Source: a virus. From it: a DNA stretch of 32,540 nt. The notes under the pieces are model-generated. The model did not search any database, was not told the DNA's origin, and worked only from the letters and a program-made list of their open reading frames with translations. Shown here piece after piece: positions 1 through 32,540 of the stretch (within the stretch, counting starts at the first letter, position 1; every line of letters starts with the position of its first letter). The position numbers and the translations under genes were made by a program. The stretch is taken from positions 1 through 32,540 of IMG/VR virus record IMGVR_UViG_3300008108_000557; one strand, given 5' to 3'.

Positions 1-773
1 TCACTAAGTTCAATACCCAACCATCTTCGGTCTAATACTTGTGCCGCAACTAAACTAGTACCACTTCCGGAGAACGGGTCTAATACTATATCGTTCTTGT
101 AGGATAATATCTTACTCGCCTTGGTAGGGATGTCCATCGAGAACGTTGCCTTGGTGAGTGATTTAGTATCTGCAAAGTAATTCCACTGACCAAACACAAG
201 TTCCATAAACTCTTTCTTATCGTTTTCTTCATAAACTATTTTTTTCTTTAATGTTCCATCCTCTTGTTCTATTTCGGTTGGAACTCCTTTCCATTGTGGT
301 TCACCTTTAACTTTTTTAATGTGTTGTTTTTTGTAAGCTAATATAACACATTCTTTTGGGTTATAGATATATGGGCTTGATGGGCTCATCCAAGAACCCC
401 AAGCAGTGGTTTTACTTCTATGTGGTGATTGTTCTTCAAGGTCAACAATACCAAAGAAACCAAAACCAATCTCTTTCATGATTTGCCACATTTCAGACAC
501 AAAAAAGATACGTCCACCTTTTTTCTGTCTATTAATCTCATAAGGAATGTTAAGAGCAATTCTACCATCATCCTTTAAAACATTGTACGCTTCTGTTAAC
601 CAATTTTTGGCAAATACTTTATATTCTTCAAATTCAACATCATCCTCATGAACATCATAATCGATACCAACTCCGTAAGGTGGTGATGTTACAATTAAAT
701 CAATACAACCTTCGGGTAATGTTTTCATTACCTCAACGCAGTCTCCGTTTATAATTCTTCCAGTTTCTATCAT
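1..773 (-). CDS. DNA methyltransferase, beta-class N4/N6 type (partial, C-terminus outside window)
   Basis: Reading from ATG at 773 gives about 257 residues with no stop before the window edge. The catalytic motif TSPPYG lies near residues 29-34, and the SAM-binding motif DPFSGSGTS lies close to the truncated end. In this order (catalytic motif first, SAM motif last) they mark the beta class of amino-methyltransferases (N6-adenine or N4-cytosine). The middle (about residues 85-190) would hold the target recognition region and contains basic stretches such as KKQHIKKVKGE. It is the first of three DNA methyltransferases in the window and has no restriction gene beside it within the visible sequence, so it looks like an orphan enzyme for protecting or marking phage DNA. 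The target sequence cannot be read from the protein. The start is supported by the adjoining upstream gene, which ends 1 base away. Confidence 0.9.
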   Translation of the reverse strand, partial: MIETGRIINGDCVEVMKTLPEGCIDLIVTSPPYGVGIDYDVHEDDVEFEEYKVFAKNWLTEAYNVLKDDGRIALNIPYEINRQKKGGRIFFVSEMWQIMKEIGFGFFGIVDLEEQSPHRSKTTAWGSWMSPSSPYIYNPKECVILAYKKQHIKKVKGEPQWKGVPTEIEQEDGTLKKKIVYEENDKKEFMELVFGQWNYFADTKSLTKATFSMDIPTKASKILSYKNDIVLDPFSGSGTSLVAAQVLDRRWLGIELS

Positions 774-774
774 T

Positions 775-921
775 TTAAAATATTATTTTTATTAATTCAT
801 ATATAAATCCCCACGTTAATAGTATTGTACCAATCATAATACATCCAAGTAAAATTCGATAACTTGTTTCAACGTTTTTCCTTGATTTACCTTGGTATTC
901 ATTTGGGTCCCAATCTTCCAT
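775..921 (-). CDS. small membrane protein, 48 aa, unknown
   Basis: ATG at 921, stop at 775. The protein begins MEDWDPNEYQGKSRKN and then has one long hydrophobic helix (about residues 22-48), so a single-span membrane protein with a polar N-terminal tail is expected. It is packed tightly: 2 bases after the upstream gene's stop and 1 base before the methyltransferase start, which supports translation as part of the same operon. No family is recognised. Confidence 0.6.
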   Translation of the reverse strand: MEDWDPNEYQGKSRKNVETSYRILLGCIMIGTILLTWGFIYELIKIIF

Positions 922-923
922 AT

Positions 924-1202
924 CTAAAGTGTTTGTGCGATAATTTGTGCCAATTTATAACCTGTGAACGCACCTATTGCGGCAGACCCCGGTAAAACTA
1001 TAAATTTACCCAACATCGTTTCATACTTCTTTCTATTAACAATATAAGAAATTAATATATAATAGACAATATAGTTAATTAAAACTAAAAAGTCCAGTTC
1101 TTTTGCCGCAAATACAACAATAGAGTTTCCAAGAAACCCCCACATAAAATTAATGAGGGTTTCACGGATTAATTCGTTTGGTGTTGTTATTGCATCCAAC
1201 AC
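924..1202 (-). CDS. small integral membrane protein, about 92 aa, unknown
   Basis: The frame is open from 1316, but its first third overlaps the DUF3310 gene by 101 bases in another frame. The GTG at 1202 (protein starting VLDAITTPNELIRETL) removes the overlap and keeps all hydrophobic segments, so I prefer it; TTG at 1199 is also possible. Three likely membrane spans are seen, roughly residues 15-33, 38-57 and 66-90, with a basic loop NRKKYE between the second and third and a glycine/alanine-rich last span. Size and topology are compatible with a holin, but no lysis gene adjoins it, so function is left open. Confidence 0.6.
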   Translation of the reverse strand: MLDAITTPNELIRETLINFMWGFLGNSIVVFAAKELDFLVLINYIVYYILISYIVNRKKYETMLGKFIVLPGSAAIGAFTGYKLAQIIAQTL

Positions 1203-1215
1203 ACTTATCTCTTTA

Positions 1216-1494
1216 TCAAGACCTGTTTTCTTCAAGGGTTTCGATGTGGTGTTGGAGGTACCAGAGGGCCTTTCTGAGGTCCTCAAGTTCTTTGTCTTTT
1301 CCTTTTTTTCCTGCACGTGATATATATTTTACTGTATTTCCTAAACTAAATCCTAAATCCCAAGCATCAATAACTTTGATTGCTTCGTATGGGTTATCCT
1401 CCCCTCCGTAATGTTTTGGGTGGTTTACTTGTTCTATTTTAATTGGTGGACACTGACAAGGTCCCGTACCACCACATATACATTCTTTATCCAT
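1216..1494 (-). CDS. DUF3310 family phage protein
   Basis: The 92-residue protein carries the DUF3310 signature: NHPKHY at about 24-29, then KYISRAGKKG at about 56-65 and a C-terminal helix with LRKALWYLQHHI. In T7 the protein with this domain (gp1.7) is annotated as a nucleotide kinase acting on nucleotide pools, but most DUF3310 proteins are uncharacterised. The N-terminus has an extra cysteine cluster (CICGGTGPCQC, four Cys) that could bind a metal; this is inference. The ATG at 1494 shares its A with the stop codon of glutamine synthetase (1-base overlap), so the two are translationally coupled. Confidence 0.85.
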   Translation of the reverse strand: MDKECICGGTGPCQCPPIKIEQVNHPKHYGGEDNPYEAIKVIDAWDLGFSLGNTVKYISRAGKKGKDKELEDLRKALWYLQHHIETLEENRS

Positions 1495-2633
1495 TATTCG
1501 GCTTCTTCTTCTCTATATTCACTTAATAACTCATCGTTAGTTATAGTCCCATACTTTCCACTTAGACCTTCTATTTTCACATCTTTATTCATCATATCTC
1601 TCATTTCATATATTTGTTCGGCAGTTTTTAAAGATGTAACAATTTCTTTAATAATTTTATATGGGTCCGCATTTGATCCAGGTCTACGGTCTTCAACATA
1701 ACCTTTCCATTCTTTTGCGGTTTCTTGAGGAACCCTAATTGATGCTCCTCTGTCAGATACCCCCCAACTAAATTTATCAATAGATTGTGTTTCATACTCA
1801 CCTGTAAGTCGTAAATTGTTATTAGAACCATAAGCTTTAATATGGTCTTCATGTCTTGAACCAAAGGAGTTGAATATAGATTCAAAAAATTTGTAACCTC
1901 CTTCATTTCTCATTCTATCATCAGAAAAATTAGTATGTAATCCTGAACCATTCCATTCTCCGTGAGTCAAAGGTTTTGGGTGTATATCAATATGATATCC
2001 ATATTTTTCAGAAATTTTATATAGGAAGTACCTACTCATCCAAAGGTCATCGCCACCTTTTAATTTTCCTTTTGAAAAAACTTGGTATTCCCATTGACCT
2101 AATGCCACTTCAGCATTTGTACCAGTAATGTTAATTCCGTATTCCAAACAAATATCTAAATGTTCCTCAACAAAATCACGACCAACAACATTATGCCCAA
2201 CACCACAATAATATTCGCCCTGACCCTTTAAAATATTTCTTTTGTGTCCTAAAATAGTTCCGTTAATCTCTTCACGAATAAAATATTCTTGTTCAAACCC
2301 AAACCATAAATCTTCTTGTTCTTCATTAAGTTTGGCCCTTTTATTGGTGTCGTGAGGTGTCCCATCAGGATTTAATACCTCACATAAAACATAAACTGTA
2401 CTATTTTTTAAAGGAAAATTATATCTTGTATAAATTCTGACCGGATTTAATAATCTATCAGAATTACCGGTATCTGCTTGATTTGTAGATGACCCATCAA
2501 AATTCCAAACAGGTAATTTACCTACTTGAACCGCATCTTTAATTGATTCGTAGTCTACAATTTTAACTTTACTTCTAAGGTTTGGTTCAGGTTTGTAACC
2601 GTCTATCCAAACATATTCTAATTTAACTTTCAT
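1494..2633 (-). CDS. glnA: glutamine synthetase, type II (GSII)
   Basis: Glutamine synthetase makes glutamine from glutamate, ammonia and ATP in the cytoplasm. The 379-residue protein has type II motifs in order: an N-terminal beta-grasp segment with FDGSST (46-50), the metal-site motif WFGFEQEY (110-117), GTNAEVALGQWE (171-182), the ATP-site loop GSGLHTNFS (229-237), RLTGEYET (275-282) and SDRGASIRVP (293-302). All are close to GSII of eukaryotes and Bacteroidota rather than to the longer dodecameric GSI. Family members are usually about 340-370 residues; this one has about 45 extra, acidic residues at the C-terminus ending EYREEEAE. In RLTGxHET the usual His is Tyr here. It sits in a tight phage operon (4-base overlap with the upstream gene, 1-base with DUF3310). 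It could supply glutamine for phage nucleotide synthesis or for a glutamine-dependent DNA modification; nothing here decides between them. Confidence 0.92.
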   Translation of the reverse strand: MKVKLEYVWIDGYKPEPNLRSKVKIVDYESIKDAVQVGKLPVWNFDGSSTNQADTGNSDRLLNPVRIYTRYNFPLKNSTVYVLCEVLNPDGTPHDTNKRAKLNEEQEDLWFGFEQEYFIREEINGTILGHKRNILKGQGEYYCGVGHNVVGRDFVEEHLDICLEYGINITGTNAEVALGQWEYQVFSKGKLKGGDDLWMSRYFLYKISEKYGYHIDIHPKPLTHGEWNGSGLHTNFSDDRMRNEGGYKFFESIFNSFGSRHEDHIKAYGSNNNLRLTGEYETQSIDKFSWGVSDRGASIRVPQETAKEWKGYVEDRRPGSNADPYKIIKEIVTSLKTAEQIYEMRDMMNKDVKIEGLSGKYGTITNDELLSEYREEEAE

Positions 2634-2812
2634 TTATTTTGATTTATATAATTAATTATTGTTTCTTTAGATTCGCCACTATTATAAAGTCGATATACGG
2701 CACGAGAAAATTCGTCCGTAGTGAAAACAGCGTCGGCATTAAGGTATTCCATTATATGGTGTAAATTTTTTAAAATGTGCTCTTTACTGATAAATCTTTT
2801 ATTGAACCCCAT
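2630..2812 (-). CDS. hypothetical protein, 60 aa
   Basis: A small, mostly helical, soluble-looking protein (MGFNKRFISKEHILKN at the start, ESKETIINYINQNK at the end). Its stop overlaps the start of glutamine synthetase by 4 bases (ATGA), a common coupling arrangement in this window. It overlaps the preceding 45-residue gene by 14 bases. No domain is recognised; the position suggests co-expression with glutamine synthetase. Confidence 0.6.
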   Translation of the reverse strand: MGFNKRFISKEHILKNLHHIMEYLNADAVFTTDEFSRAVYRLYNSGESKETIINYINQNK

Positions 2813-2936
2813 TTCTTTCTTTTTTAACTTCTTTTAAACTGTTGATATATTCTCTAACTTTTTTACCTAATTCCATGTCATTAGGGTATGTTTTTGTTAG
2901 TTCTTTTAATTTTTGGTAAACTTCAACTTCTGTCAT
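2799..2936 (-). CDS. hypothetical protein, 45 aa
   Basis: ATG at 2936 to TAA at 2799 gives MTEVEVYQKLKELTKTYP and a lysine-rich end. It looks like a small helical pair with no membrane segment. It lies at the head of the short cluster leading into glutamine synthetase, 17 bases after the next upstream gene, and overlaps the downstream start by 14 bases. Its reality rests on coding-like composition and operon fit only. Confidence 0.5.
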   Translation of the reverse strand: MTEVEVYQKLKELTKTYPNDMELGKKVREYINSLKEVKKERNGVQ

Positions 2937-2953
2937 ATATAAAATATAAATTA

Positions 2954-3703
2954 TTAATATTTTTTTGTCAAATCTTTATTCTTAATTAATTTAGACTGTA
3001 TCATGTAGTTCATGACTTTTCTTTTTGCGATAGGAAGAAGTGTCTCTTTAAATGGAAATTGGTTGGTGTGATGTACTTTGAATAATATTAAATTTTTGTA
3101 TGTGTCAGGATTTTTAATATTTTTTATTAACGGTCTTTTTATCTCTAAAATTTTTTTTTCAAATTCATCTTCATTACAACTACATATTTTTTTAATTATA
3201 CATTTTGTTTCTATAACTCCTTTTTTGATTGGTTTAATTACGAATTCATAAAGATGATTATCCCCATTATCGGCAATGTAGAATAATCCCTGTTTTGGTT
3301 CTATATTTTTTATATTTTGTATTGGTTCTATAGATATTGAGTCGTTAGCAACATCCCATAAGGCCTTTGCCTGATTAAAAAAATCTTTTATCCTATCATT
3401 AGAAAAAACACAAACTTTATAAATTTCTAATATGTCATCTTTAGTGAATAAAGGTAAGTTATTAGCAATTAAATCAGATATTAATATTTCATCATCCGGA
3501 TCCTTAAGTGTTCTATTTAATGTTAAATATTGACCCTTTTCTGTTATAAGACTAATACTAGCAAGGTGTAATGATATTTGTTGGAAATTGGGGTAAAGCT
3601 TCAAATTTTGAAGTTGTTTATCCATTTTTTGTAAGAAATCTAATAGGACATATTGTTTGTGCTCAAAATCAATAGGTTCCTGAAATACCCAGTTTGTCTC
3701 CAT
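2954..3703 (-). CDS. hypothetical protein, 249 aa
   Basis: Soluble, lysine- and isoleucine-rich protein with no membrane span or signal peptide. About residues 135-180 hold a predicted beta-rich segment (GLFYIADNGDNHLYEFVIKP) followed by KKICSCNEDEFEKK and a helical, basic C-terminus. No catalytic or metal-binding pattern is complete. The upstream gap of 39 bases shows no clear promoter. I do not recognise the family. Confidence 0.75.
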   Translation of the reverse strand: METNWVFQEPIDFEHKQYVLLDFLQKMDKQLQNLKLYPNFQQISLHLASISLITEKGQYLTLNRTLKDPDDEILISDLIANNLPLFTKDDILEIYKVCVFSNDRIKDFFNQAKALWDVANDSISIEPIQNIKNIEPKQGLFYIADNGDNHLYEFVIKPIKKGVIETKCIIKKICSCNEDEFEKKILEIKRPLIKNIKNPDTYKNLILFKVHHTNQFPFKETLLPIAKRKVMNYMIQSKLIKNKDLTKKY

Positions 3704-3742
3704 GTAATTAAAAATAAGAAAATAAGTTGGTCTGTAAATAAA

Positions 3743-4042
3743 TTAATTGTATCTCATTACAATATAGATGTGTCCATTGATATTATATTCTTCTTCACTT
3801 CCATCATAACTTCCAATAATATCACCCCAACTATCATTTCTAATTATATAATCTTTAATAGCTTCAATATCCACAAAATTCAAAATTTCTTCGTTATCGA
3901 AACCTTGGTCTCTTAAAAAACTAACGAAATTATCTTCATTATCGTCAACGTATGAATCTATCACTGATTCAATATCTTCTTCATCATAACCCCCTTCAGG
4001 GTTTTCTTTAATATCTTCTATTATGGTATAGATATCTTCCAT
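3743..4042 (-). CDS. hypothetical acidic protein; probable C-terminal part of a frameshifted gene
   Basis: Calling from the first ATG (4042) gives 99 residues, strongly acidic (DEEDIESVIDSYVDDNED). The same frame stays open and coding-like upstream for about 60 more codons, as far as a TAG at 4229-4231, without an ATG; that stretch reads LRDYISESVYDEPENWGIEK and on through a charged helix. The upstream gene in the next frame ends at 4188 and abuts this open stretch at a run of six T (minus strand, 4221-4226). Removing one base there would join the two into a single protein of about 393 residues. So this may be a real separate gene, but it is more likely the tail of the gene at 4188-4925. Confidence 0.55.
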   Translation of the reverse strand: MEDIYTIIEDIKENPEGGYDEEDIESVIDSYVDDNEDNFVSFLRDQGFDNEEILNFVDIEAIKDYIIRNDSWGDIIGSYDGSEEEYNINGHIYIVMRYN

Positions 4043-4187
4043 TTCAGAGTATAATTCTTTTGTGGTCTCACTATCTAAATCTTCACTTCGTAGTTTTTGA
4101 GATAATTTTTCAATTTTTTGTTTGTATACCGTAATAATTTTTTCTTGGTTGTCAGAAAGTTGTTTTTCTATCCCCCAATTTTCAGGT

Positions 4188-4925
4188 TCATCGTATACTG
4201 ATTCTGAAATATAATCTCTTAAAAAACTCTAAGTTGTCTTCCCAAAGCCAATCACTAAATGCTTCATAACCAAGTTCATCTATTCTTGATTGTATTGCCT
4301 CACTGGCTGCATATTCTATTTTATCTTCATTATAAACAATGTATTCGGATTCGTGTTTGTCATCACCTAACCACGTAAACATTCTACCACCATAGTGATT
4401 ATATTTTTCAGGATAAATAAAATATTTGTCTTCAACTACTTCTTCTTCATTAACGCCATCATCATAGTAACTTATATCACCATTTTCGTCTAAATATTTA
4501 TAAAGAGCTTCAGTTTGATAAGATATTTCTTCCCCATTTTGAATATTCCAAGCATCTTTCTTTCTTAGTTCATCTAAATACTCAATTTTTTGTCTTAGTA
4601 TTTCTCTTTTTTTAATACGATATCTTTCACTAGCATAATCAGAAACACTACGTGCTTTATTATCGTCAAATGCATCTACACTACTATGTTGGATATTTAA
4701 ATTACCTTCGATTTTAGAAATAACGTTAAGGTTTTTTATTTCTTTATTACTAGATAAATCCAAGTTGCCTTTAATTATTATGTCTTTATTTTTATAATAT
4801 CGTTTTAATAATGCAACATCACTGTTGAAGTATACCAAATTTTCTTTGAACTCTTCTGGTGTAAGTATTACAACGTTTTCAGTCTGCTCTTTAATTACCT
4901 TTTTTATTATCTGATTTAATGACAT
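4188..4925 (-). CDS. hypothetical protein with leader-like N-terminus; likely N-terminal part of a frameshifted gene
   Basis: The 245-residue reading begins MSLNQIIKKVIKE, an amphipathic basic leader ending in IxE, similar to leaders on five other proteins here (see findings). Residues about 50-80 resemble short beta repeats (IKGNLDLSSNKEIKNLNV). Residues about 95-140 are helical and charged, and the rest is acidic and aromatic (RMFTWLGDD, FSDWLWEDNLEFFKR). The last nine residues (LYFRISIR) look like out-of-frame read-through past a T6 run at 4221-4226; the neighbouring frame continues the protein to 3743. ATATTTAT lies 5 bases before the start (4931-4938). A virion location is inferred only from the leader. 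Confidence 0.7.
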   Translation of the reverse strand: MSLNQIIKKVIKEQTENVVILTPEEFKENLVYFNSDVALLKRYYKNKDIIIKGNLDLSSNKEIKNLNVISKIEGNLNIQHSSVDAFDDNKARSVSDYASERYRIKKREILRQKIEYLDELRKKDAWNIQNGEEISYQTEALYKYLDENGDISYYDDGVNEEEVVEDKYFIYPEKYNHYGGRMFTWLGDDKHESEYIVYNEDKIEYAASEAIQSRIDELGYEAFSDWLWEDNLEFFKRLYFRISIR

Positions 4926-4930
4926 ATGTT

Positions 4931-4938
4931 ATAAATAT
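4931..4938 (-). promoter_or_regulatory. ATATTTAT upstream motif
   Basis: In the direction of transcription ATATTTAT ends 5 bases before the ATG at 4925. The same octamer has the same 5-6 base spacing before the genes starting at 17403 (minus) and 11469 (plus). It could be a phage promoter element or an AT-rich translation signal; the sequence is very AT-rich, so chance is a serious alternative. Confidence 0.35.
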
Positions 4939-4991
4939 CTAAAAAAAGAATTGATTTATTCGTAACGTCACATAAATTATAATAAAACAAA

Positions 4992-4999
4992 ATATTTAT
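4992..4999 (+). promoter_or_regulatory. ATATTTAT upstream motif, plus-strand copy
   Basis: The octamer lies 31 bases before the first MGCGCK gene within the divergent gap 4926-5030. The rest of this gap is almost pure A and T with no Bacteroidota -7 element, so if the plus-strand genes have a local promoter this motif is the best visible candidate. Confidence 0.3.
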
Positions 5000-5030
5000 A
5001 TAAAAAATAAACTTTATAATAATTTTAATC

Positions 5031-5117
5031 ATGGGATGCGGATGTAAAAAAGCTCAAGAGCAAACACAACAAGAACAAACTCAACAAGACCAGTCAAATG
5101 CGTCACAAAATAAATAA
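5031..5117 (+). CDS. MGCGCK micro-protein 1, 28 aa
   Basis: ATG at 5031, TAA at 5115-5117. The protein is MGCGCK followed by a tail of almost only Gln, Glu, Thr, Asn and Ser (KAQEQTQQEQTQQDQSNAS). The first six residues, and the DNA just before the ATG (AATTTTAATC), recur in the next gene, so the two arose by tandem duplication or share a selected start region. The CxC pair could bind metal or be lipidated or oxidised; nothing proves this. Too short for most gene finders; support comes from the conserved paralogous start. Confidence 0.6.
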   Translation: MGCGCKKAQEQTQQEQTQQDQSNASQNK

Positions 5118-5131
5118 TTAAATTTTTAACC

Positions 5132-5242
5132 ATGGGATGCGGATGTAAAAATAACCAGCAACAGACTCAAACACAAACAAATAATGAGACCATTAAAAAG
5201 GCGGTTACAAAAATAGTAGAAAAATATTATAACAAGAAGTAA
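5132..5242 (+). CDS. MGCGCK micro-protein 2, 36 aa
   Basis: ATG at 5132, TAA at 5240-5242. It starts MGCGCKNNQQQTQTQTNN and, unlike its neighbour, ends in a basic amphipathic helix (TIKKAVTKIVEKYYNKK). The first 20 bases of the two ORFs are identical while the Gln-rich linkers differ, which is what selection on the MGCGCK head would produce. It lies 14 bases after the first copy. Function unknown. Confidence 0.62.
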   Translation: MGCGCKNNQQQTQTQTNNETIKKAVTKIVEKYYNKK

Positions 5243-5251
5243 TTATTTTGT

Positions 5252-5278
5252 TTAAGTGTTTAACTTAATTTTTATTTT
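5252..5278 (+). terminator. possible weak terminator after the MGCGCK pair
   Basis: TTAAGT (5252-5257) and ACTTAA (5263-5268) form a 6-bp AT-rich stem with a GTTTA loop, followed by a T-rich stretch (5269-5278). It lies 9 bases after the second micro-gene. The stem is weak, so partial read-through into the next plus-strand gene is possible. No other structure is seen in the 74-base gap to 5317. Confidence 0.35.
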
Positions 5279-5316
5279 CAATAAGATTAATTAAAATAAA
5301 CACTAACAAAAATAAA

Positions 5317-6198
5317 ATGGGATATATTGAATTCTACAATTTTTTAGATGGTAAAAATCTATGTAACATATTTGCAAACTTAATAGTAAAAAAAATAAAC
5401 GAGGAACTTCCTGATGCTAAAACTGATATTTCAGTTGTTAACGTCAGGAATTTTTTTATTGTAAAAGGCGTAACGACCTATAACGAACCATTAAACTTAG
5501 CGGAACTATTACAATCATTTTTAAAACAATTTGATGGGGAACTTTCAAATAAAGTTAGAGTAATTGATTCTATACTCTATAATAAAGAATTAGACCAAGA
5601 ACCATTAAACTTAAATTTATCATTTGATAAAACAATAGAAAAAATAAATGAATCTTTAAAGGAAGAATTAAACCCATATACAAAAGAAAAGATTTATTTT
5701 AATTTAAAAATACAACAAGAAACTAAACATATATATTACGACTGTCAACCTGAAAAAATTTCAACAGTTATTTCTATATTAGAAAAAAAATTTCCCAACT
5801 ATACCTTAATAAAATCTGATTTTTCTCAGGAGATATATGTTTCTGAAAAGATTTATGGTTTATCAAATGAGATGAGACTATACTATTTTCTATTACGGTC
5901 AATAAAAAATCACGTATTTAAACTTGGTTTAGGTAAAAGAATGACTATCTCTCTTTATTCTGACGTTAATATAAATAAAATGGATAATTTAAATGTTATC
6001 TTAAAATTAACTAATGATGACTACATAGTAAAAACGGATTGGTTGGAGTCTTTAATTTTAGATGTTTTCCCATTTGAATTTAAAAAATTAAAGGATATTT
6101 TCAAAGATAATTATTGTTTAGAAAATGAAATCTTGGGCGTCGAGACTAATTACTCGTTTAATAAACTAACTTATATCAATGATTTTGTATTAGTCTAA
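5317..6198 (+). CDS. hypothetical protein, 293 aa
   Basis: Plus-strand gene of the small plus island 5.0-6.2 kb. It is soluble with alternating helices and strands (RNFFIVKGVTTYNEPLNL at about 44-61 and a similar alternating pattern near KRMTISLYSD). No membrane span, cysteine cluster or catalytic motif stands out. It ends 9 bases inside the convergent glutaredoxin-like gene. I cannot assign a family. Confidence 0.75.
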   Translation: MGYIEFYNFLDGKNLCNIFANLIVKKINEELPDAKTDISVVNVRNFFIVKGVTTYNEPLNLAELLQSFLKQFDGELSNKVRVIDSILYNKELDQEPLNLNLSFDKTIEKINESLKEELNPYTKEKIYFNLKIQQETKHIYYDCQPEKISTVISILEKKFPNYTLIKSDFSQEIYVSEKIYGLSNEMRLYYFLLRSIKNHVFKLGLGKRMTISLYSDVNINKMDNLNVILKLTNDDYIVKTDWLESLILDVFPFEFKKLKDIFKDNYCLENEILGVETNYSFNKLTYINDFVLV

Positions 6199-6477
6199 AA
6201 GATAGTTTTTAACTAAATCTACGCCCTCGAATATATCTTGAAAATCTCTATCGGGGGCCAGTAGTTGTACGTCATGAGCATTATCATCACCATCCAAAGT
6301 CAATAACATTAAAGCGGGTACATACTCATTTTCAACAACCTTTACAAATTCATCATATTCTTCTTCATATTCTTGAATATCTCTTTCTATGAATGTTATT
6401 TTATTTTTTCTAAGCTCCTCTTTAATGTGTCCACAGTGTGGGCAACCTTTCATTGTGTAAACTACTGCAATTTTCAT
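6190..6477 (-). CDS. glutaredoxin/thioredoxin-fold protein
   Basis: The 95-residue protein starts MKIAVVYTMKGCPHCGHIKE: a beta strand followed by the redox motif CPHC (Cys12, Cys15). The cis-proline typical of the fold is at VPAL (Pro54). Such proteins use the dithiol to reduce disulfides; phage glutaredoxins often serve ribonucleotide reductase, but no reductase gene lies in this window. The segment after residue 33 is unusually acidic (EYEEEYDEF). The start overlaps the preceding gene's stop by 4 bases. The convergent end overlaps the plus-strand gene by 9 bases. Confidence 0.85.
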   Translation of the reverse strand: MKIAVVYTMKGCPHCGHIKEELRKNKITFIERDIQEYEEEYDEFVKVVENEYVPALMLLTLDGDDNAHDVQLLAPDRDFQDIFEGVDLVKNYLLD

Positions 6478-6818
6478 ATTTTATCTATTGTAAAAAATTT
6501 AGTTAATCCTGTTAATAATAAACTTATATTATTCAAATCAGATGTTAAAATAAATAGTTTATATGTTGATTCATTTTCTAGTTTTTGAAAATATATTAAA
6601 ACGGGATTGGGTCCCCAACCAACACAACCTTCAATATAATTAAATACTCCCCCATCATAAATTGTTGATGTCCAAATAAGTTTATTCTTATTAATTAATA
6701 TATCTAGCCCATTTTTTGTAATATTTCTAGTCCTAATAATGTTAGGATAAATAGGAATCTCATATTTGTTTTTGAACAAATCAAAAACATGTTCAGGTAT
6801 TTGTTGTTTTTTTTCCAT
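6474..6818 (-). CDS. hypothetical protein, 114 aa
   Basis: A small soluble protein, MEKKQQIPEHVFDLFKNK at the start, with a central strand-rich region (IWTSTIYDGGVFNYIEGCVGWG) and a hydrophobic, leucine-rich end. It is coupled to the glutaredoxin-like gene by a 4-base overlap and lies 9 bases after the PcfJ-like gene. No family is recognised. Confidence 0.65.
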   Translation of the reverse strand: MEKKQQIPEHVFDLFKNKYEIPIYPNIIRTRNITKNGLDILINKNKLIWTSTIYDGGVFNYIEGCVGWGPNPVLIYFQKLENESTYKLFILTSDLNNISLLLTGLTKFFTIDKI

Positions 6819-6827
6819 ATTAAATAA

Positions 6828-8567
6828 TTATGGTAATTCATCAAACCAGTTATTATCCGGTATTACTTCTTGCTCTAAAGCCATCAACATATCATTTTGC
6901 CAATATGAAAGTTCAGGTGTATATGTGTCCCATTGTGGTGTCATTGCAATCACTTTAGTTCCTTCGTGTTCCAAACTTCTAAACGTTGATTCTTGTTCAA
7001 TAACTTTACCACTACGATATTTTTTAATCAACTTTGGTAACTTTAAAGTTCCAAGTTTATAAAGAAGGTTGATATTTGCAAGTTGGATTTTAGCAACTTG
7101 TGAAAACTCTAATGATGGTGTTTCGTTAAATCTTGCCCTTTCTTGAACATTCAAGATCTCATTTTTTCTATACTGATACTCAACTGTAATTCTGTCATCA
7201 CCATCTGTTGATTCTTTACGAATAGAAAAAATCAAACAATCAGGTCTTTCTGAATATCCTCGAACACAATTTCTTTGATGTTGTGATTCTTTTTCGTAGT
7301 CCATAGTTTTTCTTAAAAGAACTGGGTAATATGTTTCACCTTGGTGTTCGATAGGAGTTTCTAAACTATCAACATCACCATAATGTCTTTCAACTTCACC
7401 TTTTCTGTATGATTGTAAAAGACGACTAAACTCTTCGTGTTCTAAATTAAAACTACTAATGTTGGTAAACTTAAATTTTACATCTTCACCCAAATTATTT
7501 AGATCCTTTTTCATTTCTAAATGGTCCAATAAGGTTCTAAATTTATCCGCATCAAAGTAGTTTATAATGTTTAAAATTCTATCTTTTTCTTTTGGTGTTA
7601 ATCTAACAGACATTCTATTTTGTAACCATTGATTATTTTGACGATAAAAACATTCGAAGTATCTTCCCATTTTTTTATCTTCCATCGGCATTGGATATGA
7701 ATTTGAAAAGAGCTCATCAAAATATTTGTTTTCAATTTTATTGAATCTATCTATTCCTAAAATATGATACATAAAATACATTCTATCAAAATCAACCCAT
7801 TCCATTTCGTTTAGAATTTGTTTTACTTTAGATCCTTTCATGTTGATTTGTTTCATCACGGTATCGACCAAATTCATATTTGATAATCTCAAATCTTTTT
7901 TTGAAATAAACATATGGGTAAACTTTCTCCAGTTGTTTGGGACTTTGATTTGATTTACTAAATAAAAAGTTAAACTATAAAATGATTCAGGTGAATCCCA
8001 CTCAAAATTCTGTGGGTTTTCAATACCCATTCGATCCCAAATTCTTTCTAAAAAGAAATAAAAATGACCTTGTGGTTTGACATTTTTGTCCAAGTGAACA
8101 TTATACAAAAAACTTTGTACAGCATTATAAGTCGGGTTGACTTTCATACTAGAACCTCTTTTTTGTTTTTTCTTTGTATGAAAACTTCCTGAGTAAAATA
8201 ACTTAGTTTTGAAGTTAAATGATATATAGTTGGTGGATTTTCTTTCAACAAAAAACTTATTACCAACTCTTCTACTTTTATGATAAATTTGATATTTTAT
8301 GGAAATTTTGTCATCGCTTTCTTCAATAAAGAATCTATATCTATCCATAAAAACTGCAGCACAAGGATTACCATAATGTTTTACAAATTCTTCCTCAGAA
8401 AAAAGTTGGGTGTCGCTATAATATCTTTCTTGTTTTTTTCCAATATAATACAGACCAAAATCATTTCTTGATGCATCATCGACATTACAAAAGTTGTGAT
8501 ACAAATCAACTCTGTAGTTTTTTTTCTCAATAAACTTATGAAATGTTTTACCTTCTACTTCTAACAT
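6828..8567 (-). CDS. PcfJ-like protein
   Basis: I start at ATG 8567 (579 residues; MLEVEGKTFHKFIEKKNY); a TTG at 8582 would add five residues but lies inside a promoter and terminator. The C-terminal part, about residues 410-500, matches the PcfJ-like pattern: YPVLLRKTMDYEKESQHQRN, then NCVRGYSE with Cys434, LIFSIRK, RITVEYQ and NVQERARFNETP. PcfJ-like proteins occur on conjugative elements and phages; their biochemical role is not established. The N-terminal 400 residues are basic and aromatic and unassigned. It has its own Bacteroidota-type promoter 4 bases upstream. Confidence 0.75.
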   Translation of the reverse strand: MLEVEGKTFHKFIEKKNYRVDLYHNFCNVDDASRNDFGLYYIGKKQERYYSDTQLFSEEEFVKHYGNPCAAVFMDRYRFFIEESDDKISIKYQIYHKSRRVGNKFFVERKSTNYISFNFKTKLFYSGSFHTKKKQKRGSSMKVNPTYNAVQSFLYNVHLDKNVKPQGHFYFFLERIWDRMGIENPQNFEWDSPESFYSLTFYLVNQIKVPNNWRKFTHMFISKKDLRLSNMNLVDTVMKQINMKGSKVKQILNEMEWVDFDRMYFMYHILGIDRFNKIENKYFDELFSNSYPMPMEDKKMGRYFECFYRQNNQWLQNRMSVRLTPKEKDRILNIINYFDADKFRTLLDHLEMKKDLNNLGEDVKFKFTNISSFNLEHEEFSRLLQSYRKGEVERHYGDVDSLETPIEHQGETYYPVLLRKTMDYEKESQHQRNCVRGYSERPDCLIFSIRKESTDGDDRITVEYQYRKNEILNVQERARFNETPSLEFSQVAKIQLANINLLYKLGTLKLPKLIKKYRSGKVIEQESTFRSLEHEGTKVIAMTPQWDTYTPELSYWQNDMLMALEQEVIPDNNWFDELP

Positions 8568-8571
8568 AGAA

Positions 8572-8603
8572 CAAAGATACAAAAAACCTCCGACTTATTC
8601 AAC
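8572..8603 (-). promoter_or_regulatory. Bacteroidota-type promoter for the PcfJ-like gene
   Basis: On the minus strand TATCTTTG (8572-8579) matches the -7 consensus TAnnTTTG exactly. A GTTG (8600-8603) stands 20 bases upstream as a one-mismatch -33 element. The -7 box ends only 4 bases before the ATG at 8567, so the transcript would be leaderless or nearly so. The -33 element and spacer fall inside the terminator hairpin of the upstream gene. Confidence 0.6.
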
Positions 8604-8609
8604 CGGAGG
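8581..8609 (-). terminator. rho-independent terminator after the 95-aa gene
   Basis: Minus-strand RNA forms CCTCCG (8604-8609) paired with CGGAGG (8587-8592) around an 11-base loop, followed by six T (8586-8581). It ends the transcript of the gene at 8624-8911, 15 bases after its stop. Confidence 0.8.
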
Positions 8610-8623
8610 ATTTAAATTTTTAA

Positions 8624-8911
8624 TTAATTCATAAATATTTTACCCATATGATGATCAATAAATGGATTCACCACTTTTGACAACTCACTTTCAGTTTTAT
8701 TAATATTTAATTTTATTAATAATTCTATTATTTGTGTTCTGGTCGGTGCAATTTCCTTATCATCTTCTAAATTTTTTTCAGTTATTTTTTTTATTTCAGA
8801 AAAAAAAAGTTCAGGTTCAATTTTACCTATGAGTATATTTAATTGGTCTGGATTTTTTTTAAAAAATCCTGTGAAATTGTTCATGTAAATATCAATATCA
8901 ATTTTGCTCAT
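8624..8911 (-). CDS. hypothetical protein, 95 aa
   Basis: Small soluble protein (MSKIDIDIYMNNFTGFFKKN...). The second half, from about residue 50, is a run of charged helices (EKNLEDDKEIAPTRTQIIEL). It is a single-gene unit: followed by a strong terminator and preceded by a 47-base gap with a possible promoter. No family is recognised. Confidence 0.65.
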   Translation of the reverse strand: MSKIDIDIYMNNFTGFFKKNPDQLNILIGKIEPELFFSEIKKITEKNLEDDKEIAPTRTQIIELLIKLNINKTESELSKVVNPFIDHHMGKIFMN

Positions 8912-8931
8912 ACTTAATTATTTATCAAAAA

Positions 8932-8939
8932 CAAATGTA
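8932..8939 (-). promoter_or_regulatory. possible Bacteroidota -7 element
   Basis: TACATTTG on the minus strand fits TAnnTTTG and lies 20 bases before the ATG at 8911. No TTTG occurs at the right distance: the nearest copies are 12 and 24 bases upstream. The 47-base gap also holds a 10-bp inverted repeat (TTAATTATTT / AAATAATTAA). The promoter call is therefore weak. Confidence 0.3.
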
Positions 8940-8958
8940 ATAAAAAAATTACAAATAA

Positions 8959-10308
8959 TTAAACAAAAAGATGTAAATCATCCATTTCCACTTTATCTTT
9001 TATACTTTGTGGTATGGAATTTTGATTACTTCCTTTCATATTAACAACAGATAATTTTGGCATTTGTGCAATACAATCAGGTAACATTTGGATGTTAGGA
9101 TTGTCAGGTAACGATAAGAACTGAAGTTTTTGTAAGTTACAAATACTTTCAGGGATAGACGCCACGCAACTAACTAAGTGAAGAGCAGTAAGTTCTTTAA
9201 AGTTGCCGATAGTTGCCGGTATGTTTAAATCTAATTTTGAACCTGATTTGGCAATAAACTCAAGTCTTTGGATATTTTCAGGTAACGTTTCAAAAAATTC
9301 ATCGAATCCGTAAAGTGCGATAAATTTAGACGATGAATCGCCAGGATAATTAACTGTCACTTTTTTACCTTCGTTAGAACTTAAACCTTTCATGAATTGT
9401 GGTTTGAAATATTCTTTCATCCCTTCTTCATTTGTATTTAAGAAGTCTACTAAATCAATTTGTCTATCCGATGGGTCCATAAACTGATTAGATGGGAAGT
9501 GGAATTGGTAACGAAGTGCCGGAAGACCAGATACATCACCAAATTCTCTATCTCCTGTGTGTTTTTGACCTTTGTTTGGTATTACCACATATAAAGGTCC
9601 GTCTTTAATGTATCTATCAAACCAAGTAAGTCCCGGTGAGGATGTACACCATCTTGTCTCACCTTTAGATGGTTCTTGGTATGAACCACCATAGAAACAA
9701 GCTGCGTCTTTACCAAGTTGACCTTTATCTTCGATTTTAGCGATAGTCCAATCAGTACCACGATAAACAATCTCAGCACCTGGATGTTGGTATGTTTTAG
9801 ATGCTTCTTTCTTCTCGTCTTTGGTTGCTTTAGTTTTTTCTAAACTGAAGTCTTTTACATTATCGTAAAGTGTTTCAGGGGTCAACTTATTAATATCACG
9901 AAGTTCTTGTGGTAATCTGTTTTTAAATCTTTCAAATTTTTGAAGGTCACCTGTAACTTTGTACAAGTCCTCCATAAATAACTCTTGGTATTGTTGATAA
10001 GCCCCTTTATATCTTGGTGAGTCAGGTTCAACGTCCAAATTTGTTGGGATTACAAAGTTTTTAAGTAACCATTGGGTGTACTTACCAATCTTAACTTTGT
10101 CCATATCCTCAGGTTTGGAATTATCAATGTCCATACCTTGTGGAAATTTAGATGTAGGGTCCGCAGCAATAATTGCAAATAAAGTCTCAAAAGGCATCAT
10201 ACCTTTTTTACCTTTTTCTTTTGGTTTTACGAATTTGTCAAATAAGACTTGAAATCTTGAACTCTCAATAATCAAATCTTTAAGGATGTTGGTAAATCTA
10301 ATAGCCAT
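8959..10308 (-). CDS. leucine-rich repeat protein with WCTS module and leader-like N-terminus
   Basis: 449 residues. It begins MAIRFTNILKDLIIE, an amphipathic leader ending in IxE like five other proteins here. A middle module around residues 185-290 has TDWTIAKI, then ETRWCTSSPG (Trp220-Cys221), DGPLYVVIPN, RYQFHFPSNQFMDPSD. Its layout (aromatic-Cys, Tyr, LYVV, YQFH) recalls the PcfJ domain of the gene two positions downstream, but that is only an eye comparison. From about 340 to the end are four to five leucine-rich repeats (LPENIQRLEF, ELTALHLVS, KLQFLSLPDNPN, LSVVNMKGS). Leucine-rich repeats bind proteins. ATATTTAT lies 18 bases upstream (10327-10334). A virion or host-interaction role is inference. 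Confidence 0.75.
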   Translation of the reverse strand: MAIRFTNILKDLIIESSRFQVLFDKFVKPKEKGKKGMMPFETLFAIIAADPTSKFPQGMDIDNSKPEDMDKVKIGKYTQWLLKNFVIPTNLDVEPDSPRYKGAYQQYQELFMEDLYKVTGDLQKFERFKNRLPQELRDINKLTPETLYDNVKDFSLEKTKATKDEKKEASKTYQHPGAEIVYRGTDWTIAKIEDKGQLGKDAACFYGGSYQEPSKGETRWCTSSPGLTWFDRYIKDGPLYVVIPNKGQKHTGDREFGDVSGLPALRYQFHFPSNQFMDPSDRQIDLVDFLNTNEEGMKEYFKPQFMKGLSSNEGKKVTVNYPGDSSSKFIALYGFDEFFETLPENIQRLEFIAKSGSKLDLNIPATIGNFKELTALHLVSCVASIPESICNLQKLQFLSLPDNPNIQMLPDCIAQMPKLSVVNMKGSNQNSIPQSIKDKVEMDDLHLFV

Positions 10309-10336
10309 TGTCGTGTAATTTATTATATAAATATTA

Positions 10337-10344
10337 CAAAGTTA
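10337..10344 (-). promoter_or_regulatory. possible Bacteroidota -7 element
   Basis: TAACTTTG on the minus strand fits TAnnTTTG and lies 28 bases before the ATG at 10308. No TTTG stands at the -33 position. The ATATTTAT motif lies just downstream (10327-10334), so two kinds of signal may be stacked in this 50-base gap. Confidence 0.3.
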
Positions 10345-10358
10345 AGAAAAATGTTTAA

Positions 10359-11198
10359 TTAGTAATTCATAATAAGGAGTTCTTCACCCATATTTTGTTT
10401 CTCTCCTTTTTTGGCTGCAGCAGCTTTTGCAAACTCTTTTTTAACCCAAGTGTATTGGTCTTCAGGAAACCACTGATGTAATAAGTCAAAATCGTAATAT
10501 GATAATGAAAATTTACCTTGGACATTATGTAAAACATTTGCCAATCTTTCGTGGTCTTGTCTATCAAAATCATGATTAGAGTAGTAATTCTCAGTTTTCC
10601 AATAAGGTGGGTCCAAATAGATGTAAGTAGATGGTGAGTCATATTTGTTAATTACATCGGCAAAATCCATATTTTCTACATCAGTAATCTTTAGAAAATG
10701 GTCTACCCAATCAGGTTTTGATAATTTATCTCTAAAGGTAAGGTATTTTGATTTATATTTTCCTTTTAGGTCAATAAAATTTGATGTTTCAGGTTTTGAC
10801 CCGCTAAATACTTGTGTTAGAATATAAACGTATTTAGCGGCCACCTCGTAATCGCCAGGTTCTACGCTGAAACCTTCATTAAAAACTTCAGCCTGAAAGC
10901 TTACAAATTGATTTCTATAAATTTCAGGAGTAATCTCCACACCTTGTTTTTGGCAATCAATAGAGTTTATTGCTCTTAACAATTCAGTTGGGTTTTGAAC
11001 ACACTTGAATAGATTATAATTCAGTGGATTAAAATCATTATAAACCACTTTTTTAAGATTTGGGAACTGTTTTAGGTCCATATTATAGAAACACCAAAAC
11101 ATCCCACCAAAAGTCTCTAAATAGACTTCCATATCTTTATCATAGAAAGGGACAATCCACTTTCCAATTTTACTCTTACCTCCAATATAACTTAACAT
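10359..11198 (-). CDS. dam: DNA adenine methyltransferase, Dam-like (D12 class)
   Basis: 279 residues. The SAM-binding motif is at the N-terminus (LSYIGGKSKIGKWI, residues 2-15). The catalytic motif YLDPPYW is at about 194-200. This alpha-class order is that of Dam/DpnM-type N6-adenine methyltransferases. VVYNDFNPLNYNLFK (about 51-65) fits the acidic SAM-contact region. No restriction gene is adjacent, so it is probably an orphan enzyme for protecting phage DNA or marking it for regulation. The recognition sequence cannot be read from motifs. It ends 50 bases before the leucine-rich-repeat gene. Confidence 0.9.
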   Translation of the reverse strand: MLSYIGGKSKIGKWIVPFYDKDMEVYLETFGGMFWCFYNMDLKQFPNLKKVVYNDFNPLNYNLFKCVQNPTELLRAINSIDCQKQGVEITPEIYRNQFVSFQAEVFNEGFSVEPGDYEVAAKYVYILTQVFSGSKPETSNFIDLKGKYKSKYLTFRDKLSKPDWVDHFLKITDVENMDFADVINKYDSPSTYIYLDPPYWKTENYYSNHDFDRQDHERLANVLHNVQGKFSLSYYDFDLLHQWFPEDQYTWVKKEFAKAAAAKKGEKQNMGEELLIMNY

Positions 11199-11219
11199 AG
11201 GTAAAATATAGGGTATTTA

Positions 11220-11262
11220 TTATAATCTGTCAATGAAAATTTTTTTAAAAAAAAGATTATAA
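11220..11262. repeat. AT-rich inverted repeat
   Basis: TTATAATCT (11220-11228) is repeated inverted as AGATTATAA (11254-11262), enclosing a run of seven T followed by eight A that can itself pair. It lies between the divergent Dam-like gene and the ncRNA promoter. It could act as a bidirectional terminator-like hairpin or as an easily melted DNA element; with the DnaA-box match 45 bases away, an origin-like role is worth testing. Confidence 0.6.
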
Positions 11263-11266
11263 ATGT

Positions 11267-11297
11267 TTTGGTAGAACCAAAAACTTTAATATCTTTG
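11267..11297 (+). promoter_or_regulatory. consensus Bacteroidota promoter driving the ncRNA
   Basis: TTTG (11267-11270), a 19-base spacer, then TATCTTTG (11290-11297) match the Bacteroidota housekeeping promoter TTTG-N19-TAnnTTTG without mismatch. Transcription would start near 11302-11305. No long ORF starts near it; the next clear gene begins at 11469 beyond a strong terminator. Confidence 0.8.
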
Positions 11298-11306
11298 TAC
11301 TGTTGA

Positions 11307-11315
11307 TGTGGATAA
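11307..11315 (-). other. DnaA-box match (TTATCCACA)
   Basis: The minus strand reads TTATCCACA, a full match to the strict bacterial DnaA box. A weaker relative, TTATCAACC, lies at 11389-11397. Both are inside the ncRNA segment and beside the AT-rich inverted repeat. One perfect nonamer in 32 kb can occur by chance, so function is unproven. Confidence 0.4.
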
Positions 11316-11429
11316 CACTACTGAAAACAAGGATGTCAGCAATCCTAACTAACAATCTGAACGCCGGGTGTCGGGTGTGTCGACACGGGTTGATAACCTC
11401 AATTGAATAAATGAAATAATCTTACTAAA

Positions 11430-11456
11430 CCCTCCTATTTTTAGGGGGGTTTTTAT
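11430..11456 (+). terminator. rho-independent terminator of the ncRNA
   Basis: CCCTCCTA (11430-11437) pairs with TAGGGGGG (11442-11449), including one G-U pair, around a TTTT loop, and is followed by TTTTTAT. AAA just upstream can extend the stem into the T-tract. It separates the ncRNA from the gene at 11469. Confidence 0.88.
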
Positions 11457-11462
11457 ATTTAT
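11455..11462 (+). promoter_or_regulatory. ATATTTAT upstream motif
   Basis: The octamer ends 6 bases before the ATG at 11469, directly after the ncRNA terminator, so it is the only visible candidate signal for separate expression of that gene. The same motif at the same distance precedes two minus-strand genes that encode similar leaders. Confidence 0.35.
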
Positions 11463-11468
11463 AATAAT

Positions 11469-11990
11469 ATGAAATTACTTAAAGTCGTAAAAAATATAAT
11501 ATTAGAAAGAAAACAACTTTTAGATAGGTACGATGTTGGGGGTATCAATGTCGATATATTTTATAATGACCATTCAAATTTAGCCATTAGCAATTCAAAA
11601 TATGGTAGACAACCTATTCAGGAAATTTTAAATTCCATGGTTGAAGTACTTGAAACTATAGTTAAAGTTTGTTTAGAAATATTATCTAAACCTAAAAAAT
11701 TTGAAGATAAAGATAGATCAATTTTAGTTATCGATAATTTAATAGGTATTGACTATCATTTTTGGGTTAATCAATCTAAATCGGGTAATTTATTTTTAAC
11801 CATAAACTCATCAATATCCCATCCAAGAAGTTTACCTAAAGCACAAAATGATAAAAAAATATTAATCACAAAAATTGGTGACACATTAATTAGTGAACAA
11901 TTTAATTTAAACAACTTTACTAAAATTGTTAATGGCGATATAATTATTTATTATGAAAAAGAAAGAAGCAACACAAGTAACAGGGTGTAA
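11469..11990 (+). CDS. hypothetical protein with leader-like N-terminus, 173 aa
   Basis: Begins MKLLKVVKNIILE, a basic amphipathic leader ending in IxE, like five other proteins in the window. The body is mixed alpha/beta (INVDIFYNDHSNLAIS; KSGNLFLTINSSISHP; GDIIIYYEKER) without recognisable catalytic residues. It follows the ncRNA terminator and overlaps the next plus-strand gene by 38 bases. The leader suggests a virion-associated protein; this is inference. Confidence 0.7.
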   Translation: MKLLKVVKNIILERKQLLDRYDVGGINVDIFYNDHSNLAISNSKYGRQPIQEILNSMVEVLETIVKVCLEILSKPKKFEDKDRSILVIDNLIGIDYHFWVNQSKSGNLFLTINSSISHPRSLPKAQNDKKILITKIGDTLISEQFNLNNFTKIVNGDIIIYYEKERSNTSNRV

Positions 11991-12114
11991 ACAATGTAAG
12001 AAAGGTTTAAGTACTACACAAAAAGGTTTGGTCATCTTATCTATGTATATTTTAGGCACTTCTATCTATGGGACCATAGAATTGATAAAAAATTTAGTAA
12101 TATTCTTTAAGTAA
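11953..12114 (+). CDS. small membrane protein, 53 aa, with CxxC
   Basis: ATG at 11953, TAA at 12112-12114. The N-terminus is basic with a CKQC pair (residues 12-15), followed by a single hydrophobic span (about 26-50, LVILSMYILGTSIYGTIELI). The CxxC before a membrane helix might bind metal. It overlaps the end of the preceding gene by 38 bases and the convergent dnaJ gene by 21 bases. It is too short for many gene finders, but coding quality is good. Confidence 0.6.
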   Translation: MKKKEATQVTGCKQCKKGLSTTQKGLVILSMYILGTSIYGTIELIKNLVIFFK

Positions 12115-13086
12115 TTCTTCTAATTTTTTTTGTACGTCTTCAGGTAACTCATAATCATTAGTGACCGCAACTTTTATATAAAAATCCCCACTACCGTCAT
12201 TACTTCTATAACCCTTTTTAAGTAATCTTAGAGGTTTTTCACTATTCATATTTTTTGGGATATTAATCATTAAATCACCATCTGGATGAGGTACCAAAAT
12301 TTGTTTTTTAGAAAGTAATTCAAGTGCATTTATTTTTTTATAAAATATGAGGTCCATACCTAATTTTTCAAAATTATCGGCTTTATTAACATCAACTTTT
12401 AAAATTAAATCTCCCCTTAATCTAACACCCGCATTATAATCACCTTTACCCGCAACTCTCATAAAATTACCGTTATCAACATTTTTAGGTATGGTTATTA
12501 CTAAGTTTTCAACATTTTTTATTCTACCGTTACCATTACAAGTAATACATGGTTTTGTAATTATAGAACCATTACCCCCACAAGTATTACACGTATTTTG
12601 AAAAACCTGTTGAAACATGCCTGTTCCCATTTTTTGAATTATAAATCCTTGTCCATTACATGTGTTACATACCGTTCTATCTCCACCAGAACTATCACAA
12701 GTAACGCAATGGTCAAAATATTCATATTTAATATCTTTTTTAACCCCTTTAAATGACTCTATAGGTGTTATTAATATGTTTAATACTTTATCAGGAGCAG
12801 TCGGTCTTTGTTGTCTTTGTCCACCCATCATTTGTTCAAAAATGGAATTGAAATCAAACCCATTGCCACCCATATTAGCAAAAGGGTTGTTTTTTCTATT
12901 ATCATAGTCCCTTCTTTTATTATCATCCCCTATATTATCGTAAGCTTCCGCAACTTCTTTAAATTTTTCTTCTCCGTTTGGGTTTACATCGGGGTGGTAT
13001 TGCTTACTTAATTGTCTATAGGCTTTCTTAATTTCGTCCTGTGTGGCGGTTTCAGATACACCCAATATATCATAATAATTTTTCAT
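12094..13086 (-). CDS. dnaJ: DnaJ-family co-chaperone
   Basis: 330 residues. The J domain (1-65) has YYDILGVSETAT and the HPD tripeptide at 31-33 that stimulates DnaK ATPase. It is followed by a G/F/N-rich linker (NPFANMGGNGFDFN). The zinc region has four CxxC units at Cys127/130, 140/143, 166/169 and 180/183, most in CxxCxGxG form; the first reads CVTCDSSG. The C-terminal substrate-binding domains end near KKLEELLKEYY. No dnaK is in the window, so it would presumably work with host DnaK, for example in replication-complex remodelling or virion protein folding. It starts head-to-head with the plus-strand gene at 13085 (2-base overlap of start codons), so the two share a divergent control region inside each other's coding DNA. 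Confidence 0.93.
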   Translation of the reverse strand: MKNYYDILGVSETATQDEIKKAYRQLSKQYHPDVNPNGEEKFKEVAEAYDNIGDDNKRRDYDNRKNNPFANMGGNGFDFNSIFEQMMGGQRQQRPTAPDKVLNILITPIESFKGVKKDIKYEYFDHCVTCDSSGGDRTVCNTCNGQGFIIQKMGTGMFQQVFQNTCNTCGGNGSIITKPCITCNGNGRIKNVENLVITIPKNVDNGNFMRVAGKGDYNAGVRLRGDLILKVDVNKADNFEKLGMDLIFYKKINALELLSKKQILVPHPDGDLMINIPKNMNSEKPLRLLKKGYRSNDGSGDFYIKVAVTNDYELPEDVQKKLEELLKEYY

Positions 13087-13726
13087 GAAGGATAACTACT
13101 TAATTGTTTTATTTAAAAATAAGAAAAGAAGAAAAATTATCAAACGTTACTCAACTGAAAAAAACGCAATTGATAATTTTAATCGTATTTTAAAAGAAAA
13201 TGATGTCTTATTTGATAAGGTAATTGAGAACGCAACTCCGGTTAATTATGAAGTGGGATTGTTATCTAAAAATTCTAGTTTCCAAAAAAGTCTATTCATA
13301 ACTGATGACTTGGGTAGAAATAATCCTGTTAATTTAGAGAATCCTGAATATGTATTCTTAGATATTAAAAAATATAAAGTAGAGGAAACCATTTTTGATT
13401 GGCAAACTCAATCTAAAATAACATTAGAACAATTAATCAAAAAATATTGTAAATCTAAAGATTTAAAGAACATATTTACATTACACAATAAACTTTGTAT
13501 TCAAATAGATGAAGATGTTTCAGTATTTTCATTAAAAGACAAAGAGGAATCTGATAGACTCCTCGATGTTTTACAAAATAAGTTTTTAGATTTAAAACGA
13601 ACAGATGCCATTTTTGTTCGTGATGTGTCAAACGCACAAAGAAAATGGTTATACCAAGTATTGGAAGATAAAGGTTTTGATAAGAAAAGACTTTATCGTT
13701 TAAAAACTACTTTTTCAAAAAGGTAA
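13085..13726 (+). CDS. hypothetical protein, 213 aa
   Basis: Begins MKDNYLIVLFKNKKRRKIIK: a strand followed by a very basic stretch. The middle (VEETIFDWQTQSKITLEQLI) and the C-terminus (RTDAIFVRDVSNAQRKWLYQ, then KKRLYRLKTTFSKR) are charged and helical. The basic ends suggest nucleic-acid contact, but no known fold is recognised. Its start overlaps the dnaJ start by 2 bases on the opposite strand, and its end overlaps the convergent 73-aa gene by 20 bases. Confidence 0.7.
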   Translation: MKDNYLIVLFKNKKRRKIIKRYSTEKNAIDNFNRILKENDVLFDKVIENATPVNYEVGLLSKNSSFQKSLFITDDLGRNNPVNLENPEYVFLDIKKYKVEETIFDWQTQSKITLEQLIKKYCKSKDLKNIFTLHNKLCIQIDEDVSVFSLKDKEESDRLLDVLQNKFLDLKRTDAIFVRDVSNAQRKWLYQVLEDKGFDKKRLYRLKTTFSKR

Positions 13727-13928
13727 AATCAACATTACCAATCGATACAACACATTTACTATCGTTTGATTGGTAATTTAGTGTCCTCATTAAACTTTGG
13801 TATTTAGATTCATCTAAAGTTACTACAACACCAATGTCTCCATCATTAATGAATGTGTTTTCTAAAATTTCTACAGCTTCGGCTAGTTTTGTTAAATGAT
13901 CCCTAAAGTTCTCAATATCCTTTGCCAT
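13707..13928 (-). CDS. hypothetical protein, 73 aa
   Basis: MAKDIENFRDHLTKLAEAVE gives an N-terminal helix followed by two or three strands (IGVVVTLDES, CVVSIGNVDFTFLKK). It is last in a run of overlapping minus-strand genes (37-base overlap with the upstream gene). Unknown function. Confidence 0.6.
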   Translation of the reverse strand: MAKDIENFRDHLTKLAEAVEILENTFINDGDIGVVVTLDESKYQSLMRTLNYQSNDSKCVVSIGNVDFTFLKK

Positions 13929-14104
13929 ACGGTATATTTTTTTTCAACAAATTCTGTATTTTTTATTTTGTTTCGGTCAAAAGATTTAAGTTGTTGCGAT
14001 AGTTGTTTTTTGTACTTTTCGTTCTGTAACTGGTCTCTTTTTCTTTCCTCATCAAGCTGATTCAGCTCCTTCAGTAACTCCGGTGTTATCTTCTTCTGGT
14101 TCAT
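13892..14104 (-). CDS. hypothetical coiled-coil protein, 70 aa
   Basis: Highly charged helix through about residue 55 (LLKELNQLDEERKRDQLQNE), then a short hydrophobic end VWQRILRTLGII that could dock on a membrane or a partner. It overlaps both neighbours (53 bases upstream, 37 downstream), an arrangement typical of co-translated phage genes. Unknown function. Confidence 0.55.
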   Translation of the reverse strand: MNQKKITPELLKELNQLDEERKRDQLQNEKYKKQLSQQLKSFDRNKIKNTEFVEKKYTVWQRILRTLGII

Positions 14105-14486
14105 TTTGTAACAAATTAGTTAGTTCTTCTACATCAAATTTTAACCCTTTCAAGTTTTCTAAGTTTTCAGTTTCAAAAATACTTTTAAGTTCTTGTACTT
14201 TTAACTTAAATAATCTTTCTTTTTCTTCTCTTTCAATATTAGTTTTAATTATCTTATCAATAGATACCTCAATAGAATCAACCAAACTTAATTTATTTTC
14301 ACATACAAACGAAGTGATTAGTCTACCTTCTTTATCGTTATTTTGAAGTATTTCAACGCCTTCAGGTAATTTTTTTAACATAACCCATGACGTTGGGAAT
14401 ATCATATCAAACGTGATGTATGTCTGTAAGATTCTTACAGAATTTAAATACTTTGATGTTTTAGATACGAATTGACTATAAATCAT
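14052..14486 (-). CDS. hypothetical protein, 144 aa
   Basis: The N-terminal half is ordered (ITFDMIFPTSWVMLKKLPEG), a central helix follows, and the last 20 residues are acidic (QNEPEEDNTGVTEGAESA). No membrane span or cysteine pattern. The start overlaps the upstream gene by 4 bases. Families of this shape occur in other large phages, but I cannot name a function. Confidence 0.65.
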   Translation of the reverse strand: MIYSQFVSKTSKYLNSVRILQTYITFDMIFPTSWVMLKKLPEGVEILQNNDKEGRLITSFVCENKLSLVDSIEVSIDKIIKTNIEREEKERLFKLKVQELKSIFETENLENLKGLKFDVEELTNLLQNEPEEDNTGVTEGAESA

Positions 14487-14680
14487 GATAGTTGGTAAAT
14501 TAAAAATGTTATTATGTATGTGATGAATAATCCGTGAGTAATCGACTCAATATTTGTTATTTCAAAAGGTTTTGGTGGGTCTGATAAAAATGATTTAAAA
14601 AACCCAACCGTTAACCTAATAGTTGCTAATAGTGAAAATATAAAAATAAAAGTTGTATAAAACTCTATTTGATTAAGCAT
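14483..14680 (-). CDS. small membrane protein, 65 aa
   Basis: Two hydrophobic spans, about residues 6-28 (FYTTFIFIFSLLATIRLTVG) and 44-64 (ITHGLFITYIITFLIYQLS), separated by a short loop with DPPKPFE. The topology would suit a holin or accessory membrane protein. It overlaps the histone-like gene by 8 bases and the downstream gene by 4 bases. Confidence 0.65.
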   Translation of the reverse strand: MLNQIEFYTTFIFIFSLLATIRLTVGFFKSFLSDPPKPFEITNIESITHGLFITYIITFLIYQLS

Positions 14681-14855
14681 CTTTTTCTGACTTAGTGTGT
14701 GTTAAAATTTCTCCTCTTAGTTTTTGAGCAGCTGCTTTTAATTCTTGAGAAAGTTTTCTTGCTCTAATACCTGCAGATTTGTTTCCACTATAAAATTTTG
14801 TTGTATCTACCGATAACGCCTCAACTAAGTTTTTAATTTCTTCTAATGTTTCCAT
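14673..14855 (-). CDS. histone H1-like (Hc1-type) DNA-binding protein
   Basis: The 60-residue protein has the layout of Bacteroidota Hc1-type proteins: an N-terminal helix LEEIKNLVEALSVDTTKFY, a GNKSAGIRARK centre (about residues 24-34) and a second basic helix KLSQELKAAAQKLRGEI. Related bacterial proteins carry a similar (G)NKxAGxRARK segment and are thought to bind and compact DNA. A phage copy could help pack or condense phage DNA or interfere with the host nucleoid. It lacks the long lysine-rich tail of chlamydial Hc1. It is preceded by a 68-base AT-rich gap without a clear promoter. Confidence 0.75.
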   Translation of the reverse strand: METLEEIKNLVEALSVDTTKFYSGNKSAGIRARKLSQELKAAAQKLRGEILTHTKSEKDA

Positions 14856-14923
14856 TTTTTATTTTTTTATGTGATTTATTTTTATTTTAAAATTATATTG
14901 TTTATTGGATATGTAAATAATAA

Positions 14924-15415
14924 TTACATTATTTTCAAAGATCTCTCAAGCACTTTATAAATGTCAGTAAAGATTTCAATATCTGATTTTGTTTTATTTG
15001 AAGACTTATCAAATATTTGTCTAAAAAAATTGTCTATTTGTTCTTTTATTTTTTGATCTGGTTGATTATAGAAAACTTCAAAGAAAAAGGATTCAAAGAA
15101 TTCGGCATCATTTTCGTTAAATTTAAAATCAATAGACTCTTTGTTAAAGTTCAATATTGTTTTATTCCAACACCATTTAAAATGTTCTTTTTTTTGGTCT
15201 GTAGTCATTCCAACTTTAGTTTCTTTATTATCACTAAAATCATCACCTAAGTAAGTTTCTTTTAATAAATTTAAAAATGAAAAACAAAAATCTCTAAAAA
15301 GTTCTGTAAGTTCTGGCGTGATATTATTGGCAAGATACCAAGCATTAATGTCTTCTTTATCCATTGGTTTAGCCAACCAATCAAAAAAACGACCCATATT
15401 ATTATTAGTTTCCAT
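14924..15415 (-). CDS. hypothetical protein, 163 aa
   Basis: Acidic, aromatic, helical protein: METNNNMGRFFDWLAKPMDK at the start, then FRDFCFSFLNLLKETYLGDD and a phenylalanine-rich stretch (AEFFESFFFEVFYNQ). No membrane span or motif is recognisable. It follows the large 648-aa gene in the operon direction only after a reversal of order: it lies 41 bases downstream of that gene's stop. Function unknown. Confidence 0.7.
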   Translation of the reverse strand: METNNNMGRFFDWLAKPMDKEDINAWYLANNITPELTELFRDFCFSFLNLLKETYLGDDFSDNKETKVGMTTDQKKEHFKWCWNKTILNFNKESIDFKFNENDAEFFESFFFEVFYNQPDQKIKEQIDNFFRQIFDKSSNKTKSDIEIFTDIYKVLERSLKIM

Positions 15416-15456
15416 GTTCTAATAATAATATGGGTCTTAATAAATTGTAGGTTTAA

Positions 15457-17403
15457 TTATTGCGTTTTTTGGTTATAACCAATTAAGTTTTTCATTTTTT
15501 CCATTTCTGAAATAACTTTTTTACTTTCTTTTGACTCATCAACCGCATTTAAAACACTCTGAGCAGTTTTTTTACCTTTTTTAGATTTTAAAGTACCTCC
15601 CTCAGTTTCTTCTCCTGCTTGGTCAACAGGTTGTGTTTGTCTTTTATAGGACGCCTCTTGTTGTTCTTGGCCATATAGGTTTTCCTTATAGTTTTTGAAA
15701 AATCTATCTCCAACTTCACTTGGTACTACATTACCTAAAGGTTTCCCGTCTTCATCAAAAACCGCATTTCCTGTAGTTCTATGACCTTTTATATATTTTT
15801 CAATTTTTTCATCGTTAGGTTTAATTTCATCATAAACTAAATTAGTCATACCAGGATAAGAAAAAGCATCAATATATTCATCAACAGCATCAGATGGTGT
15901 ATATTTTTTAAGTTTTTCTTTTCTATTATCTAAGTCATAATTTCCTTCTGGAAAATTTGTTGGGTTTTCTTCATATTCTCCCTTACTCATATCTTTTAGA
16001 TAATCTTTCATTTTTTTTGTGACACTTTTAATATAGTTGTCATTTTCTTTTTTTGACCTACCTAAAGAAGATTTAAGTACGTTTTGTGCACTTGGGGATT
16101 TTGATTTTTTCTTTTCTTCTTTCACAATGTTTTCAATTATATCAACCATTTCTGATTCTGTAAAATAAAATTTAGATTCTTTTCTTAAAATTTTAAAATC
16201 TTCACCATCAATTTTATTGTTATTATTTTTATCAATTAATTTTTGTCTTCCGTATAGTTTTTCTTTTACTTCTTTCTTATTTGACCTTAATTTTTTGAAA
16301 TCCTTTCCGTCTATCTCGTCATAAGGTTTTGCTTGTTTTGCTATATATTTTTGACCTTTTGATAATTTTTTTGCCTCATACATATCACTTTTAGGTCCAC
16401 ATTCATTACACTCCTCTTCTTCAAGTTCCTCATCTTTAACTCTTTCTCTACCAACATTTCCTGAAAGTTCGGCACCTACAGTACCACCCAAACCAGCCAT
16501 GATAAGTGCGGCTTGTAATACGTCATCACCTGCCATTGTTCCCATAAAATAACCAACAACCGCAGCCAAAGTTCCAAAAACACCATAACTAATTAATTTT
16601 CCTTTTAAGTACTCATTTCTTGTAATTTCTTTTTTTCCTCGACTATCGCTATAGTCATAATATTTATAATCTTCACTAATATCAGATGACATTGTCATTG
16701 CATTCTTAATATCTTTAGCCGCTTTAGGGTTTTCTTTAAAGAAATCTACTAATTCTTGGAACTCATCAATTTTATTTAGTTTTTTAAGTTTAACCATAGA
16801 AAAGTCACTTTCTCTTTCAATATCTTCAGATTGGTTTATCCACTCTTCTTCATCGTATTCTTCATATAAATTGATATCGTCCATTTCTTCAAAATCATCA
16901 TCATCACTATAATTAGAAATTTGAAAATCGGACACTATGTTATCAATATAATCCTCAAGTTTTCTAAAATCACTATCAGATAAATTGTCAATCTCTTCTT
17001 TGTTGTCTTTAAAAAAATCTTCGATCATTTCTTCAAATTCTTCAACGTCTTCGGCGTAATCTGAAATTTCATCGATTTCATCTTGAATAAATTTAAGATT
17101 ATTTTTTACATCACTATCTTCGTCATCACCCCTAAGCAAATTTTCAATATCTTCTATAGACATCGGGCTTTTAAATTTCATTTTACCAAATCTAGGGTGT
17201 CCGTCATCCATACCACCTAGTTCATGTATATTACCTTCATACATACCACTACATTCAGAACAAACCCCTTCATACATGTTAGAACCACACTCATTACAGA
17301 TTTCTTGTTTTTCCTCAAATATTCTGCGTTTAACGTTAGAAATTTTATCTGAAATCTCTTCAGACACTACTCTATTGACAATTTTTATAATTTCTCTATT
17401 CAT
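15457..17403 (-). CDS. large multi-domain protein with zinc ribbon, two membrane spans and EF-hand; candidate virion protein
   Basis: 648 residues. It begins MNREIIKIVNRVVSEE, a leader of the kind shared by six proteins here (VxE). Cys36/39 and Cys48/51 form a four-cysteine zinc ribbon, followed by a very acidic region (about 85-200). Two hydrophobic segments lie at about 271-290 and 295-313 (TLAAVVGYFMGTMAG, ALIMAGLGGTVG). CNEC occurs at 332-335. Residues 391-402 (DKNNNNKIDGED) fit a calcium-binding EF-hand loop with acids or Asn at positions 1, 3, 5, 9 and 12. A second leader-like helix ESEMVDIIENIVKEE lies at about 416-430. The end reads MKNLIGYNQKTQ. ATATTTAT lies 5 bases before the start. 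The mixture suggests a head-internal or injected protein, but this is inference. Confidence 0.7.
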   Translation of the reverse strand: MNREIIKIVNRVVSEEISDKISNVKRRIFEEKQEICNECGSNMYEGVCSECSGMYEGNIHELGGMDDGHPRFGKMKFKSPMSIEDIENLLRGDDEDSDVKNNLKFIQDEIDEISDYAEDVEEFEEMIEDFFKDNKEEIDNLSDSDFRKLEDYIDNIVSDFQISNYSDDDDFEEMDDINLYEEYDEEEWINQSEDIERESDFSMVKLKKLNKIDEFQELVDFFKENPKAAKDIKNAMTMSSDISEDYKYYDYSDSRGKKEITRNEYLKGKLISYGVFGTLAAVVGYFMGTMAGDDVLQAALIMAGLGGTVGAELSGNVGRERVKDEELEEEECNECGPKSDMYEAKKLSKGQKYIAKQAKPYDEIDGKDFKKLRSNKKEVKEKLYGRQKLIDKNNNNKIDGEDFKILRKESKFYFTESEMVDIIENIVKEEKKKSKSPSAQNVLKSSLGRSKKENDNYIKSVTKKMKDYLKDMSKGEYEENPTNFPEGNYDLDNRKEKLKKYTPSDAVDEYIDAFSYPGMTNLVYDEIKPNDEKIEKYIKGHRTTGNAVFDEDGKPLGNVVPSEVGDRFFKNYKENLYGQEQQEASYKRQTQPVDQAGEETEGGTLKSKKGKKTAQSVLNAVDESKESKKVISEMEKMKNLIGYNQKTQ

Positions 17404-17408
17404 AACTA

Positions 17409-17416
17409 ATAAATAT
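17409..17416 (-). promoter_or_regulatory. ATATTTAT upstream motif
   Basis: The octamer lies 5 bases before the ATG at 17403, the same spacing as at 4931-4938, and fills the 21-base gap to the upstream gene. Role undetermined. Confidence 0.35.
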
Positions 17417-17424
17417 CTTTAAGT

Positions 17425-18006
17425 TTACAAATTATCGTTTAATGATGATAATATGATATTTTTTATTTTTGACTCACTTAAACCAGTTTTTAATGAGATA
17501 TTCTTAATCGATTCGTACATTGTATTTTTTTTAGGTTTTGATGTAATGTTAATAGCGTTAATATCTCCTTGATTACAGTATGGGAATGTCTTACAATCTT
17601 CTTTAACTGACACAAAACCTCCTCCAGGTATTTGAGTTTTTTTCCAAGATCTACCTTTTCCTTTTAACGTATTACCTTTCATATTTACGTCTTGAAATCC
17701 GGGGACATCGTAAGCACCAACAGAACTACTGGTCGTTGCCTCTGTGGCCTCAATTTTTTTAGGTTCATCACAAATACATTCGGATTTAACTCTATCACAA
17801 CTATCACAATACTCTTCTTCTCTAACGACTTTAACTTTTGGTCTTTTGTATTCACTTCTTGCCACATCGTCTTTAGCGAACATACTAAATGCCGGACCAC
17901 TATAAGCGCCAGCGGAAGATGCCCCTGTAGCCTCTTTTGATTCTTCTTTCTTCTTTTTTAACGCTTCAGTAATTAAAGATTCTATATACTCTTTGTTTGT
18001 TATCAT
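17425..18006 (-). CDS. hypothetical protein with duplicated EATxxSSxGAY motif; candidate virion protein
   Basis: I choose ATG 18006, which overlaps the upstream stop by 4 bases (ATGA); a start at 18033 would add only nine residues. The 193-residue protein begins MITNKEYIESLITE then A, a leader ending in IxE. A 16-residue motif occurs twice: EATGASSAGAYSGPAF (25-40) and EATTSSSVGAYDVPGF (89-104). Between them is a cysteine cluster CDSCDRVKSECIC (67-79) that could bind zinc. The C-terminal 30 residues form a basic helix (NISLKTGLSESKIKNIILSS). Low-complexity Ser/Gly/Tyr repeats of this kind are known as linkers in phage structural proteins, from memory; function is unassigned. Confidence 0.7.
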   Translation of the reverse strand: MITNKEYIESLITEALKKKKEESKEATGASSAGAYSGPAFSMFAKDDVARSEYKRPKVKVVREEEYCDSCDRVKSECICDEPKKIEATEATTSSSVGAYDVPGFQDVNMKGNTLKGKGRSWKKTQIPGGGFVSVKEDCKTFPYCNQGDINAINITSKPKKNTMYESIKNISLKTGLSESKIKNIILSSLNDNL

Positions 18007-18251
18007 TTTACATTTTTTAAGGCCGTCTGCCATTGATTCTTTTTAGTCCACAATTGGTAATAGAACTCAGTCATAATCTTAACGACTATGTCGTTTATGT
18101 CACCTCTTAGGGTTCCGTTTTTAATTTCTTTCTTTAAAATGTCAATAATAGATTTCTCATATTGTTTAACAGTGGTCGCTTTAAGGAAATCCTTAATTTC
18201 TTGTCTAGCAATATTTTCTACTTGTTTTTTATCTTGTTGTGAAAGAGCCAT
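18003..18251 (-). CDS. hypothetical helical protein, 82 aa
   Basis: MALSQQDKKQVENIARQEIK opens an almost wholly helical, basic protein ending FYYQLWTKKNQWQTALKNVK. No membrane span or cysteine. It is coupled on both sides: its ATG shares one base with the upstream stop, and its stop overlaps the next ATG by 4 bases. Unknown function within the virion/lysis operon. Confidence 0.7.
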   Translation of the reverse strand: MALSQQDKKQVENIARQEIKDFLKATTVKQYEKSIIDILKKEIKNGTLRGDINDIVVKIMTEFYYQLWTKKNQWQTALKNVK

Positions 18252-18661
18252 TATTTAAGTATTGAAAATACAGTTAATGTGGTTAACAATGCCCCACCAA
18301 TAATCTCAATGAATGCGTTTTTTGTTTTTAATTTTTTAACTTGTTTTCTTAAATCTTCATTTTGTTTTTCTACAATACCAAATTTTTCTTTTTCTTTTTC
18401 AATTTGTAATTCGTAGTTTTTTTCTTTAATCTCCATAGTCGTTATAATACTACCTTGTACTTCAACTTTCTTATTTGTTTCTGTTAATTCTTTAACGGTT
18501 AATTTATGGATTGCAGTTAAAGAATCTAATCTATTTAGATCCAATGCCATTTGTTTTGCCACCTTATAAGGAAGACAGATTGTTGTTGTATCAATTTTAC
18601 CTTTTTGAGAAAACCCAATAATAGGTAAAAATAACAATAAACTAAGTAATAATGTTTTCAT
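18251..18661 (-). CDS. secreted coiled-coil protein with C-terminal membrane span; spanin-like candidate
   Basis: Start chosen at ATG 18661 because it gives a clean signal peptide (MKTLLLSLLLFLPIIGFSQ); the frame is open to 18697 but that prefix would bury it. The 136-residue protein then has a short region with ICLPYKVAKQMALDL, a long coiled coil (about 45-112) and a C-terminal hydrophobic helix (AFIEIIGGALLTTLTVFSIL). With the adjacent 116-residue protein it makes a pair of coiled-coil envelope proteins near the amidase, as expected for spanins that disrupt the outer membrane at lysis. There is no clear lipobox Cys, so the outer-membrane form is uncertain. Confidence 0.65.
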   Translation of the reverse strand: MKTLLLSLLLFLPIIGFSQKGKIDTTTICLPYKVAKQMALDLNRLDSLTAIHKLTVKELTETNKKVEVQGSIITTMEIKEKNYELQIEKEKEKFGIVEKQNEDLRKQVKKLKTKNAFIEIIGGALLTTLTVFSILK

Positions 18662-18662
18662 A

Positions 18663-19013
18663 TTAATATTTGTATCTATCGTGAAATAATTTATCAATTT
18701 CTGAAGGTTTCATATCTGAAATCTTTTCCCCTTGTTCTTTATAATATTCTTTTATTATTGTTTTTTGATTTTGTACTTTAGCAATTGTTGAATCTATATG
18801 TGATAATTCTTTTTTATATCCTTCAATTTGTTTGTCAAGTTTTTTTTGATTTTCAATAATCAAATTAATGTCTTTGTCTAATTGTTCCAATTTATACTTA
18901 TCCAACTCTGACATTTCAGGTTTTGGTGTTGCCAAATACACGATACCATATAACAATACAACTCCTATTATTATTGCTACGGCATATTTCCAATATTTAG
19001 TTATATATTCCAT
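18663..19013 (-). CDS. membrane-anchored coiled-coil protein; inner spanin-like candidate
   Basis: ATG at 19013 follows the upstream TAA by 1 base; ATG 19025 is an alternative. The 116-residue protein has one N-terminal span (about 10-27, YAVAIIIGVVLLYGIVYLA), then a long coiled coil (PEMSELDKYKLEQLDKDINL onward) and a conserved-looking end SEIDKLFHDRYKY. This is the topology of an inner-membrane spanin (Rz type): short cytoplasmic start, one span, periplasmic coiled coil. The neighbour downstream could be the partner. The assignment rests on topology and position only. Confidence 0.65.
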   Translation of the reverse strand: MEYITKYWKYAVAIIIGVVLLYGIVYLATPKPEMSELDKYKLEQLDKDINLIIENQKKLDKQIEGYKKELSHIDSTIAKVQNQKTIIKEYYKEQGEKISDMKPSEIDKLFHDRYKY

Positions 19014-19014
19014 A

Positions 19015-19581
19015 TTATTTTTCATCAGATTTTGCAACAGTTTTCTTTCTTGTTGCTATTACTTTAGCCCATTTAGATTTAAACTTTTCATAGAAAGAAG
19101 TCAATTTATTAACTAATTCAGTTAAATTTTCATCTAACTTAATCATGTCTCCATTTATATACACACCATTATTTTCACCTATTGAGTAGAAAAATTCTAA
19201 ATCAAAATCAATAACTTTTCCACTCCATTGAACTTCGTTTGGGTACATATTTAAAACTCCAAAATCAGATAAATCAGAAACCTCACTAACAAACTCATCC
19301 ATAGTTTCTTGGAATGCGGTTTTTTCTTCAGTTGTTAATTCTACATCTTTTTTTTCTTTACCATGTAATGATAATAATCCACCTGAAATTCTGTAAGTTT
19401 TACTTTTGTCTTTTTTTACTTTTTCGGTATCAATATTTTCTGTACCATCAACTTCATATTCTGTCGAATCGTCTTTTATTTTATTTTCAATACTCTTACC
19501 CAAATTTGTTGCTTCAGGTTGCTCCATTAACATTCTAGAACGTTTAAGGAGTGTTTTTAATTCGTCGTATTCGTTAATCAT
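19015..19581 (-). CDS. hypothetical protein with leader-like N-terminus, 188 aa
   Basis: Begins MINEYDELKTLLKRSRMLME then QPEATN: a helical leader ending in LxE, like five other proteins in this window. After a polar, acidic linker (about 25-60) comes a mixed domain with YRISGGLLSLHGKEKKDVEL and NEVQWSGKVIDFDLEFFYSI, and a basic C-terminal tail (IATRKKTVAKSDEK). It overlaps the amidase stop by 8 bases. Probably virion-associated by its leader; no enzyme motif is seen. Confidence 0.65.
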   Translation of the reverse strand: MINEYDELKTLLKRSRMLMEQPEATNLGKSIENKIKDDSTEYEVDGTENIDTEKVKKDKSKTYRISGGLLSLHGKEKKDVELTTEEKTAFQETMDEFVSEVSDLSDFGVLNMYPNEVQWSGKVIDFDLEFFYSIGENNGVYINGDMIKLDENLTELVNKLTSFYEKFKSKWAKVIATRKKTVAKSDEK

Positions 19582-20170
19582 TTTCTAATAGTTCTTTTAA
19601 TAGTTTAAAATCAAATGCTGGGTTCACATCTTTATAGTAAGAATCATAATTACTTCTTGTTACAACACCTTTAAAGTTTTCAACACCATCTTGTCTTACA
19701 TTATGTCCCAAACACTCGTTTGGTATTTTAAACTTAGTACAAAGTTCTTTTATTAACATAGTAAGAGAAACAATTTGTTTATCTTCGTATTTGTCCCAAA
19801 AAAAATGACCTCTCCATTTTTTTTCGTAAACCTTTTTTTTATAAATATCACCTATCCAATTACTATACGAACTATCTAATGTATTTTTTTTTAGCCACCC
19901 AAAATTCTCCAAACAAATAATTATTGATTTTTTATCGTAATTTTCATTTTCCATGTAATTAGAATACATTTTTGGGTCTATTATATTATACACACTGCCG
20001 TCTTTACTAATAATATAGTGTGGTAAATAAGGATTTTTTTTGTTATATCTAAATCTTAATGATTGGATATAGTTTTTATAATCTCTTTTAGTATCAGAAA
20101 GTATTATTTGCGTTTTTTTCTTATTTTCCCCAATGGGGTTAAAATCTGTTAATTCGTAAAGATTTTCCAT
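19574..20170 (-). CDS. N-acetylmuramoyl-L-alanine amidase-like protein (endolysin candidate)
   Basis: Start at 20170 (MENLYELTDFNPIG, 198 residues) limits the overlap with the upstream gene to 32 bases; ATG 20218 is possible but overlaps 80. The fold pattern of type 2 amidases is visible: IILSDT, then LPHYIISKDGSVYNIID (51-52 His-Tyr and the DG turn), SIIICLENFG, the GHNVRQDG segment and a C-terminal SNYDSYYKDVNPAF. By eye alignment with T7 lysozyme the three zinc ligands (His, His, Cys) are Ser25, Asn174 and Asn183, while the catalytic-type Lys (180) is kept. So it may use another chemistry or only bind peptidoglycan. Position in front of the spanin-like pair supports a lysis role. Confidence 0.7.
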   Translation of the reverse strand: MENLYELTDFNPIGENKKKTQIILSDTKRDYKNYIQSLRFRYNKKNPYLPHYIISKDGSVYNIIDPKMYSNYMENENYDKKSIIICLENFGWLKKNTLDSSYSNWIGDIYKKKVYEKKWRGHFFWDKYEDKQIVSLTMLIKELCTKFKIPNECLGHNVRQDGVENFKGVVTRSNYDSYYKDVNPAFDFKLLKELLEND

Positions 20171-20561
20171 AACCGGATCTGTTAAGATAGGATAATTTTT
20201 TAGGTTGTGGTTGTTCAAAAACTTCTATCTTTGGTTCATTTTCAAAAACCAATTCTTGTGTGTTTTCTTCAACCGTATTCACAACCTCTTCTGGTGTGAT
20301 GTTATAATCTTCTCTTTCAAAAAGTTCTTCATCACTAATCAATTCTTTCTTATTAGATAAGTCTAATATTTTTTCTAATTTTTCTAAGTCTTCTTCAGAA
20401 GGTGAAATTGGTTTGTCCGATATTGTTACAAATTCAGGATAATTTTTATCTAATACTTTTTGTAATAACTCCAAATCTTCCTCCGTTGGTGTGTATTTTT
20501 CTTTTTGAATTTCTTCAAGTTCTATTCTTCCCGCTTCTTTACTTAACTCATCACATCCCAT
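20139..20561 (-). CDS. hypothetical acidic protein with duplicated helix motif, 140 aa
   Basis: Very acidic through about residue 110. A 17-residue unit occurs twice: TPTEEDLELLQKVLDKN (about 24-40) and SPSEEDLEKLEKILDLS (about 53-69), both starting with a helix-capping S/T-P. The end turns basic (KKLSYLNRSGYGKSLRINRF). No catalytic or membrane feature. It overlaps the upstream gene by 19 bases and the amidase by 32 or 80, depending on the start. It may be a scaffold- or adaptor-like protein; function unknown. Confidence 0.6.
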   Translation of the reverse strand: MGCDELSKEAGRIELEEIQKEKYTPTEEDLELLQKVLDKNYPEFVTISDKPISPSEEDLEKLEKILDLSNKKELISDEELFEREDYNITPEEVVNTVEENTQELVFENEPKIEVFEQPQPKKLSYLNRSGYGKSLRINRF

Positions 20562-21247
20562 CCAGACAACTCACTTATATATTTAATAGAACCTAACTCA
20601 CTTCCTTCAAGTTCTGCGGACTCCATATTTAATATATCAATATCTAATTTTGTAATACTATCATTCATTGCGTCAATACGTTTAGATACATTATCTCTGT
20701 TTTCTGTGGTAAGTTTTAATTGGTCTTCAAATGATTTACGGTTAGCATTATTTGCTCTTGTAACTATCTGCCCAGTTCTTCTATCTACTGATTGAGTTGT
20801 AGTGTTATTAGATAAACCATCACGTAATTTAGAAATGTCTTTATCTAAAATTGTTTTTTCTTTTTGAAGTTCGGTTTTAATTTCTTCAAATCTTTCTTTC
20901 TTAACTTCTATATTTCTGATTTTTTTATTATTGATTTCAAGTTTTGCGATGTTTCCTTGAAAACCTGTGCTTAATAATCCGTATATTCCAAGTGATGTAA
21001 TAAGTGATAATGTAATAAGAGCAATTGTTAGGTATATTTTTAATACCCCGTAGGTCTCTTTCCATTTATCGTGTAAGTATGTTGCAATTGCAATCTTAGA
21101 AACTTCTAAAAATCCACCCATTATAATTACAGGTATAGCTACCCCAACAAAAACTACCGATAATCCAACAACACTATAATAAGCTGCGGTTCCTGATAAC
21201 CCAAGAGCACAAAATAATAAAAACCAAGGTAAAAATTTATCTTTCAT
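20543..21247 (-). CDS. membrane protein with four spans and periplasmic or cytoplasmic coiled coil
   Basis: 234 residues. Hydrophobic segments at about 5-22, 26-48 (SVVFVGVAIPVIIMGGFLEV), 51-60 as part of an amphipathic helix, and 69-95 (IYLTIALITLSLITSLGIYG), followed by a long coiled coil (about 98-215) with a small break at TTTQSVDRRTGQIVTRANNA. Proteins of this layout are common in large phages of Bacteroidota, from memory, but without known function. It begins the virion/lysis operon; ATATTTAT lies 18 bases upstream (21266-21273), downstream of a strong terminator. Confidence 0.7.
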   Translation of the reverse strand: MKDKFLPWFLLFCALGLSGTAAYYSVVGLSVVFVGVAIPVIIMGGFLEVSKIAIATYLHDKWKETYGVLKIYLTIALITLSLITSLGIYGLLSTGFQGNIAKLEINNKKIRNIEVKKERFEEIKTELQKEKTILDKDISKLRDGLSNNTTTQSVDRRTGQIVTRANNANRKSFEDQLKLTTENRDNVSKRIDAMNDSITKLDIDILNMESAELEGSELGSIKYISELSGWDVMS

Positions 21248-21281
21248 ATCTATAAACTATAATAAATAAATATTAAAGATA

Positions 21282-21317
21282 AATAAAAAATAAAACCCCC
21301 ACTGGCGCCAATGGGGG
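21282..21317 (-). terminator. rho-independent terminator
   Basis: Minus-strand RNA pairs CCCCCATTG with the complementary CAGTGGGGG arm (21296-21317), including one G-U pair that would be a C-A mismatch on the plus strand, so the hairpin belongs to minus-strand transcripts. It is followed by TTTTATTTTTTATTT. It closes the sigma-factor transcript and separates it from the gene at 21247. Confidence 0.85.
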
Positions 21318-21425
21318 AGTGTAGTTTCATCTTAGTCATATGGACAAGATTGAGGATTTTCACCTTGGTGTCTTCAGGCACCTTCTGCCGAGTTATAAGG
21401 GTAATCTCGGTTCAACCCTTTTTTA
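21318..21425 (-). other. structured non-coding segment between sigma factor and terminator
   Basis: On the minus strand this 108-base stretch can form CCGAG (21407-21411) with CTCGG (21389-21393), GGTG with CACC around 21366-21384, ATCTT with AAGAT near 21328-21350, and then the strong terminator. GGGT and ACCC near the sigma stop offer an alternative pairing. The layout, several hairpins then a terminator then a gene, resembles a leader or attenuator of the gene at 21247, or a stabilised 3' end of the sigma mRNA. No known riboswitch class or tRNA is recognised. Confidence 0.45.
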
Positions 21426-22241
21426 TTACATATATTCAAATAAATCAGAACATTCGTTTCTTAATTTACGAAGTGCCTTTTCTTTAATTTGACGAACACG
21501 TTCTTTTGTCAAAGAAAAGTCAGACCCAATATCTTCTAATGTTCGTGGTGTTCCTGTAATACCATAATAGTCTTCAACAATTGTTCGTTCTCTTTGGTCC
21601 AAAACAGACATAATATTTATCATCTTTTCTTTTAAAATGTCTTGGGTTGAGAATATTTCATCGGGAGCATCCACATTTTCGTTTTTAATAATATCAATCA
21701 ATGTGTCTCCGTCCTCATTAATGTGCATATCCAAGTCAATCATTCTTGGTAAGTTTGCAAATTTGTCTGACAAATCTTTATTTGTTTTTTCATTTTCACG
21801 TTTTTCTTTTTGCATGTCTTGAACAACATTGACAGGGAGACGGATTGTGCGTGAATTGTCGTTTAGTGATTGTAGAATAGATTGTTTAATCCACCATACG
21901 GCATATGAAATAAATCTGTTTTTTTTAGTCCAATCAAAGTTTTTAATGGCTTTCATTAATCCAAAATTACCTTCGGCAATTAAATCAGATAAATCAACAC
22001 CTTGATTTTGATATTGTTTTGCTACCGTAATAACAAAACGTAAGTTACCCTCAAGCATTTCTTTTTGAATGTCATCTTTTTCACGTTGTGAGCAATTTTC
22101 AGATGCTATTCGTTCAGCCAAAACACGCTCTCTTTCAGGTGTCATAACTTTTAATTTTCTAATGTCCTTTAAATAAATTTGAATTTCATCCTGATTTAAA
22201 GGGTTAGTTGATTTGGTTTCCTCCATTTTCTCTCTTTCCAT
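21426..22241 (-). CDS. RNA polymerase sigma factor, sigma-70 family, RpoD-like
   Basis: 271 residues from ATG 22241; ATG 22226 is possible. Region 1.2 (NQDEIQIYLKDIRKLKVMTP), region 2 with GNLRFVITVAKQYQNQGVDL, DLIAEGNFGLMKAIKNFD and RFISYAVWWIKQSILQSL (about 65-130, covering -10 recognition), region 3 start TIRLPVNVV, and region 4 RERTIVEDYYGITG to LTKERVRQIKEKALRKLR (helix-turn-helix, about 215-262). It resembles the short primary sigma factors of Bacteroidota far more than T4 gp55. It would replace host sigma on RNA polymerase to read phage promoters, possibly those of the ATATTTAT genes. It overlaps the upstream gene by 38 bases and both are served by a host-type promoter at 22824-22853. 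Confidence 0.93.
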   Translation of the reverse strand: MEREKMEETKSTNPLNQDEIQIYLKDIRKLKVMTPERERVLAERIASENCSQREKDDIQKEMLEGNLRFVITVAKQYQNQGVDLSDLIAEGNFGLMKAIKNFDWTKKNRFISYAVWWIKQSILQSLNDNSRTIRLPVNVVQDMQKEKRENEKTNKDLSDKFANLPRMIDLDMHINEDGDTLIDIIKNENVDAPDEIFSTQDILKEKMINIMSVLDQRERTIVEDYYGITGTPRTLEDIGSDFSLTKERVRQIKEKALRKLRNECSDLFEYM

Positions 22242-22800
22242 AATTGTCTAAAATTTGTTTCTCTTCTTTTGTTAATGACTCTATTCCTTTCTCTGATATT
22301 TTATCTAAAATTTCATCTACTGTTGGTATTGTTATTTTAAACTTTATCGGTAGTTCTACAAAATCCTCCGACAAAGGTATAATAAAATCCATCATATTAC
22401 TTATTCTTTTCTTTTTTTCTTCACTTAATTTTTCTACGTCTACTTCTTTGTTCTTGTTTTCTTTTTTTACTCCATCAATATTTAAAAAATCTTTCTTTAA
22501 TTTTCTCTCCATTTTAATGTCAACGTTTTCTGTCGCCTCCATCAAAAAATACTGTTCTACTTGACCATCTAAACACATGTCAATATATTCTTTTAATTCA
22601 CTGAATATTTCTTTGGTTCTGAAATGTAAAACCATTCCAAATTCACCGTAGTTAAACTTTAAATATTCTGACGATACAACAGTTACTAACTGATACGAAA
22701 TATCATTAATAAAGTTTTCCATTTCTGTAAAATCACCAAAAATAAATAACATGTATCTTTTATCTTGTGATTTCATATTTTCTTTTTTATTATTTCTCAT
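22204..22800 (-). CDS. hypothetical protein with DUF6576-like C-terminal motif, 198 aa
   Basis: Start at 22800 (MRNNKKENMKSQDKRYMLFI), or at 22776. The first 100 residues form a small alpha/beta domain (YMLFIFGDFTEMENFINDIS; FGMVLHFRTKEIF). A charged linker follows, and residues about 160-188 read VDEILDKISEKGIESLTKEE, then KQILDNYG, closely like the short motif found at the C-terminus of Bacteroidota rhomboid proteins (DUF6576). Here there are no membrane spans. It is co-transcribed with, and overlaps, the sigma gene, so it may modulate that sigma factor; this is inference. Confidence 0.65.
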   Translation of the reverse strand: MRNNKKENMKSQDKRYMLFIFGDFTEMENFINDISYQLVTVVSSEYLKFNYGEFGMVLHFRTKEIFSELKEYIDMCLDGQVEQYFLMEATENVDIKMERKLKKDFLNIDGVKKENKNKEVDVEKLSEEKKKRISNMMDFIIPLSEDFVELPIKFKITIPTVDEILDKISEKGIESLTKEEKQILDNYGKRENGGNQIN

Positions 22801-22823
22801 AAATATTTCTTAAAAGTGTTTTA

Positions 22824-22853
22824 CAAATGTAATGTATTTTTTAAACTCCCAAA
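22824..22853 (-). promoter_or_regulatory. Bacteroidota-type promoter for the sigma-factor operon
   Basis: On the minus strand TTTG (22850-22853), 18 bases, then TACATTTG (22824-22831) match TTTG-N18-TAnnTTTG. It lies partly in the end of the restriction-enzyme gene and 23 bases before the ATG at 22800. Confidence 0.72.
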
Positions 22854-23368
22854 GCATAAAGAGGAATTTTATTTGTGTAGTATCTACATCCAGATTCTCT
22901 TAAATAGTCTTTTACGTCACGGTAAACGTCTTTAGAGTACCAATCATTTAATAGGTAAAAGTATTCAACATTATAATCAGTACCTGAGCATAACTTAACA
23001 AACATCCTTTTTTTATAAGGACCTGTTTGTAACTTTTCATCAACAGAGCCTTCAGATTTTTGAAACTTTTTTTCAATTATATAAACAGTTTTGTTTTTAG
23101 TGTTAACAAACACACTATCAGGTAAAAGTTTTTTTGATAATATGTCTTTATAAGATATACCAAATGGTTTTAAAAAGTCATTGTAAAACTTGTGTTTTTC
23201 AGTGTAGAACCCAATGACTTCTCCGTTAAAAAATATTTGATTTTTTTCATTAACTTCAATTTGTTCATGATTTTTAAATGCCTCAATAAGACACGTTCTT
23301 TCTTCAAACAAAAGACCATTCAAGTTTGTGTTTGCACCACCACCAGAAATGTTAGGCTTCTTACTCAT
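22841..23368 (-). CDS. putative type II restriction endonuclease, PD-(D/E)XK fold
   Basis: 175 residues. The N-terminus SGGGANTNLNGLLFEER (8-24) is typical of small type II restriction enzymes. The catalytic pattern is Pro83-Asp84 (LLPDSVFVN) and Glu99-Lys-Lys101 (YIIEKK), i.e. PD followed by ExK 15 residues later, with the intervening beta hairpin. Glu22/23 could complete the metal site. The gene lies 25 bases after an amino-methyltransferase gene in the same direction, the usual arrangement of a restriction-modification pair. It has its own consensus promoter inside the end of the methyltransferase gene, so timing can differ. The target site cannot be predicted. A plain DNA-repair nuclease is the alternative. 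Confidence 0.75.
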   Translation of the reverse strand: MSKKPNISGGGANTNLNGLLFEERTCLIEAFKNHEQIEVNEKNQIFFNGEVIGFYTEKHKFYNDFLKPFGISYKDILSKKLLPDSVFVNTKNKTVYIIEKKFQKSEGSVDEKLQTGPYKKRMFVKLCSGTDYNVEYFYLLNDWYSKDVYRDVKDYLRESGCRYYTNKIPLYALGV

Positions 23369-23375
23369 AATGCAA

Positions 23376-23406
23376 CAAATATAATAAAAAATATTAACTA
23401 CCCAAA
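23376..23406 (-). promoter_or_regulatory. Bacteroidota-type promoter for the restriction-enzyme gene
   Basis: On the minus strand TTTG (23403-23406), 19 bases, then TATATTTG (23376-23383) match the consensus. The -7 element ends 7 bases before the ATG at 23368, so the mRNA would have almost no leader. The -33 element lies in the coding end of the methyltransferase gene. Confidence 0.75.
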
Positions 23407-24203
23407 GAATCTAACGTAATTTTTATTCTTTGGTTACATATATCAACATATTCTTCTGAAATTTCACTACCAATATAATCTCTACCTAATAATATGCACA
23501 TTTTAGCAACTGTACCTGAACCAATAAAAGGGTCATATATTAAGTCACCTTTATTGGACCAAGTTAGTAGGTGGTCTTTAACTAACTCCTCAGGGAATAT
23601 TGCTGGATGTTTATAAGCAATCTTATCTTTAGATGCAAAACCACCTCCATTAACATACCTCCAAATGTTATTTCTTGGGCTAAAATCAGGTACAGGTTTA
23701 ATGTTTTCTACCTCAACTAATTGTTCATTTTCACCAATGCGTTTGGTGTTTTTACCCCAATTTGTGTGACCGGCCCATTTGTTAGGTTTGTCACATATTA
23801 GATTAGATGTTTTAGGTTTACCCTTTGAGAATACAAACATATACTCAAATATTTGGGTATATCTGTTGCTTTTAACGCTTGATGGATATGAACTTGAATT
23901 CTTTTCATAAATCATCGTATCATGCAAAAGGAATCCCGCATCCATAAATTTTAAAACCTGTCTAAAACTTGTGCCGGATTCAGAACCTTTAATGACTTGG
24001 TCATTAACCACCCAAACCACTACCCCACCTTTCTTAGTTGTGCGGTATAGTTCGGGTGCTAATTTATCTATATCAAATGAAAATCCATTATATTTTCTAA
24101 TATCATCATATGGTGGTGAAGTTATCACCATATCATAATAATCATCAGACATCTTAGACAAAGTTTCTAAGTTATCTTCTAAATAAATTTGATTTTTTTC
24201 CAT
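23394..24203 (-). CDS. DNA methyltransferase of a type II restriction-modification pair, beta class
   Basis: 269 residues. The catalytic motif TSPPYDDIRKYNG lies at 28-40. The SAM-binding motif DPFIGSGT lies at 224-231, followed by RDYIGSEISEEY (241-252), giving the beta-class order of N6-adenine/N4-cytosine enzymes. The middle (about 100-200) would hold target recognition. It is a complete relative of the truncated enzyme at 1-773 but differs clearly in the central region. Its neighbour downstream has a PD-(D/E)XK pattern, so the two are read as a modification-restriction cassette. The enzyme would protect phage DNA from that nuclease and possibly from the host's. Confidence 0.9.
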   Translation of the reverse strand: MEKNQIYLEDNLETLSKMSDDYYDMVITSPPYDDIRKYNGFSFDIDKLAPELYRTTKKGGVVVWVVNDQVIKGSESGTSFRQVLKFMDAGFLLHDTMIYEKNSSSYPSSVKSNRYTQIFEYMFVFSKGKPKTSNLICDKPNKWAGHTNWGKNTKRIGENEQLVEVENIKPVPDFSPRNNIWRYVNGGGFASKDKIAYKHPAIFPEELVKDHLLTWSNKGDLIYDPFIGSGTVAKMCILLGRDYIGSEISEEYVDICNQRIKITLDSLGS

Positions 24204-24208
24204 AACTA

Positions 24209-24237
24209 ATTATAGGTGATAACCACTAACTAATCAA
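24209..24237 (-). promoter_or_regulatory. possible promoter of the methyltransferase gene
   Basis: On the minus strand TTGATT (24232-24237), 17 bases, TATAAT (24209-24214), 5 bases before the ATG at 24203. This is a classical sigma-70 shape, unusual beside the Bacteroidota-type promoters elsewhere. The spacer holds a small inverted repeat GGTTATCACC-like element (24215-24225) that could be an operator. Weak evidence. Confidence 0.3.
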
Positions 24238-26556
24238 TTTTGAAATGTTATTTTCTTTGGTGATTTTAACAGTTGAGTCAGCCCATTGCGACACTAAAGG
24301 TGAGTGAGTTATAACAAATATTTTTTCAAAGTATTCTTTAATCTTAACAAAAAATTCATAAACCATATCCAAATTGTCATTACTGATTTTTCCAAACACC
24401 TCATCGAACACGATTACATTTGGTTTTGGTAAACTACATATCTTACTTAGTACTGACCTTAAAGCTAAAGAAGCGATTGTTTTTTCATACCCCGAACCAG
24501 AAACCATTAATTTTTCAACACCTGAACTATTATCGACCATAATGAATTCAACTTCATTCTTATCGTTAATTCTAATTTCTAATTTAAAATAACATGAGTC
24601 TTCCATCAATCTTTGGAGTTCAGAATTAATTAATGGCATCATTGTTTTCATAATAATTTTTGACACCCCATTTTTCCCATAAGCTTCCAAATAGATTTTA
24701 TAAATTTTTTCTTTTTCTTCCTCTTCTTTTATTTTAACAATTAACTTTTTGTTATTTGTAATCTTTTCTTCTTTAGATTTAATTTCGTATTCATTAGTTG
24801 ATATCTCATTGTTTTTAGTTCGTTTCATAACATCTAATTCGTCTAATCTTAAATCGGCCTTAATTAACATTGAATCTATTTGTTGGTTCTGTTTAATCTT
24901 ATCTTGAATATCTTCGTATCGTTTTAACTTATCTTTTAACGTACCAATCTTTAAATCACACGACTCAATTGATAGTTCATATTTTTCTTTAATAAGTTTG
25001 TTTTTTTCATATTCGTCAAACTCTTTTTTAAGTTGTACAAAACCTTGGTTTTTGTTGGATAAATCCGACATTAACGTTGTTTTTTGTTCTTTTTGTTGTA
25101 TATAACCATCTAGTTCGGCGATTTTTGCGTTTGTGATTGCTGCATTCATTAACTCAATTCCACAATGTTCACATTTAATACCACCTTCAACTGAAGACTT
25201 TAATTTATTTATTGATGTTATTTCAGTATCGATTCTTACCACATCTTTATATACATCATTATATTCCTCTTTGATTTTGTCATGTTCTTCTTCTTTGTAA
25301 AACTCAGAGGGTTCAACAACTTTTAACTCGTTCATTTTTGTTACAAACCCAGACTTATTAAATTCAATAGTTTTAATCTCTTCTTCAGTGCTTGATGGGT
25401 TAAGTATTGCTATTTCTTGGTCAATGTCTGAATGTTTTTTCTTCAACATATCATCACGATATTCTTTTCCTTTTAATATCTTATTGTCGACATCAACAAG
25501 TTCTTTTTTAATATCATCAATCTGTGTTGTTAACTCATCAATTTTATTTTTTAAATCCTCGTTATCTGTCTTTAGTTGTTCAGATGAATAAACATTTGAC
25601 ATTTTTGACTTAGAGAATTCTGAATAAACTTCTTTTGCGGTTTCTTCTTTTGTCTTTAAAAACTCCAATCCCATGAATCTTGAAAGTACCTGACCTCTAG
25701 CGGTTGGTTTTGCCTCTAATAATTCTTCAAGGTTTGTTGCTGTTGTAAGAATAGTCATTAAGAAGTCTTCTTTAGTACCGATAGAGGTTTTAATAAATGC
25801 TTCAGTCTCTCTTCGTTGTTCACCTTGGAAATTCTGTAAACTACCGTCAGATAACTTCTTAAAGAAGTCTAATTCGGTTTTAACGTTCCAATCACCCTTC
25901 TTAGATAACTTACGTTCAATAGTTCTAATAATAATATAATCTTCACCATCGATAGTAACTTCACCTTTTACGGTTACTTTATTTTTATCCGTAAATCGGT
26001 TGAATATCTCCTCAGCCTTTGTTGTTTTTGTCGTTTCATTAAAGAATAAAAACATTAGCAAGTCAACAGACAATACTGTCTTACCTCCAAAGTTTGGTGG
26101 GTTGGATTCAATAACAACAATACCATTTAAATTATCAAAATCTAATCTTTGGTTTTCACCATATGATAAGAAATTGGAAAATTCTATGTTTCTAATGTAC
26201 CACTTTTTAAATTGTGCCGACTCTTCTTGGTTTTCAAGCATTTTATTTTCAACAATACGATTGATAGATAAAATATTTTCGCGGTAGTTTTCATATCCTT
26301 TAGATTCTAAAAACTTATTAAGAAGATCTAATTGATAGTTCGCATCTGAAATGTTGACAGAAACATCAATACTTTGCATTGTGTCTTTTTCAACATTTTT
26401 AACTTTTGTTAAGACGTTAACATTAGTGGTATTATATTTCTTTTGGAAATAATGTTTTACACTTTTAATTTTGTCTTGGGTAAAGTTTTCTGACAAATCC
26501 TCCCAAACAACTTGAATAGTTGGGTTTTCAAATTTAGAAAAATCCAATTCTTTAAT
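24226..26556 (-). CDS. 46: SbcC/Rad50-like ATPase, T4 gp46-type recombination nuclease subunit
   Basis: I use ATG 26556 (776 residues, MIKELDFSKFENPTIQ); the frame is open to 26631 but that part overlaps the upstream gene by 53 bases. Residues about 125-160 hold the ATPase start (IRNIEFSNFLSYGEN) and Walker A (SNPPNFGGKTVLS). Long coiled coils flank the zinc hook CEHC (462-465). The signature SGSGYEKT is at about 686 and Walker B NVIVFDEVF at about 713-721, followed by the H-loop VITHSP. With the gp47-like protein it would resect DNA ends for recombination-dependent replication. The first 120 residues are an extra domain not found in T4 gp46, which begins at the ATPase. Confidence 0.92.
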   Translation of the reverse strand: MKELDFSKFENPTIQVVWEDLSENFTQDKIKSVKHYFQKKYNTTNVNVLTKVKNVEKDTMQSIDVSVNISDANYQLDLLNKFLESKGYENYRENILSINRIVENKMLENQEESAQFKKWYIRNIEFSNFLSYGENQRLDFDNLNGIVVIESNPPNFGGKTVLSVDLLMFLFFNETTKTTKAEEIFNRFTDKNKVTVKGEVTIDGEDYIIIRTIERKLSKKGDWNVKTELDFFKKLSDGSLQNFQGEQRRETEAFIKTSIGTKEDFLMTILTTATNLEELLEAKPTARGQVLSRFMGLEFLKTKEETAKEVYSEFSKSKMSNVYSSEQLKTDNEDLKNKIDELTTQIDDIKKELVDVDNKILKGKEYRDDMLKKKHSDIDQEIAILNPSSTEEEIKTIEFNKSGFVTKMNELKVVEPSEFYKEEEHDKIKEEYNDVYKDVVRIDTEITSINKLKSSVEGGIKCEHCGIELMNAAITNAKIAELDGYIQQKEQKTTLMSDLSNKNQGFVQLKKEFDEYEKNKLIKEKYELSIESCDLKIGTLKDKLKRYEDIQDKIKQNQQIDSMLIKADLRLDELDVMKRTKNNEISTNEYEIKSKEEKITNNKKLIVKIKEEEEKEKIYKIYLEAYGKNGVSKIIMKTMMPLINSELQRLMEDSCYFKLEIRINDKNEVEFIMVDNSSGVEKLMVSGSGYEKTIASLALRSVLSKICSLPKPNVIVFDEVFGKISNDNLDMVYEFFVKIKEYFEKIFVITHSPLVSQWADSTVKITKENNISKLIS

Positions 26557-26578
26557 CATAATTTGGTAATTAAATGGT

Positions 26579-26833
26579 TTACTCTCCTTGAACAGATTCA
26601 GTTGATTCTGTGGTATCTTCTGATACTTCATTTATTACCGTTTCTTCAGTTTCTGTGGTTAATTCTCCTGTTGATTCTGTCATACCTGACATTGCATCAA
26701 ATTGTTCTTTCATTTTTGCCATTTGCTCTTCAAACGCAGCACTCCATTCTTTTTTCATTTTGTTTTCAATGTGCTGACGTTCTCTGTTTCTTTTCAAGAC
26801 TTTTGCTCTGTGTGCTTTTGCCGCTTTTCCCAT
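26579..26833 (-). CDS. hypothetical protein with basic head and acidic tail, 84 aa
   Basis: Strongly bipolar: MGKAAKAHRAKVLKRNRERQ is highly basic and helical, a charged helix continues to about residue 48, and the rest is Thr/Glu/Ser-rich and acidic (ESTGELTTETEETVINEVSE). The basic head could bind nucleic acid. It lies 17 bases after a membrane-protein gene and before the gp46-like gene. Function unknown. Confidence 0.65.
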   Translation of the reverse strand: MGKAAKAHRAKVLKRNRERQHIENKMKKEWSAAFEEQMAKMKEQFDAMSGMTESTGELTTETEETVINEVSEDTTESTESVQGE

Positions 26834-26850
26834 TTTTATATTATTAGTTA

Positions 26851-27198
26851 TTATTTATTACTTGGTCTATTTTCTTCAAACCATTCAATTATTCCGTTAA
26901 TTGCCCATACAAAACCAGCACCTAACATACCGTCAAAGAATACGGATAAAAATTGATTTTGTCCAATATACTCAAGACTTGGCGAATAATATACCATAGA
27001 TAGGAAGAACCCAACCCATGTTGATGTACATAACATACATGAAATTAATCCAGATAAAAATTTACCCAAAAAGTTTAATGGTGCATTTTTGTTATTACCC
27101 CATTTATGAATTGCATTTCTTAGTCCATTAAAGATTGAACCGTATACTAAAATTGTCGTCATTCCATAGGCTACGACTGCCCAAATTAAAAGATTCAT
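26851..27198 (-). CDS. membrane protein, 115 aa, resembling DUF1360
   Basis: Three hydrophobic segments: about 2-20 (LLIWAVVAYGMTTILVYG), 42-72 (FLGKFLSGLISCMLCTSTWV, then GFFLSMVYYSP) and 84-104 (FFDGMLGAGFVWAINGIIEW). The CMLCTSTWVG segment resembles the CxxCxxxWVG signature of DUF1360-like membrane proteins. It starts 2 bases after the stop of the coiled-coil gene and is inserted between the gp47- and gp46-like genes. Role unknown; a holin is possible by topology only. Confidence 0.65.
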   Translation of the reverse strand: MNLLIWAVVAYGMTTILVYGSIFNGLRNAIHKWGNNKNAPLNFLGKFLSGLISCMLCTSTWVGFFLSMVYYSPSLEYIGQNQFLSVFFDGMLGAGFVWAINGIIEWFEENRPSNK

Positions 27199-27200
27199 AG

Positions 27201-27986
27201 TTATTTATATAATCCATCGTTTAGGTTAGAACTTCCATGAAAACGAGCTCTTGTGAAGTCACTTTCTTTTGGTTGTTCTAACAATTTATTTTCTAATTCT
27301 TCATTTTTCTTTTTCAAATCCCGTATCTCAGAATTAAGATTTTGAATTGTTTGTTGTAACATTTTTAACTTATCATTTGTTACAGGGATGTCTAAATTAC
27401 GTCTAAGTTCGTCTAACTCTTTATCTTTTTTAGACATTTTATCTTGGAAAATATTTTCCATTTCTTTTGTTTTAGTGGAAAATTCTTGTTTAATGTTGTC
27501 AATTTCAAGACACTTAATGGAAATTTCTCCGTTTAACTGTTGTATTTTTAACAACAGTTCATTTATCTGTGTATCATCTGAGGTTTGAATTATTTTTTCA
27601 ACCACTCTATCAACAGGAACCTCCTTAATTACCTCTTGTAATACCACTTTTTCAACCGGTACTTCCTTAATAACTTCAACAGGAACCTCAACTATTTTCT
27701 CAACCTCTTTAATTACTTCGACCGGTACTTCCACCCGTATTTCTCTAATTACCTCAATTTCCACCTGTTTTTCTTCAATTCCACCTGTATTTAAATGTTT
27801 TTCACCTTCATTAAGTGGTTTCCCCAAAAGACCATACTTCTTTATATCAAATCCTTGTTTGAAACATTTATAGATAAAATCATCAATATCCTCAATGTTA
27901 TTCGCAGAACAATATGCAGACAACATCTGCATTGTTTCTTTGTTAAATATTTTGGAGTTTTTCTGTTCCACTTTCAATATCTTCAA
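27201..27986 (-). CDS. repeat-containing coiled-coil protein, 261 aa
   Basis: An N-terminal domain (to about 60) contains MLSAYCSANNIEDIDDFIYK and QGFDIKKYGLLGKP. Residues about 75-135 are a run of short repeats built on E-V-P-V-E-V-I-K-E-V, alternating acidic and hydrophobic residues. From 140 on is a coiled coil. The last residues are SSNLNDGLYK. It overlaps the gp47-like gene by 44 bases; ATG 27932 (MQMLSAYC) would avoid this, but cuts into the N-terminal domain. Sandwiched between the two subunits of the recombination nuclease, it may be a partner or a structural spacer protein; unknown. Confidence 0.7.
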   Translation of the reverse strand: MKILKVEQKNSKIFNKETMQMLSAYCSANNIEDIDDFIYKCFKQGFDIKKYGLLGKPLNEGEKHLNTGGIEEKQVEIEVIREIRVEVPVEVIKEVEKIVEVPVEVIKEVPVEKVVLQEVIKEVPVDRVVEKIIQTSDDTQINELLLKIQQLNGEISIKCLEIDNIKQEFSTKTKEMENIFQDKMSKKDKELDELRRNLDIPVTNDKLKMLQQTIQNLNSEIRDLKKKNEELENKLLEQPKESDFTRARFHGSSNLNDGLYK

Positions 27987-28722
27987 ATGATTTTATAGAG
28001 AACTTCAAAAATGGTTTTGGGTTATCTAAATCAACATAAGTGTATTCCTTACTTTCAACATCATAAATTCCATAACCATGTCGTCCAATACTTTCACCAA
28101 TGTTTTGTTGAATTGGACTTCCAATCATATAACCTTTACCTGTCTTAAACTTGAACTCTTGTCGTTTGTGAATATCACCACATAACACAGTTTCAAGTCC
28201 ATCAAATTTTTCAACATCATATGCCTCCTCACCAAAATCAAAACCTAAATCGGTTTTCATTCCTTGGATTGGTCCATGAAATAATCCAATCCGTCTTCCT
28301 TTTGCATCAGTCAAATCAGGTGGAATATTTCCTTGATATTGTGAATACACGCACCAACTGATGTTTTCGTCTTCATAAACACCTCTGTCTTTGTAATAAA
28401 CAATGTTTTTACTATTTAAAGAACTAATGATTGGTGTTAAAGCATCTAATCTTTCGGTGTTATTTACCAAGAAATCGTGGTTACCAGGTATGATAATTGT
28501 TTTTGCAACAAATGAACATTCGGTCAATAACCATCTAACCATTTCAATAAGTTCAGGTGTCATTTGATTTTTAGAATGTACAAGGTCACCAGTAAATACA
28601 ATCCTATCGGGATTTAGTTCTTTCCACTGCGCTATTGCCGTTTCCAAAATAGATTTATACAAATCGTGGTCTTTAAAAAGACGGATATGTAAGTCTGAAA
28701 AGTGCACTATTTTTTTAACCAT
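27943..28722 (-). CDS. 47: SbcD/Mre11-like nuclease, T4 gp47-type
   Basis: 259 residues with calcineurin-type phosphoesterase motifs in order: DLHIR (10-14), GDLVHSK (45-51), GNHD (80-83), LFHGP (147-151) and GDIHKRQ (182-188). These coordinate the two metal ions of Mre11 nucleases. Together with the gp46-like ATPase it forms the complex that processes DNA ends in recombination-dependent replication. T4 gp47 is somewhat longer (about 340 residues); the capping region here is short. Three unrelated genes separate it from the ATPase gene. Confidence 0.93.
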   Translation of the reverse strand: MVKKIVHFSDLHIRLFKDHDLYKSILETAIAQWKELNPDRIVFTGDLVHSKNQMTPELIEMVRWLLTECSFVAKTIIIPGNHDFLVNNTERLDALTPIISSLNSKNIVYYKDRGVYEDENISWCVYSQYQGNIPPDLTDAKGRRIGLFHGPIQGMKTDLGFDFGEEAYDVEKFDGLETVLCGDIHKRQEFKFKTGKGYMIGSPIQQNIGESIGRHGYGIYDVESKEYTYVDLDNPKPFLKFSIKSFEDIESGTEKLQNI

Positions 28723-28723
28723 A

Positions 28724-28939
28724 TTAATCTTCGATAAACATTATTACTTCATTTATTGGTATTCTAACTTTAGGTTTATTTTGTCCTGTTTCAGGGTCTT
28801 TTACAAAAACCTCATAAAATCCTTCTGATGCAACTTTTACTGTTGGTACGTTTGCAACTTTAAGGACCACTACATCCTTTATCATACTCTCATATAGAGT
28901 AACACGCTTTTCTGTTGTATTAAAAACTAATACCTTCAT
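28724..28939 (-). CDS. hypothetical protein, 71 aa
   Basis: Starts at ATG 28939 (MKVLVFNTTEKRVTLYESMI), 4 bases after the upstream stop; ATG 28951 would add MIKQ. It is mostly beta strands (VVVLKVANVPTVKVASEGFY; KVRIPINEVIMFIED), suggesting a small barrel. It lies 1 base before the gp47-like start. Unknown. Confidence 0.65.
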   Translation of the reverse strand: MKVLVFNTTEKRVTLYESMIKDVVVLKVANVPTVKVASEGFYEVFVKDPETGQNKPKVRIPINEVIMFIED

Positions 28940-28943
28940 TTGT

Positions 28944-29180
28944 TTAATCATTTAATTGTGTTTTGTCTCCGCAATATACTTCGTATGGTGGTGAATATGG
29001 GTCTATTTTTGGGAATGGATTAATAGGCATTGGTGCTCTGTACGGTTCTGCAATACCAATCTTTAGTTCATCTTTCACTTCACCCATCTTCTCAACTATT
29101 GGCGTTATTTCGATGTGTTTATTTTCAAGTTTACCATGTAAGTAACCCTCTAACCAAATATAAAATTCTTTGTGTGTCAT
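28944..29180 (-). CDS. hypothetical protein, 78 aa
   Basis: MTHKEFYIWLEGYLHGKLEN forms a short helix-rich head and the second half is proline- and tyrosine-rich (EPYRAPMPINPFPKIDPYSP). No enzyme motif. Its start overlaps the upstream gene stop by 4 bases (ATGA). Unknown function in the replication cluster. Confidence 0.65.
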   Translation of the reverse strand: MTHKEFYIWLEGYLHGKLENKHIEITPIVEKMGEVKDELKIGIAEPYRAPMPINPFPKIDPYSPPYEVYCGDKTQLND

Positions 29181-29323
29181 ACTAATTCTCTACTATAAAG
29201 GTTTGCTAAAATAATTCTTGCGAACTTAAAATCTTTTGCTCTGTTTAATTTAAGACCATAAGCAAGTGCCACACTTTTCAAGTATGGGTAAGCCTCATTT
29301 ATAGTCATTTTACCAATTTCCAT
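29177..29323 (-). CDS. hypothetical protein, 48 aa
   Basis: ATG 29323 to TGA 29177 gives MEIGKMTINEAYPYLKSVAL followed by basic helical residues (LKLNRAKDFKFARIILANLY). The stop overlaps the next ATG by 4 bases, and the start lies 1 base after the upstream stop. That exact fit in the operon is the main support. Confidence 0.6.
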   Translation of the reverse strand: MEIGKMTINEAYPYLKSVALAYGLKLNRAKDFKFARIILANLYSRELV

Positions 29324-29324
29324 T

Positions 29325-29537
29325 TTAATCAAATAATACAAAGTCTTCGTTTACGTGATTACACATGTTGCACATGTATGTTGGAAATGGTACAATCGTG
29401 TCTTCGTGACTTCCTGTTAATAATTTAGGTACTTTTTTTAGGAGTACCACTTCTTTAAAATATTTAGACCCGCAATCACTACACGTGATAGTTTCTTGTT
29501 GTCTTAAATCAATTTTTGGTTTTATAATATCGTCCAT
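29325..29537 (-). CDS. zinc-ribbon protein, 70 aa
   Basis: Two CxxC knuckles, CSDCGSKYFKEV (about 19-30) and YMCNMCNHVN (about 54-63), frame a loop with KVPKLLTGSHEDTIVPFP. This is the layout of small phage zinc ribbons often found near replication genes. It could bind DNA or RNA or act as an adaptor. It starts 1 base after the 30-aa gene. Confidence 0.75.
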   Translation of the reverse strand: MDDIIKPKIDLRQQETITCSDCGSKYFKEVVLLKKVPKLLTGSHEDTIVPFPTYMCNMCNHVNEDFVLFD

Positions 29538-29538
29538 A

Positions 29539-29631
29539 TTATTTTATGATATAGTTTATTGTTACTTTAATAGGTAATAATTGGTCCCAACTAGTTGTTG
29601 TTACCCAAGTAGGTGTAATTGTCATTTCCAT
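29539..29631 (-). CDS. possible micro-protein, 30 aa
   Basis: ATG 29631 to TAA 29539: MEMTITPTWVTTTSWDQLLP and a short hydrophobic end (IKVTINYIIK). It exactly fills the gap between the nuclease and the zinc-ribbon gene, ending 1 base before the latter's ATG. Support is positional; it may be non-coding. Confidence 0.4.
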   Translation of the reverse strand: MEMTITPTWVTTTSWDQLLPIKVTINYIIK

Positions 29632-29653
29632 AACTTAATATAATTCTTTTAAT

Positions 29654-30511
29654 TTATTTAGTCAAATATTGTTTTATATCCATACTAAGTATAGTATCAA
29701 AAACTTCTTTAGGTATTCTATATTCAACAAATTCCATTTCATCGGTTAAGTGCACAATAACTCCTCCGTAAAATTTAAGGTTTTCATATTTTGTCCCTTC
29801 CAACATTTTCAACAATAGTTTTGCATAAAATGGAAGTTGTGTGTAGTAGTGACCAAGAGCGTTGTTTGGTAACTTTTCAAATGGTCTTTTCATTGGTTTT
29901 GTAAAGTTATTGGTTTCCATATTTTTTTGTTTGTTTGTCTTCCAATCTGTAACAACAAAACCAAAACCAGTTTTTTCTTTATTAAACATTAACCAAAACT
30001 TATCGGGTTGTCCTGTGTATCCTAATTCGGGATGACCTAAAACCATTTCCGTGTCTAATAAAATTGCCCCCCTTTCTTTCATTAACTTTAAAAACTTCTT
30101 ACCTGCGTTAATCATTCTATCACCTTTCATAGTCATTTCCATGTCACACTCATAGACAGGTTGTCTAACTTCTTTTTTAACATTAAACATAGAAAGAGTT
30201 TCAGTTTCCAATTCAAAGTGAACCCTACTTCCCATGTTTGTTGATGTAGTACCGGCCTTTGCCCATTCCTCCATAAGTTGTTGAGCCTCATACGGGTCAC
30301 CTTTAGCCTTTTTATATGCCGCCTCTTCAGTTGGAAACTCATCATAAAACAACTTCATAACTTTAGATACGGATGGGAAGTCCGATCTAACTTTTCCGTC
30401 TAAATCCTTCATCGTATATTTATGTGCATCTTCCTCAAACGTCAATTCAAGTTCTTTTTGTTTTTCCTTGATTATTTCCCTAATCTCTTGTGCAATTATT
30501 TTTAAATCCAT
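29654..30511 (-). CDS. RecB/Cas4-like PD-(D/E)XK nuclease
   Basis: 285 residues. The pattern of RecB-family nucleases is complete: GSRVHFELE (94-102, the GxxxH element), GYTGQPDKFWLM (164-175, with Asp170), VVTDWKTNK (187-194, D189 and K191) and the QLPFYAKLL helix (225-233, QxxxY). It probably acts as an exonuclease on DNA ends, in recombination or in degrading host DNA. The first 45 residues form a charged helix. No iron-sulfur cysteines are seen, unlike Cas4. Its start overlaps the primase stop by 1 base. Confidence 0.88.
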   Translation of the reverse strand: MDLKIIAQEIREIIKEKQKELELTFEEDAHKYTMKDLDGKVRSDFPSVSKVMKLFYDEFPTEEAAYKKAKGDPYEAQQLMEEWAKAGTTSTNMGSRVHFELETETLSMFNVKKEVRQPVYECDMEMTMKGDRMINAGKKFLKLMKERGAILLDTEMVLGHPELGYTGQPDKFWLMFNKEKTGFGFVVTDWKTNKQKNMETNNFTKPMKRPFEKLPNNALGHYYTQLPFYAKLLLKMLEGTKYENLKFYGGVIVHLTDEMEFVEYRIPKEVFDTILSMDIKQYLTK

Positions 30512-31428
30512 TATTTAATTTCCTCGTAGTATTGTTCTATGTCACCTCTAAGATCACATACGTCTTTATCTTTTGGTAGTTTTACTAATTTCACTCTGTT
30601 ATAAAGTGTACCACCATTTAGTTTATCAAATAGTTTTTTGGCATCCACATAAGCGTCACCATCCAAGCAAACTATTATATTCTTTTTTGCCTTTGTATAT
30701 AATTTTTCCCAAAGATTGTCGTTTATATATTTTCCAAGTAAACATATTGAGTTATCCAAAAAGAAACTATCGAACACACCCTCAACTAGGTATATATCTT
30801 TTTTCCAATCAATTAAACTCTCGTTAAAAATTAGGAAGTCCTTTGCTGCTTCAGGGTTTTTATACTTTAATCTACTTTTTGGGTTCCAAGATCTAGATAC
30901 AAAAAAATTTAATTCCCCTTTTTTATTATATGACGGTACAATAATTCTACCGGCATACTCACCTTCAACACATAAACCTATGTTGTACTTATTAATAATA
31001 TTATCTGTGATACCTCTTTTTTTAAGGTAGTTATACGCTTCTTTTCTTGGAATATGAAGGGGGTGTATTTCTTCAAACTTCTTATACTCTTTTGGGAGTT
31101 CCATTGGTTTATAAACCTTTTCTTTCTTCTCAAACTCATCAGGTCTGATTAGTTTATAAACCTTCTTATCTTTTTTAGTTCCGTATTTATCGATTAGTTT
31201 TCCTAAATGTCCGTAGGTCCCGTGAGTTTCGGCACATGCCCAACATTTATACACATGTTGATGGAAATTGATTTCAAGGTTCCCTTTACCATCTGTTTTA
31301 TCCATCCCTTTAATATCATAAGAACACACCGGACAGTCAACGGACATTTGTCCACTGGACTCATTAACATTTTTTGGGTCACCAAACATCGTTAACAATA
31401 AATCAACCAATAGGGATTCTTCTTTCAT
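30511..31428 (-). CDS. DNA primase, DnaG/T7-type with zinc finger and TOPRIM
   Basis: 305 residues. The zinc-binding head has Cys32-Cys35 and Cys62-Cys65 (DCPVC, KCWAC). A helical region EAYNYLKKRGITDNIINKYN follows, and then the TOPRIM fold with LVEGVFDSFF (214-223, catalytic Glu) and IVCLDGDAY (252-260, DxD). It lays RNA primers for lagging-strand synthesis. It lacks a helicase domain, unlike T7 gp4, so a separate helicase is expected elsewhere in the genome. A Bacteroidota-like promoter sits directly upstream. Confidence 0.92.
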   Translation of the reverse strand: MKEESLLVDLLLTMFGDPKNVNESSGQMSVDCPVCSYDIKGMDKTDGKGNLEINFHQHVYKCWACAETHGTYGHLGKLIDKYGTKKDKKVYKLIRPDEFEKKEKVYKPMELPKEYKKFEEIHPLHIPRKEAYNYLKKRGITDNIINKYNIGLCVEGEYAGRIIVPSYNKKGELNFFVSRSWNPKSRLKYKNPEAAKDFLIFNESLIDWKKDIYLVEGVFDSFFLDNSICLLGKYINDNLWEKLYTKAKKNIIVCLDGDAYVDAKKLFDKLNGGTLYNRVKLVKLPKDKDVCDLRGDIEQYYEEIK

Positions 31429-31432
31429 ACAT

Positions 31433-31462
31433 AAAAGATAAGAAGAATAAGGGGAATGTCAA
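31433..31462 (-). promoter_or_regulatory. promoter of the primase operon
   Basis: On the minus strand TTG (31460-31462, within TTGACA), 19 bases, then TATCTTTT (31433-31440), one base short of TAnnTTTG. It ends 4 bases before the ATG at 31428. The 75-base gap 31429-31503 holds nothing else recognisable. Confidence 0.5.
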
Positions 31463-31503
31463 TTATCGGCACTTCTACCTATAATTTTATTTATTGAAAG
31501 AAT

Positions 31504-32109
31504 TTACCAAATTTTTTGTTCTTTCATATAACCAAGAACACAAGTGTAAGAATCTGCCATATCAAAACATTCTTTTTTCAAAGTATTGTTTTTTGTGTAA
31601 TGCCAAGTAATTTGTGGTTCTTTTTTAGATACGTTTTTCCAAATAATTTCTTTTTTATCAATATCTTTTGGTAATCCTCCAAATAAAACATACTTGTCCT
31701 TATCATTTTTTTGAATTAAGTCAGGCCAAGCGTATTTTCTTGAGTTATATGTTGATATAAAGTTTGGAACGATTCCCAAAATATCATAGATAGATTTTGT
31801 AATCATTGAGTTATATCTTAATAGTGTTCCAACTGTCCAAACATTATTAGAATTTAATAATGGTTCTTCAATAACAACTTTAGCGATACCTAAATTTTGA
31901 TATCCTTGTAATTTTTCTTCAAAACCAATTACCTTCATAAGTAATTCTTCAATTTTGTCTTCAGGTTTTGGTTTAATAACAGGCGAAAAATGGGTTAATT
32001 CCAATAATTGTTGTGTTTGAATATCAAATAGACTCCATCCAATAGTTTTGGTTGAAATATCTAACCCAAGAACTTTTGGTGAGTTCTTTAAATCTGTTTT
32101 TTCTGACAT
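31504..32109 (-). CDS. RuvC-like crossover junction endonuclease
   Basis: 201 residues with the RNase-H fold acids of RuvC-like enzymes: VLGLDISTKTIGWSL (Asp17), KVVIEEPLL (Glu near residue 80) and the C-terminal CFDMADSYTCVLGYM (two Asp/Ser positions on the last helix). Such enzymes cut Holliday junctions and would resolve branched phage DNA before packaging, complementing the gp46/47 recombination complex. It follows the virion gene by 8 bases. Confidence 0.85.
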   Translation of the reverse strand: MSEKTDLKNSPKVLGLDISTKTIGWSLFDIQTQQLLELTHFSPVIKPKPEDKIEELLMKVIGFEEKLQGYQNLGIAKVVIEEPLLNSNNVWTVGTLLRYNSMITKSIYDILGIVPNFISTYNSRKYAWPDLIQKNDKDKYVLFGGLPKDIDKKEIIWKNVSKKEPQITWHYTKNNTLKKECFDMADSYTCVLGYMKEQKIW

Positions 32110-32117
32110 AAAATAAC

Positions 32118-32540
32118 TTAAAAATCAAGTTTAATCGGATACTGTTGTATCCCTTGTCTTTTTTCAGGGGATTGTATCTTAGATATAACCATAAGTTCTT
32201 TATCAGCATTGTAAAGCCCAACTTCAGTAACGTAAGGATTTGCACCATTCCAAGTAGGATTTGATGAGTCAAAGAATTGTGTTTGACCTAAATTACATAA
32301 GAAGTTCATAACATATATAGTTGCTTGAATATCTGTTTGAATGTTACCAAAAAAGTAATATTCCCCACCAAAATTAAATGTCAATCCAGTTTGGCCGACT
32401 GCGGGTAAGTTAAGATAATTATCCAATCTATATGTTGATGCCGAATTATACATACTGTTAGTCAACTGAATTGTTGTTCCGGTCATTCCTGATTGTGTCA
32501 AATACCCACCAACGGTAGTTGCCGATAATTGTGAAATAAC
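32118..32540 (-). CDS. phage virion structural protein, C-terminal fragment (N-terminus outside window)
   Basis: The frame is open from the right window edge to TAA at 32118, about 140 residues. A TTG at 32501 is not needed as a start since coding-like sequence continues upstream (SQLSATTVGGY). Thr/Asn/Gly/Tyr-rich beta structure such as FNFGGEYYFFGNIQTDIQAT and the closing pattern NPYVTEVGLYNADKELMVIS are typical of baseplate, neck or tail-fibre-type proteins of large phages. The exact structural role cannot be set from this end alone. Confidence 0.75.
   Translation of the reverse strand, partial: VISQLSATTVGGYLTQSGMTGTTIQLTNSMYNSASTYRLDNYLNLPAVGQTGLTFNFGGEYYFFGNIQTDIQATIYVMNFLCNLGQTQFFDSSNPTWNGANPYVTEVGLYNADKELMVISKIQSPEKRQGIQQYPIKLDF

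Follow-up and report, generated by a model that had tools for sequence, protein, structure and literature searches.

In the capsid-targeting sequence (CTS) of bacteriophage T4, residues 4 and 7 target and residues 8 and 10 direct processing, the cleavage motif of the gp21 protease being L/I-x-E (PMC9026906). T4 IPI acts against a restriction enzyme. Processed head proteins number 19 in 201phi2-1 (PMC9026906) and 8 in SPN3US (PMC5694885), and in cyanophage S-SM1 the T4-GC190 cytidylyltransferase has been found in purified virions by mass spectrometry (PMC3037559).

The DNA analysed here (the window, 32,540 nucleotides) is a fragment of an uncultured giant T4-like lake phage, from which the head genes are absent. 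A preliminary description had claimed that six of its proteins, otherwise unrelated, begin with a short amphipathic leader ending in (I/L/V)xE, and had proposed processing and head packaging of the T4 type. The leaders are likely to be capsid-targeting propeptides that gp21 cuts, and their bearers a numerous, variable collection of proteins packaged in the head; cleavage, presence in the virion and injection are inferred, with no mass-spectrometry or N-terminal data available for the lineage.

Leader genes of the window

All six N-termini were found, at the positions and on the strands listed below. Leaders were assigned to classes A (IRLTESDLxRIVRRVxxE), B (KIIITESQYxxLxE), C (short, xxIIKxILKE), D (EEKxRIxxLHE) and E (RLxxLM..xE); strict-pattern matches refer to the search reported in the next section.

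4188..4886, minus strand: putative cargo body of gene 4188-4925; not confidently placed in any Pfam family (LPD13 at 0.024, below the cut-off)
4887..4925, minus strand: leader MSLNQIIKKVIKE of gene 4188-4925; strict-pattern match
4931..4937, minus strand: TATTTAT core of a late-type promoter, preceding gene 4188-4925
8959..10263, minus strand: putative cargo body of gene 8959-10308; uncharacterised conserved domain, then C-terminal leucine-rich repeats
10264..10308, minus strand: leader MAIRFTNILKDLIIE of gene 8959-10308; strict-pattern match
10327..10333, minus strand: TATTTAT core of a late-type promoter, preceding gene 8959-10308
11456..11462, plus strand: TATTTAT core of a late-type promoter, preceding gene 11469-11990
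11469..11507, plus strand: leader MKLLKVVKNIILE of gene 11469-11990; strict-pattern match
11508..11990, plus strand: putative cargo body of gene 11469-11990; no family
15457..17358, minus strand: putative cargo body of gene 15457-17403; CxxC...MYE segments and EF-hand-like stretch
15460..15534, minus strand: C-terminal tail of 15457-17403 with VISE/MEKMKNLIGYNQKTQ; class-E motif, common to the scaffold gp22 C-terminus
16117..16164, minus strand: internal class-A motif FTESEMVDIIENIVKE, aa 414-429 of 15457-17403; possible internal cut site
17359..17403, minus strand: leader MNREIIKIVNRVVSE of gene 15457-17403; strict-pattern match
17409..17415, minus strand: TATTTAT core of a late-type promoter, preceding gene 15457-17403
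17425..17964, minus strand: putative cargo body of gene 17425-18006; no family, C-terminal LSESKIKNIILSSL leader-like
17965..18006, minus strand: leader MITNKEYIESLITE of gene 17425-18006
19015..19521, minus strand: putative cargo body of gene 19015-19581; folded from about residue 59
19522..19581, minus strand: leader MINEYDELKTLLKRSRMLME (class E) of gene 19015-19581
21266..21285, minus strand: late-type promoter cores in tandem at the head of operon 21247->17425

The terminal I/L/V-x-E lies at aa 13-15 in five of the six leaders and at aa 20 in the other. The glutamate and the hydrophobic residues at P3 and P4 are present in all six, those at P7 and P8 in five (P7 is not hydrophobic in leader 19581-), so that the P3, P4, P7 geometry of T4 ipIII (MKTYQEFIAE) is matched. 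Valine at P3, found in one window leader (VSE) and in some orthologues, slightly widens the T4 rule.

In the orthologues examined, P3 and the glutamate are invariant or nearly so, while P2 varies: for gene 4188-4925, V at P4, I at P3 and E are invariant over 26 loci, and for gene 8959-10308, E15 is kept in 100% and I13 (P3) in 98% of 68 loci. Distant homologues of gene 11469-11990 start with MELLSVLKNIILE and MNLLPLLKSIIVE, and the orthologues of 15457-17403 have leaders of similar character but often different sequence. The start at 18006, as a correction to the preliminary description, is an internal Met of a longer ORF (17425..18033); orthologues begin at the equivalent Met (MDKKYIDFIVSE, MDKELLHKYISE), so 18006 is likely the true start. 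In many orthologues of 19581- the propeptide is longer and contains (L)LxE/Q; structure prediction for this protein gave a helix at residues 4-20 and low confidence at 23-55, and a fold search with its body gave no known fold.

The claim that the bodies are unrelated also held, as no family is shared among them. Body 8959..10263 matches LRR_14 (E 7.6e-7, below the Pfam cut-off) and, by Foldseek, LRR proteins (E 1e-4 to 1e-3), and a close orthologue of 15457-17403 matches EF-hand_7 (9.9e-6, also below the cut-off); that the LRR and EF-hand proteins are injected remains inference only. The internal class-A motif of 15457-17403 scores 16.3 bits, and 20.1 in an orthologue, against 10.1 for the best shuffled match. 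Family searches with the six window bodies found no IP or Alt homology, nor did IP or Alt appear in the family lists of 94 leader proteins (the PHROGs list covers 25 of 53 families), and PADLOC detected no defence-system families beyond WYL domains.

Enrichment, leader exchange and the upstream element

The bare hydrophobic-x-E rule gave 22 N-terminal matches in the window against 14-20 internal ones. N-termini being inseparable from internal windows in this way, stricter patterns were adopted; these fix some of the hydrophobic positions, which are therefore not independent evidence. In the window, 5 of 45 genes match the strict pattern, compared to 0-1 for internal windows and 0.3 for shuffled sequence. 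Four of the five are reported leaders, 18006- and 19581- falling outside the pattern, the latter as a looser leader of a different class; the fifth (29654-30511-) has no promoter element and is probably a false positive for that reason.

The search for further leaders in large relatives was positive, with dozens more per genome: four relatives of 281-304 kb contain 50/321, 45/343, 36/302 and 43/351 strict-leader genes (12-16%), about 10-20 fold above internal windows (1-5 matches; about 2.7 shuffled). Unsupervised EM detected a motif in about 35% of N-termini, with a log-likelihood of 1201 against 386 for internal windows. A class A position weight matrix matched 57 N-termini, 6 sites elsewhere and no shuffled sequence, and classes A, B and D were never seen in internal windows. 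At the sequence level, the leaders and their enrichment are thereby shown.

Within a genome, most bodies are unrelated to one another (in the near-identical relative G001, 50 leaders fall on 48 unrelated body clusters), and related bodies can bear different leader classes, which is likewise shown. Bodies related to 4188-4925 carry a class A leader in other phages, and a further exchange is seen in MKIIITESQYRFLVE/NTQEIDQILEKIG.. versus MKKIIRLTESDLTRIVNRVINE/NQEEVDRILDKIS... A junction register test on 116 body pairs gave identities of 0.19 and 0.17 at registers 0 and -1 against about 0.08 elsewhere, a modest peak from a weak test; for different-class pairs the peak lies at -1 (0.25), not at 0 (0.07). 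Precise leader/body junctions thus rest on a few clear cases.

A mobile DNA cassette of promoter plus leader was also considered and is not supported, upstream DNA identity being barely above shuffled. Leader peptides are conserved while synonymous differences are near saturation; together with the low upstream identity, this indicates that the peptides are selected and are not recent copies.

The element TATTTAT is found upstream of 78 of 86 leader genes with an upstream gap, compared to 196 of 579 others (p=1e-24). The only units that it precedes in the window are four leader genes and operon 21247->17425, whose genes overlap or abut and which holds the other two leader genes (19581- and 18006-). 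It is kept in 25/25 and 67/67 orthologues with full upstream sequence for genes 4188-4925 and 8959-10308, and in 6/6 for 11469-11990. The link between leader and element is shown, as is its presence at the gp21, gp22 and sheath genes; late expression is inferred without expression data, and the element could alternatively be a translation-initiation feature.

Protease, proposed mechanism and rival explanations

A Pfam search of the window record found no S77 protease, which is uninformative, the record being only a fragment. The search for a gp21-like protease was positive in near-identical and related large phages. In G001 (291,867 bp, 93% identical), a prohead protease of the gp21 type (Peptidase_S77) is encoded along with gp23. 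Of the first 11 relatives searched, 6 have Peptidase_S77, G001 being one of the 6, and among 12 further long contigs bearing class A leaders, S77 and Gp23 occur together in 9 and are both missing in 3. E-values for the relatives' Peptidase_S77 are about 1e-22 to 1e-28, and the His and Ser regions (ELxHP, SSRGxGS) are conserved in alignment with T4 gp21. The presence of both genes in relatives is shown; their co-occurrence with leaders is phylogenetically confounded, because the relatives form one lineage. The gp23 of these phages contains the sites LKHLKVIKE/D and ENQAS(H/F)LINE/A, and their gp21 the site VIKE/S, in agreement with the L/I-x-E of T4. The T4-type reading of the preliminary description is thus supported by CTS geometry, by (I/L)xE in gp23 and gp21, and by the common late-type element.

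In the proposed mechanism, the leader would form a short amphipathic helix docking a late-expressed protein on the scaffold core while the prohead grows; a gp21-type protease would cut after (I/L/V)xE, freeing the protein inside the head. Several interchangeable leader families would in this way bring in dozens of proteins, variable and for the most part unrelated, which presumably serve inside the next host cell. Docking, cutting, packaging and injection are inferred parts of what is considered the best explanation.

Chance, whereby amphipathic N-termini with hydrophobic-x-E would simply be common in AT-rich, K/E/I-rich proteomes, is favoured by the weakness of the bare rule in the window and by 3 strict matches in 133 in Bacillus phage G, an unrelated AT-rich giant. 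It is nevertheless practically ruled out by the excess of strict leaders over internal windows, where classes A, B and D are absent, by peptide conservation despite near-saturated synonymous differences, and by the independent promoter association. It is also highly improbable that the leaders are uncut helices docking proteins to some other phage assembly (transcription complex, membrane site or compartment), with the glutamate as helix cap. Such a role would fit their amphipathic character, the helix predicted in both modelled proteins, and the conservation in class A of residues beyond the needs of a protease. Against it stand the recurrence of I/L-x-E sites in gp23 and gp21, the protease-site-like pattern of free P2 with fixed P3 and E, the element common to gp21, gp22 and sheath genes, and a cyanophage virion enzyme whose tag has this geometry.

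The leaders might instead mark structural or assembly proteins of the head (scaffold, vertex, completion) and not injected cargo. Some leader genes do adjoin gp23 (149774 and 150229 in G001), and T4 gp24, a shell protein, bears a similar leader. This remains unlikely, as most leader genes are grouped at a distance from the structural module (in G001, 37 of 50 lie at 200-275 kb), and conservation between relatives is lower for leader genes (20/45) than for other genes (146/218).

A bolder version of the capsid-targeting reading, for which the balance tips slightly to the negative, is an expandable multi-address loading system, in which leader families would copy terminal peptides of the scaffold core and dozens of swappable proteins would be packed at different core sites and delivered to the next host as a pre-made arsenal. 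Class E resembles the gp22 C-terminus (..FMRMRDLMSKM); classes A and B resemble a small gp67-like protein at its C-terminus (..ITESKIDEVIE). If capsid targeting holds, the head-packaged set of a widespread uncultured giant phage group could be read from genome sequence alone, and leader proteins, travelling in the head, might act before any phage gene expression, like IPI of T4. Most leader proteins are without known family, and leader plus late-type element would provide a first functional handle on them. Natural leader classes would make core-directing features testable and offer new tags for laboratory loading of phage heads.

Comparison with known systems

The S-SM1 cytidylyltransferase starts with MKKFSAFLNE/A, in T4 CTS geometry, but is the single clear leader case among 162 called genes, with no processing data seen. 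Flavobacterium phage immuto (MW353175), isolated on Flavobacterium sp. LMO8, has T4-type gp21 and gp23, an IVSE/A site in gp23 and several leaders, such as MENFDLKKFLVENKLTxNSKxLxE and MQKLAGIITE; it differs in its size (160 kb), in having 9 strict leaders in 192 called genes, and in its leader families.

The giant phages phiKZ, 201phi2-1 and SPN3US also possess a gp21-related protease and many head proteins cut after E, with inner-head and ejection proteins among those processed. Many of their propeptides, however, are longer than 100 residues, with S/A-x-E or A-x-E as the motif; the present lineage, T4-like by gp23, has short leaders ending in I/L/V-x-E and departs from the phiKZ type in both respects.

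There is also a likeness to IPI, IPII, IPIII and Alt of T4, which have leaders of 10-20 residues with hydrophobic P3, P4 and P7, a gp21 cut after L/I-x-E, and variable bodies behind a common leader (PMC9026906, PMC3012670). T4 has only a handful of IPs and essentially one leader family, whereas 36-50 leaders per genome are predicted in the lineage of the window phage, in about five classes that differ between related bodies.

Leader peptides in the window and its relatives

The six short amphipathic N-terminal leaders ending in (I/L/V)xE claimed in the preliminary description (genes starting at 4925-, 10308-, 11469+, 17403-, 18006- and 19581-) are all present, and its claim that the proteins behind them are unrelated also held, the six bodies sharing no family. 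Genes were called with a purpose-written gene caller, so start choices are approximate. A pattern stricter than the bare hydrophobic-x-E rule matches 5 of 45 window genes, where internal windows give 0-1 matches and shuffling gives 0.3. Four of the five are leaders already described; the fifth, 29654-, without the promoter element, is a probable false positive. The leaders of 18006- and 19581- are not caught.

The window is a 32.5 kb record of an uncultured virus (GC 29.7%). Its SbcC-like protein, 24226-26631 (-), used as a query, detected >200 related loci in IMG/VR; one of them, a 291,867-bp record (L003, hereafter G001), is 93% identical, and several further records range from 229 to 304 kb. 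Gp23 (PF07068) is present in those relatives tested and Peptidase_S77, the gp21-type prohead protease, in 6 of the 11 searched first: the relatives are T4-like phages. The further leaders suggested for searching by the preliminary description were found in them, the strict pattern matching 50/321, 45/343, 36/302 and 43/351 genes, compared with 1-5 in internal windows and about 2.7 after shuffling. Unsupervised motif finding recovered a motif from about 35% of N-termini (log-likelihood 1201, versus 386 for internal windows). Strict matches number 3/133 genes in the unrelated, AT-rich Bacillus phage G, 2/129 in 100 kb of T4, one being the known gp24 leader, and 9/192 in Flavobacterium phage immuto, among the closest cultured relatives by capsid.

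Few of 94 leader proteins match Pfam. The families are lysozyme, M23, LysM, NlpC/P60, CHAP, ferritin-like, WYL, LRR and EF-hand, plus one thymidylate synthase, maybe a false positive of the strict pattern. In G001, leader genes cluster at 200-275 kb. A smaller share of them than of the other genes is found in relatives as well (20/45 vs 146/218, closest comparison), matching the variability of T4 internal proteins (PMC3012670). The 10308- protein carries C-terminal LRRs; N-terminal to them, 8959-10308 (-) and its orthologues (L281-L355) share a strongly conserved domain, 'GKDAACFYGG..ETRWCTSSPG..WFDRYIKDGPLYVVIP', without a Pfam match. An EF-hand-like stretch, scoring below threshold in the orthologue, lies in the 17403- protein. 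The prediction for the 19581- protein shows a helix for the leader, then a linker of low confidence and a folded domain; no known relatives of this predicted domain were found. A PcfJ-like protein at 6828-8582 (-) (Pfam E 3.4e-6) has neither leader nor late-type element.

An upstream element of leader genes

Leaders are linked with a DNA element independent of the leader pattern. TATTTAT(A), which in G001 stands 5' of gp22 (scaffold), gp21 and the tail sheath gene, precedes 78/86 leader genes versus 196/579 others (p = 1e-24; genes with an upstream gap of >=30 nt), and many of these others resemble structural genes, or leaders that the strict pattern failed to catch; random 50-mers contain it at 2%. 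Only 5/49 window genes have it within 60 bp: four carry leaders, and the fifth opens an overlapping operon that holds the other two leader genes (chance of four leader genes among the five, 2e-5, calculated post hoc). It precedes every orthologue with full upstream sequence (67/67, 25/25, 6/6). The T4 late promoter, TATAAATA, is similar, and a late-promoter role is inferred. Since the element sits near the start codon, at 12-38 nt in window genes, a part in translation initiation cannot be ruled out.

TAnnTTTG words, of the Bacteroidota promoter type, are over-represented 5' of genes, in keeping with a Bacteroidota host. Words of this type, ATCTTTGT/TATCTTTG, are enriched in upstream regions of the four large relatives, G001, G003, G004 and G005 (L087-L147), and might represent host-type promoters serving another gene class.

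Leader classes and proposed cleavage positions

Leader classes recurring in the relatives
Class A: MKKVIRLTESDLTRIVRRVINE
Class B: MKIIITESQYKxLxE
Class C: MKxLIKxILKE
Class D: ITEEEKxRILxMHE
Class E: xxRLxxLMxxE (looser)

A class A weight matrix (>11 bits) gave 57 N-terminal matches, 6 elsewhere and 0 in shuffled proteins. The 50 leader proteins of G001 fall into 48 unrelated body clusters, and related bodies can carry different classes, as in G001_208618 (MKIIITESQYRFLVE/NTQEIDQILEKIG) versus G003_48611 (MKKIIRLTESDLTRIVNRVINE/NQEEVDRILDKIS), or in window gene 4188-4925 (-), whose relatives in G003 and G004 have leaders of class A. A systematic register test of leader/body junctions gave a weak signal, and exact junctions are in general not proven by it. 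In class A cores, 0.37-0.42 of sites with identical residues differ in codon, vs 0.50-0.56 expected for unrelated draws; being near that level, the differences indicate peptides kept by selection, and recent copying as the source of their identity was rejected. Three immuto genes (L155:1803-2318, L154:7632-8932) have MENFDLKKFLVENKLTxNSKxLxE or a variant close to it as their leader; this class did not turn up in the window's relatives.

The T4 protease gp21 cleaves after L/I-x-E; in the T4 IPIII leader, residues 4 and 7 serve targeting and 8 and 10 processing (PMC9026906), corresponding to P7, P4, P3 and P1 when anchored on E. Window leaders keep P3 and P4 in 6/6 and P7 in 5/6. Orthologues of the 10308- protein, 68 loci in all, keep E in 100% and P3 in 98%; the 4925- family shows no change at P4, P3 or E. 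P2 varies in both. The relatives' gp23 carries 'LKHLKVIKE/D' and 'ENQAS(H/F)LINE/A' at about residue 60, the T4 gp23 propeptide being 65 residues (PMC5694885); G001 gp21 carries 'VIKE/S', and gp21 aligns with that of T4 in the ELxHP and SSRGxGS regions.

The protease whose absence would have told against the preliminary description is present in relatives: among ten records with orthologues of window proteins, S77 occurs in 6/6 of those >=230 kb. Twelve long contigs, chosen by a class A DNA pattern, have S77 and Gp23 in 9 and neither in 3. This co-occurrence is consistent with a protease-leader link without proving it, because the phages are related.

CxxC...MYE segments repeat in window protein 15457-17403 (-), and G001 gp22 has many MYE(D)DE repeats; both are perhaps repeated protease sites.

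Scaffold resemblance and known systems

The class E motif occurs 2.7 times per 10,000 residues N-terminally, 5.5 C-terminally and 0.4 internally. C-terminal matches include gp22 in 3/4 relatives, the fourth having a similar FMRMKDLMTKIK; the immuto gp22 C-terminus, 'RWQKLAGIIK', resembles leaders 'RMQFLAGIITE' and 'MQKLAGIITE'. A small protein lying between gp21 and gp22 has the C-terminus 'ITESKIDEVIE', resembling class A/B leaders. Because of these resemblances leaders may mimic scaffold ends, a speculation without structural data. The 17403- protein has a class A motif inside its body and a conserved class E tail at its C-terminus, after VISE. Leader-like C-terminal tails also occur in two leader proteins, window 17425-18006 (-) and G001 150229-150948 (LSESKIKNIILSSL, NESLEFVIKNVLSSL), recalling T4 Alt, processed at both ends (PMC9026906).

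In the window's lineage, cleavage, packaging and injection are only inferred from sequence, without experimental demonstration. Cross-lineage support comes from the T4-GC190 cytidylyltransferase of cyanophage S-SM1, reported from purified virions on mass-spectrometry evidence (PMC3037559), whose N-terminus, MKKFSAFLNE/A, has the geometry of a T4 capsid targeting sequence; its cleavage is likewise inferred. In the literature searched, which did not cover most subscription journals, no paper describes a single phage with dozens of such leaders belonging to several classes. T4 is already known to target proteins with a short leader that is cleaved, and in phiKZ-like giant phages many head proteins are processed, at other motifs and often with longer propeptides (PMC9026906, PMC5694885).

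Follow-up and report, generated by a model that had tools for sequence, protein, structure and literature searches.

The stretch analysed is a virus record of 32.5 kb from IMG/VR, referred to here as the window. Its plus strand carries a well-supported predicted RNA of about 150 nt (11302–11456) that has a host-type promoter of its own and ends in an intrinsic terminator, and an ORF of 173 residues, the family A ORF, follows at 11469–11990. A glutamine synthetase-like gene (1494–2633, minus strand; Gln-synt_C 2.9e-17, Gln-synt_N) and a phage DnaJ homologue with J, zinc and C-terminal domains (12094–13086, minus strand) are also found in the window.

The promoter is of the Bacteroidota primary-sigma type (-33/-7). 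It matches TTTG-N19-TATCTTTG exactly at 11267–11297 on the plus strand, as the initial annotation had read it, and TATCTTTG agrees with the experimental -7 consensus TAHHTTTG of Flavobacterium (F. johnsoniae), in which transcription starts 4–5 nt downstream of the -7 box (PMC6847099). This spacing places the predicted 5' end of the RNA at 11302–11303. The pattern occurs at five sites in the window versus 2.55 in shuffles, which taken alone is weak evidence; the promoter is significant because it is conserved across stand-alone loci. Among the 22 such loci of RNA types A and B (the window and its relatives), 18 keep the full promoter and the other four the -7 box alone, and the distances from promoter to RNA are fixed. 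As a control, the pattern is present in 66 of 6600 random 110-nt stretches.

The predicted 5' end opens a leader hairpin, P1 (11302–11328, plus strand), with GUGG paired to CUAC in the window. In relatives P1 has another sequence and is still a hairpin (for example GUGGUUAACCAC / GUAGUUAACUAC). The GC content of the RNA body is 43–47% versus 19–30% in the surroundings, and the RNA folds somewhat better than shuffled sequence (MFE z = -2.27; 5 of 200 shuffles are equally good). At the 3' end lies an intrinsic terminator (11427–11457, plus strand) with an 11-bp stem at 11427–11452 followed by a T run. Only 0.1 such terminators are expected in shuffles, and the terminator is real. Both the GC-rich body and the rho-independent terminator had been noted in the initial annotation. 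In Rfam 15 the window has no match at any family's gathering threshold, and E-value mode gives only sub-threshold matches for the window stretch and 18 relatives, many of them carried by the terminator. 6S RNA has no match in the Rfam scan, and its long hairpin with a central bubble does not fit the architecture here, a pseudoknot with short hairpins.

A conserved pseudoknotted RNA family with tandem modules

The core module (11329–11421, plus strand) scores 101.6 bits with the covariance model R1, of which the window core is a seed sequence and therefore matches by construction. Stem S1 pairs AGGAU (11330–11334) with AUCCU (11342–11346), and stem S2 pairs UCAG (11336–11339) with CUGA (11357–11360), so that S2 in the window has four pairs with G.A at the fifth position; most relatives have five or six. 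Hairpin P4 pairs GUGUCG (11368–11373) with CGACAC (11381–11386) around the loop GGUGUGU. P5 pairs 11387–11390 with 11396–11399, and P6, with a bulged A, occupies 11400–11413. An H-type pseudoknot (S1/S2) followed by P4, P5 and P6 is well supported by the comparison of relatives. In alignment A3 of 19 modules, 93.9% of the pairs are standard versus 26–45% with slid partners, and for S1 the value is 94.7%. Ten pairs are changed on both sides, with 41 double-change cells versus 14.4 in shuffled alignments. Compensatory changes occur at six of six P4 pairs, while in P6 the CA/UG pairs are almost invariant and covariation is in the upper pairs.

Within type A, S2 hardly varies, and it is the comparison between types that supports it. 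The type A pseudoknot has S1 AGGA/UCCU and S2 GUCAG/CUGAC, type B has S1 AAAUGG/CCAUUU and S2 GAYUUG/CAAGUC (GAUUUG or GACUUG), and type S has S1 GGGU/ACCC and S2 CCGAG/CUCGG; both stems change in step between the types. The compensatory changes, together with the Rfam result, uphold the initial annotation of an undescribed structured phage RNA of about 150 nt at the level of sequence. The description there of three short hairpins is incomplete: comparison gives P1, the pseudoknot, P4, P5, P6 and the terminator.

Could the locus instead encode a small peptide that is secreted or toxic? In the window copy a frame of 25 codons starts with ATG. This frame shrinks to 6–8 codons in L034, L036 and L210 and to 16 codons in L174, in L184 and in the first module of both L180 and L191; L152, L156 and L164 lack the ATG. 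The helices covary instead, and the relatives, which the initial annotation had proposed to inspect for protein-type substitutions, keep no reading frame. The statement that no long ORF lies within the RNA thus holds, and a peptide, contradicted by the loss of frame, is very improbable.

The relatives are metagenomic IMG/VR contigs, many of them partial, collected with the dam gene, the leader, the ORF and the module as queries. The carriers of the family are a group of large viruses whose hosts are Bacteroidota-type bacteria. RNA cores are 73–99% identical to the window; third codon positions of the adjacent dam genes are 56–62% identical. Alternative RNA alleles sit between dam and the next gene, and other RNA loci lie away from dam (L115/L148, L164, L174, L180, L184, L191, L210). 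Most phage records have one type A locus. The window has one module, and seven loci have two in tandem (L073, L102, L111, L115/L148, L132, L180, L191), the duplicated unit being either the pseudoknot with P4 (~57 nt) or the entire body (~92 nt). Among annotated phages the RNA has no DNA match; only the dam gene is matched, in two uncultured phage records of ~640 kb, and R1 finds no match in these two records. R1 and the type S pattern find nothing in 395 Bacteroidota genomes, a scan that weak matches can escape. Leader-pattern matches in genome contigs (L133–L140) and pattern matches in L165, L169, L175–L178, L182, L185, L188, L189 and L192 were judged to be chance.

The window holds a second RNA of the same architecture, of type S, at 21292–21420 on the minus strand, with S1 AAGGGU/ACCCUU, S2 CCGAG/CUCGG, P4–P6 and a terminator. 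It lies in the 3'UTR of a phage sigma-70-like factor gene (21426–22241, minus strand; Sigma70_r2 4.2e-17, Sigma70_r4 9.6e-16), starting just past the stop codon. Type S was discovered through weak R1 matches. The bridging type S sequences L249, L257 and L264 match R1 at E 4e-4 to 3e-3, and a subset of type A loci is matched by R2 (E about 2e-5 to 2e-4), partly with the 3' half and terminator only; these E-values are rough. Weak R2 matches inside window genes were judged to be chance. In alignment A5, the covariation set for type S, eight pairs covary with 41 double-change cells versus 14.6 in shuffles. The type S scan yields 91 stretches which, with previously known loci, represent 62 distinct cores; 27 of these are in sigma-factor 3'UTRs, 10 stand alone with a host-type promoter, and the rest are in other or unresolved contexts.

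These positions raise the question of a cis-acting 3'-end element: the folded body and terminator would shield the upstream mRNA or control it, or would attenuate the gene that follows. Many copies start 2–5 nt past a stop codon (2–3 nt in L167, L171 and L179), and type A copies are followed by an ORF beyond the terminator. However, the stand-alone copies, which carry a promoter themselves, have no upstream mRNA that they could protect, the ORF downstream has its own TATTTAT motif (see below), and among 49 type S copies 23 face a convergent next gene and so cannot be leaders. Taken together, a cis element is improbable.

The downstream ORF and its coupling to the RNA

The family A ORF begins with MKLLKVVKNIILE, an N-terminus that resembles the T4 capsid-targeting propeptide (PMC9026906). 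Judged by sequence, it is a hydrophobic propeptide ending in an (L/I)xE-type cleavage site, and E13 is invariant in alignment A4. Capsid-targeting-like motifs are found in 193 of 1722 genes of related loci. In the window four ORFs share the T4-like N-terminus (4188–4925, 8959–10308, 11469–11990 and 15457–17403), and their products may belong to one set of injected head proteins. The motif TATTTAT (11456–11462, plus strand) precedes the ATG start codon of the family A ORF by 13 nt. At -12/-13 it occurs in the window only before ORFs with a capsid-targeting-like N-terminus; its starts are 4937 (minus), 11456 (plus) and 17415 (minus). It resembles a late promoter that would leave the mRNA with a very short leader, and its position suggests late expression of the family A ORF from a separate promoter.

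The AlphaFold2 model of family A has a moderate pLDDT of 73.5, and its second-look fold list is headed by the unrelated MAJIN (Z 5.2), followed by RelE (4.1) and CdiA (3.5), so that the product appears weakly RelE/BECR-like. No ToxN-like match is among the family A fold results; the fold may nevertheless be that of ToxN. The family B model is better (pLDDT 79.2), and its second-look list consists mostly of RelE, HigB, YoeB, ParE and CdiA toxins with a middling best Z of 5.4. Foldseek gives no match at E ≤ 0.001 for either model. Family B has the invariant residues H35, R40, R66, S133 and S136 and a Pfam MuF_C match at E = 0.02, below the cut-off. A His plus Ser/Thr layout is that of phage BECR RNases packed in virions (PMC5512222), and H35, S133/S136 and the MuF_C match would fit family B to this group. 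His35 is only partly kept in family A. Profiles of the two families align with a probability of 85% (E 6e-6), partly via the shared N-terminus. The window ORF has no Pfam family at E ≤ 1 and no PADLOC match at E ≤ 10, and its relatives have no type III toxin family at E ≤ 5.

The coupling of ORF and RNA is quite strict. A protein search for the family A ORF, made blind to the RNA, found 24 loci, and all 19 intact ORFs have a module 133–145 nt upstream. Of the five loci with fragments only, L164 keeps the RNA and four lack it; in three of these four an RNA lies elsewhere in the same record, and in one of them (L210) it precedes an intact family A ORF. Distances between last modules correlate with ORF distances (Mantel r = 0.78, p = 0.0004); last modules and dam show no correlation (r = 0.05). 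Two arrays, L111 and L132, are chimeric: the nearest relative of the last module is also that of the ORF, whereas the first module goes with the window group. Module and ORF co-segregate, and physical linkage could cause part of this. Type B RNA is found upstream of ORFs of family B, and at seven loci type S RNA comes after the stop codon of a family B gene. Families A, B and C make up 25 of 133 RNA-adjacent genes versus 15 of 1725 other genes, counts from phylogenetically related loci that are not independent, so that any P value calls for caution. Two family B genes (L064, L092) have no RNA of types A, B or S on their contig.

Three further loci or groups were observed. In L072 (5126–5400, minus strand) a type A-like promoter stands before an RNA body of type B and an ORF of family B, and body and ORF look as if exchanged together. 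In L164 (2861–3001) the RNA locus is intact and a degraded family A ORF follows; this would be an orphan RNA. A third family of capsid-targeted type (GGY..F.KL.PDYF) adjoins the RNA, upstream in L167 and L171 and downstream in L172, L180 and L191; its L167 member has no Pfam match.

The same coupling bears on two other explanations. In one, the RNA acts in trans on a target unrelated to the ORF, as a decoy that titrates a protein that binds RNA or a nuclease (a host defence toxin, perhaps) or as a base-pairing sRNA, and the linkage would reflect a shared accessory cassette. RNAs with no adjacent nuclease gene, in 27 distinct sigma-factor 3'UTRs and 10 stand-alone loci with a promoter, point this way. 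Tandem duplication of modules suits titration, and a phage that imitates a host RNA antitoxin has been described (PhiTE, PMC5449768). Against it stand the presence of the RNA at all 19 intact family A loci and the co-segregation of module and ORF; the 395 Bacteroidota genomes yield no related RNA, and thus no host original is known. An unrelated target is possible, and we consider it rather doubtful. In the other, the RNA is packaged and injected together with the head protein as guide, scaffold or cargo and not as an inhibitor. The coupling and the capsid-targeting N-termini would be expected here too, but the host-type promoter suggests that the RNA is probably early, while the protein gene has a late-promoter-like motif. 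We know of no precedent for an RNA packaged as partner of an injected head protein, and this explanation is quite unlikely.

Possible function and relation to known systems

We tentatively propose, at a little short of even confidence, that the RNA is a type III-style antitoxin for a predicted head-packaged nuclease. The proposal is made because the gene order, pseudoknot, duplicated modules, terminator and co-segregating small protein match the plan of type III toxin-antitoxin systems. In this mechanism host RNA polymerase would transcribe the trans-acting RNA of about 150 nt from the Bacteroidota promoter, and the intrinsic terminator would set its 3' end. The pseudoknot module would bind the product of the downstream ORF, a predicted RelE/BECR-like endoribonuclease with a capsid-targeting N-terminus, and hold it inactive. 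The nuclease would be made late, packed into the head and injected, and the RNA could act as antitoxin during late expression or against incoming particles. Extra non-cognate modules in tandem arrays may be retained antidotes to other variants. We infer expression of the RNA, packaging in the head, nuclease activity, RNA–protein binding and neutralization from these comparisons. Several findings argue against an antitoxin: the similarity of the models to known structures is weak (Z at best 5.4 in family B, and 5.2 to a non-nuclease in family A), family A retains His35 only in part, type S is usually in a sigma-factor 3'UTR (27 of 62 distinct cores) and not near a nuclease gene, and L064 and L092 have family B genes with no such RNA on the contig. 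A more specific version, in which each antidote RNA is specific for one injected BECR nuclease and the array is an immunity locus against co-infecting phages, is conceivable but rather unlikely. The roles suggested in the initial annotation (regulation of mRNAs, binding of RNA polymerase, priming of replication) found no specific support, and the association with the ORF favours an antitoxin-like role over them.

With strong comparative support, a structured RNA family absent from Rfam is added to poorly known, very large phages, and it is tied to predicted injected virion proteins. If the antitoxin proposal is true, RNA-antitoxin systems would reach another nuclease fold and proteins that the phage head delivers, and it would become possible to test directly how a phage withstands the effectors that it packages.

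GOLLD and ROOL are likewise phage-borne noncoding structured RNAs of unknown function. They are several times longer and have another architecture; the RNA here is shorter and has no Rfam match. The phage BECR virion RNases (PBECR, MuF-C) share with the present proteins the modelled family B fold, the His plus Ser pattern and a putative packaging signal. To our knowledge, RNA partners are not known for the PBECR families. The pseudo-ToxI of phage PhiTE, a phage RNA mimic of ToxI (PMC5449768), also has phage-encoded pseudoknot modules whose number can expand. It mimics a host antitoxin, whereas the present RNA has no host original among the genomes scanned and its protein partner is encoded by the phage.

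The closest plan is that of type III toxin-antitoxin systems, with a promoter, RNA, terminator and toxin gene as in ToxIN (PMC8860590). ToxIN, CptIN and TenpIN share with the present loci a promoter, one or more H-type pseudoknot modules, an intrinsic terminator and a gene for a small protein. Modules may be repeated, although here the window has a single one and related loci have two, and RNA and protein types co-segregate. Here the H-type pseudoknot is supported by comparative pairing in three pairing versions, and the promoter precedes the RNA and the terminator precedes the protein gene. Pfam and PADLOC give no recognizable sequence relative of ToxN, CptN or TenpN, and because no recognizable ToxN relative was found the locus is not classed as type III. 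The proteins are instead RelE/BECR-like by prediction, with a capsid-targeting N-terminus. In place of arrays of short repeats there are one or two modules of 57–92 nt with hairpins, and the RNA here occurs also in the 3'UTRs of unrelated genes.
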